64,000 nucleotides of DNA, taken from assembly GCA_903906515.1 (NCBI GenBank), contig CAIVKO010000065.1, forward strand, positions 1 through 64,000, written 5' to 3'. The stretch is from Akkermansiaceae bacterium. Lineage in GTDB: Bacteria > Verrucomicrobiota > Verrucomicrobiia > Verrucomicrobiales > Akkermansiaceae. Positions 1 through 64,000 of the stretch are shown piece by piece (within the stretch, counting starts at the first letter, position 1; the number at the start of each line of letters is the position of its first letter). Position numbers and translations under genes: made by a program. The notes under the pieces are model-generated. The model saw only the letters and a list, made by a program, of their open reading frames with translations. It was not told where the DNA came from and did no database searches.

Positions 1-711
1 AAAATTATTAAAACCCCGGACTTCAAGGCTCCGCCTGCCAACGTCGGGCCGCTATTCACCGATTGTTTCTCTGACAACAACTATCTTTACAGCAAATACA
101 GCAACGAAGATGCCAGTGTGGATTTCATCGGTTACAGTCCGACCTGCGTGCTGGCCAAACTCATCTCCTACTACCGCCCCGCGAGATTCGTCGCCACGAA
201 GTCAGGATCGAAAGCCTCCACTGTCGATTTCAACCAACTGAGCTGGAATCCAGGAAGGGATGATTGTCCGATGCGCCTGGAGGAAATCGATGGGTTCTTT
301 CAATACATTCATGATCAGGGACGGCAGCTGAAGCTCCACGATCCAATACCCGGGAAGGATTTTCTTGGCAATCTCGTCAAACTCACCGACGTCCGCAGCA
401 AGCCAATCCTCAGCGCGCTCACCCCGGAAAACAGGACGCAAGTGTCCGAACTCATCCGCAAGGACCTGCTGCAAAGCCGCCCCGTTGTGATCGTGTTTTC
501 TCAGGACGGCGGAGCCGCTGATACCACCCGCTGGGCGCTCATTGATGGCATCAACAGCAACGGGCATTTGCATGTGGATTTTCCCCTCAACTCCAAGCTT
601 TTCATAGACGGAGAGTGGAAGGATATGAAGTCGGACTATTTCCGGACCGAAGAACTTTCCTTACCGCGTCACAAAACTTTGGTGGTGACTTCCTGCTATT
701 ATACCAAGTAG
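1..711 (+). CDS. C39-like (papain-fold) exported protein, 5' partial
   Basis: The reading frame is open from base 1, so the start lies upstream. The GTG at 118 is internal. A cysteine in a 'SPTCVLAKLISYY' context resembles the nucleophile region of C39-like bacteriocin peptidases (Cys, then hydrophobic residues ending in YY). A later 'RWALIDGINSNGHLHVDFP' stretch resembles the family's GH-x-V-x-x-G...D-P region, but the expected histidine is replaced by Arg-Trp. This suggests a divergent or inactive C39-like fold. It ends 20 bases before the convergent GH29 gene. Family assignment is by motif resemblance only; it could equally be an unrelated cysteine-containing protein. Confidence 0.45.
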   Translation, partial: KIIKTPDFKAPPANVGPLFTDCFSDNNYLYSKYSNEDASVDFIGYSPTCVLAKLISYYRPARFVATKSGSKASTVDFNQLSWNPGRDDCPMRLEEIDGFFQYIHDQGRQLKLHDPIPGKDFLGNLVKLTDVRSKPILSALTPENRTQVSELIRKDLLQSRPVVIVFSQDGGAADTTRWALIDGINSNGHLHVDFPLNSKLFIDGEWKDMKSDYFRTEELSLPRHKTLVVTSCYYTK

Positions 712-731
712 CACGGTGCTGCTGGCTGCCA

Positions 732-2261
732 TTAGCGGATGGGTGGGATCCACGGAGCGAACTCAGGTTCCAGATACAGTCCAAAATCTGACAGCGCTGG
801 GCAAACCGGGCTTTTGGTGACACGGAGGCGAAGTTTGGTTGCTGTGATGGTTTTCGGAAGCCGCCAGAGACGGCAGGCACCGATGGATTCGGCTTTGGCG
901 AGTTCTTTCCACTCGCCGTCCACCCAGGCGTCCACGGCAGCGCCTTCGAGGCGTTGGCCGAGGCGGATGTCTTCACGGAGCCGGATCAGGTTGAAGTCCA
1001 CCGGACCTTGCAATTCGAGCACGACTTCCGGTGTGGTCACGGAGTCGTCGGTAATCCAGGCGCTCCACAGGTCGGAATCTAGCAGTTTTTTCGCAGCGTA
1101 ACGCGAATCATTGCCACGCACGTTGCTGGCGGCGAGGACGGCGCTCTCGGCGAGGTTGGTGGCAAATGTCTGGCGGAGGTGCTCGCCGAACTGCTTGAGG
1201 CTGGCCACGTCGTTTTCATGAAGCAGGCCGCGGCGGTCGGGCGGAGCGTTGAGCAGGAGGGTGCAACCGTGGCCGACGGAGTTCAGATAGATGGACATCA
1301 GGTTTTCCGGCGAACGGACCTTGCCGTTTTCGCTCGCGTGCCAGAACCAACCGGGGCGGATCGAAACATCGACTTCGGACATCACCCACTGCTTGCCATT
1401 GCGGGTACCGGAACCAAGATGGGGAATGTTAGTTCCGGGATTTTGGCCGGACTGGTAGGTGATGGTAGCCCACACCGTGTCCGGCGAGTGGCCGCCCTCA
1501 TTGCCACACCAGCGCATGTCCGGACCCACGTCGGAGAACAAGACGGCCTGCGATTGCAGTTGTTTCATCAACGCCCAAGTGGTGGGCCAATCGTAGTAAG
1601 TTTTGTTATCGATGCGGCGGTTTTCCAAATCCACCTTGGCTTCCACCGGTCCGACCTTGCCGCGGTAGTAACCGGTGCCGCCATTGGCTCCGTCCATCCA
1701 TATTTCAAACACCGGCCCGTAGTTCGTCAGCAACTCCCGCAACTGCGCGCGATAGGTCTCGATATATTCCGGTTTGCCGTAAGTCGGATGATTCCGATCC
1801 CATGGAGAAAGGTAGACACCAAACTCCACACCGGCGGCTTTGCAGGCCTCGGAGAATTCCTTGACCACATCGCCTTTGCCACTGCGGAACGGGCTGTTAG
1901 CAATGTCATGTTCGGTGGTGGCGCTGGGCCACAGGCAGAAACCGTCGTGGTGCTTGCAAGTGAGAATCACCCCCTTGGCGCCGCCGGCCTTGAGCGCGCC
2001 GACGATTTGGCTGGCGTCAAATGCGCTCGGGTTGAAGAGGGTTTCCGACTCGGTGCCCAGGCCCCATTCGCGGTCGGTGAAGGTATCCACGGTGAAATGA
2101 CAGAAAGCGTAGAACGCGCGCTCCGCTTGTTTCACCTGAGCCGGAGTCGGAGTGACTCCATAGGGCGTGGGCGGTTCGGTAGCGGTGGCGAGTGACACAC
2201 AGGACCAGCTCAAACCCGCGACGAGAAGAGCGCCCAAACAGGTGAAGTTAACGGTTTTCAT
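732..2261 (-). CDS. alpha-L-fucosidase, GH29, exported
   Basis: It should hydrolyse terminal alpha-L-fucose from glycans outside the cytoplasm. A Sec signal peptide ends near ATATA. The GH29 barrel follows with 'FNPSAFDASQIVGALKAGG', 'KHHDGFCLWPS', and the nucleophile Asp in 'FEIWMDGANGG'. The last 130 residues look like a discoidin-like (F5/8) beta-sandwich. The length of 509 residues is normal for the family. It stands alone on the minus strand. The upstream region is a scar region with repeats rather than an operon partner. A second GH29 lies at 50834-52315; the two are divergent enough to have different substrates. Confidence 0.9.
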   Translation of the reverse strand: MKTVNFTCLGALLVAGLSWSCVSLATATEPPTPYGVTPTPAQVKQAERAFYAFCHFTVDTFTDREWGLGTESETLFNPSAFDASQIVGALKAGGAKGVILTCKHHDGFCLWPSATTEHDIANSPFRSGKGDVVKEFSEACKAAGVEFGVYLSPWDRNHPTYGKPEYIETYRAQLRELLTNYGPVFEIWMDGANGGTGYYRGKVGPVEAKVDLENRRIDNKTYYDWPTTWALMKQLQSQAVLFSDVGPDMRWCGNEGGHSPDTVWATITYQSGQNPGTNIPHLGSGTRNGKQWVMSEVDVSIRPGWFWHASENGKVRSPENLMSIYLNSVGHGCTLLLNAPPDRRGLLHENDVASLKQFGEHLRQTFATNLAESAVLAASNVRGNDSRYAAKKLLDSDLWSAWITDDSVTTPEVVLELQGPVDFNLIRLREDIRLGQRLEGAAVDAWVDGEWKELAKAESIGACRLWRLPKTITATKLRLRVTKSPVCPALSDFGLYLEPEFAPWIPPIR

Positions 2262-2388
2262 ACAGGACTTTGGTGGTTTGGCGAAACGATCTGGAAATGA
2301 GTCGTCAACAATGGACTACGCCATTGCGAGGGCGTGACTTTCAAATGTTAGATCAGAACACGCGACCTATATCCCGCAAGCCGTTCGC

Positions 2389-2446
2389 CTGCGATGGTGA
2401 TGGTGATGGTGATGGTGATGGCATTCGCACCCGCACGCTTGGTGGC
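2389..2446 (-). pseudogene. scrap of an RND pump gene with expanded GATGGT repeat
   Basis: On the minus strand this reads like the '[13 protein letters not shown]' stretch of the RND pump at 4578-7853 (compare about 6921-6960), but an I-T dipeptide is repeated. The cause is a hexanucleotide GATGGT present about 4.5 times at 2393-2421, where the intact gene has one to two units. Homology covers only about 40-55 bases, so it is a fragment, not a gene. The scrap of an adaptor gene start at 2720-2775 is in the same order and strand as in the intact operon. Confidence 0.5.
2393..2421. repeat. tandem GATGGT hexanucleotide repeat
   Basis: Four perfect GATGGT units are followed by a partial unit ending GATGGC. 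In the homologous place of the intact RND pump gene (about 6925) there is a single GATGGTGATGGC, so the tract appears to have expanded after the copy lost function. Confidence 0.8.
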
Positions 2447-2455
2447 GGCGGGAGC

Positions 2456-2712
2456 TTAGAGCCTGTCCTAAGAATGGCAGGGACCGATATTGCCTCCGTT
2501 GCACTCCGGCCATGCGGTATGCGCTTCGCGATTTGCTTGTGCTGCTAAAAGCAGCGGGGCATTCCGGGCGGTCCGGCGAATGGAAGGAGAACGCGGGCGA
2601 TCATAAAAACGCTTGATAATCGACTCATGGCTGATCGTTCATGATTCATTCTCGCGGACCTCCCGGAGGATCGGTTCCTGCCTGCTGCAATATTCAGACA
2701 GTCTCTTAGACA
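2456..2712. repeat. interspersed palindromic repeat, copy 1
   Basis: Outer arms read 'GGCAGGGACCGA' on the left (about 2476) and the inverse near 2655-2682. An inner core at 2566-2658 runs from GGGCGGTCCGGCGAATG to CATTCTCGCGGACC. The core matches copy 2 (38448-38532, opposite strand) nearly base for base. The arms match copy 3 (44509-44641). About 65 bases extra sit in the left arm. No transposase is encoded, so it is a non-autonomous or extragenic palindromic element. Confidence 0.75.
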
Positions 2713-2719
2713 GGAATCG

Positions 2720-2775
2720 AACGAGAGCAAGGCGAGGGCATGGTTTTTTCATCGTGGGTTCATGATTCGTTTGTC
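2720..2775 (-). pseudogene. scrap: start of an RND adaptor gene
   Basis: Bases 2720-2775 closely match the start of the adaptor gene at about 8850-8912, including the upstream stretch around 'GTTCATGATTCGTTT' and the first codons. Here they read MKKPCPRLALV, against [12 protein letters not shown] in the intact gene. After about 10 codons the similarity ends at the repeat element. It is a truncated 5' end of a former paralogous efflux operon. Confidence 0.6.
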
Positions 2776-3007
2776 CCTACTTACTGATAAATCTTTGGTT
2801 AGCACAACAAGTATTTCAACCTCCGTCTCGCTCTGAATTCTTTTCTGATATATTTCTTGTGATCGTTAAGGTGATGTCTATCATCCCCGGCGGAAAATCG
2901 ACTCCTTGTTTTCCGATGTCTTGATGTCCGATCTTCCGGTAATAGTGTTCCTGGTGATCGTGCCTATGTGATTTCGGACGTTGCCGGTTTTCCGTAGATC
3001 AAAACAC

Positions 3008-3445
3008 ATGAAAATACATCAAATTCTATCCACCGTATTCGCCGCTGCCTGCCTTTCAAACTGCGCATCCATCACCCGCGGGACGACGGACGCACTGGTC
3101 GTGAAATCAAATCCGGACCAGGCTGACGTCAGGGTCACTCGCGTCGACAAGCCATTGACCAAAAAGGAATTATCGTCCAACTCGAACGACGGACAGACGA
3201 TCACTGGTAAAACCCCCGCAACCTTCAAACTTCAACGCAAGGGTGAATACAATGTCCAACTTTCCAAAGCCGACTACAAATCCACAGAGACCCGCGTCAC
3301 CAACCACGTTTCCGGCATGGGTGGCACAGCCATGGCCGGAAATGTCATCGTGGGGGGATTGATCGGCTTGGGTGTGGATGCGGCCAGCGGCGCCACCAAG
3401 GACCTAACTCCAAATCCGATCGAAATCATCCTTCAGAAACGCTAA
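3008..3445 (+). CDS. small outer-membrane-type lipoprotein with PEGA-like region
   Basis: ATG 3008 is preferred over 2981 because it directly precedes a lipoprotein signal: basic start, hydrophobic stretch, and lipobox 'LSNC' at about residues 13-16. The mature part has 'SNPDQADVRV' and 'GKTPATFKLQRKGEYNVQL', typical of PEGA-like beta domains. A Gly/Val-rich hydrophobic segment ('NVIVGGLIGLGVDAASGA') follows and may lie in a membrane. Such proteins are usually exported and of unknown function. It is a single gene with no visible operon partner. Confidence 0.65.
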   Translation: MKIHQILSTVFAAACLSNCASITRGTTDALVVKSNPDQADVRVTRVDKPLTKKELSSNSNDGQTITGKTPATFKLQRKGEYNVQLSKADYKSTETRVTNHVSGMGGTAMAGNVIVGGLIGLGVDAASGATKDLTPNPIEIILQKR

Positions 3446-3828
3446 CGGGATTTCGCAACACACTACCGCTCCTTTCCAAGATTTTAACAAAGGGGCTGTT
3501 CGTTGATCGTGCCGCCATGCTGGAAATGTTTAGCGTCTGTAGCGGCGTGTCTATGACCGTCGCTAATTGCCCCCGAGAATGGGGTGTTCAAGAAAAGCTG
3601 AAGCATTACTTCGCAGATCACCTTGGCTCCACCCCTCTACACACAATCCACTCCCTAAGAGTTCGCGGCCCTGGAACCGTTTTGGAATGCACGGGCGGCC
3701 CAGTGCAGGGCCTTTGACAGTTGAATGGAATTCTGTCCGACACGTTCTGAATCTAGCAGTATCAATGGAAAGAAAAATACCGTTTCACAGATGGTCATCA
3801 TATCTATCATGTTAATCCGAGAGGACTA
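3446..3828. other. 383-bp gap with no recognisable gene
   Basis: Small open frames here (for example 3517-3717 and 3567-3815) show no family resemblance or export signal, and overlap each other in different frames. I see no RNA gene or clear hairpin terminator. Confidence 0.5.
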
Positions 3829-4539
3829 ATGGCCCCATTTATTCTTCTCGGGATTTCCCTTCTCTCCTTCGCGATTCCACTCCGTGCGGAGGACGGCGTG
3901 CCGAAGGAGACTCCTCTTTTTGTGACGGGTGAGAATTTTCTCGGCATCGATGATCGCATATTCCCGCTCGGTTGGTCGGCGGAGGGGAAATTCGCCTGGA
4001 TTTGCAAGCAGTCGAACGAGGCAGCCGATGAGTGCGCCTGGTTGGTGACCATTCAGGACATGAAGTCTAACAATATATTAACCGCGGAAAAATTCATGAT
4101 GCCCGATGATCAGGCCAATGACATCGCGCAACTATGGGCCTCTCACGGAAAGGCGATCACGGCACTCCTGGAAAAGCATGCGGTGAAGCGCAGCCCTCAG
4201 GCGATGGATAACTTCCCTCTCGTATTGGAAAAACACCGTAGCTCCGTATTCCTGCCCATCATCGAATCCGTCACAGGCAAGCACAAGGAGCTGCAGTTTA
4301 CAGGCGTGAAGAGTTTCCAAGTTTTTAAATCATCCAACGAAAAGAAAGTGCCGCTTTTCCAGAAAAACCACGAAGGTTACCTATTTCCATTCAGCGTCGC
4401 CATCGCCGGTTGTTTCGTGAGCCCCGACGAAGCGTATGCCGCCATCGTGATCACCAGTTGCTGGCGTGGCTGGGAAGGAGCGCCGCACCCGCGCAAGATC
4501 GAATCGCTCGCGGGCTTCAAGACGAAGATCGGGGATTGA
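3829..4539 (+). CDS. exported protein of unknown function
   Basis: A short Sec signal ('MAPFILLGISLLSFAIPLRAED') precedes about 215 residues without a domain I recognise. The repeated pattern of an aromatic/Gly region ('FPLGWSAEGKFAWICKQ') and a late 'VSPDEAYAAIVITSCWRGWEG' resembles secreted proteins that report on stored settings or beta-propeller-like blades, but this is weak. Three cysteines (C59, C69 and two near the C-terminus) could form disulfides in the periplasm. It stops 38 bases before the convergent RND pump gene. Confidence 0.55.
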   Translation: MAPFILLGISLLSFAIPLRAEDGVPKETPLFVTGENFLGIDDRIFPLGWSAEGKFAWICKQSNEAADECAWLVTIQDMKSNNILTAEKFMMPDDQANDIAQLWASHGKAITALLEKHAVKRSPQAMDNFPLVLEKHRSSVFLPIIESVTGKHKELQFTGVKSFQVFKSSNEKKVPLFQKNHEGYLFPFSVAIAGCFVSPDEAYAAIVITSCWRGWEGAPHPRKIESLAGFKTKIGD

Positions 4540-4577
4540 AGGCTTTGTGCGGGCAGACACAGGAGCAGCAGTTCGTG

Positions 4578-7500
4578 CTATTTTGAAAAGCGCTTGGCGG
4601 CCATGAAATAGAGCACAGGCACGGCCATGCGGCTGATCAGGAGGCTGGCGATTTCACCGGCCATCAGCGCGATGGCGAGGCCTTGGAAGATCGGATCAGC
4701 GAGAATGACGGCGGCTCCCACGACGACCGCCATGGCGGTCAGTAACATCGGGCGGAATCGCACCGCACCGGCATCGATGACAGCTTCGGACAAGGCCATG
4801 CCCTCGCGGACGCGCAGTTCGATGAAATCGACGAGGATGATGGAATTACGGACCACGATGCCGCCTCCGGCCATGAAGCCGATCATGCTGGTGGCGGTGA
4901 AAAACGCTCCAAGCATCCCATGCGCCGGCAGGATGCCGACGAGTGAGAACGGAATGGCCACCATCACGATGGCCGGGGTGATAAAGCTGCGGAACCAGCC
5001 GACCATGAGCACGTAGATAAGGATCAAGCACGCCCCGAAAGCCGCACCAAGATCGCGGAAAACCTCAATGGTGATATGCCATTCGCCGTCCCATTTCATC
5101 GCGGGTTCGGAATCGCTGAAAGGCATGGAGGCATTGAGGATTTGCATGGGCTTGCCACTGCCGCCGAATTCGCGGGTATCGATTTTTTTCAATGCCTCAT
5201 TCATCTTGAAGATGGCATAGACCGGGCTTTCCACCACGCCCGCGACATCGCCGATGACATAGGTCACCGGCATCAGATTCTTGTGATAGAGACTCTTCTC
5301 GACGGTGGTGCGCTCGACTCTGACAAGCTCGCGCAACGGCACCAGTGGTGAGTCGGACGCCCCGGGTTCCGGCAGGGCGTTGGCATCGCCGGAGCGTACC
5401 CGAAGAGCAAGTAACTCGTCGGTCGTGGTCTTGGATGAGCGCGGGAGTTCGAGGCGGATGTTGACGTCTTCTTTCTCAGCAGGCTGGTGCAGCAGATCGA
5501 CGTTCTCGCCATCGACGGCGATCTTGAGCGTCTGCGAAATGGTGGCGGCGCTGATGCCGTGCAGCGCGGCTTTTTCCTTGTCGATGACAAGCTTGTCCTT
5601 TTGTTGATCCGCCTCGCTATACCAATCGACATCGACCACGCCGGGAGTTTGCTTGAACACGCTCTTCACCTTTTCTGCGAGTTTGAGGCGGTCTTGTTCG
5701 GTGGGTCCGTAAATTTCGGCGACGAGAGTTTGTAGGACGGGCGGCCCCGGTGGTACCTCGGCGATGGCGACGCGAGCCTTGTAGCGTTCCGCGATAGCGG
5801 TGACACGCGATCGGATGCGTTTGGCGATATCGTGGCTCTGGGCCTTGCGCTTGCTCTTGCCGACAAGGTTGACCTGAATATCCGCCACGTTGGCACCGCG
5901 CCGCATGAAATAGTGACGCACCAGTCCGTTGAAGTTATAGGGCGAGGCGACGCCTGCATAAACCTGATAGTCGGTGACTTCCGGCTCCACGCGTACAGCA
6001 GTCGCCATTTCGCGGGCCACAGAAGCCGTTTGTTCCAGCGAGGAACCTTCCGGCATGTTCAGAATGATTTGAAACTCGCTCTTGTTGTCGAAGGGCAGCA
6101 TTTTCACCTTCACCCATCCGAGACCCACCGTGGCCATCGAACCTAACAGCAGAAGGGTGATCCCGACGAGGAAAGCCCAGCGCCAACCGGCGTGATGAAT
6201 CAACGGACTCATCACGCGGCGGTAGAGTTTGGTGAAAAAGTCCTCGGCGTGTTCGGACGCCATGTGTTTTATTCCGGCGCTCTCCGCGACTCCTTCGGTG
6301 AGTTTCGAATATTTCCCGCCCCAGCGCAGGATGCGGATGGATGCCCATGGCGTGACGATGAAGGCGATCAACAGAGACCAGAACATGGCGGCGCTGGCAC
6401 CGATCGGGATCGGCCGCATGTAAGGACCCATCAAGCCGCCGACGAAGGCCATCGGCAACACCGCCGCGATCACCGCGAAGGTGGCGAGGATGGTGGGATT
6501 GCCGACTTCCCCCACGGCCTCGACGGCGATGGACGACCAGTTGCGGCCCTTGTTTTGCGGCAGATGGAAGTGCCGCACGATGTTCTCAACCACCACAATC
6601 GCATCATCGACGAGGATGCCGATGCTGAAAATCAGCGCGAACAGCGTGATGCGGTTCAGGGTAAAACCATAGAGATAAAAGATGAGCAGTGTGAGCGCCA
6701 GAGTGGCCGGAATGGCGACAGCGACGATGCCCGACTCCCGCCAGCCCAGCGTGAGCAGGATGAGAATGGCCACGCTGAAAACAGCGATGCCCATGTGTAA
6801 CAGAAGTTCGTTAGATTTCTCCGCTGCGGTTTCGCCATAATTTCGTGTGACGCTAACCGTCACGTCCGCCGGGATGATCGTGCCCTTGAGCATGTTCACC
6901 TTGCGGATCACTTCTTCCGCGATGGTGATGGCATTCGCGCCCGGACGCTTGGCGACGGTAAGAGTAACAGCGGGTTCATCTCCGTTCTTGCCGCCATGGA
7001 AGACATACTGCGTGGGTTCCTCGCCACCATCGAAAATCTCGGCCACCTCACGCAAATACACCGGACGTCCACTGAACACACCGATGACCACATTGCCGAC
7101 GTCCTCCGCGGTTTTAAGAAACGCCCCGGTTTCCACAAGTACCTCGTGGTTTCCCGTGGTCAACCCGCCCGCGCGGAATTGCTGGTTCGCTTGCTGGAGC
7201 ATCGGCACCAAACCTGCCGGACTCAGATTGCGCGAGGCGAGCTTCACCGGATCCAGCAAGACCCGTACCGCGCGGCGCGATCCGCCTAACAACGATGTCT
7301 CCGCCACCTGGGGAACTTGTTTCACCGATTCATCCACCTGCGCGGCAAGCCGCCGCAGGGTCAGATGATCGTAGCGGTCGCTATGAAAAGTCAGCGCCAA
7401 AACCGGCACGTCATCGATGCTCTTAGGCTTGATTAGCGGCCACGTCGCACCGAGCGGGATGCGGTCGAAATTCGAGCGCAGTTTTTCGGTGAGCCTCACC

Positions 7501-7853
7501 AGGCTGCGTTCGGGATCCTCGCCTACCTTGAAGCGCACGATGACCAGGCTCTCGCTGTCGCGCGAGGTCGAGTAAATGTATTCCACGCCGGGCATTTCCC
7601 ACAGCAGCTTTTCCATCGGACGCGTGGCGCGCTCCTCGACTTCCTTGGAACTGGAACCTGGCATCGAAACCATCACATCGACCATCGGCACCTTGATCTG
7701 CGGTTCTTCCTCGCGTGGAAGAAGAATGATGGCCGCCACTCCTAACAACACCGCTGCGATGACGATCAGGGGCGTGAGTTTAGAATCGATGAATGCCGCC
7801 GCGATCCGGCCGGCGATGCCGGGGGACGGATTCTCTTCGGGTGAATCGCTCAT
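4578..7853 (-). CDS. RND efflux pump, inner-membrane permease
   Basis: Proton-driven RND transporter of about 1091 residues, the usual size. TM1 is at '[20 protein letters not shown]'. The TM4 proton-relay aspartates are visible in '[13 protein letters not shown]' (around residue 435). A second half repeats the fold with '[19 protein letters not shown]'. The start overlaps the adaptor stop by ATGA (7850-7853), so the two are translationally coupled. No TolC-type outer-membrane gene is next door. Substrate cannot be read from sequence; the periplasmic loops look nearer to drug/solvent pumps of environmental bacteria than to heavy-metal pumps. Confidence 0.92.
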
Positions 7854-8884
7854 GGCCGGAGTGTTACGGGTTGTCCATCGGTGAGTTTCGCGACATCGCT
7901 GACGATGACTTCCTCGCCCTCTTCAATGCCTGATAGAATCCCGACGCCGCCATTCATCGCCTTGCCTGTCTTGACGAGGCGCAGCGTGGCGCGTCCTTCA
8001 CGGACGACGAAGACCATTTCCATCTGACCGCGCTTGATCACCGCTCCGGCGGGCACTTTCAGCACCTTGGTTTCCGCCACAGGAACAGACACCCGGCCGA
8101 ATTGACCGGTGCGCAGGCCGGTTGTATTTGTTAGATCGAATTTCACCTGAAACGTCCGGCTTGCCGCATCGGCCACCGGCGCGATCTCGCTCACCGTGCC
8201 TTCGAATGCCTGCGGAATCGAGGCCACCTTCACTTGCATCTTGTCACCCGGTTTCACGCGATCGAGGATCGCCTCCGGCAGATCGGCTTCGAAACGCAGC
8301 GAACCCGGAGCCTCGATCTCCATCAGCGCTTTTCCCGGCATCGCAAGATCCCCGACATCGGCGAGCTTACGGGTGATGACGCCATCAAAGGGGGCCGTCA
8401 CCCGCGCATAACCGAGCATCGTTTCAGCCTCGCTCAATGCTGCGGCCGCCACCTTCTGCCGGGCATCCGCCGTGTCGTAGTCCTGCTTGCTGATGGCATT
8501 GGTGGCGATGAGTTGTTTGTAGCGCGCCAGATCCTTGACGGCCTGATCCAGCGTGGCGGTCGCCTGTTCGCGCCGCGCGAGGATTTCCCCGGCGTCCACC
8601 TCGGCGAGTAGTGCTCCGGATTTCACCATTTGGCCTGGCGCAACCAGGTATTGCAGGACACGACCGCTCACCTTTGCCTCGATCACCGCCCGTTGTTTCG
8701 AGCGCACCGTGCCCACGACTTCCTCGGAAGCTTGATGGAGTTCAAAGCCAACGGTCATGGCCTGAACCGGTAGCGCATCACCCGTGGCTGGCGATGAATT
8801 GGCTGATTGACGCTTGCCACAACTCGCCAACATGAGTGCTGGCAGAATAAAAACGAGAGCGAGACGATGGTATGGATTTTTCAT
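7850..8884 (-). CDS. RND efflux adaptor (membrane fusion protein), lipoprotein
   Basis: This periplasmic adaptor links the pump to an outer-membrane channel. ATG 8884 is chosen because '[22 protein letters not shown]' gives a clean lipoprotein signal with lipobox LASC; the frame can extend to 8923 but that part is not signal-like. Order: barrel-sandwich/lipoyl half ('[20 protein letters not shown]'), alpha-hairpin (about residues 95-135), second lipoyl half ('[18 protein letters not shown]'), beta-barrel, and membrane-proximal domain. It is coupled to the pump gene and lies 50 bases downstream of the DUF6288-type gene. Confidence 0.92.
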
Positions 8885-8934
8885 GGTGGGTTCATGATTC
8901 GTTTGCCCTCCGTTTTGATGCATGGCCCGTGTTT

Positions 8935-11346
8935 TCAGGGTTGCATCCGAATGAGCTCGGGAGTTTCGGTAAGGGCCTCGATCTTGCGGATTGTCGCGCG
9001 GATGAATTCGGCTTTCTGACGGCTCAAGTTTGGGGGGAAACCCTTTTCGCCTGGCGCAATTTCATCGGCGTAGCGTTGGAGTTGAGGGATCATGGGTTTG
9101 GCGTGGGTGCCGTAGGTGCAGAGAATGTCCATCAGCGTGACAATCCGTTTCTCGCTTCCCCAAAGGTTTTGGGTGCGCGCGTAGTCCACACAGGTTTGGA
9201 TTCCTTCTTCGATGTGATGCTGGGTTAACACGTTCAGGCCCTCAATGCGGACGCCGTCGGCAAACATTTCTCCACTGGGAGACGGTACGACCACCGCCTG
9301 ATAGATTGCTGGAAGCAGTGGTTCGATCTCCTTGTAGGAAAGCTTCCGATAGATCGAGGAAATGGAATCACGGGCGCGGCCATCCTGGTTTTTCAATCCG
9401 GCACGCACGGCTTTATAGAGGAGTTCGCGATCCACGTCATCGAGCGAATTCTTGAGCATCTGCCCGAAGACGGCGGAGCTGATGAAGCGTTGTTCCATGC
9501 CGCGCGGGTCATCCTTTGCGGGTGCTCTGGCAATCATTTCGAGCAACTCCGGCAGAGCGGGCATCGCAGGCTTACCGATGGCGGCGAGCGCTTCAGCGGC
9601 ACAGATGCGCAGCCAGTAATCCTTGTCCTGAAGGGTATTGCGGAGCGCAGGCACCGCAGGTGCGGATTTTTCCTTGAGCAGGGCGAGTGCCTGGCATGCA
9701 CCGAGGCGGCTTTGGAGATCCTTGGATACTAACAATTTAACCAGCACATCGACCGGTGCGTCCTTGCGGCGGGAAATCGCGATTGCGGCGCGATCCCTCA
9801 CCACCGGAGACCAATGGCCCAAACGTTTGAAAAGCTCCTCATCGCTCATCTTGTCATAAACGCTGTAGCGATCCTTGTTGGTCCAACCACCGCCATCGAG
9901 AACCACTTGTTTGGCATCGGCCGCGCTGAGTTTCGGGATTTTACTTTCGCGCTTGCCGGTGAGATGGGTTTTCTGGAGAGGCATGGCATAGGCGAGCAGA
10001 TAGGCACCGGTGGCATCCCAACCGCCGGTGGAGTCGCCATTGATTTGGGGTGGGCCTGGATGGCGGAAGCTGCCATCCCAACCGCGGGCGAAGTCATAAT
10101 ACCATGCGCCGAACTCATGCATCCAAGCACCGGTCGCTTGTGGTCCGCATTGCGCCACGCCGGGCATCGCCCAGGTCAGGTTCCAAAAATTACCGGTATG
10201 ACCGGTGTCGCGTTCGTTTCCGTGGCAGGCCAGGCACATGCGGGCGAAATATCCGGCGACTTCAGGTTCATCGAGCAGGTTGAACAACACGGCGGCCATG
10301 CCGTTTTTGCCATTGTCATCGTGGTTTTGAATCCATGGTCCGTGGTCACCGTAGGGCACCGATCCTTTGCCGGCATAAAACCGGAGCAGCTTCGTGCTGC
10401 GATCGATGGCGAGATCGATGACCGGGTCCTTGACGCCTGCCGAGCGAGCCAGCACGAGGGAAATGGTCAGTGGCACACCCGGTGCATTCATCATGCCGTA
10501 GCCCGCGAGCCGACCATCGGGCAGGGCAAACTTATGCCCCCATGAACCGACGTTACTCTGGCCCTTGGCGGACTCCATCGCAAGCCTGCGCAAGCCCGGC
10601 ATGACCGATTCGTCACCTGTGGCCATTTTGTATTCAGCTAACAGTGTGATCACATATCCATAAAACCATGTCTGCATCTTGTCGTCCGAGAAGTTAGACG
10701 CCCATTTAGTTTCGCGCTTCACCAGCGGCGTGTAGCTGGGATTTCCACTGGCCAGCAATGCCAGCGCGTTGAGCGAGCGGGTGATGGGGGTCTGGTCATT
10801 GGGATAATCTTTGTTCGCCATCCGTTTCGCCAATGCCTCGCATCCCAGTTCGAGGATGTGTTTCGACTTCGGGCAATCATACGGAGCGGTGGCGCTGTAG
10901 TCGCCAAGCACCGGGAGCTTCACCACGATTTCCTCGGTCTTTCCAGTGCGCCAACGGGTCATCGATAGTTCACCTTTTCCGGCATTTGATTCCGCGAGGG
11001 TCAGCGCCTTGCCAAACTCACTACGTGCGTCGTAGGAAAACGCCTTGCCTGCAGTCCCGAGGATCACGTCGCCTTTTTGCAGAATGCCATCGGCGGGCGA
11101 TCCCTTGGCAACATTCGTGATTGCGATCTGCCGTGCATCGGAGGTGGTGAGCTTGTCACTGTAGATCCATCCGGTGGCTCCTGTGGCGCCGAGTGTCCAT
11201 ACATGCGTCGCCACCTCGGGGATGGAATCGCCTTTGGTGAAGTCGGGGTTTTTGACCTCGATTCTCGGTCCGCCCGCGACGGCCGAAACGGCGAGGAGGA
11301 GGGTGGATACGACCGTGCAGGTGGTGATTTGATAAACAGCTTTCAT
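8935..11346 (-). CDS. PDZ / (alpha/alpha) barrel-like / HEAT exported protein (DUF6288 type), copy A
   Basis: Signal peptide, then a PDZ domain (about residues 75-150, 'AKGSPADGILQKGDVILGTAG'). A long helical domain (about 155-485) resembles an (alpha/alpha)6 toroid, with motifs LNALALLASG, PYGDH, DNGK, GHTGNFW and WYYDFARGWDGSF. HEAT repeats follow (about 500-770). The middle domain matches what databases call DUF6288, as far as I recall. Copies B (24036) and C (fused to GH35) share the motifs. The repeated Trp/Tyr, His and Asp residues suggest a sugar-processing or sugar-binding cleft. It heads the RND operon, which is an unusual partner. A CxxCH in this copy is not conserved in the others. 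Confidence 0.75.
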   Translation of the reverse strand: MKAVYQITTCTVVSTLLLAVSAVAGGPRIEVKNPDFTKGDSIPEVATHVWTLGATGATGWIYSDKLTTSDARQIAITNVAKGSPADGILQKGDVILGTAGKAFSYDARSEFGKALTLAESNAGKGELSMTRWRTGKTEEIVVKLPVLGDYSATAPYDCPKSKHILELGCEALAKRMANKDYPNDQTPITRSLNALALLASGNPSYTPLVKRETKWASNFSDDKMQTWFYGYVITLLAEYKMATGDESVMPGLRRLAMESAKGQSNVGSWGHKFALPDGRLAGYGMMNAPGVPLTISLVLARSAGVKDPVIDLAIDRSTKLLRFYAGKGSVPYGDHGPWIQNHDDNGKNGMAAVLFNLLDEPEVAGYFARMCLACHGNERDTGHTGNFWNLTWAMPGVAQCGPQATGAWMHEFGAWYYDFARGWDGSFRHPGPPQINGDSTGGWDATGAYLLAYAMPLQKTHLTGKRESKIPKLSAADAKQVVLDGGGWTNKDRYSVYDKMSDEELFKRLGHWSPVVRDRAAIAISRRKDAPVDVLVKLLVSKDLQSRLGACQALALLKEKSAPAVPALRNTLQDKDYWLRICAAEALAAIGKPAMPALPELLEMIARAPAKDDPRGMEQRFISSAVFGQMLKNSLDDVDRELLYKAVRAGLKNQDGRARDSISSIYRKLSYKEIEPLLPAIYQAVVVPSPSGEMFADGVRIEGLNVLTQHHIEEGIQTCVDYARTQNLWGSEKRIVTLMDILCTYGTHAKPMIPQLQRYADEIAPGEKGFPPNLSRQKAEFIRATIRKIEALTETPELIRMQP

Positions 11347-11457
11347 GGATCAATTGTGTGAACTTGGGATCTTTGATACGGAAGTTACTGAGAATTGTTA
11401 CAGCGTTCTACTCGCTGATTTTAGGGGTTTCCATTTTTGCTTGTGACATGATAGGAC

Positions 11458-12270
11458 ATGGGCGTGCGGAAAACACTACCCCAACCCGACCCGGAACATC
11501 CGATTACGGAGGAGGAGGTTCACAAACAAGTCCTCTTCGAACTGGAGACTCAGGAGCAGACGCTCTTGTCGGGTGCCACCAGTCGTTTGCACAATTTGAC
11601 CACCTTGTTCCGGGTGAGCCGGGATTTGTTCAGGGCCTTCCGCATGCTGAATTTCGCCGGACCATGCGTGACGATTTTCGGATCGGCACGGACCCTGCCG
11701 GGGACGCGTTACTACGAGATGGCACGCCAGATGGGCGCGGCCTGCGCGCGGTTGGGCTTCACCGTGATGACCGGCGGCGGGCCCGGCATCATGCAGGCTG
11801 GAAACCAGGGAGCGTTTGAAATCGGCGGCAGGTCGATCGGTGTCAACATTGAGCTGCCGTTCGAGCAGGAGCTCAATCCGTATGTCCAGCACTCGATCAC
11901 GATGCGATATTTTTTCACCCGCAAGGTGGTGTTGGTGAAGTATTCCTATGCCTTCATCGTGATGCCGGGGGGGGCGGGAACGATGGATGAAATGTTCGAG
12001 ACGATGACCCTGATCCAGACGGGGAAACTGAAGATTTTTCCGATCGTCCTGATGGGCAAGGACTATTGGCAGCCGCTGATGGACTTCGTGCACCGCATGG
12101 CGGAGCATGGGATGATCAGCCCGGATGATCCGGATCTGATCTTTTTCACCGACAGCATCGAGGAGGCCTCGGCGCATCTCCAGCGCCATGCCGTGCGGCA
12201 GTTCGGGCTGCGCCACAAGCGCGTACCCAAGGCTATGCGCATCCTCGGGGAGAAACCGATGGCTCGTTAG
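11458..12270 (+). CDS. LOG-family nucleoside monophosphate phosphoribohydrolase
   Basis: It belongs to the TIGR00730/LOG family, Rossmann-fold enzymes that release bases from nucleoside 5'-monophosphates (in plants, cytokinin activation). The family signature PGGxGTxxE is present as 'MPGGAGTMDEMFE', and the upstream 'GGGPGIMQAGNQGA' is typical. There are about 270 residues; an N-terminal helical stretch of about 45 residues precedes the fold. ATG 11458 is the first good start. It converges on the uracil-DNA glycosylase gene with a 4-base gap. Confidence 0.9.
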   Translation: MGVRKTLPQPDPEHPITEEEVHKQVLFELETQEQTLLSGATSRLHNLTTLFRVSRDLFRAFRMLNFAGPCVTIFGSARTLPGTRYYEMARQMGAACARLGFTVMTGGGPGIMQAGNQGAFEIGGRSIGVNIELPFEQELNPYVQHSITMRYFFTRKVVLVKYSYAFIVMPGGAGTMDEMFETMTLIQTGKLKIFPIVLMGKDYWQPLMDFVHRMAEHGMISPDDPDLIFFTDSIEEASAHLQRHAVRQFGLRHKRVPKAMRILGEKPMAR

Positions 12271-12274
12271 ATCC

Positions 12275-13171
12275 TCAGGATTTCGGAAGGAAGTATCGGC
12301 GTTGTTTCTCCGAGACCGGCATTTCCAAGCGGTCCATGACGGCCAGCATATCCTCCCAGACCATGCGCTTGATCGTTAAATCCGCATCGCTGCGTAGCAG
12401 ATAGCTCGGGTGATAGGTAACGCGCAGCGGGACACCCTCACATTCATGCCATGATCCGCGCATGACGGTGACATCATCGCCCGCTCCTAACAAACTCTCC
12501 GCGGCAGTGGCTCCCAGCGCGATAACGCAAGCGGGGCGGATGATACCGATTTCCGCGCGAACGAACGGCAGGCAGGCGGCGATTTCCGCGGGATCGGGTT
12601 TACGGTTGTTAGTCGTCTGACGCGGAGTGGCAGGGCGGAACTTGACGACAGTGGAAATGTAAACCTCCGCTCTTGATATCCCCATCGCACGCAGGATGTC
12701 GTCGAGTTTCTGGCCGGCGGGGCCGACGAATGGCTCACATTTTTTTTCCTCTTCGTATCCGGGAGCCTCGCCGACAAACATGATCCGCGCATCGGGATTT
12801 CCGGTTGAAAAAACCATGGTCTCGCGCAGGGTCGAGAGGGCTTTGGCAGGCGGCCACGATTTGGCCTGCTGCCGCAGTGATGCCAGGCGTTCTTCCTTCG
12901 AGCCGCCTTGAGCCGTCACCACCGTAGGAACGGCGACAGGCTGCGGGGCCATGGCGGGAGCGGGCACCATCGTGGGGACTGCCGCGGCAGTTTGTGGGGG
13001 AGGGGAGGATTCCGGACTCGCGGTTGCGCGGGTGGGTTTGCCCCCGGCTTGTGCGCGGCGATAGAGTTCCCTCAATCCGTCGCGCGCTCCTTCATCAAGC
13101 AGCACGTGGGTCAACCCGCGGTTTTGCTCGGCTTCCAGAAATCCTATGACGGCATCGACGGGACGAATCAC
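12275..13171 (-). CDS. uracil-DNA glycosylase, family-4-like, iron-sulfur ligands mostly lost
   Basis: Removes uracil from DNA. The catalytic block 'FVGEAPGYEEEKKCEPFVGPAG' and C-terminal 'GSWHECEGVPLRVTYHPSYLLR' are clear family-4 features. Family 4 normally binds a 4Fe-4S cluster by four cysteines: CxxC at the N-terminus, Cys in 'VKCRPP', and Cys in 'EIAAC'. Here the N-terminal pair is missing ('AKSWPPAKALSTLRE'), the third is Phe ('VVKFRPA'), and only the last remains. An N-terminal Pro/Ala-rich linker of about 90 residues is an addition. It is probably a cluster-free variant. It follows coaX on the same strand, 43 bases downstream of it. Confidence 0.85.
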   Translation of the reverse strand: MIRPVDAVIGFLEAEQNRGLTHVLLDEGARDGLRELYRRAQAGGKPTRATASPESSPPPQTAAAVPTMVPAPAMAPQPVAVPTVVTAQGGSKEERLASLRQQAKSWPPAKALSTLRETMVFSTGNPDARIMFVGEAPGYEEEKKCEPFVGPAGQKLDDILRAMGISRAEVYISTVVKFRPATPRQTTNNRKPDPAEIAACLPFVRAEIGIIRPACVIALGATAAESLLGAGDDVTVMRGSWHECEGVPLRVTYHPSYLLRSDADLTIKRMVWEDMLAVMDRLEMPVSEKQRRYFLPKS

Positions 13172-13214
13172 GCGGCCACGCTAGCCACTCGCCCGCAGGA
13201 GTGCAACTGCAAGC

Positions 13215-13952
13215 CTAAGGAAAAACCCGCGCCGCTACCTGGCGGAGGCCGTCGAGCGTGATATCCGCATCCACGGCATCGATTTCCGGCACGCCGCGGG
13301 CGATCAATGCGGCGTCACCGCCGGTGGCGATGATTTTGGCGTGCCCGTGCAATTCTGCACGGATACGGGTGATGATTTCTCGGACCAGTCCGCGATAGCC
13401 GAAAACCGCTCCGGCCTGCATCGCGTGCACGGTGGATTTTCCGATCGCGGAGGCAGGTTCTTCCAACTCGATGGCGGGAAGCAGCGCTGTTTTTTGGGGC
13501 AAATACCCGGACATGGCACCGAGCCCCGGCGCGATCACACCGCCGCAGTAGGCGGGTTGGTCGGAAATCACATCGAAGGTGACCGCCGTTCCGAAATCAA
13601 TGATGATGGCCGGAGCACCGTGGCGGCTGAGCACCCCGGCGGCATTGGCGAGGCGATCCGCGCCGATTTGCGGCGGATTCGGGTAATCAATCGCCATTCC
13701 GAGCGGGCTGGTATGATCGAGAAAATGCACGGGGCCGCGGGTTTCTAAAAATCCGCCGAGCACCGCCGCCTTTTTCGGCACGACCGAGCAAACGACCGCT
13801 CCTAAAAAATCGATTCCCCGCAGCGCTTCATCGAGCGATTCCGGTGTGACGTCACAAGTCGGGATGACGGCACGCCAGTCGTGAAGTCCGGCGGAGTCGC
13901 CGAGGGCGAATTTCGTGCGGGTGTTGGAGTTATCGACGAGTAGCCAAGCCAT
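13215..13952 (-). CDS. coaX: type III pantothenate kinase
   Basis: First step of coenzyme A synthesis: ATP-dependent phosphorylation of pantothenate, monovalent-cation dependent. Type III (ASKHA-fold) signatures are visible: N-terminal 'LLVDNSNTRTKFAL' phosphate loop, 'IGADRLANAAG', 'IIIDFGTAVTFDVI', 'GGVIAPGLGAM' and the late 'ATGGDAALIA'. The length of 245 residues fits CoaX. It is the middle gene of a minus-strand run with the M15-like peptidase gene, the small membrane protein and the glycosylase. Confidence 0.93.
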   Translation of the reverse strand: MAWLLVDNSNTRTKFALGDSAGLHDWRAVIPTCDVTPESLDEALRGIDFLGAVVCSVVPKKAAVLGGFLETRGPVHFLDHTSPLGMAIDYPNPPQIGADRLANAAGVLSRHGAPAIIIDFGTAVTFDVISDQPAYCGGVIAPGLGAMSGYLPQKTALLPAIELEEPASAIGKSTVHAMQAGAVFGYRGLVREIITRIRAELHGHAKIIATGGDAALIARGVPEIDAVDADITLDGLRQVAARVFP

Positions 13953-13955
13953 GGG

Positions 13956-14423
13956 TCACCAATGTTGAGTGGTAAAATATTTCAAGTTTGCCGGACCGAG
14001 TTGGGGTATTCCCGGGTCCGCCTTGATCACCAACGAGCCATCGTTGATGCGCAAGGTGAGAGGTTGCTGGATCTGAGCGGTTTCCAGCCAGAACTTGAAC
14101 CATAGATCCGTGGTGCCGGTATCCTTGTCTCCAGCCATCGTGGTATCCGCCGGTTCGATTTCACCGCCAGCCCCGGTACGGAGACGCACGGGTTTCTGCA
14201 AGTTGTGAGTCCGGCCTTCGGTCACTTTCAGATGCATATCCACCCAGAAATAGGACTGATCTTTCTTCACTTGGCAGCCCACCACCTTGCAAGCGGCCGC
14301 TGGGTCCACGCTCCATGCGTAAGGACGGAACCAACTCCAAACCGCAAACGCGGAAGAGGCCAACAAGACCACAACCAGGAGTTTTCGGATATTCCGACGA
14401 TACACGTCTGAGAATGGATTCAC
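13956..14423 (-). CDS. small membrane-anchored protein of unknown function
   Basis: The frame is open further upstream in another frame's shadow, but the start is read as GTG 14423. This GTG overlaps the stop of the upstream peptidase gene (14420-14423, GTGA), giving tight coupling. The 155-residue product has one N-terminal TM segment (about 13-31) and a beta-rich outside part with 'DLWFKFWLETAQIQQPLTLRINDGSLVIKADP'. I recognise no family. It may be a membrane partner of the peptidase encoded just before it. Confidence 0.7.
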   Translation of the reverse strand: MNPFSDVYRRNIRKLLVVVLLASSAFAVWSWFRPYAWSVDPAAACKVVGCQVKKDQSYFWVDMHLKVTEGRTHNLQKPVRLRTGAGGEIEPADTTMAGDKDTGTTDLWFKFWLETAQIQQPLTLRINDGSLVIKADPGIPQLGPANLKYFTTQHW

Positions 14424-15106
14424 CAATTGATGTTCACGCCGCGGGCGTCGATGTGGGTGAAATTCCAGTAACCGCCCACGCCACCTTTGAAGAGCCCGAG
14501 ATCGCGGAGTTGACGGGCGGTGGAGGTCACTACGGAAGCTCTCACGGGGAATTTCACATCCGCCGCGACATTTGCCTGATGCCAAGAACCGGAGCGGGCA
14601 CCCGGACAATGGGCGTTGTAGGCTGGTGCGCGGTATGCGGAGATAACTTCCACTTGGTTGACGTTCATTTCCAAGGCAATGCGGTCCACAACGCGGAGCG
14701 TGTATCCCATCCGCTTCCACCAAGACTTGGGCGGCAGAGAATTCCACACACCGGCTTTCGATTTGGCATGGGTCTCGATGACCTGCTTCGGGCACACCCG
14801 TTGCATTTTCAACGAGTTGAGATATTTGTAATAATCGTTCACTAGCGGGCCGTTTACGGCCATCCATTCTTCTGGAAGATCCGGGCGGGAGACTGGTTGG
14901 GGGTCCGGTTGGAGAGAGTTTTGAGACGATGTGAGAACCGAGACCTGCGGTGTCGAGGAGGATCTGGAGCGGGTGGCCGCACTTGCCGTGGCTGACGAGG
15001 CGAGGACTCCCAGCCCAGCCAATCCGAGGGTTCCCAGTAGCCCGCGACGGTCGATTCGAAGCGTTTCGTTGGATTCGGTGAGTGGGGATTCGTCGAAGAA
15101 GGTCAT
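14420..15106 (-). CDS. M15/DUF882-type zinc peptidase, Tat-exported
   Basis: It probably cleaves peptidoglycan peptides (D,D-carboxypeptidase or endopeptidase class). The twin-arginine signal 'RIDRRGLLGTLGLAGLG' indicates folded export. The C-terminal peptidase region has zinc ligands as in M15_3/YcbK-like proteins: 'SWHQANVAADVKF' (His and Asp in H-x6-D) and 'FTHIDARG' (HxD). The preceding linker is rich in Ser/Pro. It has a GTGA overlap with the next gene. Confidence 0.85.
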   Translation of the reverse strand: MTFFDESPLTESNETLRIDRRGLLGTLGLAGLGVLASSATASAATRSRSSSTPQVSVLTSSQNSLQPDPQPVSRPDLPEEWMAVNGPLVNDYYKYLNSLKMQRVCPKQVIETHAKSKAGVWNSLPPKSWWKRMGYTLRVVDRIALEMNVNQVEVISAYRAPAYNAHCPGARSGSWHQANVAADVKFPVRASVVTSTARQLRDLGLFKGGVGGYWNFTHIDARGVNINW

Positions 15107-15256
15107 GTCAGATTGGAAAGTTTGGGAGTTTTACAAAAGTGATCGCGGAGGGGGATTTGGGGTGGCGGCTGTTTGAATTCCGGTCGAACAAAGCAAAAAA
15201 TGGAGTGGCGGCAAGCAAAAAAGCCCCGATTTCCGCTAACCGTTACCGCTAATTTT

Positions 15257-15287
15257 TCGCATATCATTGGTTATCAATGATATGCGA
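15257..15287. terminator. perfect 13-bp palindrome directly after a stop codon
   Basis: The arms are TCGCATATCATTG and its exact complement around a 5-base loop (GTTAT). The element touches the TAA stop (15288-15290) of the GH-like/GT2 gene with no gap. No T-tract follows on the minus strand, so it is not a standard Rho-independent terminator. It may block 3'-exonucleases or be a protein-binding site. Confidence 0.5.
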
Positions 15288-17423
15288 TTAGGTCGCTGAT
15301 GCGCCAGTCGCCCCTGATTTGCGCGTAACAATCTTGGCATCGCCCCAGACCCGAACCAGCGTGTTTTTTCTGCCGTGCGGCCCGTGTTCCGTGGCGAGCA
15401 GGACCCGTGCGCCGTGTTTTTGCGCATCCCAAAGATCCGTAGGGCCGCCGGGTTTCCATCGATCACGCAACAAATCCTGCAGAAGTTTTTCGCGGGTTGG
15501 CCCGTTGATGGAATACTCGTGAGGATCCATGTGCGGGGGCTCGGCCCGCTCCATGCGTTTCCCCGGAATGAACAGGGTGCCATTTCGATCCCACGATCTG
15601 ATACGCGGTACCAGAACCGACACGATGGCCAGAGCCAACCGGGTATACCAACGATCGAACCTCTTCTCCAACCCACGCAGCGGCAGCATCCGGTTGGTGA
15701 CCGCCTGATAGCCCGCGGTGCCCATCGGCCCGTGATAGATAATCGAATCCGCCATCACCCGCACCGGTCCGCCGCCATAGACAAACCCCTGCCACTGCGC
15801 CCCGCCATTTTTTGAGAATTTCTCCGGGTGCTTGGTAATCAACAGTCGTTCTGCCTTTCCGTATCCGCGTTGTTGGCGGAGAAACGCGGAAATCGACGGC
15901 CTGCGGCGATGCCAGACAAATGCCCCCGGTGAAAACCCCAGACGGAAACCCGCCGCACGGAGGCGCCAACAGAAATCCACGTCATCGCCCGCCGTGTGGA
16001 ACTGTGGATCAAAGCCGCCGATGCTAGCGAAGGCCGTCTTCATCACCGCGAGGTTGCAGCCCGGTAGGTGTTCGGCCTCCTCGTCATCGAGCAAGACATG
16101 GCTCGGTGCTCCGGGTGCCGCGCAAACCACCGCTTCCGCCGTTGTCTGCGGTGGCGGGGGAAGATTCGGCCCGCCTGCTGCGGAAAATCGCCCGGTTTCA
16201 AATACCCGGCAGAGTCGCGCAAGCCACTCGGCGTCCGGTTCGCAATCATCATCCGTGAAAGCCAGGATTTCTCCATGAGCTGCCGCCGCGCCGGCATTGC
16301 GCGCCACGCTCAGGCCATTAGGTGGCAACCTCAACACCCGGACGCTCGGAAAATTTTCCTCCACAAAATCCGCCGTGCCATCCGTGGAACCATCGTCCAC
16401 CAGGATGATCTCGAAATCGCAGCCACCCATCCGGCACGCCGCCGTCAGGCAACGGCCGATGCGATCCCTGCCATTGCGCGTGCAAATAATGACGGAAAAG
16501 GAGGGAGGTTGGATGCTGAATTTTGAATTTTGAATGTTGGATTTTGAATGCTGGATCAAATTTTCAGAAATCCCGGCAAAGGCGGGTTTTTCGCCGCCCG
16601 CCCGGTCGAGCAGACCGAAATCCCAGTCGAGCACTTCCGCGTCATTGTTCCACCAACGATCGCTCCATGCGTAAATGGCCAAACCGGCGCATTCCTCGTC
16701 ACCGGCGATCATTGAAGCCCACCCCAACACCTCCGCCTGGCGCTCCAGACCATTTCGACGCGAATCCAATCCGAACTCGGAAATCACCAACGGCCTGTCG
16801 CCCGCGATGTGATGCAGGCGCTTGAGGTATTTCCGAAAGGCTTCCGGCTCTTCCAAATAGACATTGAAAGCTGAAAAATCGGCGTTTTCCGGCTCCAAAT
16901 ATTCGGTGCTCGGGTAGTTGGCATAGGCAAACAACAAATCCGGCGAGGTTTCCCTGCCAAGTTCGATCAACCCTTCGATCGCCCGCCGCACCTTGAGCGG
17001 ACCCATCCAACGCACCAAATCCGCCGGGATTTCATTGCCCACAAACACCCCGGCCAGCGCGGAATGATCTGCCACCGCACGGAGCGCCCGCACCAACTCC
17101 ACCCGCGCCGCACTGAAGAGCGCCGGACACCGGAAAAAATCCGCGTTTTGTCCCCACGTCAAACCGCCAAACACCCGCAGCCCGTGACGATCCGCTGCAT
17201 CCAACAACTTCCGATCCGGCATTTCAAATAACCTCACCGCATTCAGGCCCGCCGCCGCCATGCGCCGGAAATCCGGGTCGAAATCCTCCGGCCAACCGCC
17301 CGGAAACGGCCCGTAAGTCACCGCCCGCATGACCACACGCTCCGCCCCGGACGAGAAAAACTTCCCGTCCGTGCGCCATCGGTTTTCCAGAGCGCCAGCG
17401 GTCACAACCGGATTCTTATGCAT
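15288..17423 (-). CDS. two-domain protein: GH5/GH2-like TIM barrel fused to family-2 glycosyltransferase
   Basis: The N-terminal half (about residues 1-290) looks like a clan-A glycosidase barrel, with 'FVGNEIP' as acid/base-like motif and 'VISEFGLDS' as nucleophile-like motif, both with Glu in the expected places. A linker of about 20 residues ('NLIQHSKSNIQNSKFSIQ') leads to a GT2 domain. The GT2 domain shows 'FSVIICTRNGRDRIGRCL', DDGSTDG, 'FTDDDCEPDAEWLARL' and 'HTAGDDVDFCWRLRAAG'. The product may build or remodel a surface glycan. The linker is encoded by a low-complexity AT-rich repeat like those found between genes, suggesting two genes joined by read-through. Confidence 0.8.
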   Translation of the reverse strand: MHKNPVVTAGALENRWRTDGKFFSSGAERVVMRAVTYGPFPGGWPEDFDPDFRRMAAAGLNAVRLFEMPDRKLLDAADRHGLRVFGGLTWGQNADFFRCPALFSAARVELVRALRAVADHSALAGVFVGNEIPADLVRWMGPLKVRRAIEGLIELGRETSPDLLFAYANYPSTEYLEPENADFSAFNVYLEEPEAFRKYLKRLHHIAGDRPLVISEFGLDSRRNGLERQAEVLGWASMIAGDEECAGLAIYAWSDRWWNNDAEVLDWDFGLLDRAGGEKPAFAGISENLIQHSKSNIQNSKFSIQPPSFSVIICTRNGRDRIGRCLTAACRMGGCDFEIILVDDGSTDGTADFVEENFPSVRVLRLPPNGLSVARNAGAAAAHGEILAFTDDDCEPDAEWLARLCRVFETGRFSAAGGPNLPPPPQTTAEAVVCAAPGAPSHVLLDDEEAEHLPGCNLAVMKTAFASIGGFDPQFHTAGDDVDFCWRLRAAGFRLGFSPGAFVWHRRRPSISAFLRQQRGYGKAERLLITKHPEKFSKNGGAQWQGFVYGGGPVRVMADSIIYHGPMGTAGYQAVTNRMLPLRGLEKRFDRWYTRLALAIVSVLVPRIRSWDRNGTLFIPGKRMERAEPPHMDPHEYSINGPTREKLLQDLLRDRWKPGGPTDLWDAQKHGARVLLATEHGPHGRKNTLVRVWGDAKIVTRKSGATGASAT

Positions 17424-17502
17424 CCCGGAGGATTTCCGAAACCAAATTCTGTCGCTTCAAGCCGCGTTGACATCGGCCGCCATTCCGTCCACTGTCCCGC
17501 GT

Positions 17503-18168
17503 ATGGACACAATGAAACTTCTTCTCGGCGCCACCGTCGCGCTCTTGCTCGGCGCTCTCGCGGTGTCCTGGCAGGGCATGAACAACGGCGTGAAGAATGC
17601 CTCTCCCGATGATATCGCCCGCCTCAAAAAACAGGTCGAGGAACTCCGCCAACAGCAGGATACCCTCGATCTACAAAGAAAACTCCAGGATCTCAAGGCC
17701 TCTACGCCACTCACTCCGACACCCGCCGCCAACGCTGCGGAAATCGAGGCGGTCAAAGCCCAACTCGAACAAAACAAAGCCGCCCTCGTCAAAATCGAAG
17801 AGGAAAAGGCCAAGCGCGACAAACAACTCGCCATCGATGAAGAAGGCCTTATCGCCCGCACCAAACTCGAAAGCACGGACAAGGAACTCGGCAGCGCCCG
17901 CATGATCGCCGACGCCCTGCTCATCGGACGCGTGAAGGAATACATCGAAGACGCCCAATTCGGAGGCTTTATCACTTTCGAGGTGCTCATGAAGGAGCAA
18001 GTGCAAGTCGGAACCGTTCTAGCTATCCGCCGCAACAAGACAGGCATGCTCGGCCAATTCAAGGTTTCCGAAGTCACTGCGGAAGGTGCCATTGCCAATC
18101 CTCTCCCCGGATTCGGTCCGATCGTCCCCAAAGTCGGCGACGAACTCATCTTCCCACCGCAGTTTTGA
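17503..18168 (+). CDS. membrane-anchored coiled-coil protein
   Basis: Start ATG 17503 (or 17512) is chosen over the upstream ATG at 17329 because only from here does the N-terminus make sense: one TM helix ('KLLLGATVALLLGALAVSW'). Next comes a long heptad-rich coiled coil (about residues 30-120; many Glu, Lys, Gln). The C-terminal 80 residues form a beta-rich domain ('FGGFITFEVLMKEQVQVGTVLAIRRNK') like small SH3-type folds. No family recognised. It lies 85 bases before rimO. Confidence 0.75.
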   Translation: MDTMKLLLGATVALLLGALAVSWQGMNNGVKNASPDDIARLKKQVEELRQQQDTLDLQRKLQDLKASTPLTPTPAANAAEIEAVKAQLEQNKAALVKIEEEKAKRDKQLAIDEEGLIARTKLESTDKELGSARMIADALLIGRVKEYIEDAQFGGFITFEVLMKEQVQVGTVLAIRRNKTGMLGQFKVSEVTAEGAIANPLPGFGPIVPKVGDELIFPPQF

Positions 18169-18253
18169 AATAAAAACTGAAACGCTGAAATGCTGGGAAG
18201 CTGAAACGGCTTCGCGCCACGCATCTTCTTGTTTCAGCATCTCAGCTTCTACC

Positions 18254-19654
18254 ATGATAACAGTTGGTCTCATCTCACTCGGCTGCGCGAAAAACCTGAT
18301 CGACTCGGAAGTCATGATCGGCCACCTCGCTCAGGCCGGCATGTCCCTCACTCCCGATCCGGAACTCGCCGATGTCCTCATCGTCAACACCTGCTCGTTC
18401 ATCGATATGGCGAAGAAGGAATCCATCGACGCCATCTTCGGTGCGGTGGATGGACGCAGGAGCGATCCTGATAGAGAACGCCAGAAAATCATCGTCGCCG
18501 GATGTTTGTCGCAACGCTTCGCCACCGAACTTCCCGGCATCATGCCCGAGGTGGACGCATTCATCGGGCTCGACCAAATCACCAAAGTCGCGCCAATCAT
18601 CGAAAATCTGCTAGGAAAGAAAAACGCCACCGAGGTTTCCAAGGACGAAGGCCCGGCCGCCACAGATGACCCGCGCGACTTCGTCACTCTCAAGCCGAAA
18701 TACGTGCCGGACTACACCACGCCGCGTTTCCGCCTCACACCGGATCACTTCGCCTACGTCAAGATCGCCGAGGGTTGCAACCACACCTGCACCTTCTGCA
18801 TCATCCCGCAGATCCGCGGCATGCACCGCTCGCGCACGCAGGAATCCGTGTTCAAGGAAGTCGAAGCGCTGGTGAAATCCGGCGTGAAGGAAATCAACCT
18901 GATCTCCCAGGACACCACCTATTTCGGCATGGACCAATGGGAAGGCGAACGCCCGAAACCGAGCTCGCCCGTCGATTCTAACCGCGGAAACTCACTCTGC
19001 ACCCTGCTCCGTCAGATCAACACGCTCGAAGGCGATTTCTGGGTGCGCCTGCTCTACACCCACCCCGCGCATTGGTCGGACGAGTTGATCCAAACCATCG
19101 CCGAGTGCGACAAGGTCGCGAAGTATGTGGACATCCCGCTCCAACACATTTCCGACAACATGCTCAGCGCGATGAAGCGCGTCACCAGCGGCGACTACAT
19201 CCGCGACCTGCTCCGCCGCATGAGAGCCGGCATCCCCGGCCTCGGCATCCGCACGACGTTCATCGTAGGTTTCCCCGGCGAGACTGATGAGGATTTCAAC
19301 GAACTGCTGGAATTCATTCGCGAGTTCCGTTTTGAACGCGCCGGTGTTTTCCAATACTCGAAGGAAGAAGGCACCCGCGCCTACAAGATGCCGAACCATC
19401 TCCATCACGCCACCCGCAAAAGCCGATGGTCCCGCTCCATGGCTGAACTCCAACGCATCGCCGGAGAAACCAACGCCGCCCAAGTCGGCAAACAAGTCCG
19501 CGTGCTCGTCGAACAACCCGGCGTCGCCCGCACCCAGTGGGACGCCCCGGAAATCGACGGCTCGGTGATCGTGGACGAATCGCTGCCCGTAGGCGAATTC
19601 GCAGACATCACCATCGGCGACTGGCGTGGCTATGATCTCGTCGCCGCAAGGTGA
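18254..19654 (+). CDS. rimO: ribosomal protein S12 methylthiotransferase
   Basis: Radical-SAM enzyme that adds a methylthio group to Asp of ribosomal protein S12. Start ATG 18254 gives 'MITVGLISLGCAKNLIDSE', the canonical N-terminus; the longer frame from 18086 overlaps the previous gene. The UPF0004 domain has three cysteines. The radical-SAM CxxxCxxC is 'CNHTCTFCIIPQIRG'. The TRAM-like C-terminus ends the protein. It is of standard length. A decayed glycosidase fragment starts at its stop codon on the other strand. Confidence 0.95.
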   Translation: MITVGLISLGCAKNLIDSEVMIGHLAQAGMSLTPDPELADVLIVNTCSFIDMAKKESIDAIFGAVDGRRSDPDRERQKIIVAGCLSQRFATELPGIMPEVDAFIGLDQITKVAPIIENLLGKKNATEVSKDEGPAATDDPRDFVTLKPKYVPDYTTPRFRLTPDHFAYVKIAEGCNHTCTFCIIPQIRGMHRSRTQESVFKEVEALVKSGVKEINLISQDTTYFGMDQWEGERPKPSSPVDSNRGNSLCTLLRQINTLEGDFWVRLLYTHPAHWSDELIQTIAECDKVAKYVDIPLQHISDNMLSAMKRVTSGDYIRDLLRRMRAGIPGLGIRTTFIVGFPGETDEDFNELLEFIREFRFERAGVFQYSKEEGTRAYKMPNHLHHATRKSRWSRSMAELQRIAGETNAAQVGKQVRVLVEQPGVARTQWDAPEIDGSVIVDESLPVGEFADITIGDWRGYDLVAAR

Positions 19655-20250
19655 TCCACCAACGGCAGGTACGGTTGGCAGAGAGATTGGTGACTTCGAT
19701 GTCGATCGTGTTCGCTCCGGGCTTCAGTAAAGCGCTGACGTCGAGGCGGAATGGATGGGCCACGAGCACACCCGCCGGCTTGCCATTCACGCGGACGCGA
19801 GTGCTTTCACGGACGTCTCCAAGGTCGAGCAGCCAGTGATTGTTAGATTTCGCGGGGAGTTCGACGGTTGTCGAATAAGAGGCCGCACCGGCGAAGCGTT
19901 GGGCCTCGGGATCGGCGAGTTGGGTCCATGACCCGAGTGCATCGAGAGTGGCCGGAGCGGGCAGAACGGGACCTCCTTCAACAAAGCGGATTTTCCATGG
20001 TCCATTCACCACGAGAGGTTCGCCTGATTTTTTGACAATCGGCAATGATGGTCCGTCGGCATCCTTGTTTACCAGAACCCGGAGGATGCACGATTCCCTC
20101 GGTTGGATTTGCAGGTAAACTTCCATGCCTGCCGGGAACGCTTTTCGGCAGGTTCTTCCAAATCACGATGGTGGCACCGGACTTGGCGAGTTCAATCATG
20201 CGGCGCGTAGTCTCGATCTTCATGAAGCTGGCGGAGTTGGGACTCATCGA
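19655..20250 (-). pseudogene. GH106-like rhamnosidase C-terminal remnant
   Basis: Two frames are needed to read it. First comes 'RMIELAKSGATIVIWKNLPKSVPG' (about 20150-20230), then 'EVYLQIQPRESCILRVLV' and the beta-sandwich 'WLLDLGDVRESTRVRVNGKPAGVLVAHPFRLDV'. These match, in order, the intact GH106 at 44726-47623, where they are separated by about 200 residues. So there is a large internal deletion with a frameshift. The 3' end abuts the convergent rimO stop, and the start is fused behind GH78. It is not functional. Confidence 0.75.
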
Positions 20251-22990
20251 TCCTAGAGAGGAACTCATAAGTTCCAGCCTCCACACGGAATACCGCGCGG
20301 TCGGCCTCCATGCGCAGTAAGGTGACGCCCGCAGTTTCTTTTACAGGGTGTCCGTTTTCGGTGATATCGGTAGTTTTCGCAGCCGGAATAAAAAGCGTGG
20401 CATGGGTGTTAGCTGGCACGGTGACGGCCCACCGGAACGAATCCCCTTCCCGTTTCCAATCGCTGACGATGCGGCCGCGGATCGAGTCGTAGTGGCCCTT
20501 GGCCCAGGTAACACCGGCACCAAGCTCCGGTTTCATCATGATCGCCTTGAAGCCGGAGCCATCGGTCTCGATGCCGAGCATGCTGCGGAACATCCACTCA
20601 CTGCAGGCACCGTAGGAGTAGTGATTGAAGGAGTTCATGCCGACGTCGCCAAATCCCTTCTCTTTCGTATAGCTGTTCCAACGTTCCCAAATGGTGGTGG
20701 CACCCTGCTCAATGGAGTAACCCCAGGACGGATAGGTTGTATTCTGGATCAGGCGGTAGGCCAAATCACTGCGACCGATTTGTGTGAGGGTGGGCAACAG
20801 GATCGGGACGCCCACGAAACCCACCGAGAGATGGTAGTCTTTTATTTCGATCTGTTTGACGAGGTGCTCGGCAGCCAGCTTCCGCTGGGGTTCGGTGAGC
20901 AAGTTGAAATACAGCGCCAGACAGTAGCCGGTCTGGGAGTCGCCAGTGATCACGCCGTCCGGCTTGACAAAGGTCTGCTGGAAATGGACACGGATTTCCT
21001 CGAAGAGTTTCCCGTATTTCGCCGCATCGTCGTGTTTGCCCAATGCCTCGGCCATTTTGGCCATCAGACTGGTACTGTATCCGTAGTAAGCCGCAGAGAT
21101 GAGCTCCTTGGGTGTGTTGGATCCAACTGCCAGCCAGTCGCCGAAGCCACCACCCGGACCGCCGAGACCTTTCTTACCGCAAGACTCGATGAAGCGAGCC
21201 ATGGCGTCATAGTGCTTTGCGATCAGTCGGGTATCGCCATAGACTTGATGGATCGTCCACGGGCAGATGATGCCGGCATCGGCCCAGGCCGGGGAGCCGT
21301 GACCGTGGAAAACCGGCGCCTGTTGGCCCACGCTTCCATTGGCAAGCTGGGTGTCCATCAGGTCCACGATCCACTTGCTGAAGAATGCCGAGACATCCTG
21401 ATGGTAACAACCGGAACGGATGAAAACCTGGGTGTCACCGGTCCAACCGAGCCGTTCGTCGCGTTGTGGGCAGTCGGTGGGCACCTCAAGGTAGTTGGAG
21501 CGCTGGCCCCAGAGGATGTTGCGGTGCAGTTGGTTGAGCATCGGATTCGAGCATTCGAACGAGCTGGTCATCGGTGCATCGGAATGAACGACGATACCCG
21601 TCACCAGGCCTGGCGTTGGCTTGTTAGACAGACCGGTGACCTCAACATAGCGGAAGCCGTGGAAGGTGAAGCGCGGTTCCCAGACTTCTTCGGCACCGCC
21701 TCTCAGGATGTAGTTATCGGCAGCACGGGCAGACCGCAGGTTTTCGGTATAGACGGTGCCATCGGCATTAAGCATTTCACCAAATTGCATGTGGACTTTA
21801 TCGCCAGCCGTTCCCCGGACTTTCAAACGGACCCAGCCGGAGAAATTTTGCCCGAGATCGAAGACGTAAGAACCGGGTTTTGGTTCGGTCAACTTGACCG
21901 TCGCCAGCTCCGCTGTTCGCCTAACAGGTGATCCCGGGTAGGCCTGGATCGCGGGTTTGATCGCGGATCCGGTGACCACAGGCGACCAGCCCTTTTCGGC
22001 GAAGCCAGCGCGACTCCATCCCTGCATTTCCTTGCGGGCGTCGTAGGTTTCGCCTTCCTGCATGTCGGAAACGATGATCGGGCCGAACGATGCCTTCCAG
22101 TCGGGACCGGAGGCGACCACTTCGCTGCTGCCGTCGGCGTAGTCGATGTGCAGTTGACACAGAAGGCGGAGTTTGTCTCCGTATTGATTCTGCCCTAGGA
22201 TGCTGATGTTGCCACGGAACCAACCATCGCCGAGGATCGCGCCGATGGCATTGGCTCCCTCGGCAACCATCTTGGTGACGTCATAGGTCCGATAGTAAAT
22301 GCGCTTTCGGTAGTCGGTCCAACCGGGGGTGAAAAATTCGTCGCCGATGCGGTTGCCGTTCAGGTGCATCTCGACGAAGCCCTGCGCGGTGACGTAGAGG
22401 GTAGCGCGGGAGATGGGCCGGGAAACTTTGAATTCCTTCCGCAGGTGAGGTGCGGGCAGATAACGTTTGGTTTTACCAGTGTCCTTGGAACCTGGAATCG
22501 GGAGCTTCGCGATCTCCTCTTCCGGGGGCAAACCATCATGGCCGATCCATTCCGCCTTCCAATCGGAATTTCCTAACAGCCCAATCGACCACTTGCCCGA
22601 TTTGCTCCAAACGGAGGCTTTGTTATCCTTGTCCCACACGCGGACTTTCCAATAACATGGCTGGCCTGATGAAAGAGGCTTCCCGCCGTAAGCAAGCTGG
22701 ATCGACTGATCGGATGCCACCTGCCCGGTGTCCCAGAGATCACCGGTATCCTTGACCAATTTGTCGGGCGAACTCGCGACGAGGATTTGATAGGCCGTTT
22801 GTTTTTGGCCGCGCGTCGCAGCCGCGGGTTGCCAGCTCAAACGGGGATTGGCTTGATCAATTCCTAACGGATTAACGAGATACTCGCATCGCAACTCGTG
22901 CGGTACGAGGGAGTCTGCCGCGGATGCAGGCATGCCGATGCATGCAAACACCATGATGGCGGAGCGCACGAGGGTCTTTATTGTCTTCAT
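20192..22990 (-). CDS. alpha-L-rhamnosidase, GH78, exported
   Basis: Hydrolyses alpha-L-rhamnose linkages. Signal peptide ends near 'ASAADS'. Then N-terminal beta domains. The catalytic (alpha/alpha)6 barrel follows with 'VPTDCPQRDERLGWTGDTQVF' and the Glu in 'YSIEQGATTIWERWNS', both typical of GH78. The C-terminal beta domain ends around 'VEAGTYEFLS'. The last about 25 residues are read from the fused GH106 remnant in another frame, so the native stop was probably lost. It is the last intact gene of the minus-strand glycan operon. Confidence 0.88.
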   Translation of the reverse strand: MKTIKTLVRSAIMVFACIGMPASAADSLVPHELRCEYLVNPLGIDQANPRLSWQPAAATRGQKQTAYQILVASSPDKLVKDTGDLWDTGQVASDQSIQLAYGGKPLSSGQPCYWKVRVWDKDNKASVWSKSGKWSIGLLGNSDWKAEWIGHDGLPPEEEIAKLPIPGSKDTGKTKRYLPAPHLRKEFKVSRPISRATLYVTAQGFVEMHLNGNRIGDEFFTPGWTDYRKRIYYRTYDVTKMVAEGANAIGAILGDGWFRGNISILGQNQYGDKLRLLCQLHIDYADGSSEVVASGPDWKASFGPIIVSDMQEGETYDARKEMQGWSRAGFAEKGWSPVVTGSAIKPAIQAYPGSPVRRTAELATVKLTEPKPGSYVFDLGQNFSGWVRLKVRGTAGDKVHMQFGEMLNADGTVYTENLRSARAADNYILRGGAEEVWEPRFTFHGFRYVEVTGLSNKPTPGLVTGIVVHSDAPMTSSFECSNPMLNQLHRNILWGQRSNYLEVPTDCPQRDERLGWTGDTQVFIRSGCYHQDVSAFFSKWIVDLMDTQLANGSVGQQAPVFHGHGSPAWADAGIICPWTIHQVYGDTRLIAKHYDAMARFIESCGKKGLGGPGGGFGDWLAVGSNTPKELISAAYYGYSTSLMAKMAEALGKHDDAAKYGKLFEEIRVHFQQTFVKPDGVITGDSQTGYCLALYFNLLTEPQRKLAAEHLVKQIEIKDYHLSVGFVGVPILLPTLTQIGRSDLAYRLIQNTTYPSWGYSIEQGATTIWERWNSYTKEKGFGDVGMNSFNHYSYGACSEWMFRSMLGIETDGSGFKAIMMKPELGAGVTWAKGHYDSIRGRIVSDWKREGDSFRWAVTVPANTHATLFIPAAKTTDITENGHPVKETAGVTLLRMEADRAVFRVEAGTYEFLSRIDESQLRQLHEDRDYAPHD

Positions 22991-23207
22991 GGATGTCCGG
23001 AATTTGCTTTTTCGATGAATCGGGTCACACTTGGCTGTTTCGAAAGTATCGGCTTGAGGATATTTGTAAACACCTCTGCTTGTCGAACCATTCCTAAATC
23101 GTTGGGATGACGGCCATCACCCAATCCGTCACCATATTCCCCTACCATTCCCTTATTCGGCAACGCGGCACCTCCCACCGGCCGGGTGATGGCTTTCGCG
23201 GTGGAGA
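22987..23207 (-). pseudogene. SGNH/GDSL hydrolase C-terminal remnant
   Basis: The frame carries 'GEYGDGLGDGRHPNDLGM', the DxxHPN block that holds the catalytic Asp and His in SGNH esterases, then 'AEVFTNILKPIL', the usual last helix. The N-terminal GDSL and GxND blocks are absent. It lies between the alpha/beta hydrolase and GH78 genes in the same orientation, so it was probably an esterase member of this operon. Confidence 0.6.
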
Positions 23208-24020
23208 TTATTTGGAGTGCTTGAGCACAAAATCGACCAGCTCCTGGCACTGGAAGAATGTGGGATCGACCTGATGACCTTTGTCGGGAATGATTTTGAC
23301 TTGGATCGAGCCGCCTCCGGCCTCATAGCGTTCCTTGAGGATCTTGGTGTTCAGATCATACGGCACCAGGTTATCCTTATCGCCATGCACCGCGAACATG
23401 GGCACCTTGTTCGCCAGCAGGCCCTTCAAATTGTCGATCGGATTGAACTCGGCGAGATTCGCGACGAGCTCGGTTTCGGTCATCGCGAAATCCGCGAGCG
23501 TTTGCGGCTTCGAGCTCTTCAGCGACCAGCTTGCCAGATTACAAACCGGATAGATTCCGACCCAGGCTTTCACCTTGTCCGGATTCCGGAACGCCCACGC
23601 GAGGGTCATCATGCCACCACGGCTTTGGCCGAGCAGGATCGGCTTGGGCGAGTAGCCGCGTTTCACCATCGCATCGTAAAACAGCGTAAACTTGGCGGTG
23701 CTGGCAGGTGATCCGCGCACCTCACCGAGATCGAAGCCCGCGATGCTGATGCCCGCCTTGGCGAAAGTCTCATAATAGCCTCTCCGTTCTGCTGGGTTTA
23801 AATTCTTCAGCGTCGGCGCATACCAGACCCACGGTTTTCCCGCCGCAGGTTCCGGTGCGGCATAGAGGAAGGCTTTATTTTCACCGACATCGAATGTCTC
23901 GGCGGTTTTTGGCAACACGTCTTGGGCCGCGAGCGTCAGTGTGAAACCGGCAAGACCCATCGCCGTGAGAGCGATGGAGGATAGGGAAAAAGCTCTGCGT
24001 GTGATGGGATTCTGTTTCAT
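23208..24020 (-). CDS. alpha/beta hydrolase (esterase-like), exported
   Basis: A signal with possible Tat character ('TRRAFSLSSIALTAMGLAG') leads into an alpha/beta-hydrolase fold. The nucleophile elbow is 'LLGQSRGGMM' (Ser). The acid/His are visible as 'HGDKDNLVPYD' and 'DKGHQVDPTF'. It is about 270 residues, near acyl esterases and dienelactone-hydrolase-like proteins. Its location between DUF6288 and GH78 genes suggests it removes acyl groups from a glycan. It starts 15 bases after the previous gene's stop, probably the same transcript. Confidence 0.8.
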   Translation of the reverse strand: MKQNPITRRAFSLSSIALTAMGLAGFTLTLAAQDVLPKTAETFDVGENKAFLYAAPEPAAGKPWVWYAPTLKNLNPAERRGYYETFAKAGISIAGFDLGEVRGSPASTAKFTLFYDAMVKRGYSPKPILLGQSRGGMMTLAWAFRNPDKVKAWVGIYPVCNLASWSLKSSKPQTLADFAMTETELVANLAEFNPIDNLKGLLANKVPMFAVHGDKDNLVPYDLNTKILKERYEAGGGSIQVKIIPDKGHQVDPTFFQCQELVDFVLKHSK

Positions 24021-24035
24021 GATTCGTTGTTTTGA

Positions 24036-26357
24036 TCAGCGTTTTTCAGGCTCAAGGACCTTGATAATCTCGTCTCCGCCGGGCAATTGTGACAACTCCT
24101 GTTGGATACGTTTCAGGTTCCAATCGATGATGATCGTCTGGTCAACTCCACCGGGCACGGTCGGATTCTTTTTGGCAAGCGCGGCGTAGGACTTCGCCAA
24201 TGTCTCCGTGCTGCGTTTTTGTACCTCCGGTGACGCGGTCTTCAACTGATTGACGACGGCACCCATCGGCCATCCTCTGCCGACACATTCGCCGACCCGC
24301 GTGTTGTTAGATAACCACTCGCCGAGTACCGGCATGATTTTCTGATTGTAGCGCTCATCCGCTATGACTTTCGCGAGCGAGTAAGTGGCGGCGGTTCGCA
24401 GCCACCATTCGTCCTGGCCCAGCCAGTAAACGAGGCGATCGACATGAGGAGCGATCAGTTCCGCTTTTGCGAGGCTGAGCGCCATCAGGGCATTCTCCAC
24501 GACCCACCATGATTCGTTAGGGTCGTTGATGATGCGGAGGAGTTGCTGCGCCATCTCGTCGGTGACACGCTCCGCAGGCATGGGCTTGCGCTTGAAGAGG
24601 TTGTAGATGACCATCGTGCCGGTCTCCCTCACGCGAGGGTCCTTGTCTTTGAGAAGTTCGACGACCAGTTTGTCGCGGTTTTGTTTGCATATTTCAGCAG
24701 CCGCCATTTCGCGCAGATTCTGCTCGGGGTGGCGCGCATATTGAAGCAGGACGTCGTCGGCAATCGCGGGATCCGCGAGTTTTCTCCAAACAGGCGCAGA
24801 GGCTGATGTCAGCAGTTTTTCCTGATCCACATCCTGGATTTTTCCGGACCGGTCCGCTGCCGGCGCAAGCGAATAGAAGACATCATCCGTCGCATTGCCC
24901 CACGGGCGCTTCGGCAACTGATAGGACTTGCAGAATTTGGTCGCGGGGGCGCCGGTGATACGCAGTGTCTTGCGTGGCACAGTGTAACTCCATGCCAGCC
25001 CGGTTCCCCACTGCGGAGTATCATATCTACCTTCGCCCACTCCCTGTATATCGCCACCGATGATACCAAATGATCCGTCAAAGCGGCGGGAGAGTTCGTA
25101 GAACCACATGCGCTCGTTCATGAACTCGCGATACTTCGTGGGCTTCTTGTCGTGCAACAGCCCCATCGAGGCGCTGCGCCAGATCTCGCCGATTCCGCCA
25201 CCCGTGTGGCCTTGCAGCATCCAGGATGTGGAATAGAAACCTTTCACGGCCGAAACATCACGGGCGGACGCGTAGATGGATTTCTCGCCTTCCGGGGTGA
25301 GTGATGCGGCCGCTCCCATTTGAAATGCAAAGGCACCACATTTGCCATTATCGACAGAGCCGCCCTCCGGCAGTTGGTCGCCATAGGGAACATTGCCGTG
25401 GCCCGCATACCTAAAAAAATGTTTCAGCGATGTTTGCAGGGTGTATTCATCCACGTTGACGCCGCACTCCTTGGCCAGAAGCAGGAGGGTCACCATGTGC
25501 ACACCGGCAGCATTGATGTGTCCACCCATCATATAGGTGAACGGAATGCCGCCACGCTGGGTCCACGCGCCGTTGTACATGGTGCGCCTGGCGCTATCCG
25601 CCATTTTTTCTATCAACGGAAGAACCGACGGATCGCCGGTGCGCAGGTAATATTCACAAAAACCCAAACTGGGATAGCCTAGGTTCCAGGCATGTTGGGT
25701 TGCACCGATGTCGACGTCCTTGTTTTTCTCCACCACCTCCTTGACCCAGCCGCGCGCGACTTCCAAATCCTTCTGCTCGCCGGTGGACAGCATGAATAGC
25801 AAACCCAGATCCTGGCCATTCCATGCATGATTCCCCGACTTTGCCAGATAGTCCGCCACACCGCGCACGATTTTGTCCGACTTCGGGCATTTGAGCGGCC
25901 ACGTAGGGCTGTAGGCCCCGAGCACCGGGATCTTGACGACGACCTCCTGAGCTGCGGAAGCGGCATCTTCCTTGACCTTGAATTTAACAACCCCATCGGA
26001 GGCTTCGGCCTTCGTGATGATTCCACCGAAAATGATGCGCGGATCGAAGTCCTTCAACGTCACGCCATTGATGCTTTCGATGATTTGTCCCGGCTTAAGC
26101 TTGCCGGTCGCCTCGGCGGGCGAGTCTTTTTCGACATTCTTCACCTTCATGCCAAATGCCGGCAAGGTCAGCTCTATGCCGATGCCAACGGGTCCAAAGC
26201 GATCGATGGTGTAGGGTTTCTTCCAACCCGTTTCCTGCGGAAACAAACTGAATGGAGGAGGTTCCTTATAATAAGTTTCCTCAGCCAGCCCGGAGGTGGA
26301 TAGAATGAGTGACACGGCAAATCCCGCGAATAGATTGTTAGACAGCTTGGTTTTCAT
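24036..26357 (-). CDS. PDZ / helical / HEAT exported protein (DUF6288 type), copy B
   Basis: Same architecture as copy A: signal peptide, PDZ-like domain (about residues 50-140, 'DSPAEATGKLKPGQIIESING'), 'PVLGAYSPTWPLKCPKSD' junction, helical domain (about 155-500), and HEAT repeats (about 530-740). Shared with copy A: PYGD, DNGK, GHTG, 'WFYELSRRFDGSF', and a Trp-Thr-Gly turn. Copy B lacks the GNFW after GHTG. In an operon with GH35, SASA and GH78 genes, a role on the same polysaccharide is likely, as an unrecognised enzyme or binding scaffold. Confidence 0.75.
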   Translation of the reverse strand: MKTKLSNNLFAGFAVSLILSTSGLAEETYYKEPPPFSLFPQETGWKKPYTIDRFGPVGIGIELTLPAFGMKVKNVEKDSPAEATGKLKPGQIIESINGVTLKDFDPRIIFGGIITKAEASDGVVKFKVKEDAASAAQEVVVKIPVLGAYSPTWPLKCPKSDKIVRGVADYLAKSGNHAWNGQDLGLLFMLSTGEQKDLEVARGWVKEVVEKNKDVDIGATQHAWNLGYPSLGFCEYYLRTGDPSVLPLIEKMADSARRTMYNGAWTQRGGIPFTYMMGGHINAAGVHMVTLLLLAKECGVNVDEYTLQTSLKHFFRYAGHGNVPYGDQLPEGGSVDNGKCGAFAFQMGAAASLTPEGEKSIYASARDVSAVKGFYSTSWMLQGHTGGGIGEIWRSASMGLLHDKKPTKYREFMNERMWFYELSRRFDGSFGIIGGDIQGVGEGRYDTPQWGTGLAWSYTVPRKTLRITGAPATKFCKSYQLPKRPWGNATDDVFYSLAPAADRSGKIQDVDQEKLLTSASAPVWRKLADPAIADDVLLQYARHPEQNLREMAAAEICKQNRDKLVVELLKDKDPRVRETGTMVIYNLFKRKPMPAERVTDEMAQQLLRIINDPNESWWVVENALMALSLAKAELIAPHVDRLVYWLGQDEWWLRTAATYSLAKVIADERYNQKIMPVLGEWLSNNTRVGECVGRGWPMGAVVNQLKTASPEVQKRSTETLAKSYAALAKKNPTVPGGVDQTIIIDWNLKRIQQELSQLPGGDEIIKVLEPEKR

Positions 26358-26412
26358 GTTTGAATTTGACGTTAGAAATTTCTTTTAGTGTGGGGATTTC
26401 ATGATACGCGGG

Positions 26413-27600
26413 TCATCGGTCATTTTGGATTTTGGTCACCGCCTCGGCGAAGGACTTGCCGATGGGAGCCATGATTTTGGCGGCACCAAGGTAGTGGTAG
26501 CCGCCGTTGGACACGCCTTTCATGCGCTTCCATTCGTCGGGAGTGAAGTTCTCGGCCATGTGCTTCATCTTGTTCTCCCATGAAGTGTCCTTTTCTTCGG
26601 CCGCCTTCGCGTCCACCTTCGGCCAGCATGCCTCCATCCGACCTTGCAGCGTTTCCAGGTCGTCATCCCAGAAGAGCGCCGTGCGCACGGCGGCCACGTT
26701 GCCCTTGAATTCGGGCAATTCCGCCACCGCCACTTGCGCCTTCCGTAAAACCATCTGGTTACCCGGCTTGTTATCTTCCTTCTCTCCGCCAATTCCCATG
26801 ACTCCAATCACGAAAGGAAGTTTGGGTGCGGACAAATCCTTCCGCACATCGCGGATGAATTGCGCCAGCAGGGTGGAATACAAGTCGTAGCCGCCTGGCT
26901 GGTTGCCTTTGTCATAGGTCCAGTCCGAAACCAGATCGTTGAAACCCTGAAACCACACGAAACCGGACAGCTCATAGCCCTGCTTCGGGTCATGATCCGG
27001 AACCACGCGCTTGATGTCGCCTAACACCTTTTTGACATGCTCCATCATCATGCGATAATAGGCTCCCGTAGTCTGGATTTTCTCCGCCTTGCTCTTCGCC
27101 AGATCGTCTCCCCGCTGCTTGAACTGGTTCAGCTCATAGTCGCTCCACACATACGGTCCGGCGCCAGGTGAACGGAATGCCGTGTGAAGGTCCTTGCCGC
27201 CCCAGGAGGTCTTGATGATCAGAATCGGCTCGTTAAGCGTTTTTCCCATGGTGATGCCGAAGGTGAACTCCGGGCCAATCTCCTCGGTCGAGGCTCCGAA
27301 ACCCGTCGTGAGTTTTCCGATCCGCTCGGTGGTGTCGTCGCCGGAACAGCCGATGGAAGAAATCCAGACCTTGTCGCAAACTATGGGTTTGCCGTCGGCA
27401 CCGCGCATTTCCTTGAGGATGGGAGCGGTCTTCGGATCGCCGGCCATGGAATCCATGGTGGAGACATTCGCATGCCCTTGCATGTTAGATTGCCCGGCGA
27501 GGATATAAACTTTCAGCGGCTTGGCATCCGCTTGACCGGCGATTGCCGATAACAGGCAGACGGCCACTGCGACTATTGAACACTTCGTGCTTTGGATCAT
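26413..27600 (-). CDS. sialate O-acetylesterase-like carbohydrate esterase (CE6/SASA), exported
   Basis: SGNH-type esterase that removes acetyl groups from sugars. Signal peptide ends 'ADA'. Nucleophile block 'YILAGQSNMQGHAN'. 'TSWGGKDLHTAF' and 'FVWFQGFNDLVSDW' are the next family blocks, and the C-terminal 'NGGYHYLGAAKIMAPIG' has the catalytic His. The first 116 bases overlap the tail of the GH35 chimera, which is unusual for a coupled gene and supports the idea that the chimera has lost its native stop. Confidence 0.9.
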   Translation of the reverse strand: MIQSTKCSIVAVAVCLLSAIAGQADAKPLKVYILAGQSNMQGHANVSTMDSMAGDPKTAPILKEMRGADGKPIVCDKVWISSIGCSGDDTTERIGKLTTGFGASTEEIGPEFTFGITMGKTLNEPILIIKTSWGGKDLHTAFRSPGAGPYVWSDYELNQFKQRGDDLAKSKAEKIQTTGAYYRMMMEHVKKVLGDIKRVVPDHDPKQGYELSGFVWFQGFNDLVSDWTYDKGNQPGGYDLYSTLLAQFIRDVRKDLSAPKLPFVIGVMGIGGEKEDNKPGNQMVLRKAQVAVAELPEFKGNVAAVRTALFWDDDLETLQGRMEACWPKVDAKAAEEKDTSWENKMKHMAENFTPDEWKRMKGVSNGGYHYLGAAKIMAPIGKSFAEAVTKIQNDR

Positions 27601-30600
27601 TGCTTTTATTTCCGTGTGTGATTCGAACCATCACCACTCGTGGACGCGCGGGCGGTGATGGTTTCTTGCCGAGGAGGAGAAGACTTTTCTGATAGAGGCC
27701 GAACGAAAGAAGATAGCCACCTGTGAGATCCCAATCGGTGTAGTTATTGTTTTCGTCGCCGGTCTCGATTTTCTGATAGACAAAGCCGCCCTTCCAGTTC
27801 CGGGAGAGATCGTAATACCAGCTTTGTTCCTTGAGGTAGGCGCCGGTGGCGAGCGGACCACACCGAGAGGCTGCGGGGAGGGCCCAGAGCATGTTCCAGA
27901 AATTCCCGCAGTGGCCGTGCTCGCGCTCGTCGTAGGCGGCGGTGGCCATCTTTGAGAAAAACGAGGTAGCTTCGCGGTCGCCTAGCACGTCGAACAACAC
28001 GGCGGCGCAGGAGGACTTGCCGTTGTCCTCATGTGAGTTTCCCCATGGCGGATGGTCGCCGTAGGGGATCGCCCCTTTGTCCACATAATAGCGGAGGAAT
28101 CCCACCGACCTGTCGATGGCTTTGTCCAGTGCCGGATCACTGACCCCGGCCTGGCGGGCGAGCACAAGTGACAGGACCATCGGCAAGCCGATCTGGTTCA
28201 TGCCTCCGTAGCCTTCGGAATGGCCGTTAGACAATGCGGGCGCGTGGCCCCACATGCCATTCATGCACTGGTTTTTCACACCGCGCAGGGTGGTTTGTTT
28301 CAGCTCGGGAGAAACCGACTTACTGCCGGTGGCGAGTGCGTATTCACTGAGAAAAAGATTTCCGTAGGCGATGTGCCAGTTCCATGTATCGGTCGGTTGC
28401 AGGGAGGCCGCGACTTTTTCGGCATACTTGCCGAGCATGGGTTGATATTTCTTGTCACCGCTGGCCAGCAGGGCGAGGGCGTTGAGGTCATCAGGGATGT
28501 CGGTCTTTTCAAGGCCCTTCTCCGCGATCAGGCGGCAGCCCTGCTCAAAGATGGCCTTTGACTTGGGGCAATTGTACGGTGCCGTCGCACTGTAGGCTCC
28601 GAGCACCTGCAGTTTGAGTTCGACATTCGAGGTTATTCCATTCCGCCAGATCATCAGCGGAAGAATGCTGGTTTTCTCCTCGCCGGTCCGCTCCTCGCTG
28701 CTCACATGGGCGATGGTCCACTTCGCACGGTTCAGCGATTCTCCATTTCCACCTAACAAATCAAGCTCGGCGATGGCCGCGTAGCCCTTGCCATCGTATG
28801 CATCCACGGATTCCAGACAAAAGAACCGACCGCTCGCGGGAGTGGCGAATTTCACATCCTGGCTGGCGGTTCCCGTGGCGAAATTGCCGGTGTGGGCCGG
28901 CTTATCAACCGGCAGATCCAGTGTAACCTCCGGGCGGCGGCTGACGGCGAAGTCGAGCTCTGGCCGGAGTCGGTCGAGGATGGGTTTTTCCAAACCGGCG
29001 ACGACCGGCGAGGTCGGACCGACGAGGTCCCAGATGACAATTTCGTTAGAACCCTGCTTGAGCCAGCATTCGGGCGCGTAGGCCGTTTGTGTCGGGCCGA
29101 TGTTCCAGAACCGGCCGAGGCAATGGCCGTTCACCCAGATCACACCCTTGCCCCATCCGCTCAGGTCAAGGAAGGTGTCGGAGGATTTGGTTAGTTCAAC
29201 CGTGGCACGCCAGAAGGCCGGACCGGAGGCTTTACTGTCCTGGTATTTCAGACCGGCCAGCATCTTCGAATCGAGTGGCAGGGAGAAAACTTGCCAGCCT
29301 TTCAGCTCGGTGCCGGCGAATTTGACCGGAGCGCGCAGGCCTTTGGGATCGTTCATCTCGGCGCCGAAATTGATGCGGCCCATCGGCTCGACGAGGATGT
29401 CGAGAGTGACTGGCTGATCCCTAACAGACAGACGAACCTTGCTTCCCGTTCGGCGTCGGTCGAAGACGCCTGCGGGTTTTTGATCGATATAAACGAACCC
29501 GAAATCCGCGATGCCCGCGACTTCGAGTTGATCCGCCGGACCGGCGGGAAGCGTGGTTCGATAGAGGATGCAGCCGTAGCCTTGGTTGTAGGCTTCCATG
29601 TTGCGCGGCGTGTCGTCCGCAACCGGCGCGGGCAGGTTGTTGAAGATCGATGCTGCGGCGGTCGCGGTGACGGGAGCAAAAGAAGTGACGGGAGAGGTGT
29701 CCGGAATTTCTCCCAGAGTCTCGCCGGGCAGCAGGTAGCGTGCGAGCAACTCGCGGGTCTTGTGGAATTTCTCCGTCGCCCAACCGGCCTCACTGATCGG
29801 CGCGTCGTAATCATAACTCGAAGTGTCCGGTTTGAACGGCCGGTCGCAACCCGCCCACAATCCGAGGCTGGTGCCGCCATGGGCCATGTAGATGCTGAAT
29901 GAGCCGTTGTTCTTGAGCATGGTTTCCAGATCCTGCAGGTAGGTCTGGGTGTTGCCGGTGTGATGGGGCGCGCCCCAGGTATCGAACCAACCCGGATAGA
30001 ATTCGCCGCACATCAACGGGCCTTTGGGCTGAATGCGGCGCAGCGCGGCGAATCCGGCCTTGGGATTGCTGCCGAAATTGACAACATGAAACAGATCGTC
30101 CGGGCTGCCTTGACCGAGTTTGAGGGTGGGATTACAATCAAACAACGGGACTTTGAAACCGGCATCGATCACCGCCTTGCGCAGTGTTTTAACGTAGTTC
30201 TTATCATTTCCCATGAAGCCGTATTCGTTCTCCACCTGCACCATCAGGATGGGTCCGCCGCGGGTGACTTGCAGCGGCGCGAGCACGCGGCCTACCTCGT
30301 TGAGGTAGCGCTTGGCGGGTTCGAGGTATTTCGGATCGGTCGAACGCAGGGTGATGGGAGCGTTTTTCAAAAGCCACCACGGGGTACCACCCATTTCCCA
30401 CTCGGCGCAGGAATACGGGCCGGGACGAAGGATTACCCACAGGCCTTCCTGCTGTGCGAGCCGGCAAAACTCCGCGGCATCCGCCTGTCCGCTCCAGTCG
30501 AATTGCCCTTCACGCGGCTCGTGCATGTTCCAGAACAAATAGGCGCAGACGGTGTTCAGCCCCATCGCCTTGCACATTTTCAGGCGCTGCGCCCAATATT

Positions 30601-30808
30601 CGCGGGGAATACGCCCGTCGTGAATCTCACCACAACGAATTTGCAGACGTTGGCCATCGAGTAGAAAATCCGCATCGCCGATGGTGAAGGCGTGCGGCGT
30701 GCCGGGCTTACCCAGTGACGCGGACTTCGGGGTCTGGGCTTCCACGCCGGTCAGGAGCGCTCCCAGCGTGCAGACCATGGCAACATGAGTGAATTTTTGA
30801 ATGATCAC
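27485..30808 (-). CDS. chimera: GH35 beta-galactosidase joined to truncated DUF6288-type domain (copy C)
   Basis: Residues 1-about 640 are an exported GH35: acid/base Glu in 'MVQVENEYG' and nucleophile Glu in 'LMCGEFYPGWF'. A discoidin-like domain follows ('GYAAIAELDLLGGNGES') but breaks off near residue 705. It continues directly with the last strands of a PDZ domain ('MIWRNGITSNVELKLQVLGAYS') and the full helical domain (LNALALLASG, 'IPYGDHPPW', DNGK, 'GHCGNFW', 'WYYDLSRNWKGGF'). HEAT repeats are absent. Both parent domains are cut in the middle, so this looks like an in-frame deletion between two neighbouring genes. The GH35 part should still work. The tail overlaps the next gene. Confidence 0.8.
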   Translation of the reverse strand: MIIQKFTHVAMVCTLGALLTGVEAQTPKSASLGKPGTPHAFTIGDADFLLDGQRLQIRCGEIHDGRIPREYWAQRLKMCKAMGLNTVCAYLFWNMHEPREGQFDWSGQADAAEFCRLAQQEGLWVILRPGPYSCAEWEMGGTPWWLLKNAPITLRSTDPKYLEPAKRYLNEVGRVLAPLQVTRGGPILMVQVENEYGFMGNDKNYVKTLRKAVIDAGFKVPLFDCNPTLKLGQGSPDDLFHVVNFGSNPKAGFAALRRIQPKGPLMCGEFYPGWFDTWGAPHHTGNTQTYLQDLETMLKNNGSFSIYMAHGGTSLGLWAGCDRPFKPDTSSYDYDAPISEAGWATEKFHKTRELLARYLLPGETLGEIPDTSPVTSFAPVTATAAASIFNNLPAPVADDTPRNMEAYNQGYGCILYRTTLPAGPADQLEVAGIADFGFVYIDQKPAGVFDRRRTGSKVRLSVRDQPVTLDILVEPMGRINFGAEMNDPKGLRAPVKFAGTELKGWQVFSLPLDSKMLAGLKYQDSKASGPAFWRATVELTKSSDTFLDLSGWGKGVIWVNGHCLGRFWNIGPTQTAYAPECWLKQGSNEIVIWDLVGPTSPVVAGLEKPILDRLRPELDFAVSRRPEVTLDLPVDKPAHTGNFATGTASQDVKFATPASGRFFCLESVDAYDGKGYAAIAELDLLGGNGESLNRAKWTIAHVSSEERTGEEKTSILPLMIWRNGITSNVELKLQVLGAYSATAPYNCPKSKAIFEQGCRLIAEKGLEKTDIPDDLNALALLASGDKKYQPMLGKYAEKVAASLQPTDTWNWHIAYGNLFLSEYALATGSKSVSPELKQTTLRGVKNQCMNGMWGHAPALSNGHSEGYGGMNQIGLPMVLSLVLARQAGVSDPALDKAIDRSVGFLRYYVDKGAIPYGDHPPWGNSHEDNGKSSCAAVLFDVLGDREATSFFSKMATAAYDEREHGHCGNFWNMLWALPAASRCGPLATGAYLKEQSWYYDLSRNWKGGFVYQKIETGDENNNYTDWDLTGGYLLSFGLYQKSLLLLGKKPSPPARPRVVMVRITHGNKSNDPKHEVFNSRSGRLPVIGNRRSSGCQAAESLYPRRAI

Positions 30809-30922
30809 GGTTCTCGAATCGATTTAGCGAATGTTCGGGACAGCGGATTCATCACGCCAATCGTGCTGATGATGGACGTGATGACCCATGGATTGATGAC
30901 AGATATATGACTGTTAGTGATT

Positions 30923-32347
30923 TCAGCGGGTTTTCTTTAGTTCCACCATCGCTTTACCCATGGCTTCACCGATCTGCATGTAGGCACCGGCGTTTTGGTT
31001 GTAGTGGTAACCTTGGTTCTCGGGTGATTCTTCGGGGGTTGGCCAGATGTCGCGGATATCGACGCTTTTCACATTGCCCTTGAATTCTGGATGTTTCGCA
31101 GGGTCACCGACAGCAAGCTGGGCCTCGGCGATGGTGAGTCCGTTGCCCTCGCGGCCCGGGTTGCCGCAACCTGTGGAGACGACAAAGGGAGCGTTCGGTG
31201 CATTGAATTCCTTACGCAGGGTTTTGATGAGATTGACCAGGTTCTGTTCGTAGCGCGCGGAGTGGACCGCATCGCCGTGGTCCTTGTGACCCTGGAACCA
31301 AACGAAGCCGGCGATCTCATAGCCGCGGCCTTTCCATTGGGGAAACGATTCGTCGAACTTGGCGAGTGTTTCTTTGGCGGCGTTGAAACAATCGTCATAT
31401 TGCTTACCGGCATACCAACCGCCTGCTTTCGGTTCTTCGCCCTTTTTCCATGATGGCTGCGGGTCCTTGTAACCGGCATAAATGGTGTCGCCAATTTCAT
31501 AGCGTTCGCTTCCCGGCGGGAGGTAGTCCCACGCCAACGAGCGGTTGCCTTGAGAGGCTTTGAGAATGAGCACCGGTTCGTCGTGGAAATCACCCATCAT
31601 CCAGCCGAAGCCGAGTTCCGGTCCGATTTGGGCGGAACTCGCACCGCAACCGATACTGAGCCATTTGTCAGCTCCAGCGGTGACGACACCCTTATACCAG
31701 ACATCGTCGCGGGATTTCCAACTGCCGTCCTTGTCGGCCAGATAAGGAAACTTTCCTTGTTCGCGCACGAGAGTGGTGAGCGTGCCGGGCACATCCATCC
31801 GGGTGATCCAGCCGAGCGCACCGCCATTCTCCAGCATCTGGATGATCCTGAACGGCACCTTTTCACCACTCTTGAGCTTGATGGATTTTTGGATCTCCTT
31901 GCCATCCGACTCCTTGCGGAAAACCTCAACGCCGTTGACCGTCATGATGCAGTTGGAGGAATCCTGATAGCCCGGATTGAATTGATAGACGCCGTTTTCC
32001 TTCGGCTCGATGAAGCCACGCAGCACCTGGGTTCCGCCTTTGGGATATTCATCCGGATGCTCTCCCCCGAACTGCTTGATGGCCACGGTGTTGACGGGCT
32101 TGAGCTTGTCGTAATCCGCCTTCGGATCATAGGTCCCCTCGTAAATCGAAACCACGGACCCGGAGAACTCCTTGTCCCAACGGCTGCTGCGGCTGACAAC
32201 CTGACCCATGCCAACCATATTTGACTGTCCGGAGAGGATATAGACTTTCACCGGTTTTTCCGCAGCTGACAATGTTAGGGATAGGGCGGCCGATGGAATA
32301 AAACAAAGCCATGTGGCGATGGAACGAATTTTGTAGATTTTTTTCAT
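30923..32347 (-). CDS. CE6/SASA-type esterase with inserted PA14-like domain, exported
   Basis: Signal peptide, nucleophile block 'VYILSGQSNMVGMGQ', then an insert of about 100 residues ('FIEPKENGVYQFNPGYQDSS', 'NGVEVFRKESDG') resembling a PA14/sugar-binding module. The esterase then resumes ('ASQGNRSLAWDYLPP', 'GFVWFQGHKDHGDA', 'NQGYHYNQNAGAYMQIGEAM' with the His). It is the first gene of the minus-strand glycan operon; the regulator gene is divergent, about 140 bases away. Acetyl or other acyl groups on a plant or algal glycan are likely substrates. Confidence 0.85.
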   Translation of the reverse strand: MKKIYKIRSIATWLCFIPSAALSLTLSAAEKPVKVYILSGQSNMVGMGQVVSRSSRWDKEFSGSVVSIYEGTYDPKADYDKLKPVNTVAIKQFGGEHPDEYPKGGTQVLRGFIEPKENGVYQFNPGYQDSSNCIMTVNGVEVFRKESDGKEIQKSIKLKSGEKVPFRIIQMLENGGALGWITRMDVPGTLTTLVREQGKFPYLADKDGSWKSRDDVWYKGVVTAGADKWLSIGCGASSAQIGPELGFGWMMGDFHDEPVLILKASQGNRSLAWDYLPPGSERYEIGDTIYAGYKDPQPSWKKGEEPKAGGWYAGKQYDDCFNAAKETLAKFDESFPQWKGRGYEIAGFVWFQGHKDHGDAVHSARYEQNLVNLIKTLRKEFNAPNAPFVVSTGCGNPGREGNGLTIAEAQLAVGDPAKHPEFKGNVKSVDIRDIWPTPEESPENQGYHYNQNAGAYMQIGEAMGKAMVELKKTR

Positions 32348-32487
32348 GTGTGAATGGTAAAAGCTAAGGGATTTGGCCTAGGAAAAATGCAAGTTGGAGA
32401 TGCGGAATCTTAATAACGAGGGAAGTCGGATCGAGTCGAATTTAATATCTCTTGTCAGCTACCCCTGATTTATGGCAGTTTACAAAC

Positions 32488-33552
32488 GTGTCACATTTGC
32501 TTGTTCTTTCCGCTGCCGAGCAGACGGTCGCTTACCTGCGTGCTGAGCTGCTGCGCGGGACGTGGAGAGGATTGATGCCCGGCGGTGACCGCCTGGCTGC
32601 GGAACTGGGGATCGGGCGAGGCACGGTGGAAATGGCGCTGCAGCAACTGGAGATGGAAGGATGGCTGCTCAATCAGGGGAGGCGGCGCGGACGTCTGATT
32701 GTCCTGCCAGGAGGCAAAACCGTGCGTCCCATGCAAGTGGGGATCTTGCATTTCGAGCGTTCCGACCGCTTTGTGAGCCACATGGTTGATCTCCAGCATG
32801 CGCTGGCGGCAGCCGGGCATACGATCACCTTCTCCTCCAAATCCTTGATTGATCTCGATATGGATTTGGCACGCATCAAGCGTCTCGTCAAACAAACCGA
32901 GGTAGATGCCTGGGTGGTGATGGCGGGCTCGCGTGAGGTTTTGGAGTGGTTCTCAACTCTGGAAACCCCGGCTTTTTCATTGTTTGGAAGACGGAGGGGG
33001 CTGCCGATCGCCGCAGCGGGGCCAGACAAACTCCCGGCCATGACCGCGGTGGCGCGGGAGCTGCTGACCTTAGGGCACAAGCGTATTGTGTTGCTGACCC
33101 GAAGGATCCGACGGCTGCCGCAACCGGGAGCGGTCGAGCAAGTGTTTCTCCAGGAATTGTCGGCCAGCGGGCTGGCGGTGGGCGATTACAACCTGCCGGA
33201 CTGGGATGAGAGCCTCGATGGTTTTTATGCGCGCCTTGAGACATTGTTCCAAGTGACCCCTCCGACGGCACTGATCGTGGACGAGGCGCGGTTTTTCGTG
33301 GCGACGCAGCAGTTTCTCACCACGAAGGGATTGCGGGCTCCACAGGACATCTCGCTGGTTTGCACGGATGCCGACCCCGTTTTTGAGTGGTGCCGTCCGG
33401 CAGTGTCTCATATCCGCTGGGACAGCCGCCCGGTGGTGCAGCGCATCGTTCGCTGGGCGGACAACGTCAGCCGCGGCAAAAGGGATATCCGCCAGACCCT
33501 GACGTCGGCGGAGTTTGTGCACGGTGGAACGATCGGGCCTGTGCCGCAGTGA
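32488..33552 (+). CDS. GntR-headed, LacI-type sugar-responsive transcription regulator
   Basis: N-terminal winged helix of GntR type ('TVAYLRAELLRGTW', 'LAAELGIGRGTVEMALQQLE'), then a periplasmic-binding-protein-like effector domain of LacI type ('QVGILHFERSD', 'LGHKRIVLLTRR', 'SLVCTDADPVFEW'). GTG 32488 is preferred over TTG 32452 because the wing starts immediately afterwards; the choice is not certain. This two-part design is common in Verrucomicrobiota. It is divergent from the glycan operon and upstream of the uxaA/uxaB remnants, so it probably controls one or both. Confidence 0.8.
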   Translation: MSHLLVLSAAEQTVAYLRAELLRGTWRGLMPGGDRLAAELGIGRGTVEMALQQLEMEGWLLNQGRRRGRLIVLPGGKTVRPMQVGILHFERSDRFVSHMVDLQHALAAAGHTITFSSKSLIDLDMDLARIKRLVKQTEVDAWVVMAGSREVLEWFSTLETPAFSLFGRRRGLPIAAAGPDKLPAMTAVARELLTLGHKRIVLLTRRIRRLPQPGAVEQVFLQELSASGLAVGDYNLPDWDESLDGFYARLETLFQVTPPTALIVDEARFFVATQQFLTTKGLRAPQDISLVCTDADPVFEWCRPAVSHIRWDSRPVVQRIVRWADNVSRGKRDIRQTLTSAEFVHGGTIGPVPQ

Positions 33553-33585
33553 AAACATGTTAGAATTGAAGGCGGTCGGGATTGA

Positions 33586-34620
33586 CAGGCGTATCACGCA
33601 TTCACCCATCCATACGGCTGCTCGCAGTTGGGGGATGATCTGGGCCACACGCGGCGGATCTTGAGCGCGCTGGTGCGTCATCCGAATGCGGCGGGCGTGT
33701 TGATCCTCGGCCTCGGCTGTGAGAACAACACGATGAAGAGTTTTCTGCAGGAGGTGGGTGCGCTGGACCCGGAGCGAGTGCGGTTTTTCAATGCCCAGGA
33801 GGTGGGCGACGAAGTGGAGCACGGGCTGGAGCAAGTAAGGCAACTCGCCGAGGTCGCGTCGGAAGCGCGACGGGTGTCGATTCCGGCGTCCGAACTGGTA
33901 ATCGGGCTGAAATGCGGTGGCAGTGACGGCCTCAGCGGAATCACGGCAAACCCGCTGGTGGGAAGGATCGCGGACCGTCTAACAAGCTGGGGCGGGACCG
34001 CGGCGCTCACTGAAGTGCCGGAGATGTTCGGGGCGGAAGCACCGTTGTTCGCGCGCTGTGAGACGGCGGAGTTGTTTGTTGAGGCGATCGGGATGGTCAA
34101 TGGCTTCAAGGAATATTTCCGCAAACACGACGAGCCGATTTATGAAAACCCGTCGCCTGGCAACAAGGAGGGAGGAATCACCACGTTGGAGGAGAAATCA
34201 TTAGGCTGCATCCAGAAGGGCGGTCAGGCTCCGGTGAGGCAGGTGCTGTCCTACGGAGGGGCGGCGACGCAAGAACTGGGCGGGCTGTGCGTGGTCGAGG
34301 CACCGGGCAACGACGGAGTTTCCTGCACCGCACTTGCGGCGGCGGGGGTACATTGCATCTTGTTCACCACAGGGCGCGGGACGCCGCTGGGAGTACCGGT
34401 TCCGACCCTCAAGATCTCATCGAACTCCGATCTGGGGCAGCGCAAACCGGGCTGGATCGACTTCAATGCCGGAGCATTGTTAGATAAGGAGATTGATCCG
34501 GAATCGGTGACCGACGGCTTGATGGAGTTGATCCTGGAGGTGGCCAGCGGCAGGCCTGCGCGCAACGAGGTGAACGGCTTCCGCGAGATCACGATTTGGA
34601 AACAGGGTGTGACGCTTTGA
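33586..34620 (+). pseudogene. uxaA: altronate dehydratase, N-terminally truncated
   Basis: Reads 'HPYGCSQLGDDLGHTRRIL', 'VLILGLGCENN', 'GLKCGGSDGLSGITANPL' and 'STGRGTPLGVP'-like blocks of altronate dehydratase (D-altronate to 2-keto-3-deoxygluconate). The typical enzyme has about 500 residues; here the first about 150, including the SAF domain, are missing. The only in-frame start is a TTG at 33628, after conserved residues have begun, and a stop at 33583 closes the frame. Hence a pseudogene. The frame itself is otherwise intact to 34620, so truncation is recent. Confidence 0.85.
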
Positions 34621-34633
34621 CCGGACTAACAAA

Positions 34634-35280
34634 ATGAGCAAGGAAACGGTATTATAGTTCGGTGCGGGGAATTTTCTGCGGGCGTTTGTCGATCTTTTCA
34701 TCGAAGAGGCGAACCGAGGCGAGGACTTCGGCAAGGTGGTGGTGGTGCAGTCCACCGGCCGCGGGCGGGCAGATGCGCTCAATGTGGCGGGAGGCCGCTA
34801 TCATGTGGCATTGCAAGGATTGGAGAACGGCAGGGTGATCGATCGCTCCGAAGCGGTGGGGTCGGTTTCACGCGCGCTTTTCGCCGGGACGGATTGGCCG
34901 GCCGTCATGGAAGTGGCGGCATCGCCGGATCTGAGATGGGTCGTTTCCAATACGACCGAGGCCGGGTTTGTTCTGGACGACGCGGACGCTGCGGAGGGCG
35001 GGGTGTCGGTGTCGTTTCCCGCGAAGTTGCTGGCTATTTTGTTAGAGTGTTTCCGTGCCGGACTGCCGGGGGTGACGGTTCTGCCATGCGAGCCGATCGA
35101 GGCCAATGGCACGATATTGTTAGGACTGGTGATGGAGCAAGCGGCCCGCTGGAAGGTGGATGGCACCGCGCTGGAATGGCTGCGCGGGGAGTGCCGGTGG
35201 ATCAACAATCTTGTGGACCGGATCGTTCCGGGGCCACCGAAATTGCATTCGTTGTTAGAAAAAACCAGTTTTCTGGGTGA
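34634..35280 (+). pseudogene. uxaB: tagaturonate reductase, nonsense-mutated and C-truncated
   Basis: ATG 34634 gives MSKETVL, then TAG at 34655-34657, then 'FGAGNFLRAFVDLFIEEA' in frame. The family motif is 'VLQFGAGNFLRAF', so a CAG (Gln) to TAG change is the simplest reading. Further blocks: 'VVQSTGRGRADALN', 'VSNTTEAGFVLDD', 'RWINNLVDRIVPG'. The C-terminal half is missing. The frame then runs on antisense through tlyA, which is not coding. uxaA ends 13 bases upstream. Confidence 0.85.
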
Positions 35281-35284
35281 CTGC

Positions 35285-36019
35285 TTATTTCAGACCGATC
35301 CAGGCGAGAAATTCCTGATTTCCATCGGTGCCGGTGATGGGGGACGGGATGACACCGCACCATGTGAGGCCGTGATCTTCGGTGACAAAGCGGCGGATTT
35401 TTTCGATGGCCTGGGCGTGGAGGGCGGGATCGCGGACGATGCCACCCTTGGAAATGTCCTCACGCCGGAGTTCGAACTGCGGCTTGATCAGGCAGACCAC
35501 GCAGCCATCCTCATCGAGCACCGGAAACACGGCTGGCAGGACTTTGGTGAGGGAAATGAAGGAAAGGTCCATCACCGCGAGGCGGACTTTTTCGCCGATG
35601 TCCTTGGGGACCATGTGGCGGGCATTGAATTGTTCCTTCACGATCACGCGTGGATCGTTGCGAAGTTTCCACACAAGTTGATTGGTGCCTACATCCACAG
35701 CGTGGACGCGCAGCGCACCGCGTTGGAGCAGGCAATCGGTGAAACCACCGGTGGAGGCACCCACATCCATGCAGACCCAACCGGCGGGATCGATTCCGAA
35801 GGCGTCGAGTGCTCCTTCCAGTTTGAGCCCGCCACGCCCGACAAAGCGGGGTTTCTCCTTGATTTCGAGCGGGGCATCCAGCGGGAGTTTGACGCTCGGT
35901 TTATCGATGATCCGGTCGCCGCTGCGGGCTTCGCCGGCGAGAATCAGGCGTTTCGCTTGCTCGCGGGAATCGCAGAGTCCGCGGGAAACTAACAGGGCAT
36001 CCGCGCGTTCGGTTTTCAT
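35285..36019 (-). CDS. tlyA: TlyA-type rRNA (cytidine-2'-O) methyltransferase
   Basis: S4 domain at the N-terminus ('RADALLVSRGLCDSREQAKRLI'), then an SAM-dependent FtsJ-like methyltransferase ('CMDVGASTGGFTDCLLQRGA', 'VMDLSFISLTKVLP', 'LIKPQFELRRED'), the order and length (244) of TlyA/hemolysin A. It methylates 16S/23S rRNA in other bacteria. It lies on the same strand as parA, 83 bases downstream of it. Its stop lies only a few bases from the end of the uxaB remnant. Confidence 0.92.
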   Translation of the reverse strand: MKTERADALLVSRGLCDSREQAKRLILAGEARSGDRIIDKPSVKLPLDAPLEIKEKPRFVGRGGLKLEGALDAFGIDPAGWVCMDVGASTGGFTDCLLQRGALRVHAVDVGTNQLVWKLRNDPRVIVKEQFNARHMVPKDIGEKVRLAVMDLSFISLTKVLPAVFPVLDEDGCVVCLIKPQFELRREDISKGGIVRDPALHAQAIEKIRRFVTEDHGLTWCGVIPSPITGTDGNQEFLAWIGLK

Positions 36020-36102
36020 CGGGTGCGGAGGATTTCCAGCAGGCTCGGGCGTGTGCTGCCGCTCGTGGATGCATTCATGTTTCCAAGTCCGGGATGAGGC
36101 GT

Positions 36103-36897
36103 TCAGCCTTTGGCAAGCAGCGGGCCGCAGGCGGCGTGACGCGTGAGAAACTCATCAGCCAAGGCACCGTAGGCTTGGGCTCCGAGGCCGTTCGGATCGT
36201 GCTCGAAGATAGACCGTCCATGGCTGGGTGCCTCACCGATGCGGATGGTCCGGGGAATCATGGTGCCGTACATCTGATCGGGGAAAAACTTGGAGACTTC
36301 ATCCACCACTTGTCTGGAGAGCAGCGTGCGACCGTCATACATCGTCATCACGATGCCTTCGAGGCGGATGTCCTTGTTCGCGTCCGAACCGCGGATCTGG
36401 TCGATGACGTGGACGATTTTGGCGAGTCCTTCGAGGCCGAACCACTCGCACTGGAGAGGGATCAGGATTTCATCCGCAGAGGCAAGGGCTGATGTCATCA
36501 GCACGCCGAGGGATGGCGGGGTGTCGAGGATGCAGAATTCGAAAAGATCGTTCGGTTTCAGGCCCTGGAGGATGGTTCTGAGACGGGTGAGGTGGTCGTC
36601 GCTGCGGGCAAGTTCGATTTCCACGCCGGCGAGGTCCATTTCCGACGGGACGATCGATAGGTTCTCGCGTCCGGTGGGGAGGATTTGTTGGTGGACGGTG
36701 GCCTCGCCCATCAGGACCGGATACATGCTGGCACCATCCGGGGCCTCGATACCGAGTCCGCTGGTGCAGTTGGCTTGGGGATCGAGATCCACCAAAAGGA
36801 CCCGCTGCCCACGCAGGGCGAGAGCGGCGGATAGATTGAGGGCGGTGGTGGTTTTTCCCACTCCTCCCTTCTGGTTGGCAACAGCAATGACTTTCAT
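36103..36897 (-). CDS. parA: ParA/Soj chromosome-partition ATPase
   Basis: Deviant Walker A 'NQKGGVGKTTTALNL' with signature lysine, 'LLVDLDPQANCTSGLG' (Walker A' / switch) and 'FCILDTPPSLGVLM' (Walker B). The length of 264 residues fits small ParA/Soj. Usually parB and a parS site follow; no parB is seen in the window. Start ATG 36897 is canonical ('MKVIAVANQKGG'). Confidence 0.93.
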   Translation of the reverse strand: MKVIAVANQKGGVGKTTTALNLSAALALRGQRVLLVDLDPQANCTSGLGIEAPDGASMYPVLMGEATVHQQILPTGRENLSIVPSEMDLAGVEIELARSDDHLTRLRTILQGLKPNDLFEFCILDTPPSLGVLMTSALASADEILIPLQCEWFGLEGLAKIVHVIDQIRGSDANKDIRLEGIVMTMYDGRTLLSRQVVDEVSKFFPDQMYGTMIPRTIRIGEAPSHGRSIFEHDPNGLGAQAYGALADEFLTRHAACGPLLAKG

Positions 36898-36919
36898 AAG
36901 GCGATGGTTTTGGACGAGT

Positions 36920-38353
36920 TCAAATCACCCGGATCGTTTCGACATCCAGCAGCCTGCCGAGTTTGGTGATTTTATCGGCAAGATGTCCGACGCCGACCGC
37001 GCAATGATGTGCCGGTCCCGCCGCATTCCAAAGGTTTACGAACTGACGTGCCCCGCAGGCGAAGCTGTAGCGGCTGTTAGTGTTGCCGATCTCGAGGATC
37101 GGACCGGGCACGGATTGGCCCTCTGCCACTAACAGGGCGAGTTTGCCACCGGGCCGCTCGATCACGGACAACAACGTCACCGGCCCGTGCTTGACGGCCA
37201 TTTCGACCGACACTCCGCGGCCGACTTTCCCGTGATACACCTTGAGCGGGCGCACCTTGGTTTTTCCTTCGGCGATGGCGATGTGCCCCGGTCCGTCGTG
37301 TCCCATCAGGACGACGTCTGCGGTGAAGTCCATCGCGTAATATTCCGTGAACGAGCCGCCGGCACCGAACAGGTCCATGATTTTCATCGCCTGGACGTTC
37401 TTCACCTCATACTCGCCGGCCACCGGGATCCCCCGCGCCGTCAGTAGGGAGGTGCCCAAAATGATAGAAGAAAGGGTGACCTCGTTTTCCGCAACACCAC
37501 TACCCTTGTAGTAGTATGCCATCGATCCCAAATCGTGAAGATCCACCAGGCGGTCGAGGGCGAGTGAGGTTCTGGCAGCCTCTTCAAGATCTTCAGCGGG
37601 GCAATCTTTCTCGATATCGAAGGTTGTGCCGAATTCTTCCAGACGTTTCGCCACTTCGGAGGCCGTCACGTCGCGCCGAAGCGCGGCGAGTTCGTCCACC
37701 TCGAGGATTTCGATATGGGTGCCGAACACCGCGCACTGCAAGGTGGTGTCCGAGTAAATATCCAGCATCCCGTTGTAGTAATGGCCCATCAGCCCAAGGC
37801 GATTGCCATTCATTCCGGCAGCAACCCGGGCAGCTTCCACCCATTCGTCGATCTCACGCCAGCACTCAGGATCCCCGTCAATAACACCGGTCACCTGATG
37901 GAAGGGAATCCCGCATCGTTGGAACACGTTCGCGATTTCCGGAACCGGACATGCGGAGCAAAATGATAGCCAATCGCCGGTCATGGCGGTCCGATCATCG
38001 AGTGCGTTGAAGCGGGCATAGTCGATGGCGGGTTCCGGCGCGAGGTTGAGCACGATCACCGGAACTTTGGAGCGGCGAACCACCGGCAGCACCGTCGATG
38101 AAAGCGCGTAGGTGGTTACGTGGAGGAAAATCACATCCACATCGGCACGGCGGAATTCCCGGCCTGCTTCGTAAGCCCGTTGAGGATTGTCCACCAACCC
38201 GAGGTTGACGATTTCCACATCCGACCGATCGATTTTTTCAGCCACGCGGGCCAGGTATCCTTCCAAACGTTCTTTCAGCCCGTCGAACTGGGGCCAGTAA
38301 GTGTCCAAGCCAATACCGAAAATTCCGATACGGAGTGGGTGCGCGGATTTCAT
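36920..38353 (-). CDS. L-fucose/L-arabinose isomerase-family protein
   Basis: ATG 38353 is chosen ('MKSAHPLRIGIFGIGLDTYWPQ'). The longer frame to 38506 would read through a repeat element. Blocks typical of this family: 'VIFLHVTTYALSSTVLPVV', 'GLMGHYYNGMLDIYSD', 'GVAENEVTLSSIILGTSLL', 'EYYAMDFTADVVLMGHDGPGH'. It should interconvert an aldose and a ketose. With fucosidases nearby, an L-fucose or L-arabinose substrate is plausible; the exact substrate is not readable. 23 bases separate its stop from the parA start. Confidence 0.85.
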   Translation of the reverse strand: MKSAHPLRIGIFGIGLDTYWPQFDGLKERLEGYLARVAEKIDRSDVEIVNLGLVDNPQRAYEAGREFRRADVDVIFLHVTTYALSSTVLPVVRRSKVPVIVLNLAPEPAIDYARFNALDDRTAMTGDWLSFCSACPVPEIANVFQRCGIPFHQVTGVIDGDPECWREIDEWVEAARVAAGMNGNRLGLMGHYYNGMLDIYSDTTLQCAVFGTHIEILEVDELAALRRDVTASEVAKRLEEFGTTFDIEKDCPAEDLEEAARTSLALDRLVDLHDLGSMAYYYKGSGVAENEVTLSSIILGTSLLTARGIPVAGEYEVKNVQAMKIMDLFGAGGSFTEYYAMDFTADVVLMGHDGPGHIAIAEGKTKVRPLKVYHGKVGRGVSVEMAVKHGPVTLLSVIERPGGKLALLVAEGQSVPGPILEIGNTNSRYSFACGARQFVNLWNAAGPAHHCAVGVGHLADKITKLGRLLDVETIRVI

Positions 38354-38447
38354 GATATGGATTGTGGTCGATCGGGCCGAGGCGGTAAAGCGGATTCCGA
38401 AAGGTTTGAAAATTCCCGGAAAAATGGCCACGACGGGCTCTTTTGAG

Positions 38448-38532
38448 CGGTCCGCGAGAATGGGGCATGAACGATCAGCCATGAGTCGATTATCAACCAT
38501 TTCCATGATCGCCCGCGTTCTCCTTCATTCGC
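38448..38532 (-). repeat. interspersed palindromic repeat, copy 2 (core only)
   Basis: Read on the opposite strand it matches the core of copy 1 (2568-2658) with only a handful of differences, from GGTCCGCGAGAATG to CTTCATTCGCC. The outer arms of copies 1 and 3 are not present. It lies just upstream of the isomerase start and supplies part of an apparent upstream extension of that reading frame. Confidence 0.75.
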
Positions 38533-38795
38533 CCTGCATCCAGCGCAACCGTGCCGTTCCCTTCCCGCCCTTGAGCGCGGGAAAGAGGCCGGTTTCCTAC
38601 GTGATCAGCCCGGATGCTGATAACAAGAGGCCTCCCAAGACGTATTCCGTCTCCGTGGTCCGGTTTCCTTCACCTTCAGCTCTTGGACTAATGATGGCGA
38701 TTTGGGAATCTCCACCAGCTCTGCGCACTTGCCAACCGTCTGGTGCCGGAAACTGCCCGCAAGTAAATCGCTGATTTTCCCGTAAAGAACCCATC

Positions 38796-40865
38796 ATGAA
38801 ATCTTACCCGCGCGCATCACGCGTTTCTTCCCTCGTAGCCTTGCTCTTCGCCGCATTGCTGTTGGCGCCTCCCGCATCCCTGCACGCCGCCGATGCCAAC
38901 TCGCGCTGCGAATATCCTGCTGGCACCATCCTGAATCTCTGCAACCCGCCGTATTCCGCCGATCCGACCGGCAAGTGTGACTCAACGGAAGCGATCCTGC
39001 GGGCGCTGGATGATGTCACGCGTATCACCCAACTGGCGTTCCGGCAGGGTTTGGCGGAGGTGGAGGCATTGCCTGCGAAGGGGCGGCACTATCTAACGGG
39101 AGGTGTCGAGAACCACCGTGCCGACGGAGTGGTGCATGTCTCGTGTTGTGCCCGGTTGCCATACGTGCCTGCGCTGTATTTTCCGGAGGGGACCTATCTG
39201 GTTTCGGATACCCTCCGCTACCGCCACAAGGATCTCCAGAACACCTACAAGAACGAGTTGAACCAATGGATCCGGATCCGTGGCGCGGGAGTGGGCCGCA
39301 CGGTGATCCGCCTGCGTGACCACGCGCCCGGCTTCGGCAAGGACACGCGCAAGCCGGTGATTTCGTTCATGGCTGCGGAGAAAAGCAACGTGTCCATGTC
39401 CAACTACTGCGAGGACCTCACCATCCACAGCGGCAGCGGAAACCCGGGTGCTGTCGGGTTGGATTTCTTCGCCAACAACTCGGGGGCCGTCCGCAATGTG
39501 CGGATCGTCAGCGGGGACGGCTCGGGCTTTGCAGGCCTGCAACTGGGGCACGCCAACTACTCCGGAATCCTCATCAAGCATGTCGAGGTCGAGGGCTTCG
39601 ATCACGGCCTGCATATCGACTCCGGATCCTTCGGCATGTTCGCCCACGCGGAGGACATCCGGCTGCGTGGGCAGAGGGTTTCCGGGATCACGGTGGGAGC
39701 GATTAGTCTCAGCCTGCGCAATATCCAGACAACGGATGTTCCCGTCGGCCTCACCTGTACCAGCCCGCAGGGATTCACGGTGCTAGTTGACTCCGTGTTG
39801 AACGGGAAGGGATCCACCGGCATCGACCACAAGGCGGGCGGGCTTTACGTGTCGAATGTGACGCTATCCGGGTTTGATGATGCGGGAAAGATCGACGAGC
39901 GGGTTTCGCCCGCCGTATTCGGCGAAAAGGGTGCCATGGGCATGGCGCGTCTGCCCGTGGAGGAAACGCCGGTCTATCAGACTAACGGCAAACCATCCAC
40001 CGGCGTCCGCCGCTTCGGAGCCATCGGCAACGGGGTGAACGACGACAGCCCGGCGATCCAGGCGGCAATGGATTCCGGCGTGGCGGACATTCGCTTCGAG
40101 CCCGGGCGCTATCTGTTGAACAGTCCGGTCAGGATCCCTGCCGGCGTCGAACACATCGACTTCGGTTTCTGCGACCTGGTGTCGGGCGTGGATCTCAAGA
40201 ACTCGGATCGCGAGGGGTTTGTCATCGGTGGCGATCAGGGTTCGGATTCGTCTGTTAGACCGGTGTTCATCGAGCGCCTGATGGCATGGGAGCAATGGAA
40301 CGGAGAACACTGCACCTTCACCCATGCATGCACGCGCACCGTCTGCTTCAAGGACATGCATACCCAGACGCTGGACTTCTACCGCAACACCGTGCCCGGG
40401 GCGAAGGTCTTCTTCGACAATGTCGCCACCACCAGCGGTTCGTTTCCAGGTGCCACCGGCCACGGGCGCTGCCCCGTCTCACTGAAGGGGCAGAAGGTTT
40501 GGGCCCGCCAGCTCAATCCCGAGCGGGGCGAGCCGATGATTCTCAACGACGGCAGCGACCTGGTGCTCATGGGCTACAAGTCCGAGGGCGAGGGCACCGT
40601 GGTTCGCACGATCCATGGCGGGCGCACCGAGGTGATGGGCGGTGTCATCAACTTTGGCGGCCAAGAGAATCCCGCCTTTGTGGCGGAGGAGGCGCGGATG
40701 AAGATTTCGACCGCGACCCACGCCTGGCTGGAGGATTACTATTTCCGCACGGCGATCAGTCATACGCAGGACGGAAAAACCACGGTCATCAAGGCAGCGG
40801 ATCTGCCCTTGCGAGGCTTCCCGAAGTCAAGGGGGCCGCAGTATCTCATCCCGCTCTACAAATGA
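38796..40865 (+). CDS. pectate-lyase-superfamily beta-helix protein, exported, two-domain
   Basis: Signal peptide ends 'LHAAD'. Two pectate-lyase_3-type domains are visible. The first (about 50-350) starts with 'NPPYSADPTGKCDSTEAILRAL', the second (about 400-640) with 'GVRRFGAIGNGVNDDSPAIQAAM'. Each is followed by irregular beta-helix turns. It probably binds or cuts an acidic or pectic chain. Its stop overlaps the start of the next gene (ATGA, 40862-40865), so the two are made together. Confidence 0.85.
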   Translation: MKSYPRASRVSSLVALLFAALLLAPPASLHAADANSRCEYPAGTILNLCNPPYSADPTGKCDSTEAILRALDDVTRITQLAFRQGLAEVEALPAKGRHYLTGGVENHRADGVVHVSCCARLPYVPALYFPEGTYLVSDTLRYRHKDLQNTYKNELNQWIRIRGAGVGRTVIRLRDHAPGFGKDTRKPVISFMAAEKSNVSMSNYCEDLTIHSGSGNPGAVGLDFFANNSGAVRNVRIVSGDGSGFAGLQLGHANYSGILIKHVEVEGFDHGLHIDSGSFGMFAHAEDIRLRGQRVSGITVGAISLSLRNIQTTDVPVGLTCTSPQGFTVLVDSVLNGKGSTGIDHKAGGLYVSNVTLSGFDDAGKIDERVSPAVFGEKGAMGMARLPVEETPVYQTNGKPSTGVRRFGAIGNGVNDDSPAIQAAMDSGVADIRFEPGRYLLNSPVRIPAGVEHIDFGFCDLVSGVDLKNSDREGFVIGGDQGSDSSVRPVFIERLMAWEQWNGEHCTFTHACTRTVCFKDMHTQTLDFYRNTVPGAKVFFDNVATTSGSFPGATGHGRCPVSLKGQKVWARQLNPERGEPMILNDGSDLVLMGYKSEGEGTVVRTIHGGRTEVMGGVINFGGQENPAFVAEEARMKISTATHAWLEDYYFRTAISHTQDGKTTVIKAADLPLRGFPKSRGPQYLIPLYK

Positions 40866-43168
40866 ATGTCCGCATGAATTTCCCGATCCTGACCCTCGTT
40901 GCGTTGTTGCTGGTTCCAGCCGGGCCATCCGCCAGCGCGGCCGCAGCAGACCCATCCATCGTCACGGACGGTGACGCGATCCGGATCAAGGCCGGCGTGC
41001 TGGAGCGGGTCATCAGGGTGTCCGGCGGCGATGTCGCCACCGAGACTCTAACCGTATCCGGAACCCCGTTGATCGCCTGCCCGGCGGATGAATTGTCGTT
41101 CCGGATCACACGGGCCGAACCCAACCGCAACCCGTTGGAATTGCCCATCGATAGTGGCGGTCCGGCGTTGAACGTCGCCGAGGCGAAGGCCAACGACACG
41201 GATGCCCTGAAGGTCAGCGGCAAAACGAAAACCGAACCAAAACCCACCGCAGGGCGGATGCGGTGGATCGATGGACGGACTTTTTCCGCTGCCTCGTGGG
41301 GACGGTGTTTCGATCTAACCAATGTCACTGTCACCCAGCCGCACACCGGTACGCAGCGGGTCGTGATCCGCAGCCGTTCTCTCAAGGATCCAATGCTGGC
41401 CGGTGTCAGCGCCAACCTGATTTACGAGGTGTACGCCGGATACCCGGTGATCCGCAAATGGGTGGAAATCCATAACAACAGCGCCAACTGGCTGAAGCTC
41501 GATAACTTTCTAACGGACAATCTCAAGCTGTGCAATGGCTTTGTCCGGGATGCCGAACTCACGCCCTCCGAGCGAGGCGCCACCTCCTCGATTGTAGCCT
41601 TTTCCCAAGCTGACAACACCAAGGGGGTCATTATCGCCTCCGAAGTTCCCTCCGCGCTCCGGCTCATCACCGAACACGGCGCGGCCGGCTACAACCCGGA
41701 GTTTTTCGAGTGGGTCGTCGGGCCGGCCGAATCCTTCGTCTCCGAGCCAACCTTCCTGTTTGGTTTCAACGGAGAGGCGATCAAGACGGCGTCCGCCGAG
41801 TCGCTGCCGTTAGACCGCGCCGTCGAGGGACGCTTCCGCGATTTCCTCGGCGAGCATCTGGGCATCTCGCCGGCCCGCGCCAGGATCGCGGCACCCTTGT
41901 GGAGCTCGTGGACAAATTTCGGCCATTTGATCAACGATGCGCTGATCCGCGAGCAGGCGGACATCGCCGCCAAGTGCGGGTTTGCCGTGATACAACTCGA
42001 CGACGGCTGGCAGCAGGACCGGCTCGGCATCACGCCAGATGCGAAGACCTTTCCGGATTTCGACGCCACCTGCGACTATATCCGCTCCAAAGGCATGCGG
42101 CTCGGGCTTTGGGTGTCGTGTTTCCGCAGCCGCGATGCCGGCGATTTCAAGGCGCTGCCAGACGCCGCCATTTCACCTGAGGTTCAGCGACTCGACGGCG
42201 TCGCCATGAGCTTCGCCAGTTCCTGGAACCAATACTATGCCAATGACCTGGTCTACCTCCATGACCGCTACGGAGTCACCTACTTCAAGCAGGATTTCTC
42301 GAACATCCAATTCGGCGACCTCGCGGCCGGACACCAGAGCCGCACCCGTAAGGAATCGCTGCTCCGCGGGCTGCGGGGCTTGCTCGAATCCCAGACGCTC
42401 CTGCGCAAACTGGCTCCGGATGTGGCGAATGAAATCACCCATGAAATCTACTGGGGCACGCCCGGCACGCCCTGCGACCTGGCGGCGCTCAAGCATGTCT
42501 CGCTCTATCATATTCCACCGAACGATTACAGTGGTTGCGGCGATTTCAAGGAGCGGCCGCATGACGGATGGAGTCGCCATGGTGTCGAGGCCTTGCGCGA
42601 ACAACTGATCAAGGGCTGCCTGAATGCCCGCAACCGGTTTTACGCTCACCGGGGTCTGCCCTTGGAATGCGTCGAATACTACGGCGCGGCCACCGTGAAT
42701 TGGGAGGGCAGCCTCACCCCGCATGTCCAGGACCGCCAAGTCTGCAGCTGGCTCATGGGTGCGCCCACGGTTTATGCGGGTGATCTTGCCTCTCTGACAG
42801 AAGAGAACATCGCCCGCTACCGCAGCCGCTTCGACATCCTCAAGCGGCTCGATGCCAACTACGGCATCTATCGTAGATTCCAATACAGCGGCGTCCCTGC
42901 GCCCACCGACACCGACTGGCATTGGTGGGGAAAACTCGATCCTCGCGGCAACGGTGCCGTCGTGGTCCTGCGCGGTAGCGGCGGAAACGACCGGCGCTCC
43001 GTCAATATCCCGTGGGTCGATCCCGCAAAATCCTACAAGGTCACGGCGTTGTTGGATCCGCTGGAACTGGGCACCTTCACCGGCAAACAACTGCAGGCCG
43101 GCGGGCTGACCCTTTCCCTGCCGCTCTTCGGCCAGGAAATCCTCGAACTGTCTCCGCCAACCGAATGA
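40862..43168 (+). CDS. clan GH-D (GH36-like) alpha-galactosidase-type enzyme, exported
   Basis: ATG 40862 is chosen for the ATGA overlap with the previous gene, and because a signal peptide ('FPILTLVALLLVPAGPSASA') starts here. The reading frame extends 192 codons upstream without signal. Catalytic barrel: 'GFAVIQLDDGWQQDRLG', 'GLWVSCFRSRDAG', 'VTYFKQDFSNIQFG' (nucleophile Asp in KQD). N-terminal beta domain and C-terminal sandwich are GH-D-like. Expected to release alpha-linked galactose or a similar sugar. Confidence 0.85.
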   Translation: MNVRMNFPILTLVALLLVPAGPSASAAAADPSIVTDGDAIRIKAGVLERVIRVSGGDVATETLTVSGTPLIACPADELSFRITRAEPNRNPLELPIDSGGPALNVAEAKANDTDALKVSGKTKTEPKPTAGRMRWIDGRTFSAASWGRCFDLTNVTVTQPHTGTQRVVIRSRSLKDPMLAGVSANLIYEVYAGYPVIRKWVEIHNNSANWLKLDNFLTDNLKLCNGFVRDAELTPSERGATSSIVAFSQADNTKGVIIASEVPSALRLITEHGAAGYNPEFFEWVVGPAESFVSEPTFLFGFNGEAIKTASAESLPLDRAVEGRFRDFLGEHLGISPARARIAAPLWSSWTNFGHLINDALIREQADIAAKCGFAVIQLDDGWQQDRLGITPDAKTFPDFDATCDYIRSKGMRLGLWVSCFRSRDAGDFKALPDAAISPEVQRLDGVAMSFASSWNQYYANDLVYLHDRYGVTYFKQDFSNIQFGDLAAGHQSRTRKESLLRGLRGLLESQTLLRKLAPDVANEITHEIYWGTPGTPCDLAALKHVSLYHIPPNDYSGCGDFKERPHDGWSRHGVEALREQLIKGCLNARNRFYAHRGLPLECVEYYGAATVNWEGSLTPHVQDRQVCSWLMGAPTVYAGDLASLTEENIARYRSRFDILKRLDANYGIYRRFQYSGVPAPTDTDWHWWGKLDPRGNGAVVVLRGSGGNDRRSVNIPWVDPAKSYKVTALLDPLELGTFTGKQLQAGGLTLSLPLFGQEILELSPPTE

Positions 43169-43180
43169 CAATCAAAACAA

Positions 43181-43700
43181 CTGGTCGATTCACCGAGCGT
43201 GTTTCGCAAGGATGGCCAGTGGTATATGATCTATATCGCCAGCGCCGGAAACGTTGGATACGAGACCTGTCTCGCCCGCAGTGCCGATCTGTTGCATTGG
43301 GAGAAGCTTGGGAAGATCCTGAGCATTCCTGCCGATGGATGGGATTGCTGGCAGCGGGCCGGTTATGTGGCGCTCGGCGATACGACGTGGGGTGGACCCT
43401 GCTAACTCCAGACCTTCGACGACAAGTATTGGATCTCCTACCTCGGCGGCGCAAAACAAGGCTACGAGACCGATCCGCTGGCCATCGGGCTGGCATGGAC
43501 AAAGACGCCCACCGAGGCTCGCGAGTGGACTCCCCTCACGGAAAACCCGGTGCTGACCAGGGATCAGCCCGATGTGCGTGTGTTTGAGAAGGCGACGCTC
43601 TACAAGAGCAACATCATCTGGGACAAACAATACGCCCACAAGCCCTGGGTGGTGAAGCACGACGGCGTGGTCTATCATTTTTACTGCGCGGTGGGTGCTC
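43181..43700 (+). pseudogene. GH43-like glycosidase remnant
   Basis: From just after the GH36-like stop the frame reads 'DSPSVFRKDGQWYMIYIAS' and 'LARSADLLHWEKLGKIL', typical of five-bladed-propeller GH43/GH117-like enzymes. It has no start codon. An in-frame TAA stands at 43402, inside 'GGPC*LQTFDDKYWISYLGG'. After the stop, 'WVVKHDGVVYHFYCAVG' continues, then the frame fuses to GH78 sequence at about 43690-43720. It is not functional. Confidence 0.8.
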
Positions 43701-44491
43701 AGTCCTGCGAGCCGAATCGAATCGGCCAGGTGATTCCGCTTGCTAAGTGCACCGCCCTTGGCGTGAATGCCTGGGAGTTGGATTTCGGCACCAATCTAAC
43801 CGGATTGCTGCGGCTCAAAATGCCCGCTCTTGAATCGGGGCAGAAAGTGGTCATGCGTTTCGCCGACAAGCGGTTCCAGTCTCCTGCGGGGGATAAGACA
43901 CCCGCAGGCCATATCAGAGCAACCGCGACCTGGACCATCAAGACGGACGATGGCGAGGTTGCCTATCAGACATTCAAGCAGGTCGATGAATTCATTTCGG
44001 CTGGCAAAACAGGCGAGGAATTCTGCTCGAAGTTCAACTATCACGGCTTTCGATACGTCATCGTCGAGGGCTTGTCCAAAGCGCCGAAAAAGGAAGACGC
44101 CGAGGCCTTTCTGATCGAGTCGGAGCTCAAGGGTGCAGGTGAATTCGAATGCTCTAACGAATTGTTCAACCGCATCCACAAGGTGAACGTCTGGACGCTG
44201 CGCTGCCTGAATCTCGGTGGTTACATGGTGGACTGTCCGCATCGCGAGCGGCTGGGTTATGGCGACGGACAGTTGGGTGTGGAAGCGTTGGTGATGAGTC
44301 TCAATGCACCCGCTTTTTATGCGAAGTGGACGGAGGACTGGCTGGATGGGCAGAATGACACGGGCGATCTGCCGCATACGGCACCGAAACAAGGGGGCGG
44401 TGGAGGTCCTGTCTGGGGTGGAGCGGGCTGTGTGTTGCCTGCCAAGCTCTATCAATATTATGGCGATAAGTGTTTGTTAGATCGTGCATAA
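43700..44491 (+). pseudogene. GH78 rhamnosidase middle fragment, fused to the GH43-like remnant
   Basis: In the same frame as the second part of the GH43-like remnant: 'WELDFGTNLTGLLRLKMPAL', 'YHGFRYVIVEGL' and 'MVDCPHRERLGYGDGQLGVEALV', the beta domain and start of the (alpha/alpha)6 domain of GH78. Both ends are missing. It breaks off at 44491 in the repeat element copy 3. Compare with the intact GH78 at 20192-22990; the residues differ, so it is not a recent copy of that gene. Confidence 0.8.
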
Positions 44492-44650
44492 GAGCCTGTC
44501 TTAAAAATGGCAGGGACCGACCTCCGGGCGGTCCGTGAGAATGAACGGCGAATGTAAGTCGATGAAACGACATGATGACCATGCATCGGCTCATTCATGA
44601 TCATCTCATTCGCCGGACCGCCCGGAGGTCAGTCCCTGCCATGATACGAC
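44491..44650. repeat. interspersed palindromic repeat, copy 3 (long inverted arms)
   Basis: Left arm 44509-44535 and right arm 44615-44641 are inverted copies of 27 bases with one mismatch; each contains GGCAGGGAC and CTCCGGGCGGTCCG. The preceding 'GAGCCTGTCTTAAAAATGG' closely matches copy 1 at about 2460. No coding region. It marks the broken end of the GH78 fragment, which suggests it took part in the deletion. Confidence 0.85.
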
Positions 44651-44725
44651 ATGCAGAACTGGATATAACGAGATAAAGCAAATGTTGTAAGCTATGAAGC
44701 GAGCGAGCCGTATTTTCAACCCGCC

Positions 44726-47623
44726 ATGCCTATGCCCACGATCCGTCTTTTCGCCGCAAGTTTTTGTTTCTTTGCCGTTGCCAGTTTCTGTGCTGCCACC
44801 ACTGCGGCCGATCTCGAAACCGGTTTCCGCACTCCGCCGCACAGCGCGGGCATCCGTTGTTTTTGGTGGTGGCTCAATGGCAACGTCACCGAGCAGGCCA
44901 TCACCCGCGACCTCGATGAAATGAAGGCCAAGGGCTATAGCGGCGCGCTGATCTTCGATGCCGACGGCAGTTCGCAGCAAAAGAACAACCCTGTCCCCGC
45001 CGGTCCGGCTTTCGGTTCTCCGGCATGGACGAAATTGTTTGTCCACGCGTGCAAGGAAGCCAAACGCCTTGACCTGGAACTGAGCCTCAACATCCAGAGC
45101 GGATGGAATCTCGGCGGACCGGAGGTGACCGAAGAACAAACTACGCAGCATCTCGTATGGTCGCGCGCCACGGTCGAGGGACCGGGTACGGTCGAAGTGG
45201 AATTGCCGAAACCCGTCAAGGAGAAGTTCTTCCGCGATGTCGTGGTGATCGCCGTGCCACTCGGATCGGGCAAGCCCCGTCCGATCGACGGGCTCGATCT
45301 CAAATGCGTCACCAAGGAACTCGGCATGTCCGCTCCGGACTGCCGGACTTTGTTAGAAGTTTTGCCCGCCGCTCCGGTCGATGCCGTGGTGAAATCCGGC
45401 GACATTCTCAATATCACCGGAAAGATGAATGCCGACGGCAAGCTGAAATGGGAAGCTCCGAAGGGCAAATGGGAGATCCTGCGCATCGGCCATATTCCCG
45501 CAGGCGGACATGTTTCCACCTGCAGCGCCGGTTGGAGCGGTCGCGTGATCGATTATCTCAACCCCGCCGCGCTTGATGCCTACTGGAAACAGAACATCGA
45601 GCCGCTCTGTACTGCGATCGGCCCGCTGGCGGGAACGACGTTGCGTTATGTCCATACTGACAGTTGGGAAGGTGGCGGCATGAATTGGACGCCTGGGTTT
45701 GATCTAACATTCCGCAAACATCGCGGCTACGACTTGATTCCATGGCTCGCGGTGCTGACCGGTCATGTGGTGGACAGCCGTGAGAACTCGAACGCCTTTC
45801 TAGCAGACTTCCGCAAGACGATCGGTGATCTGGTGGCCGACCACTACGGCCGCCTTGCGGAACTGGCCAAGGCCCACGGCATGGCTACCCATCCGGAGTG
45901 CTCCGGACCTCATGCCGGCCCGTTGGACGGCCTCAAAAACTATGGTCGCAGTGAATTGATCATGAGCGAATTCTGGTCGCTTTCACCGCACCGCTCGACT
46001 CCGGACGGTCGTTTTTTCGTCAAGCAGGCATCATCCGCCGCTCACACCTACGGCAAGCGTCTGGTCGGCGCGGAAGGCTTCACCACCATCGGCCCGCACT
46101 GGAACGACACCCCGTGGTCGGACATGAAACCCACTTTCGACCACGAGTTCTGTGCGGGTCTGAATCTCGTATTCAACCACACCTTCACCTGCTCACCGAA
46201 AGAGATGGGACTGCCCGGCCAGGAATACTTCGCCGGCACCCATTTCAACCCGCAGATCACTTGGTGGGATGAGGCCCCGGCATTCATCGATTATTTGAAA
46301 CGTTGCCAGTTCCTCGCACAGCAGGGCGGCTTCGTGGCCGATGTGGTTTATTATTACGGCGACCATATTCCTAACATCTTCGGACGCAAGGGCAAGGACC
46401 CGGCGGGCGCGTTGCCGGATTTCGACTACGACGTGCTCAGCGAGGAACTCCTCCTCACAGGGTTGGCGGTTAAGGACGGTCAACTCGCGCTGCCGTCCGG
46501 CATGCGCTACCGCGTGCTCGTCCTGCCCGACCACCGCATCCTTGCGCTGGGAGCCATGAAAAAAATCGATGCCTTGGTGCGCGCCGGTGCCACGGTGCTC
46601 GGGTCGAAACCACTCAAAGCCGTGAGTCTGGAAGCCGGCGCGGAAGGCAAGGCGCTTTTCCAAAGTCTAGCAGATGGTCTCTGGGGGGCGGAAAACCTCG
46701 ACATGGAGACCAAGGGAGTGCGCAAAGTCGGCGCAGGTCGCGTTGCATGGGGCATGACCGCCCGCGAACTGCTTCTCACCGACGGCATCGCGCCCGATGT
46801 CTCGCTCACACACAAGGATAAATCCAGCGTCCCGGACACCGATTGGATTCACTACCGGATCGGCGACGCCGAGGTGTATTTCCTCGCCGAACTGTCAGGC
46901 AAGGCACAGAGCATCGATGCCGCCTTCTGCGTCAATGGCCAGCTTCCCGAAATCTGGGATCCGGTCGATGGATCGATTCGCGAGGCATCATCGTATTCCT
47001 GTAAAGGTGGTGTCACCCGTTTGTCGTTAGATTTAACTCCCTATGACAGTTTGTTCGTGGTGTTCCGGAAAACCACTTTCACAACCGAGCGCAGCACCGG
47101 ATTAAATTCACCGGTTTGGCAGCAAGCTCAGGTCATCAACGGGCCATGGGACGTGAAATTCGATCCCAAGTGGGGCGGACCCGCAAAGCCTGTCCGATTC
47201 GAAAATCTATCCGATTGGACCAAGCACGAGGATCCGGCCATCCGCTTTTATTCTGGCAAGGCCACCTATCAAAATCGCTTCACGCTTTCTGCCGAACTTG
47301 CCGGAAAACCGCTCGCGCTCGAACTCGGCGATGTCAAGGATGTCGGCATGGCACGGGTGAAACTCAACGGCACCGATCTCGGCATTGTCTGGCGTCCGCC
47401 ATTCCGTGTGAATCTCGGCAAGGCCCTGAAACCCGGCGAAAACACACTTGAAGTCATGGTCGTCAATTCATGGCGCAACCGTCTTATCGGCGATGCCGCC
47501 TTGCCCGAAGCACAACGCCTGACCAAGACCAATGTAAGGGTCGTCGCGAGCGGTCCCGGAAAATGGCAGCTAGAATCCTCAGGCCTGCTCGGTCCGGTGA
47601 TTTTGGTTAGCCAGAAACCGTAG
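44726..47623 (+). CDS. alpha-L-rhamnosidase, GH106, exported
   Basis: Signal peptide ends 'CAATTAADLE'. GH106 blocks: 'GIRCFWWWLNGNVTEQAI', 'SGWNLGGPEVTEEQTTQHLV', 'HTDSWEGGGMNWTPGF', 'HPECSGPHAG', and 'GAEGFTTIGPHWNDTPW'. The C-terminal sugar-binding sandwich is 'LELGDVKDVGMARVKLNGTDLG'. The length of 965 is usual. It stands alone downstream of repeat copy 3 and probably has its own promoter. Its 3' end overlaps a broken AraC gene on the other strand. Confidence 0.9.
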   Translation: MPMPTIRLFAASFCFFAVASFCAATTAADLETGFRTPPHSAGIRCFWWWLNGNVTEQAITRDLDEMKAKGYSGALIFDADGSSQQKNNPVPAGPAFGSPAWTKLFVHACKEAKRLDLELSLNIQSGWNLGGPEVTEEQTTQHLVWSRATVEGPGTVEVELPKPVKEKFFRDVVVIAVPLGSGKPRPIDGLDLKCVTKELGMSAPDCRTLLEVLPAAPVDAVVKSGDILNITGKMNADGKLKWEAPKGKWEILRIGHIPAGGHVSTCSAGWSGRVIDYLNPAALDAYWKQNIEPLCTAIGPLAGTTLRYVHTDSWEGGGMNWTPGFDLTFRKHRGYDLIPWLAVLTGHVVDSRENSNAFLADFRKTIGDLVADHYGRLAELAKAHGMATHPECSGPHAGPLDGLKNYGRSELIMSEFWSLSPHRSTPDGRFFVKQASSAAHTYGKRLVGAEGFTTIGPHWNDTPWSDMKPTFDHEFCAGLNLVFNHTFTCSPKEMGLPGQEYFAGTHFNPQITWWDEAPAFIDYLKRCQFLAQQGGFVADVVYYYGDHIPNIFGRKGKDPAGALPDFDYDVLSEELLLTGLAVKDGQLALPSGMRYRVLVLPDHRILALGAMKKIDALVRAGATVLGSKPLKAVSLEAGAEGKALFQSLADGLWGAENLDMETKGVRKVGAGRVAWGMTARELLLTDGIAPDVSLTHKDKSSVPDTDWIHYRIGDAEVYFLAELSGKAQSIDAAFCVNGQLPEIWDPVDGSIREASSYSCKGGVTRLSLDLTPYDSLFVVFRKTTFTTERSTGLNSPVWQQAQVINGPWDVKFDPKWGGPAKPVRFENLSDWTKHEDPAIRFYSGKATYQNRFTLSAELAGKPLALELGDVKDVGMARVKLNGTDLGIVWRPPFRVNLGKALKPGENTLEVMVVNSWRNRLIGDAALPEAQRLTKTNVRVVASGPGKWQLESSGLLGPVILVSQKP

Positions 47624-47995
47624 CCTTGCGCCCCGACTGCGGGTTTTTTCGGCATGTTTTTTGAACCACTTGGAAAAGTGAGACAGGTGTTTGAACCCGA
47701 GATCGATTGCGACCTCCTTGATGCGGATGTCGGGTTGTCTCAACCGGCATCGTGCGAAAACGTCTGCACACGGGCCCCTGGTTTCACGATCAGCCACTGG
47801 CCCGGATGTGCCGTATGGCACTGGCCGTCGTGTTCGACCTATGCCCATCCCTTGCGCACCAGCCAGGCTGCGCTGTTGGTGAACTCGGTGGATTGCAGTG
47901 TCGGCCCGGTTTCTTGTCTTCCCTCGGCCACACACCGGTTGTGACACCAGAGCAGGTGGAGATTTAAGTTCAGCCAATTGCGATAAAGCATGATG
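47600..47995 (-). pseudogene. AraC-family regulator remnant
   Basis: Reading on the minus strand: ligand-domain-like 'LNLHLLWCHNRCVAEGRQE', a frame change near 47845, 'HDGQCHTAHPGQWLIVKPGARV' (cupin-like), then a jump to 'RQPDIRIKEVAIDLGFKHLSHFSKWFKKH', the second HTH of AraC. About 100-150 residues between are missing. At least one frameshift and one deletion; not functional. It was probably the regulator of the neighbouring rhamnosidase. Confidence 0.7.
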
Positions 47996-48106
47996 GAGTG
48001 GGATTGTCCAAGTCTCCCGCCGTCTTCTCCTCACGTCAATCGATCTTAATATGTAATAAAAAGTATAAATTGTGTAAGTGGAAATCACTGACAAGGGGAG
48101 GGATTC

Positions 48107-48478
48107 ATGCCAGATTCACCGAGAAATGATGCAGAGGATGACACGCGGTTTGCCTCGATGGACGACGTCCGGATTTTTGGTCGCTGGCGCATTATTTTTT
48201 TCCGGGACGGGATTCTCCGTGGCGGACGGACATCCGGATTCACCGGGATCGAACGCGGCTGGCCGAAATCATACAAGGACGACATCTGTGCCCGGCTGGA
48301 ACTCTGCCGCGGCTCGATTTCATCCTGCCCCGGCAGCGAGATGTTTCCCTTCAATCCGGAGGGTGCCTATCGCCACCCCGAAGGCTGGGTGAACTACGGC
48401 GCCGCATGGTGCCTGAGCCTTGCCTATTTCCAGTTTGATCAAGCCAACTCCTCAACGCATGTACCTCATTGCCCATAA
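48107..48478 (+). pseudogene. unidentified gene fragment
   Basis: A 123-codon frame with 'NPEGAYRHPEGWVNYGAAWCLSLAYFQFDQ' in its second half looks protein-like (regular aromatic and small residues), while the first half looks random. I do not recognise the family. Given the broken genes on both sides it is more likely a remnant than a small gene. Confidence 0.35.
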
Positions 48479-48483
48479 GGAGC

Positions 48484-48617
48484 GCCGATATTCTGTCGGC
48501 TGGGAGCGCCGACATGCTGTCGGCTGCCGGACGGGGGACATGCTGTCACCCGTTCTCTTCTGCGAAGCGAAGAGGCGGACAACATGTCCGCCATCCAGCA
48601 GCGTGCAACATGCACGC
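48484..48617. repeat. cluster of six short hairpins
   Basis: Hairpins lie at 48484-48500, 48508-48524, 48531-48553, 48555-48574, 48574-48592 and 48601-48617. Four share an ACATG-type centre, as in GCCGACATGCTGTCGGC, GGCGGACAACATGTCCGCC and GCGTGCAACATGCACGC. Arms differ but each is self-complementary, i.e. compensatory. It lies between two broken genes. It resembles REP/extragenic palindromes rather than CRISPR, since there is no constant repeat with unique spacers. Confidence 0.75.
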
Positions 48618-48657
48618 GCTCCGGCACCACACACTACACCGTAGATAGAATATGATC

Positions 48658-48935
48658 ATGAAAATCCGAGGATTGCGCTGGTGGATCGTCTCGGTACCCG
48701 CACCGGCACTGCGGTCTTTGTAATCTGGTGGTCACTTGCAAACATCGTCACCGCATGGGCACAGGGAGTGCGTTCGATGGGTGCCTGTCGCTCCATGTTA
48801 GGTCTTGGCGAAGCCGGTATCTGGCCAGCCGCGTCGAAGGCGGTGTCCGAGTGGTTTCCCGCCCGCGAGCGCGCGCTGGCGATCGGCCTCTACACGATGG
48901 GTGCGACCATCGGTGCGACCGTCGCGCCTTCAACA
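48658..48935 (+). pseudogene. hexuronate-transporter-like MFS permease remnant
   Basis: ATG 48658 reads 'MKIRGLRWWIVS', the usual start of ExuT/ACS-type hexuronate permeases, then the frame breaks. In the next frame 'DRLGTRTGTAVFVIWWSL', 'MLGLGEAGIWPAASKAVSEWFP' and 'RALAIGLYTMGATIGATVAP' continue (TM2-TM4 of the family). The two parts meet around a GGATCGTCTCGG string at about 48682, consistent with deletion of TM1 between similar sequences. It ends at 48935 joined to a SASA remnant. It fits with the broken uxaA and uxaB. Confidence 0.8.
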
Positions 48936-50078
48936 AGGCGGTCGCCAAGTCCAGCGTGCAGGAACCACCGGCGGATATCGGCATCGACCGCTTCGAATTC
49001 TGGCTTCCCAAACGCCGACCGGATGGCCTCAATCTTGCGATGACCTTCGAGCCGTCCATCGATCAATTCGGCCCTGCCAATGTCATCGGCGGTCCGTTCA
49101 CCATGGTCGTGAAAGGCAACAACACCCTCACCATCCAGGATGTGCTCGTGGGCGAGGTATGGATTGCATCGGGGCAGTCGAACATGGCGATGGCGGTCGC
49201 TGCCAGCAACAACGCCAAACAGAAAATCGCCGATGCTAAATTCCCCTGGATCCGCACCTTTTTGGTTCCCAGGGTTCCGGCGGAAACCCCGCAGCAGGAA
49301 TGCGGTGGAAAATGGGTGATTTGCAGTCCTGAAACCGCCGGTTCCTTTTCCGCCGCCGCGTATTTTTTCGGTCGTGAATTGCACCAATCCCTGAAAACGC
49401 CGGTGGGCTTGATCAACTCATCCTACGGCGGCATCTGGTATCAGGGCGAGAGCAACAGCAATCCAGCGGTCTCAAAGCTCTATGCAGAACAACTTCCCTT
49501 GATGATCCAGGATTGGCGCACCCGCTGGGGACAAGGTGATTTCCACTTCGCGTGGGTGCAGTTGCCATATTACAAACCACAAATGCAGGAACCGAATCCC
49601 CCCAGCGATTGGGCTTGTGTGCGTGAATGCATGTTGCGTTCCCTGTCCGTGCCAAACAGCGGGATGGCGATTACAATCGATACGGGCGACTCTAACAATA
49701 TTCACCCGGCTGACAAGGCCTGTGGGACATCGTCTGGCGCTCTGGGCGAAGGCGAGGGTCTATGGGTAGAAAATCCCATACTCCGGTCCGCTTCCGGCGG
49801 GACACAAGATCGATGCTGGTAAAGTGATTCTGTCGTTCAAGCACACCGATGGTTGTCTAACAATAAAAGACGGTGAGCTGAAAGGATTCACCATCGCGGG
49901 TGCCGACAAGAAGTGGCAATGGGCCACGGCTCGCATCGAAGGGGAAGCGGTGGTGGTTTCCAACCCTGATGTCCCCACGCCTGTGGCGGTGCGCTACGGC
50001 TGGGCGGATCATCCAGACTGCAATCTCTTCAACGGCGCGGGTCTTCCCGCCTCACCATTCCGAACTGACGACTGGTGA
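48930..50078 (+). pseudogene. sialate O-acetylesterase remnant (internal deletion, frameshift)
   Basis: Blocks in order: 'VLVGEVWIASGQSNMAMAV', 'GLINSSYGG' joined directly to 'IWYQGESNSNPAVSKLYAEQ' (normally about 90 residues apart), 'MIQDWRTRWGQGDFHFAWVQL', a frame break near 49720-49830, then 'SFKHTDGCLTIKDGELKGFTIAG' and 'VRYGWADHPDCNLFN'. The N-terminus is replaced by the permease fragment. It is a third SASA-type gene of the window, not functional. Confidence 0.85.
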
Positions 50079-50134
50079 CAACATCGAGAAAACCTTTTTC
50101 CTCAAGGAAGTCCGAGGCAAGGAAACGCACTGCA

Positions 50135-50548
50135 TCACCTGGGGCAGAGAAGTGGGATCACCTTCCTTCGGGATTTCCGATAAACTACGAAGTCCGAATC
50201 TAACGTCATGACTTTGGATTCCGGATAAATCTCCGCCATCCTCACCAAGCAAGCATCCGCCAGTGACATGGGGATGTTTCGATAGGTTTTTATCAGTTGC
50301 TGAATGGCTGTGATTTCCAGCGCCAAATCAAACTTAGGCACCAGCAAGCCGCGGCGGATCAGATCTAGCAATCCATCCGGTTCGAGTCCGCCGCGTCGTA
50401 GAAGGAAGAGCGCTTCGGCGATCACCGCCTCGCAGGTCAGCAAGGGGCGGGTGATTTGCGTGAACTCTTTCTTAGCCCAGGCGTGGTCACGGTCACTGCG
50501 AACCAGATAGGCGACGATGGGTCCGGTGTCGGCGAGGATCTCCTTCAT
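50135..50548 (-). CDS. vapC: VapC-type PIN-domain toxin
   Basis: PIN nuclease of 137 residues. Acidic site residues are visible: Asp in 'EILADTGPIVAYL', Glu in 'TCEAVIAEAL', Asp in 'MSLADACLVRMAE' and Asp in 'VMTLDSDF'. It follows the antitoxin gene with an ATGA overlap (50545-50548). PIN toxins of this group cut tRNA or rRNA; the target is not readable here. It sits beside decayed genes, so it may be mobile or selfish. Confidence 0.88.
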   Translation of the reverse strand: MKEILADTGPIVAYLVRSDRDHAWAKKEFTQITRPLLTCEAVIAEALFLLRRGGLEPDGLLDLIRRGLLVPKFDLALEITAIQQLIKTYRNIPMSLADACLVRMAEIYPESKVMTLDSDFVVYRKSRRKVIPLLCPR

Positions 50549-50787
50549 GAGCCGAAACCATCCAGATGTTTGGGGTTGGATGCCAGATCACGCAGTCTGC
50601 TGCTTCCCATGCCACACAGGTCGGCACTTCGCTCGAAAAGACTGGGTGGAGCCTTGATGTCTGCGGCCTTGAGCTTTTCCTCCAAAGCATCACGCAAAAG
50701 AGCGGAGCGGCTGGTCCGTTTCGCTCGTGCCATCGCATCCATTCGGCTCACCAACTCATCGGGAACTTTCAGGGAAATCGTTGTCAT
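50545..50787 (-). CDS. vapB: ribbon-helix-helix antitoxin for VapC
   Basis: ATG 50787 ('MTTISLKVPDELVSRMDAMA') is preferred over 50814, since the beta strand and first helix of a CopG/RHH fold start exactly there. The second helix 'SRSALLRDALEEKLK' completes the DNA-binding unit. The C-terminal tail would neutralise the toxin. Overlap by ATGA with vapC means coupled translation and probably autoregulation. Confidence 0.85.
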   Translation of the reverse strand: MTTISLKVPDELVSRMDAMARAKRTSRSALLRDALEEKLKAADIKAPPSLFERSADLCGMGSSRLRDLASNPKHLDGFGS

Positions 50788-50833
50788 GGACGCAAGGTAA
50801 TACCGATTGTGCATTTAAGCAATACCTAAATCT

Positions 50834-52315
50834 TTATCGTGTTGTGCGCGTGCTGCTGTCCGCCACGGTGATGAGGTGGATTCCGGGCGGTTCGCTGGCC
50901 TTGGTGATGCGGAGGCGCAGCTTTTCGGCTTGGATTTTCTTCGGGAAGCGGAGCACTTTTACGGCACCGATTTCCGTTCCGCTGTGGATGGTGTTCCATT
51001 CGCCGTTTTGCAGGGCATCGATAAAAAACTCCTGGATGCGGAATAGACGGATTTGGGAAAACTTGTCACCCAGCGGCTTCATTTTCGAGAATTCGTGGAT
51101 GGAAATCCGATCGAAGAGAAACGGTTTCTCCGGACTGAGAGTGAGGCTGGCGGTGTTGGTTTTTGCGGCCCATCGGGTTTTTTCCAAGCTGCCGTCAACG
51201 GCTTTGGACGCGTCAAATTGCTCGCTCAAAACGCTGTCCGCTTCGGCTGCCACGCCGGCTGCCTGATTGACAGGTGCTTTCGGCAGCGGGGTCTTTCCGC
51301 CACGAATTCCTAACAAATCAGCGGTTTTTAAAATCGCCTCGCGTTCGTTTTCGCGGATGCGTCCTGTCTGATCGGGCGGCAGATTGACTAGCAGGACATT
51401 GTCATTGGCCGTGCACCAGTAGAAGAGTTCCTCGAGTTCGTCCGGCGTGCGTGCGGGAATGATGTCATTTTTCTGGAACCAGTTCCAGCGGTCGGAAATG
51501 CAGATGGTGTGTTCTAACGGAAGATAGTGGAGCTTGTCATCGGGACCGGTGAATTCCTTGGGATCGTCCATGCGGCAAAGGTTCGGATCCTTGGTACGGA
51601 AGTCCACGGGCCAAAAGCGGATCGGATCGCCTTTTTTGTAATTTTCCGGCGCTTGAACGGAGCGTGGTTTTCCCGGGACGCTGATGGTGTGGTTGACGGT
51701 GACTTGGCAGTTTGGTTGGAGTTTTTTGATGTGGGCGTAAACTTCGGGGATGTTCCACTCCGCGTCGGGTTTGCCCCAACCACCGTCGAACCACAGCTCG
51801 CAGATGTCACCGTAATTTGTTAGCAACTCGGTGAGTTGGTTTTTCATGTAATCGACATATTTGGAAGGATCCTTGTCGTTGTGGGTGGGTTCCTTGCGGT
51901 CCCAGAGTGAATAGTAGAGGCCGAGTTTCACCCCGTGTTTTTTGCAGGCCTTGGCGACCTCCGCGACGATGTCGGTTTTCACCGCTGCCGAGGCCACGTC
52001 GTAGTCGGTGAATTTGGAATCCCAGAGGCAGAATCCATCGTGGTGTTTGGTGATCAGGATCACATGACGGAATCCGGCTTCCTTCGCCGTGCTGATCCAC
52101 TGGTCGCAGTCGAGTTGGGTTGGATTGAAGCTGGACGCCGGCAATTTGCCGTCCGACCATTCGATTTGGTTGAAAGTATTGACTCCGAAGTGGATGAACA
52201 TGCCGTAACCGCGCTCGATGAGGGCTTTCTGGCCGGCGTCGGGTTGGAGGGCTTGGCCTGATGCCAGGGAAGACAGGACCAGGGCGGCGAGGATGGACGG
52301 GAGTCGGATTGTCAT
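50834..52315 (-). CDS. alpha-L-fucosidase, GH29, second copy, exported
   Basis: ATG 52315 is used because a signal peptide starts there ('MTIRLPSILAALVLSSLASG'); the frame extends upstream over the isomerase-like gene without signal. GH29 blocks: 'GYGMFIHFGVNTFNQIEW', 'TKHHDGFCLWDSKFTDYD', nucleophile Asp in 'CELWFDGGWG', and a C-terminal discoidin-like domain. It is about 490 residues. It follows the isomerase-like gene by 22 bases on the same strand, probably co-transcribed. Confidence 0.9.
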   Translation of the reverse strand: MTIRLPSILAALVLSSLASGQALQPDAGQKALIERGYGMFIHFGVNTFNQIEWSDGKLPASSFNPTQLDCDQWISTAKEAGFRHVILITKHHDGFCLWDSKFTDYDVASAAVKTDIVAEVAKACKKHGVKLGLYYSLWDRKEPTHNDKDPSKYVDYMKNQLTELLTNYGDICELWFDGGWGKPDAEWNIPEVYAHIKKLQPNCQVTVNHTISVPGKPRSVQAPENYKKGDPIRFWPVDFRTKDPNLCRMDDPKEFTGPDDKLHYLPLEHTICISDRWNWFQKNDIIPARTPDELEELFYWCTANDNVLLVNLPPDQTGRIRENEREAILKTADLLGIRGGKTPLPKAPVNQAAGVAAEADSVLSEQFDASKAVDGSLEKTRWAAKTNTASLTLSPEKPFLFDRISIHEFSKMKPLGDKFSQIRLFRIQEFFIDALQNGEWNTIHSGTEIGAVKVLRFPKKIQAEKLRLRITKASEPPGIHLITVADSSTRTTR

Positions 52316-52337
52316 GGGGTGAAGGAATGAAAAAAGT

Positions 52338-53228
52338 TTAGGCTTCGGTGGCCTGCTTGGCGAGTTCTTTGAATGCGGCCGCGATCTGACTGTCCACGCC
52401 CTTGCCCTCGATGTTGATGGCTCCCTGATATCCCGCCTCGCGCAGGACACGGAAAAACGGCCGGAAATCGTCGCCCGCCACACCCGGATAAGTGCGCGCG
52501 CCTTTTTCGGCGATTTCGACGTGACGCACGACATCCATCGCGGCTTTCAGGTCGGCGGGCGTGTCGCCCATCACCGCCATGTGATAGAGGTCTGCCAGCA
52601 GGCGGATGTTCGGGTGGCCGGCCGCGCGGATGAGTGCCGCGCCCTCGCCGATGTGGTTGATGTAATTGCACTCGGTGTCCCGCAGTTGTTCCACCACCAC
52701 GGTGACGCCGTGTTTTTCCGCAAGCGGTCCCATGCGTTTGAGTAACGCGGTGAATTGCGCGTCGGCTTTTTCCTTCGGCCATCCGTCGCGCAGTTGCCGT
52801 GAGCCACTGCTGCCGAATACGATGAATTTTCCGCCCGCTTTTTTCAGACGGCGGAAGGAGGTTTCCGCCCATTCGAGGATGGGATCGTGGTTGGCATCGG
52901 TGCCGACACAGCGGAGATGGGCCGGACGGATGAAACCATTGCAGGCAAGCACTGGCAGTGGTGATGTCGCTATCAATGCGAGTTTTTTTTCAAAGAACTC
53001 CTCCGGCTTGTCCGGTGCTAACAATTCAGTGGTGCTGACGGTTAGGAATTCCGCGCCAAGCGCCTTGAGCGGCGCGGCCCGGTCTAGCGGCGCGGCCATA
53101 CCCATCGCGGAGAAAAGTTTGCCAGTTGCTTCCGGTTTTTCAGTATTCGCACGGGAGGCGAGGATGATCCCGGGAGTCGCGAGGCTGCACTGGCGCAGGA
53201 AGTTCCGCCGGTTGGAACGATGATTCAT
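52338..53228 (-). CDS. sugar-phosphate isomerase/epimerase-like TIM barrel, Tat-exported
   Basis: ATG 53228 gives a twin-arginine signal ('RSNRRNFLRQCSLATPGIILA'). The xylose-isomerase-like TIM barrel follows ('GHPNIRLLADLYHMAVMGD', 'HVEIAEKGARTYPG', 'GYQGAINIEGKG'), with metal-ligand-like Glu ('VVVEQLRD'), Asp/His ('ADLYHM'), His ('RHVEIAE') and Glu ('NIEGKG'). Exported members of this family are common in Verrucomicrobiota and Planctomycetota, often near glycosidases; the substrate is unknown. Confidence 0.85.
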   Translation of the reverse strand: MNHRSNRRNFLRQCSLATPGIILASRANTEKPEATGKLFSAMGMAAPLDRAAPLKALGAEFLTVSTTELLAPDKPEEFFEKKLALIATSPLPVLACNGFIRPAHLRCVGTDANHDPILEWAETSFRRLKKAGGKFIVFGSSGSRQLRDGWPKEKADAQFTALLKRMGPLAEKHGVTVVVEQLRDTECNYINHIGEGAALIRAAGHPNIRLLADLYHMAVMGDTPADLKAAMDVVRHVEIAEKGARTYPGVAGDDFRPFFRVLREAGYQGAINIEGKGVDSQIAAAFKELAKQATEA

Positions 53229-53232
53229 ATTT

Positions 53233-53424
53233 TCAGAGGTGGAACACCTTGCCGCAGGCCATGACTTCCTGGGTGGATTCATCGAAGGTCACGCGCTCGC
53301 CGGTGCGGATGCAGGCGTTTGAGCCGACGACGCGCGTCTGGCCATGGGCGGTGGAAATGTTGCGTGCGGCGATGGAACCCAGAGCTCCGATCGAGCCGGT
53401 GTGGAGGAGTTGGCGGCGGTTCAT
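53233..53424 (-). pseudogene. Gfo/Idh/MocA oxidoreductase, collapsed to its two ends
   Basis: The 63-codon frame begins like a Tat-exported Gfo/Idh/MocA protein ('MNRRQLLHTGSIGALGS') and ends like its C-terminus ('CIRTGERVTFDESTQEVMACGKVF'). The NAD-binding and catalytic domains are missing. Thus about 350 residues were removed with the frame kept. It stands 4 bases before the isomerase-like gene, its usual neighbour type. Confidence 0.65.
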
Positions 53425-53501
53425 GAGGTGCGTCGGTTGGGAAAAATGAGGCTGGACAACCCCAAATACCCAGCGCGCCAGAGGGTTCTTTCAGAGTAAA
53501 A

Positions 53502-53576
53502 TGGTACACGAGGACGGGATCGAACCGCCGACCGACCGGGTGTAAACCGGTTGCTCTACCGCTGAGCTACTCGTGC
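53502..53576 (-). tRNA. tRNA-Val (anticodon TAC)
   Basis: On the minus strand it starts GCACGAG and ends CTCGTGT-A-CCA. It has the D-arm (AGCTCAGCGGTAGAGC), anticodon stem ACCGG/CCGGT with loop TTTACAC (anticodon TAC), and T-loop GGTTCGATCC. CCA is encoded. All stems pair (one G-U at position 1-72). Confidence 0.95.
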
Positions 53577-53835
53577 ACGGCGGAACGGAAGATGAGCGGT
53601 CTCCCACCGGAGATCAAGCGTCGAGTTTGCAATGGTAAAAACTTTGAGTGAGAAAAAAGAAGGCCATGGGTCATTATGAAGAGGAGGAGATTGATGATCC
53701 GTCTACGCTCGTTACGCTGGGACAGGTTTGTTGATTTTTGAAGCGACGGTCCTCGTTAACGCGTTAAGGTGCCTATTCACGGTTGAAAGATCCTTAGCTT
53801 GACGTGGAGCGGGGAAGGGGACATGAATCCCCCCC

Positions 53836-54498
53836 GTGAAATTGAAACGACTTGTTTCCCTGATCGCGGCGTCGGCCATGGCGTGCGGAATCACAACCGC
53901 TCAGCAGGCTGGGAGTGCGCCCGCGCCCATCTCCGAAGCGGAAGTGGCTTCCGAAGCGATTCCTCCGGATGTGCTCGCGTCCGCAGTGGCGGCCGTGGGC
54001 AAGCTTGGCGACGAAGTGGTGCTCGGGCACTATCAGGTGGCGGTGCAACGGATGAATCCCTTGTGGAAGAAACGCACCGCCCAACGCATGGGTGGCGAGG
54101 AGGTTCTGGAAAAACAACTCGCCGGAGTGGCGGCGCAAATGGCCCAGCAGGGGATCAGCATGATTTCCTGCAAGCCGGTGGGTAAACCGATTGCTTACGA
54201 GGTGGCACCCGGTAAAAAACGGGTGAAGGAAAACGGAGCCGAGGTGGATAAGCTGGTGTATACCAAGTGGCTTGTGCTGGTTCCCACGATGACCCAATTC
54301 CGGATTTTTCCAGCGGGAGCGAAACGGGCGCTGGTGATTGACAGCACCAGCTTCCAGGTGGCGGTGTGTGAGAAGGGAAAGAATGACTGGACATTCATCG
54401 ACGGAGCGAATCTCAATGCGGGCGACCTGCGCGGATTGTTTTCAACGCTGCCCCGGGACATGGAGCTGCCGCCGGTTAAAAAACACGAAGTTCGTTAG
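53836..54498 (+). CDS. exported protein of unknown function
   Basis: GTG 53836 is the start that gives a signal peptide ('KLKRLVSLIAASAMACGITTA'). The rest ('VAAVGKLGDEVVLGHYQVAVQRMNPLWKKR', 'TKWLVLVPTMTQFRIF', 'DWTFIDGANLNAGDLRGLFSTLP') looks like a folded alpha+beta domain with a late 'W-x-F-I-D' stretch as in NTF2-like or DUF-type periplasmic proteins. No firm family. 9 bases separate it from the SET gene, so co-transcription is likely. Confidence 0.65.
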   Translation: MKLKRLVSLIAASAMACGITTAQQAGSAPAPISEAEVASEAIPPDVLASAVAAVGKLGDEVVLGHYQVAVQRMNPLWKKRTAQRMGGEEVLEKQLAGVAAQMAQQGISMISCKPVGKPIAYEVAPGKKRVKENGAEVDKLVYTKWLVLVPTMTQFRIFPAGAKRALVIDSTSFQVAVCEKGKNDWTFIDGANLNAGDLRGLFSTLPRDMELPPVKKHEVR

Positions 54499-54507
54499 AG
54501 ATAGATT

Positions 54508-55065
54508 ATGGCATCGAGGAAGAAGGGTTTACAGCAGGAGATGATCCTGCATCGGAAACTGGTGGATCTGTGGAAGCGCGGGCAGAGCCGTTATTGTGAG
54601 GTCCGCGGGTCGGACATCCACGGTCGCGGTGTTTACGCCACCACTTTCATCGCCAAGGAAACACGGATCGTCGAATACGTGGGCGAGCGGGTTGACAAGG
54701 AGGAGAGCGAGCGCCGCGCCAACCGTCAGCACAAGAAATCCCTCAAAACCGGAGACGCGGCGGTGTATATCTTCACCCTTTCCAAGAACTACGATATCGA
54801 CGGCAACGTGCCATGGAACACGGCGCGCCTGATCAACCACTCGTGCTCGCCGAACTGCGAGGCGTGGATCGAAGGCCGCAGGATTTTCATCCACGCGCTG
54901 CGCGACATCCATCCGGGTGAGGAACTCACGTTTGACTATGGATTTGATGTCGATTGTTACGAGGACCATCCGTGCCTCTGCGGAAAACCCGAGTGCATCG
55001 GCTACATCGTGGGCCGCGACCAATGGCCCGCACTTGAGGACCGCCTGCGCAGGAAAAACGCCTGA
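54508..55065 (+). CDS. SET-domain protein-lysine methyltransferase
   Basis: Full SET domain in a 185-residue protein: 'GSDIHGRGVYATTFIAKETRIVEYVGE', 'RLINHSCSPNCEAW' (NHSxxPN), 'GEELTFDYGFD', and a post-SET zinc-binding Cys pattern 'CLCGKPECIG'. SET proteins are mostly eukaryotic; bacterial ones are known in Chlamydiae and Verrucomicrobiota. The substrate is unknown. The start ATG 54508 is clear. Confidence 0.92.
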   Translation: MASRKKGLQQEMILHRKLVDLWKRGQSRYCEVRGSDIHGRGVYATTFIAKETRIVEYVGERVDKEESERRANRQHKKSLKTGDAAVYIFTLSKNYDIDGNVPWNTARLINHSCSPNCEAWIEGRRIFIHALRDIHPGEELTFDYGFDVDCYEDHPCLCGKPECIGYIVGRDQWPALEDRLRRKNA

Positions 55066-55299
55066 AAGACGCAAGACTTGAAGACGCAAGAGAAGAAAAT
55101 TGGAGATTGGAGATTAGGAATCCGTTGAAGAAGGGCGCGATTCTTCCTCTTTACAGCTCACCTCTTCAACTCAGACCGCTGCTTGTGCTTTCGATTTGCC
55201 CCTTCATGTTTCGGATATGCGTAGTATCTTGTGCTTGGTCTGCCCTGATAAATTTGGTTGATGACTCCGCAAAAATTGAGGATGATGGTGACACAGGTC

Positions 55300-55956
55300 A
55301 TGAAAAGGATTCTTCTGGTGGACGATCATCCATTGCTGCTCGATGGACTCGCTCGGTTGATCACGACCGTGTGTGGGTGTGAGGTGTGCGGAATGGCAGG
55401 CAATGTCAACCAGGCTCTCGCCCTCGTGGAATCGGAGATGCCGGATTTGATTGTCACCAATCTTACCATGCCGGGCCGCAACGGGATGGAGCTCATCAAG
55501 GACTTGGGTGCCACGCACCCGGAGATTCCAATCATTGTGTTCTCGACGCACGACGAGTTGATGTATGCGGAGCGTGCGCTGCGGGCCGGTGCGCGCGGAT
55601 ATGTCATGAAAGACAAGCCGCCGGAGCGCATGGTGGAGGCCATCCGCGTGGTGCTGGCCGGAGGCGTTTTCGTTGGCAAGGCCGTCACCAATCATCTGCT
55701 GCAGACGCTCAATCCCCTTAGGAACCATCTGCAACCGAGTTTTCCGTTGGAACGTCTCACGGATCGTGAAATGGAGGTCTTCGAGATGATCGGCCAGGCC
55801 AAGAGCAATCATGAGATTGCATCCCTGCTTCACATCAGTCCGCGCACCTTGGACGCGCACCGCACCCACATCCGCGTCAAACTCGGTTTGGCGGATGGCT
55901 GCGAGCTGAGCCGATACGCCATCCATTGGAACGAGGTGGGCGCTATCCAAGGATAG
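55300..55956 (+). CDS. NarL/LuxR-type response regulator with Asn at the phosphate site
   Basis: ATG 55300 ('MKRILLVDDHPLLLDGLARL') fits the receiver start. The receiver acidic pair DD is present, but the usual phosphoacceptor Asp is Asn: 'PDLIVTNLTMPGRNG' (AAT codon). The later Thr/Ser ('VFSTHDE') and Lys ('GYVMKDKPP') are kept. The LuxR HTH ('LTDREMEVFEMIGQAKSNHEIA') is normal. It probably acts without phosphorylation. No histidine kinase is adjacent. Confidence 0.9.
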   Translation: MKRILLVDDHPLLLDGLARLITTVCGCEVCGMAGNVNQALALVESEMPDLIVTNLTMPGRNGMELIKDLGATHPEIPIIVFSTHDELMYAERALRAGARGYVMKDKPPERMVEAIRVVLAGGVFVGKAVTNHLLQTLNPLRNHLQPSFPLERLTDREMEVFEMIGQAKSNHEIASLLHISPRTLDAHRTHIRVKLGLADGCELSRYAIHWNEVGAIQG

Positions 55957-56129
55957 GGTAAAATCCGACGCATGTAAGTAATCCGCGTACGATGGACTGT
56001 GGGAAACTCTCGCATGGGATCATCCTTTTCGCGGATATTCAAAAATCGTGTCATCGCTATGCTTGGCCTGCCGACAAACAAATCCTTGAACGTCGTGTGC
56101 CTCCCTCGACCTCTAACACCCATAAGCTC

Positions 56130-56789
56130 ATGCACTCCGTAAAACTCCATAAATTGCCCAGCCGGAGGACGGCTGGAAGGAATCTCGCTCAACGCCTCAC
56201 GAAATTTTCCGGGCAGTGCGACGTCGTTGTTCTCGCGCTGCCCAAGGGTGGAGTGGAGGTCGGTGCCGAGATCGCCGTGTTTCTGAAAGCGCCATTCGAT
56301 GTCCTGTTAGTAAGGAAAATCACCACTTCTGGTCCGGAACACGCGGTTCTCGGTGCGATCACCAGTGGCGGTGTGAGAATCCTCAATGGTGCGTTGATCG
56401 ACCATCTGCACCTCAGCGATTTGGAAATCCGGGCCGCTGTGCTGGAGGAATCCATGGAACTGTGCCGCAGTGAACGGCTATACCGTGGTGAAGCCCCGTC
56501 AGTCGATGTGGCGGATCAAACGGTGATCCTTGTGGATGATGGTGGGACCCCCTGCTCCATCATCCGCGATGCCATCCGCCTGCTGCGTCGGCAACATGCG
56601 GAGCGGATCATTTTCGCGACACCCGCCACCTGCCATCATGCCGCCTGCAATCTCCGGCATGAGGCCGACGAAGTGGTCACGCTCAGAGAGCCATCCAAAC
56701 CGGTTTCCGTCGGAAAATGGTTGAAGCATGTTCCCAAGATGACCGATGACAAAGTGTGCCGCCTGATGATGGAAACCCATGCTTGTTGA
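56130..56789 (+). CDS. phosphoribosyltransferase-like protein
   Basis: ATG 56130 starts the conserved part. Type-I PRTase fold: 'VVVLALPKGGVEVGAEIA', 'LLVRKITTSGPEHAVLGAIT', and the PRPP loop region 'VILVDDGGTPCSIIRDAI'. The usual loop reads VDDGxATGAT; here the ATG is TPC, so catalysis may be altered. Such stand-alone PRTase-like proteins often occur near stress or phosphate genes; the function is not known. Confidence 0.8.
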   Translation: MHSVKLHKLPSRRTAGRNLAQRLTKFSGQCDVVVLALPKGGVEVGAEIAVFLKAPFDVLLVRKITTSGPEHAVLGAITSGGVRILNGALIDHLHLSDLEIRAAVLEESMELCRSERLYRGEAPSVDVADQTVILVDDGGTPCSIIRDAIRLLRRQHAERIIFATPATCHHAACNLRHEADEVVTLREPSKPVSVGKWLKHVPKMTDDKVCRLMMETHAC

Positions 56790-56812
56790 AGTAATTCCCC
56801 GCGCTCGCCCCC

Positions 56813-58603
56813 ATGCAGATGTTGCATATTCATACAGCCCGGAAGTTCCAGCCTGGATATCTAAGCCAGACGGGTGTGGCGTATCTTCGCAATAACGCGG
56901 TAGAGGGTCCACCGCACCGAAGGAGGAAGAGCCAGGTGCCGCGCAGGACGGGCAAGAGCTCGGAATTCCGTGCCCCGAGGATCCTGCTGGTGACGCCGGA
57001 AATCAGCTATCTTCCGGAAGCGATGGGTGATGTGGCACCCTGTGTGGCGGCAAAGGCCGGTGGGCTGGCCGATGTCTCGGCCTCGTTGATTTCCGCCCTG
57101 GTGGCCCTGGGTGCGGACATCCACGTCGCGCTGCCGAATTACCGCCGCATGTTCAATGGCAATATCTTCCACCTGCATGAGGGGGAATTGAGGAAGTATC
57201 ATGAGATGTTGCCGAACTCGCGCACCCATTTGGCGCAGGACCGTATCTTTTACTACAGAGACCGGGTTTATAGCCGCCACGATGACGAGGCCATGCGCAT
57301 TGCCTTGGTTTTTCAGCGCGAGGTGATCAACCACATCATTCCCGCCGTTAAACCGGACTTGGTCCATTGCAATGACTGGATGACGGGGTTGATTCCGGCG
57401 ATGGCGCGGCGGCGCGGAATCAAGAGTCTTTTCACCATCCACAACATCCACACCCGCGATGTGCCGCTGGCGCGCGTCGAGGAATACGGCATTGATGCCG
57501 CGGAGTTCTGGATGCATCTGTTCTACAACCGCCTGCCTGCGAACGGCTATGAGCAGGCCCGCTCCGAGTTGTCGGTCGATCTGCTGACGACCGGGATTTT
57601 TTCCGCGCATTGCATCAATGCGGTGAGTCCGCGTTTTCTGAGAGAGGTCGTGGACGGTCATCACCCGATGGTTTCGGAATCTGCGAGGACCGAGATCCGC
57701 AACAAGCATGCCGCAGGTTGCGCCCTCGGCATTTTGAACGCGCCGGATCCGTCGTATGATCCGACCACCGATCCAGCGCTGGTCCGGACTTATGGAGCGG
57801 ATGATTTTCTAGCAGGAAAGATATGCAATAAACAGGCGTTGCAACGACGTCTGGGGTTGGTCATGGATCCCGCCGCGCCGGTGTTTTTCTGGCCCTCTCG
57901 TTTGGACCCTGCACAAAAAGGGCCGGAGTTGCTCACCGATATTCTACACCGCACGGTTTCGGACTACCATCGTCACGGTCTCCAGATCGTGGTGGTGGCG
58001 GACGGCCCCCACCAAGTGTGGTTGCACGAAATCGTGAGCAACTTCGGTCTGCGCAACCGGGTGGCGGTGGCGGACTTCGATGAGAAACTATCACGATTGG
58101 CCTACGCCGGTGCGGATTTCATGTTGATGCCATCGCTTTTCGAGCCCTGCGGGCTGCCGCAGATGGTCGCGCCGATTTATGGGACGTTGGCCATTGCCCG
58201 TGACACCGGAGGTATCGCGGATACGGTGCATCCGCTGGACGTGGAGGCCTCCACCGGCAATGGTTTCCGCTTCGTGCATTACGATTCCAACGGTCTCCGC
58301 TGGGCGATTGATCGGGCGATGGATTTTTTCGCGCGGCCATTGGAGATCCGCGTGCGTGAAATCCGCAGAATCATGCGTGAAAGCAAGATCGAGTTTTCCC
58401 ACGCTCGGGTGGCTCGTAACTACATGGCCTGCTACGAAGCCATGCTTGCCTGTCCGCTCGTCGGCCCGGGGCCGCCGCCGGTAAAAAGGACGGAGGGTGG
58501 AGCGGGGAAATTCAGTGCTCCTATCCGGCCTCTATCCGATTGTCCGGAAGTCCCTGTGGATTTCGAGACATCTCTTTCAGATTGCGTCCTTCATGGGCTG
58601 TGA
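56813..58603 (+). CDS. glgA: glycogen (starch) synthase, GT5, with N-terminal extension
   Basis: ADP-glucose-dependent glucan synthase. Blocks: 'AAKAGGLADVSASLISAL' (K-x-GGL), 'VHCNDWMTGLIPAMA', 'KSLFTIHNIHTRDVP', 'FWPSRLDPAQKGPELL', 'FMLMPSLFEPCGLPQM' (E-x7-E). It is about 100 residues longer than usual: about 50 basic residues at the start and an extra loop before the KAGGL motif ('SYLPEAMGDVAPCVA'). It lies 23 bases after the PRTase-like gene; a nucleotidyltransferase follows 129 bases later. Confidence 0.88.
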   Translation: MQMLHIHTARKFQPGYLSQTGVAYLRNNAVEGPPHRRRKSQVPRRTGKSSEFRAPRILLVTPEISYLPEAMGDVAPCVAAKAGGLADVSASLISALVALGADIHVALPNYRRMFNGNIFHLHEGELRKYHEMLPNSRTHLAQDRIFYYRDRVYSRHDDEAMRIALVFQREVINHIIPAVKPDLVHCNDWMTGLIPAMARRRGIKSLFTIHNIHTRDVPLARVEEYGIDAAEFWMHLFYNRLPANGYEQARSELSVDLLTTGIFSAHCINAVSPRFLREVVDGHHPMVSESARTEIRNKHAAGCALGILNAPDPSYDPTTDPALVRTYGADDFLAGKICNKQALQRRLGLVMDPAAPVFFWPSRLDPAQKGPELLTDILHRTVSDYHRHGLQIVVVADGPHQVWLHEIVSNFGLRNRVAVADFDEKLSRLAYAGADFMLMPSLFEPCGLPQMVAPIYGTLAIARDTGGIADTVHPLDVEASTGNGFRFVHYDSNGLRWAIDRAMDFFARPLEIRVREIRRIMRESKIEFSHARVARNYMACYEAMLACPLVGPGPPPVKRTEGGAGKFSAPIRPLSDCPEVPVDFETSLSDCVLHGL

Positions 58604-58732
58604 TTTTCCGGATTTTCCGCCCAAGTTGAGGTTTATTAAACTCAAGGATTGTCAGTCGACTGAAGAATTTGCAATGTCGGTGCGGCCGAGATGTTCACGA
58701 ACTCGGTTTTTTAGCACACTGCATCCTGATTT

Positions 58733-59641
58733 ATGAAACCGACACTTCTTGTCCTTGCCGCCGGAATGGGCAGCCGATACGGCGGCCTCAAACAAATGGA
58801 TCCCATGGGTCCCAACGGAGAAACCGTGCTCGACTACTCGGTCTATGACGCCATCCGCGCCGGTTTCGGACGGGTGGTTTTCATTATCCGGGAGGATTTC
58901 GCGGAGGCCTTCAAACAAGGCGTCGGGGCGCGATTCTCCGATCGTATCCAAGTGGACTACGTGTTTCAGAAGTTGGACGATCTGCCATCGGGCTTCAGTG
59001 TCCCGGAAGGCCGCGCCAAACCTTGGGGCACTTCCCACGCTGTGCGCGCCGCCCGCCACGTGGTGAAGGAACATTTCGCAGTGATCAATGCCGATGATTT
59101 CTACGGTCGTGACGCATACGTCCGGGCCGCCGGTTTTTTCAACGGATTGCCCGCCGGCGATCTCGACGCGATGGCAATGGTCGGATATCCGCTGGAAAAC
59201 ACCCTTTCGGATCACGGTCACGTCAATCGCGGCATTTGCAAAATCGACGGCAACGGCTTGCTCACCAACGTCGAGGAGTATCTCAACATCGAGCGTGAGG
59301 CTGACAACGTCGTGCGCGGCAACGCTTTGGACGGTATTCGCCGCGCGGTTCCGGACGGCTCGTTGGTGTCGATGAACTTCTGGGCCTTCAGTCCGGCGTT
59401 TTTCACCCAACTCGAAGAAGCATTTGCCCGCTTCCTCGGGGAATCCGGCACCCAAATGAAATCCGAGTGCTACATTCCCACCGTGGTCGATCAACTGATC
59501 CACGGCGGCTATGCCCAGTGCCCGGTCCTGCGGACGACCAGCCAGTGGTTTGGCGTGACCTATCCCGAGGATAAACCAGTCGTCGTGGAATCCATCCGCA
59601 AACTCATCGCCGCAGGTGAGTATCCGGAGAAGCTCGGCTGA
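58733..59641 (+). CDS. sugar nucleotidyltransferase
   Basis: NTP-transferase fold with signature 'LVLAAGMGSRYGGLKQMDPMG', and 'HFAVINADDFYGRDAYVRA' (metal-binding Asp). A Lys in 'GRAKPWGTSHAV' and the later 'HVNRGICKIDGNG' follow. It joins a nucleotide to a sugar-1-phosphate, possibly supplying glycogen or surface-glycan synthesis with the upstream glgA. Its length of 302 residues fits; the exact sugar is not readable. Confidence 0.85.
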   Translation: MKPTLLVLAAGMGSRYGGLKQMDPMGPNGETVLDYSVYDAIRAGFGRVVFIIREDFAEAFKQGVGARFSDRIQVDYVFQKLDDLPSGFSVPEGRAKPWGTSHAVRAARHVVKEHFAVINADDFYGRDAYVRAAGFFNGLPAGDLDAMAMVGYPLENTLSDHGHVNRGICKIDGNGLLTNVEEYLNIEREADNVVRGNALDGIRRAVPDGSLVSMNFWAFSPAFFTQLEEAFARFLGESGTQMKSECYIPTVVDQLIHGGYAQCPVLRTTSQWFGVTYPEDKPVVVESIRKLIAAGEYPEKLG

Positions 59642-59704
59642 GGGGCGCAAGTTTCGCAAACATTCGGTCTTTTCGTTTCGCTGCGGGTGGTCTAATTCCA
59701 AGCG

Positions 59705-60940
59705 GTGCGTGGTGATCAGGAGAAGCGGGCGGAGGATCCCAGAGTGGTTTTCACTCTACTCTGGGTCGTGTTTTTCCTGCATGGCATGTCGCCGGGGTTC
59801 TGGTTGCCGGCACTGACCAATATTCTGGTGTCGAGGGGCCTGGGTGGTTGGGTGACGGCGGTGTTCGTAGTGCCGCCGGTGTGCGCGATGATTTCTCCGT
59901 TGATCGGCGGGGCGCTGGCGGACCAGCGGGTTTCTGCGAACCGTTTGTTTGCATGGTCATCGTTGATTTCGGCGGTGGCGTTGGCGGCGGCGTTCTGGTG
60001 TTTGGACGCGGGTTGGCATCCGCTGTGGTTTGTAGGTTTGTTAGGCTTGTATTCGTTGATTGCCGGTCCGCAGTGGGGGTTTCTGGCTACGGTTTCACTG
60101 GCGCATCTCACGCACGGGGAGCGGCGGTTTCCACTGGTGAGGGTGGGGGGGACGGTGGGTTGGGTGGTAGGCGGGCTGACTTTGAGTTACCTGTTGCAGA
60201 TGGATACCCATCCGGCGGCGGGTTATGCGGCTGCGGTGGTGCGGGTGGCATGCGGGTTGTTGGCATTCCTGCTGCCATACACACCGCCATTGGGGCTGGG
60301 TTCGTCCTGGAAGAGCAGCTTGGGGATGGATGCGTTTTCCCTGATGAAACAGCGGGATTTCTGCGTGTTTTTCCTGGTGACCACCTTGTTCGCCATTCCG
60401 CTCTCGGCATTCTACATGTATGGTCCGGAGTTTTTGAAAACGCTGGGAGACCCGCATCCCACCGGGACGATGACGGTGGCGCAGGTGCTTGAGGTGGTGA
60501 GCATGTTTCTGGTGGGGGTGGCGATGGTGAGATTTCGTGTGAAAACGATGTTGTTGTGGGCCTTGGGTTTGTCGGTCATCCGATATGGAATGAGCGCCTT
60601 CGCCGGGGTAACCGGCATGATTGCATGGCACATCGGTGGGGTGGCGTTGCACGGGGTTTGTTACACCTTCTACTTCATCACGGCGCAGGTCTATCTGGAC
60701 CGCCGTGTGGATCCGGGGTTCAAGGGGCAGGCGCAGGGGTTGCTGGCCATGACTTCCAACGGGGTGGGTCCGTTGGTGGGGGCTTTGATCTGCGGTTGGC
60801 TGCGCCACCACTGCGTGGGCACGGATACCTACGGCTGGTCTTGGTTCTGGGGGATGCTTGCGGCGATGATCGCAGGATGCTTCGGGGTTTTCGCGCTGTT
60901 TTATCAGGGGCGGAGCAAAAATTCTGGGGCTCCCGAGTGA
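59705..60940 (+). CDS. MFS permease, nucleoside-permease-like (NHS group)
   Basis: Twelve predicted TM segments of the MFS fold. The start resembles nucleoside/H+ symporters of the NupG type: 'FFLHGMSPGFWLPALTNILVSRGLG', 'MISPLIGGALADQRVSANRLFA', 'RVGGTVGWVVGG'. GTG 59705 begins it. A probable importer of nucleosides or another small sugar-like solute. It stands alone, about 64 bases after the nucleotidyltransferase gene. Confidence 0.82.
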   Translation: MRGDQEKRAEDPRVVFTLLWVVFFLHGMSPGFWLPALTNILVSRGLGGWVTAVFVVPPVCAMISPLIGGALADQRVSANRLFAWSSLISAVALAAAFWCLDAGWHPLWFVGLLGLYSLIAGPQWGFLATVSLAHLTHGERRFPLVRVGGTVGWVVGGLTLSYLLQMDTHPAAGYAAAVVRVACGLLAFLLPYTPPLGLGSSWKSSLGMDAFSLMKQRDFCVFFLVTTLFAIPLSAFYMYGPEFLKTLGDPHPTGTMTVAQVLEVVSMFLVGVAMVRFRVKTMLLWALGLSVIRYGMSAFAGVTGMIAWHIGGVALHGVCYTFYFITAQVYLDRRVDPGFKGQAQGLLAMTSNGVGPLVGALICGWLRHHCVGTDTYGWSWFWGMLAAMIAGCFGVFALFYQGRSKNSGAPE

Positions 60941-60998
60941 GTCATTTGTATGACTTTGACAGGCAATAAACGTCCTTTTGTGAATTCGAACAGTTTTA

Positions 60999-61079
60999 CC
61001 ACTGAAGCACTGAGCACCGCTGGTTTCACTGAGAGCATGAAAGAATCAGTTCCTTCAGTGGTTCTCAGCGTTTCAGTGG
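60999..61079. repeat. extragenic inverted repeat after the MFS gene
   Basis: Arms at 60999-61018 (CCACTGAAGCACTGAGCACC) and 61060-61079 (GGTTCTCAGCGTTTCAGTGG) pair with three mismatches around a 41-base loop. A related CTGAAACGCTGAAATGCTG string occurs at about 18178-18250 before rimO. It lies between the ends of convergent genes. Confidence 0.6.
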
Positions 61080-61129
61080 TTTTCAAAAGCCGACCTACCG
61101 TTGGAATTTTGGAGTTCGGGTTAAAGAAC

Positions 61130-61164
61130 AAAAAAACCGCCGCCCGGGAGAGCCGGACGACGGT
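61130..61164 (-). terminator. Rho-independent terminator after rplT
   Basis: On the minus strand ACCGTCGTCCGG pairs with CCGGGCGGCGGT (two G-U pairs) around a CTCTC loop and is followed by a run of seven T. It lies 23 bases after the rplT stop. Confidence 0.85.
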
Positions 61165-61187
61165 GACAGGATTCAGTTTTCGCGGAC

Positions 61188-61568
61188 TCAGGCGACGGCT
61201 TTCGCAGCTTTCGCTTCGAGGGCCTGCTTCGCTTGGGCGACGATGGCGGAAAACGCGGCGGCATCGGTGATCGCGAGATCCGAGAGGATCTTGCGGTCGG
61301 CTTCGATACCAGCGGCTTTCAAACCTTCGATGAAGCGCGAGTAGGTCATTCCTTGGTTGCGGACGGCGGCGTTGATACGCTGTGTCCACAGACGGCGGAA
61401 TTGGCCCTTACGACGCTTGCGGTCCCGATACTCATACGTTTGCGCCTTGCGGACAGCGTCCTTGGCGTAACGGAAGAGTTTCGAGCGGAACCCGCGGAAA
61501 CCCTTGGCACGAAGCAACGTCCGCTTGCGGCGGGCGCGGCTGGCCGGGGAATTGGTGGCACGTGGCAT
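61188..61568 (-). CDS. rplT: 50S ribosomal protein L20
   Basis: Typical L20: '[16 protein letters not shown]', '[21 protein letters not shown]', '[24 protein letters not shown]', '[16 protein letters not shown]'. The 126 residues are standard. It lies 138 bases after rpmI on the same strand; infC, the usual first gene, is not upstream here. A T-rich hairpin terminator follows. Confidence 0.98.
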
Positions 61569-61706
61569 GTTTTGTTTTCAGTTGGAACAGGTCGTTATTT
61601 TCATTCCTTCCACAGTCTCACCTGTTCGTGCTTCCCTTGCGGGATCAGGCTGTGTGAAGGCCGTCCGATTCGCGGACGGGGGCGTTTGCAGTTGCGGCGG
61701 TTCGGA

Positions 61707-61919
61707 TCAGTGGGAGAAAGGAAGATTTTCCCTGACGTTTCTAAGGTCAGCATCGGAAACCAAGGCAGCTTGGCCCAGCCTGCGTTTCCGCTTGCTGTTC
61801 TTGCCTTGCAGCAAGTGGCGTGCGCCTTGTTTACGACGTAGGATCTTCCCAGTTCCAGTGACCTTGAAACGCTTGGCAACGGCTTTCCGTGTCTTTGCTT
61901 TTCCAGAGACTCTTGGCAT
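61707..61919 (-). CDS. rpmI: 50S ribosomal protein L35
   Basis: Typical L35: '[20 protein letters not shown]', '[25 protein letters not shown]', 70 residues. First gene of the pair with rplT. infC is absent on its upstream side within the window, so the usual infC-rpmI-rplT operon is split. Confidence 0.97.
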
Positions 61920-61963
61920 GGGAGGGGCAAACTAGGCACCGCAACTTCCTTGGCAAGCCAAAA

Positions 61964-62266
61964 ATGCCAGATTTTTTAGAATTTCCGCCGATTTTCAGAA
62001 AACCCGATCTTGCCCAGCTCCACAGTGGGATTATACTGGCGACCGTGATTCAGCCTGAAAAAGACCGCTCGCACTGGACGATTCGCAAGTTTTCCTCACA
62101 TGAGGAACTCCGGTGTCAACAGGTCAGAGACTGGCAGGCCATGAGTGGAAAGAGAAGACGCGAGGCGGCTTGGGAGCTCGTGGTCGATTACTGGGTAGGC
62201 ATGAAAGGAAAACACCCCGATGAACTCCGACTTCAAAGATCTGTTGCGCATATTGTCCGAATGTGA
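61964..62266 (+). CDS. small protein upstream of a nucleotidyltransferase, possible antitoxin
   Basis: Start may be ATG 61964 or GTG 62044; the conserved-looking part is 'KKDRSHWTIRKFSSHEELRCQQVRDW'-like with a helical 'GKRRREAAWELVVDYWVGMKG'. It overlaps the next gene by 47 bases, a typical feature of two-gene modules. It resembles short partner proteins that precede nucleotidyltransferase toxins; this is inference from context. Confidence 0.6.
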   Translation: MPDFLEFPPIFRKPDLAQLHSGIILATVIQPEKDRSHWTIRKFSSHEELRCQQVRDWQAMSGKRRREAAWELVVDYWVGMKGKHPDELRLQRSVAHIVRM

Positions 62267-62660
62267 GGTTCACTTTTTGGTGGTAGGCGGCTACGCGGTG
62301 ATCCATCACTCCCAACCCCGCTACACCAAAGACCTCGATATTTGGATTGAGCCCAGTCCCGAGAACGCCAAAAAACTGATGAGGGCGTTCCGAATTTTCG
62401 GTGTTCCGATGCTCAATTTGTCTCCGGAAGATTTTACCACACCCGGCACCCAGCTCAGTCTTGGAGTCGCACCCTGTGAAATCGATTTTCTCACGACCAT
62501 TCCCGGTTTGGATTTTGAAACCGCATGGCTAAACCGGGTCATCTCGGAAGAGGAAGATTTTTCCATCCCCTACCTCGGCAAATCCGACCTCATCCTCGCC
62601 AAACAAACCGCAGGACGCCTGCAGGACCTCGCCGATATCGAAGAACTCCGCCGCGTTTGA
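62220..62660 (+). CDS. nucleotidyltransferase (DUF6036/AbiEii-like), toxin-module type
   Basis: 'VHFLVVGGYAVIHHSQPRYTKDLDIWIEPS' has the GG...DLD core of the minimal nucleotidyltransferase fold, with 'CEIDFLTTIPGLDFE' giving the third acidic residue. It is about 146 residues. Start ATG 62220 overlaps the upstream small gene. Proteins of this type can act as toxins or defence factors that add nucleotides to tRNA or proteins; function here is inferred. Confidence 0.8.
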   Translation: MNSDFKDLLRILSECEVHFLVVGGYAVIHHSQPRYTKDLDIWIEPSPENAKKLMRAFRIFGVPMLNLSPEDFTTPGTQLSLGVAPCEIDFLTTIPGLDFETAWLNRVISEEEDFSIPYLGKSDLILAKQTAGRLQDLADIEELRRV

Positions 62661-62738
62661 AGGCCGATGAGCCATCTTGTCACGATCTCAGCTTTTGCCT
62701 CGCCACCGCGCCGTCGTCCCGCTTGACTCCGCGCGCCG

Positions 62739-64000
62739 ATGGCTTCCTCGTTTTCTTTCGACTCCCTGAATCAAGCCCAGCGCCAAGCGGTTGGCGCGCT
62801 GGACGGTCCTGTCATGATCCTGGCCGGCGCAGGCACCGGCAAAACCCGCACCGTCACCTGCCGGATCGCCCACATGCTGGAGAAAAAGATCCCGCCTGCG
62901 GAAATACTCGCCGTCACCTTCACCAACAAGGCCGCTTCCGAAATGCGTGAACGGATCGGCGGCATGGTCAGCAAAAAGGCCGCCGGAGAAATGACCGTCT
63001 GCACGTTCCATTCTCTCTGCGTCCGTCTGTTGCGCGGTGGCATCGACAAACTCGGTTACAAGAAAAACTTCTCGATCTGTTCACACTCGGACCAGGTTGG
63101 CCTGATGAAACAACTCCTCGTCCGCATGGGCGGATCCTCGGAAAAGGTGAAACCGGAAACCGTGCTCGGTGCGATCTCGAACGCGAAAAACAAGGGCATC
63201 GATCCCGCCACGCTCGATGACGATTATTTCGCCAATCTCTCCGTGGCCTATCAGAACGAACTCCGCGCCCAGAATGCCGTGGATTTCGACGACCTCCTTC
63301 TTTTCGGCGAGAAAATCCTGCGTGAGCACGATGACGTCCGGGACATGTTTCGCCAGCGTTTCACCCGCGTGACCGTGGACGAGTTCCAGGACACAAACGC
63401 GCTCCAGATGCAGCTTCTCCAGCAGCTCGTCGGTCCGCCTTATCATGTTTGTGTCGTCGGCGATGATGACCAGTCGATCTACGGTTGGCGCGGCGCGGAG
63501 GTGGCGAACATCTTGGAATTCGAGCGCTTTTTCGATAATCCGAAGATCATCCGGTTGGAAGAAAACTATCGATCCACCCACGCCGTTCTTCACACCGCGA
63601 ACAGCCTGATCAAACACAACCGCGGACGCCGCGAGAAAATCCTCCGTTCCACCCGCAAAGGCGGCGACCCCGTTCGCATCGTGGCCATGCCTGGTGATGA
63701 CGAGGAGGCCGAGTTCATCGCCGAAGAAATCCTCGCCGGTAAAGGCGCGGTCGGCCGCAACTGGGAGGATTTTGCCGTGCTTTTCCGCACCAACGGCCAG
63801 AGCCGCAAACTCGAACTCGCCCTGCGCGAGCGCAAGATCCCTTACCGCATGGTCGGCGCGCAGAGTTTTTACGACCGCCGCGAGGTCCGAGATGTTCTCG
63901 CCTACGCCCAGCTCCTCGCTTCGCCTGATGCCGATGTCCCACTGCTCCGCATCCTGAACGCACCTAACAGAGGTATCGGCCAATCCTCCGCCGTGCTCGC
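62739..64000 (+). CDS. UvrD/PcrA-type DNA helicase, 3' partial
   Basis: ATG 62739. Motif I 'MILAGAGTGKTRTVTCRI', Ia 'AVTFTNKAASEMRERI', II 'VTVDEFQDTNALQMQLL', III 'VVGDDDQSIYGWRGAE', IV 'IIRLEENYRSTHAVL', then '1B/2A' domains. It runs off the window at 64000; about 250-350 residues are missing. UvrD/PcrA/Rep repair and replication helicase. Confidence 0.93.
   Translation, partial: MASSFSFDSLNQAQRQAVGALDGPVMILAGAGTGKTRTVTCRIAHMLEKKIPPAEILAVTFTNKAASEMRERIGGMVSKKAAGEMTVCTFHSLCVRLLRGGIDKLGYKKNFSICSHSDQVGLMKQLLVRMGGSSEKVKPETVLGAISNAKNKGIDPATLDDDYFANLSVAYQNELRAQNAVDFDDLLLFGEKILREHDDVRDMFRQRFTRVTVDEFQDTNALQMQLLQQLVGPPYHVCVVGDDDQSIYGWRGAEVANILEFERFFDNPKIIRLEENYRSTHAVLHTANSLIKHNRGRREKILRSTRKGGDPVRIVAMPGDDEEAEFIAEEILAGKGAVGRNWEDFAVLFRTNGQSRKLELALRERKIPYRMVGAQSFYDRREVRDVLAYAQLLASPDADVPLLRILNAPNRGIGQSSAVL

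Follow-up and report, generated by a model that had tools for sequence, protein, structure and literature searches.

DUF6288 of an Akkermansiaceae bacterium, a predicted PDZ-toroid-HEAT family and possible partner of SASA-type carbohydrate esterases

The window analysed here, a stretch of 64,000 nucleotides from an Akkermansiaceae bacterium, carries three copies of the Pfam family PF19805 (DUF6288), all located on the minus strand (Table 1). The three copies counted in the preliminary description were all recovered, each scoring above the gathering cut-off of 26.3 bits; with E-values of 7e-121 to 1e-153 (Pfam), the matches are not due to chance. The Pfam model, an entry without function, comprises the later part of a PDZ domain and a toroid. 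Copies 1 and 2 match it over the full length (model positions 1–402 and 3–402, respectively), and copy 3 over positions 55–402 only.

Table 1. Position and main characteristics of the genes and features found in the window.
Feature	Position	Strand	Characteristics
alpha-L-fucosidase-like gene	732..2261		
RND pump and adaptor genes, immediately following copy 1 at a distance of 11 bp	4578..8923		
DUF6288 copy 1	8935..11346	-	PF19805 512.7 bits, HEAT_2 49.1 bits; AlphaFold2 pLDDT 92.3, pTM 0.91
Copy 1, parts			N-terminus signal-peptide-like; PDZ residues 57-143; toroid 146-466; HEAT 475-791
Copy 1, toroid	9949..10911	-	12 helices; DSSP of model and conservation
GH78 alpha-L-rhamnosidase, end of the same-strand run	20192..22990	-	PF17389 395 bits
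alpha/beta-hydrolase (Peptidase_S9-like), 15 bp after copy 2	23208..24020	-	PF00326 49.6 bits
DUF6288 copy 2 ('WP' subfamily)	24036..26357	-	PDZ, toroid and HEAT; PF19805 430.4, PDZ 25.8, HEAT_2 34.5 bits
SASA-type carbohydrate esterase, between copies 3 and 2	26413..27600	-	PF03629 62.9 bits; GQSNM motif
DUF6288 copy 3, C-terminal part of GH35 ORF	27485..30808	-	PF19805 404.6 bits
Putative GH35/DUF6288 fusion junction	28676..28696	-	GAGGAG on either side; sequence and alignment to L071
Second SASA-type esterase, upstream of copy 3	30923..32347	-	PF03629 60.7 bits; GQSNM motif

HEAT_2 scored above the cut-off for copies 1 and 2; for copy 3 it is not listed by Pfam. The PDZ family exceeds its cut-off of 23.2 bits in copy 2 but stays below it in copy 1 (17.3 bits), where the AlphaFold2 model nevertheless has strands and a helix in PDZ order at residues 57–143; at the same region of copy 1 the DUF6288 family profile matches DegQ/DegP chains with E-values of 4e-4 and 2e-3. 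Both copies start with N-termini that resemble signal peptides as judged by eye. On these sequence features, copies 1 and 2 are predicted to be exported PDZ-toroid-HEAT proteins. Of the parts previously attributed to the three copies (HEAT to two of them), the toroid is present in all of them and HEAT repeats in copies 1 and 2, but only the end of the PDZ domain is kept in copy 3. The motifs PYGDx, DNGK, GH[TC]G, W[YF]Y[DE][LF] and G[SG]F, read in the same description, were found in all three translations. When 92 toroids were arranged in an evolutionary tree, with the five related toroids described below as root, copies 1 and 3 grouped with the types containing GHxGN; copy 2 was placed among the 'WP' types.

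From position 32347 down to 20192 the minus strand encodes, in this order, a SASA esterase, the GH35-DUF6288 protein, the other SASA esterase, copy 2, the alpha/beta-hydrolase, an ORF of 87 amino acids and the GH78 rhamnosidase. A PA14 domain in the upstream SASA esterase remained below the threshold (20.3 bits vs cut-off 24). The proposed operon of two copies with GH35, GH78 and esterases holds as far as the presence of SASA, GH78 and GH35 is concerned, but a single gene accounts for both GH35 and copy 3. A link to glycan genes as such was supported by these SASA, GH78 and GH35 neighbours, and a GH95 gene adjoins 2 of 41 relatives of copy 1. With regard to the RND pump, no recurrence beside relatives of copy 1 was noticed on inspection of the gene strips listed.

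The ORF containing copy 3 consists of a GH35 beta-galactosidase (residues 48–357), beta domains extending to residue 588 and the PF19805 match at residues 712–1048 (Pfam). Behind the GH35 part the reading frame continues without interruption through the last portion of a PDZ domain and the whole toroid, followed by approximately 50 unrelated residues, HEAT repeats being absent. A longer relative is found in an Akkermansiaceae MAG (L071), which encodes a protein of 813 amino acids with a PDZ-like N-terminus, a toroid and a long C-terminal part. The toroids of the two proteins are 87% identical, with the identity beginning at residue 709, and the SASA esterase that comes after the L071 protein is 71% identical to the one following copy 3 in the window. 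Because of this longer relative and the matching SASA gene next to it, copy 3 most likely originated, to judge from the alignment, through a deletion between a GH35 gene and a DUF6288 gene that made them one, the HEAT part being lost as well. The fusion may also be an assembly chimera, since it was absent from all 19 related genomes searched.

In the AlphaFold2 model of copy 1 the toroid is built of 12 main helices. Using VIA-align, it could be superimposed on six solved (alpha/alpha)6-type entries with Z-scores of 20.0–21.6 over 275–301 residues, i.e. on the GH76 structure 6y8f (Z 21.6; 3.5 Å, 279 residues), MmpH (20.5), a cellobiose 2-epimerase (20.5) and a squalene-hopene cyclase (20.0), among others. 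A separate model of the copy 2 toroid, of only moderate confidence (pLDDT 70.9), gave a similar list, with GH76 reaching Z 22.4, followed by drimenyl diphosphate synthase (19.6), epimerases (19.2), squalene-hopene cyclase (18.6) and GH105 (18.1). These toroid matches come from VIA-align only, as a Foldseek search with the full copy 1 model returned a list filled with HEAT and armadillo matches. The resemblance to (alpha/alpha)6 enzymes expected before any model was available was thus borne out, with GH76, epimerase and cyclase folds being the closest, and the DUF6288 toroid is, as modelled, of the (alpha/alpha)6 type with six helical hairpins. The GH76 alpha-1,6-mannanases were the best fold match in both comparisons, ahead of other functions by 1 to 4 Z units; they differ, however, in sharing only 9–12% identity with the DUF6288 toroid, without profile signal (5-sequence alignment). 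Since epimerases and terpene cyclases follow GH76 at this distance of 1 to 4 Z units, the function of the toroid does not follow from its fold. As to the SASA esterases, they represent a separate domain, and no esterase was seen among the listed solved-structure matches of the toroid.

Profile comparisons of the DUF6288 toroid with GH76 (5 sequences), GH88/105 (18) and AGE epimerases (24), all of them small alignments, yielded no signal of sequence relationship at that depth. The PF19805 model does match, weakly, toroid proteins of approximately 350–520 amino acids from the same phylum that resemble squalene cyclases and prenyltransferases. An alignment of five of these proteins (L254 being left out) was compared with the DUF6288 toroid in HHalign and gave 98.7% over 294 columns with a score of 122.8, compared with at most 19.4 for 30 column shuffles and 25.1 for the reversed alignment. 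The same five toroids match three squalene-hopene cyclase sequences at 97% (HHalign), whereas the DUF6288 toroid compared with the latter directly reached 32.8% only; the Akkermansia-type DUF6288 copy matches both squalene-cyclase families at an E-value of 0.003, under their cut-offs. On these profile comparisons, the DUF6288 toroid is homologous to the squalene-cyclase-like toroids of the phylum, which in part also match PF13243. They differ from it, however, in that they are by their length too short to accommodate PDZ, toroid and HEAT parts, and their aligned representative L252 has no histidine at the column of the GHTG motif. The motif DxDD of cyclases occurs in only two of 141 DUF6288 toroids.

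A frequent companion of DUF6288 is the SASA-type esterase, which is both a recurrent neighbour and a fusion partner. It is the commonest family among the direct same-strand neighbours of copy-1 relatives, occupying the downstream position in 19 of 44 cases (the next family, ThuA, in three) and the upstream position in 14 of 41 (the next families in two each). Scored with an HMM built in this analysis, SASA was found at gene offset +1 in 24/67 and at −1 in 17/74 cases, and at offsets 5–6 only in 1–3 of 25–43. In the own genome of the window and its relatives the corresponding values for +1 and −1 were 10/51 and 8/49. Counted per DUF6288 gene with a neighbour, SASA lies directly beside 36 of 83 and 15 of 57 genes in two sets, and beside GHxGN types more often (41/94) than beside all other types together (10/46). 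Four of 79 loci (L093, L131, L132 and L139), in which no DUF6288 gene was called, were left out of the neighbour counts, as was L036 from one foreground set. Among 196 genes taken at random from G004, a relative with a complete genome, none was SASA. Contexts lacking glycan genes in most species had been named beforehand as evidence against the proposal. The outcome in this respect is mixed, as direct SASA neighbours are far above background but fewer than half of the DUF6288 genes have one. Within 4 kb of the DUF6288 genes of G004, SASA accounts for 4 of 63 genes, the remainder being mixed and including housekeeping genes, so that not all DUF6288 copies reside in glycan clusters; in a sample of 63 drawn from the 196 random genes of that genome, SASA was not among the first 25 of 95 families listed.

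Furthermore, four proteins combine DUF6288 and SASA in one polypeptide, all of them scanned because of their long open frames. Three are PDZ-toroid-HEAT-SASA fusions, two from Planctomycetaceae MAGs (L123 and L144) and one from L286; the fourth (L278:1805-14521) is an ORF of 4238 amino acids with DUF6288, HEAT, SASA, Ig, cadherin, laminin-G-like, YDG and PATR parts. The genomes G271 and G276 have the fused protein as their only PF19805 match at E ≤ 0.001. Outside this count of four, an ORF in L077 cut by the contig end has the C-terminal stretch of a SASA domain before DUF6288. At the level of genomes, the copy numbers of DUF6288 and SASA are correlated with a rho of 0.76 in 20 genomes and of 0.93 in 13 genomes of one genus, both sets including the own genome; in 20 other genomes, chosen for having a copy-1 relative, rho was 0.57, decreasing to 0.28 (p 0.27) when the three genomes richest in DUF6288 were removed.

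The domain layout, the predicted fold, the squalene-cyclase-like homology and the SASA adjacency and fusions are the observed basis for the best-supported interpretation, to which we give about an even chance of being correct, i.e. that DUF6288 is an exported PDZ-toroid-HEAT partner of SASA-type (SGNH) carbohydrate esterases acting on acetylated glycans. The face of the toroid carrying the long loops, with His383, Tyr332, Asp/Glu334, Lys347 and Arg421, would bind the glycan, and the PDZ and HEAT parts would provide docking sites for the esterase or for further proteins of the envelope. The esterase would then strip acetyl groups, whereupon partner glycosidases, here GH35 and GH78, could act. 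Besides the prevalence of SASA among direct neighbours, the GQSNM motif in both SASA proteins of the window speaks for such a partnership. Against it, more than half of the DUF6288 genes are without SASA as a direct neighbour, the contig loci are 60–79% relatives of copy 1 and hence not independent cases, and the long-loop face is no more conserved than the rest of the toroid.

It is tentatively conceivable that the toroid is itself a catalytic enzyme of an undescribed family, a hydrolase, lyase or epimerase using His383 together with Asp/Glu334 or Arg421, on a substrate that SASA deacetylates first. Apart from the likeness in fold to GH76, cellobiose 2-epimerase and GH105 and the fusions, with GH35 in the window and with SASA at other loci, this is favoured by the residues retained in 141 aligned cores (those covering fewer than 300 profile columns being left out). 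His383 is present in all 141, Tyr332 in 140, Arg421, Lys160 and Asp245 in 139 each, Cys158 in 138, Glu238 and Trp392 in 137, Lys347 in 132 and an acidic residue (Asp or Glu) at position 334 in 128. In the copy 1 model, His271, Tyr332, Asp334, Lys347, His383 and Arg421 are positioned in or beside the long loops preceding every second helix, on the side where (alpha/alpha)6 enzymes usually have their active site. The preliminary description had the conserved residues concentrating on a presumed sugar cleft; as a general trend this was not supported, the mean conservation being 0.44 on the long-loop face, as opposed to 0.56 on the opposite face, which carries Pro155, Cys158, Lys160 and Asp245, and 0.45 in the helix bodies. 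The higher average conservation of the opposite face speaks against taking the motifs alone for a catalytic signature. Moreover, the histidine at position 271 is conserved in 127 sequences and lost in 14, position 334 is neither Asp nor Glu in 13, and the absence of a profile signal to GH76, GH88 and AGE in the small alignments used likewise argues against catalysis. The same is true of the catalytic Asp-Asp pair of GH76, which we take to fall near the Trp227 column of the DUF6288 alignment: two adjacent aspartates within eight residues before that column were found in 4 of the 141 sequences. The case for catalysis by the toroid is built on one invariant histidine and the modelled fold. Slightly less likely is a specific form of this idea, in which a new catalytic carbohydrate-active family would have arisen from a squalene-cyclase-like toroid, as in the ExbB/ExbD operon, by gaining the invariant His383 site. 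Its members would combine with SASA, in cis or in trans, so that acetylated polysaccharides are first deacetylated and then cleaved by one module.

The main other reading is an envelope role of the ExbB/ExbD type, for which direct support comes from one subfamily only. Here DUF6288 would act generally as a scaffold in the envelope for an ExbB/ExbD machine of the TonB/Tol-like type, its PDZ and toroid parts binding partners or peptides and the link to esterases being secondary, which we regard as unlikely. L021, L035, L054 and L058, four genomes from the same genus as the window, possess an operon encoding a TPR protein, ExbB, two ExbD, a protein of 147 amino acids, DUF4159, a protein of 386 amino acids and finally a DUF6288 protein of 1317–1393 amino acids. 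A fifth DUF6288 locus (L061) has a DUF4159-like ORF alone; no publication on DUF4159 was found in the parts of the literature searched. The homologous squalene-cyclase-like toroid of L287 likewise ends a TPR-ExbB-ExbD-ExbD operon, and the Akkermansia-type DUF6288 copy has, by eye, a hydrophobic stretch resembling a membrane anchor before the PDZ domain. However, when all six-frame ORFs were considered, ExbB/ExbD-like ORFs were present at only 4 of 141 DUF6288 loci, which does not support ExbB/ExbD as the general context of the family, and none was found at the loci holding the window copies (L025 and L026). L287 is the sole one of five regions with the homologous toroid to show this arrangement, and the SASA fusions and adjacency also disagree with a general scaffold. 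That there is no functional link at all, DUF6288 and SASA being both expanded in polysaccharide-degrading genomes and meeting by chance in glycan clusters, is very improbable in view of the sharp peak of SASA at offsets ±1 and the four fusions, even though the SASA complement of the own genome is large by itself and the copy-number correlation weakens without the DUF6288-rich genomes.

The link to SASA esterases, together with that of one subfamily to ExbB/ExbD, provides a testable hypothesis for this expanded but uncharacterised family, concerning the handling of acetylated glycans by these bacteria; no publication naming DUF6288 or PF19805 was found among the titles and opening parts of abstracts searched. 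The own genome contains 22 PF19805 matches, some of them two per gene, and the family is present in 10 of 19 relatives (11 of 20 genomes including the own one), with a maximum of 53 matches in one of 20 genomes searched. The own genome (4.5 Mb) also has 75 SASA matches, the most of 20 genomes compared. Across the phylum, 28 of 240 genomes exceed the PF19805 cut-off. Named genomes hold at least 563 confirmed relatives, the best 79 loci belonging mostly to MAGs of Verrucomicrobiota and Planctomycetota, and viral contigs yielded one weak locus. In one genus of the same family, inferred to be Akkermansia, 10 of 20 genomes have one copy each in an open frame of approximately 1460–1510 amino acids, four of which were read. 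The Akkermansia-like locus L147, with relatives L148–L150, encodes a DUF6288 protein of 1482 amino acids whose N-terminus looks by eye like the N-lobe of a kinase, without a Pfam match, and is followed by a hydrophobic stretch, a linker rich in proline and glutamate and the PDZ domain. Four of 12 mostly longer DUF6288 proteins (L020, L029, L278 and L285) contain domains of the Ig, cadherin, PASTA or PA14 families, in agreement with a location on the cell surface or beyond it.
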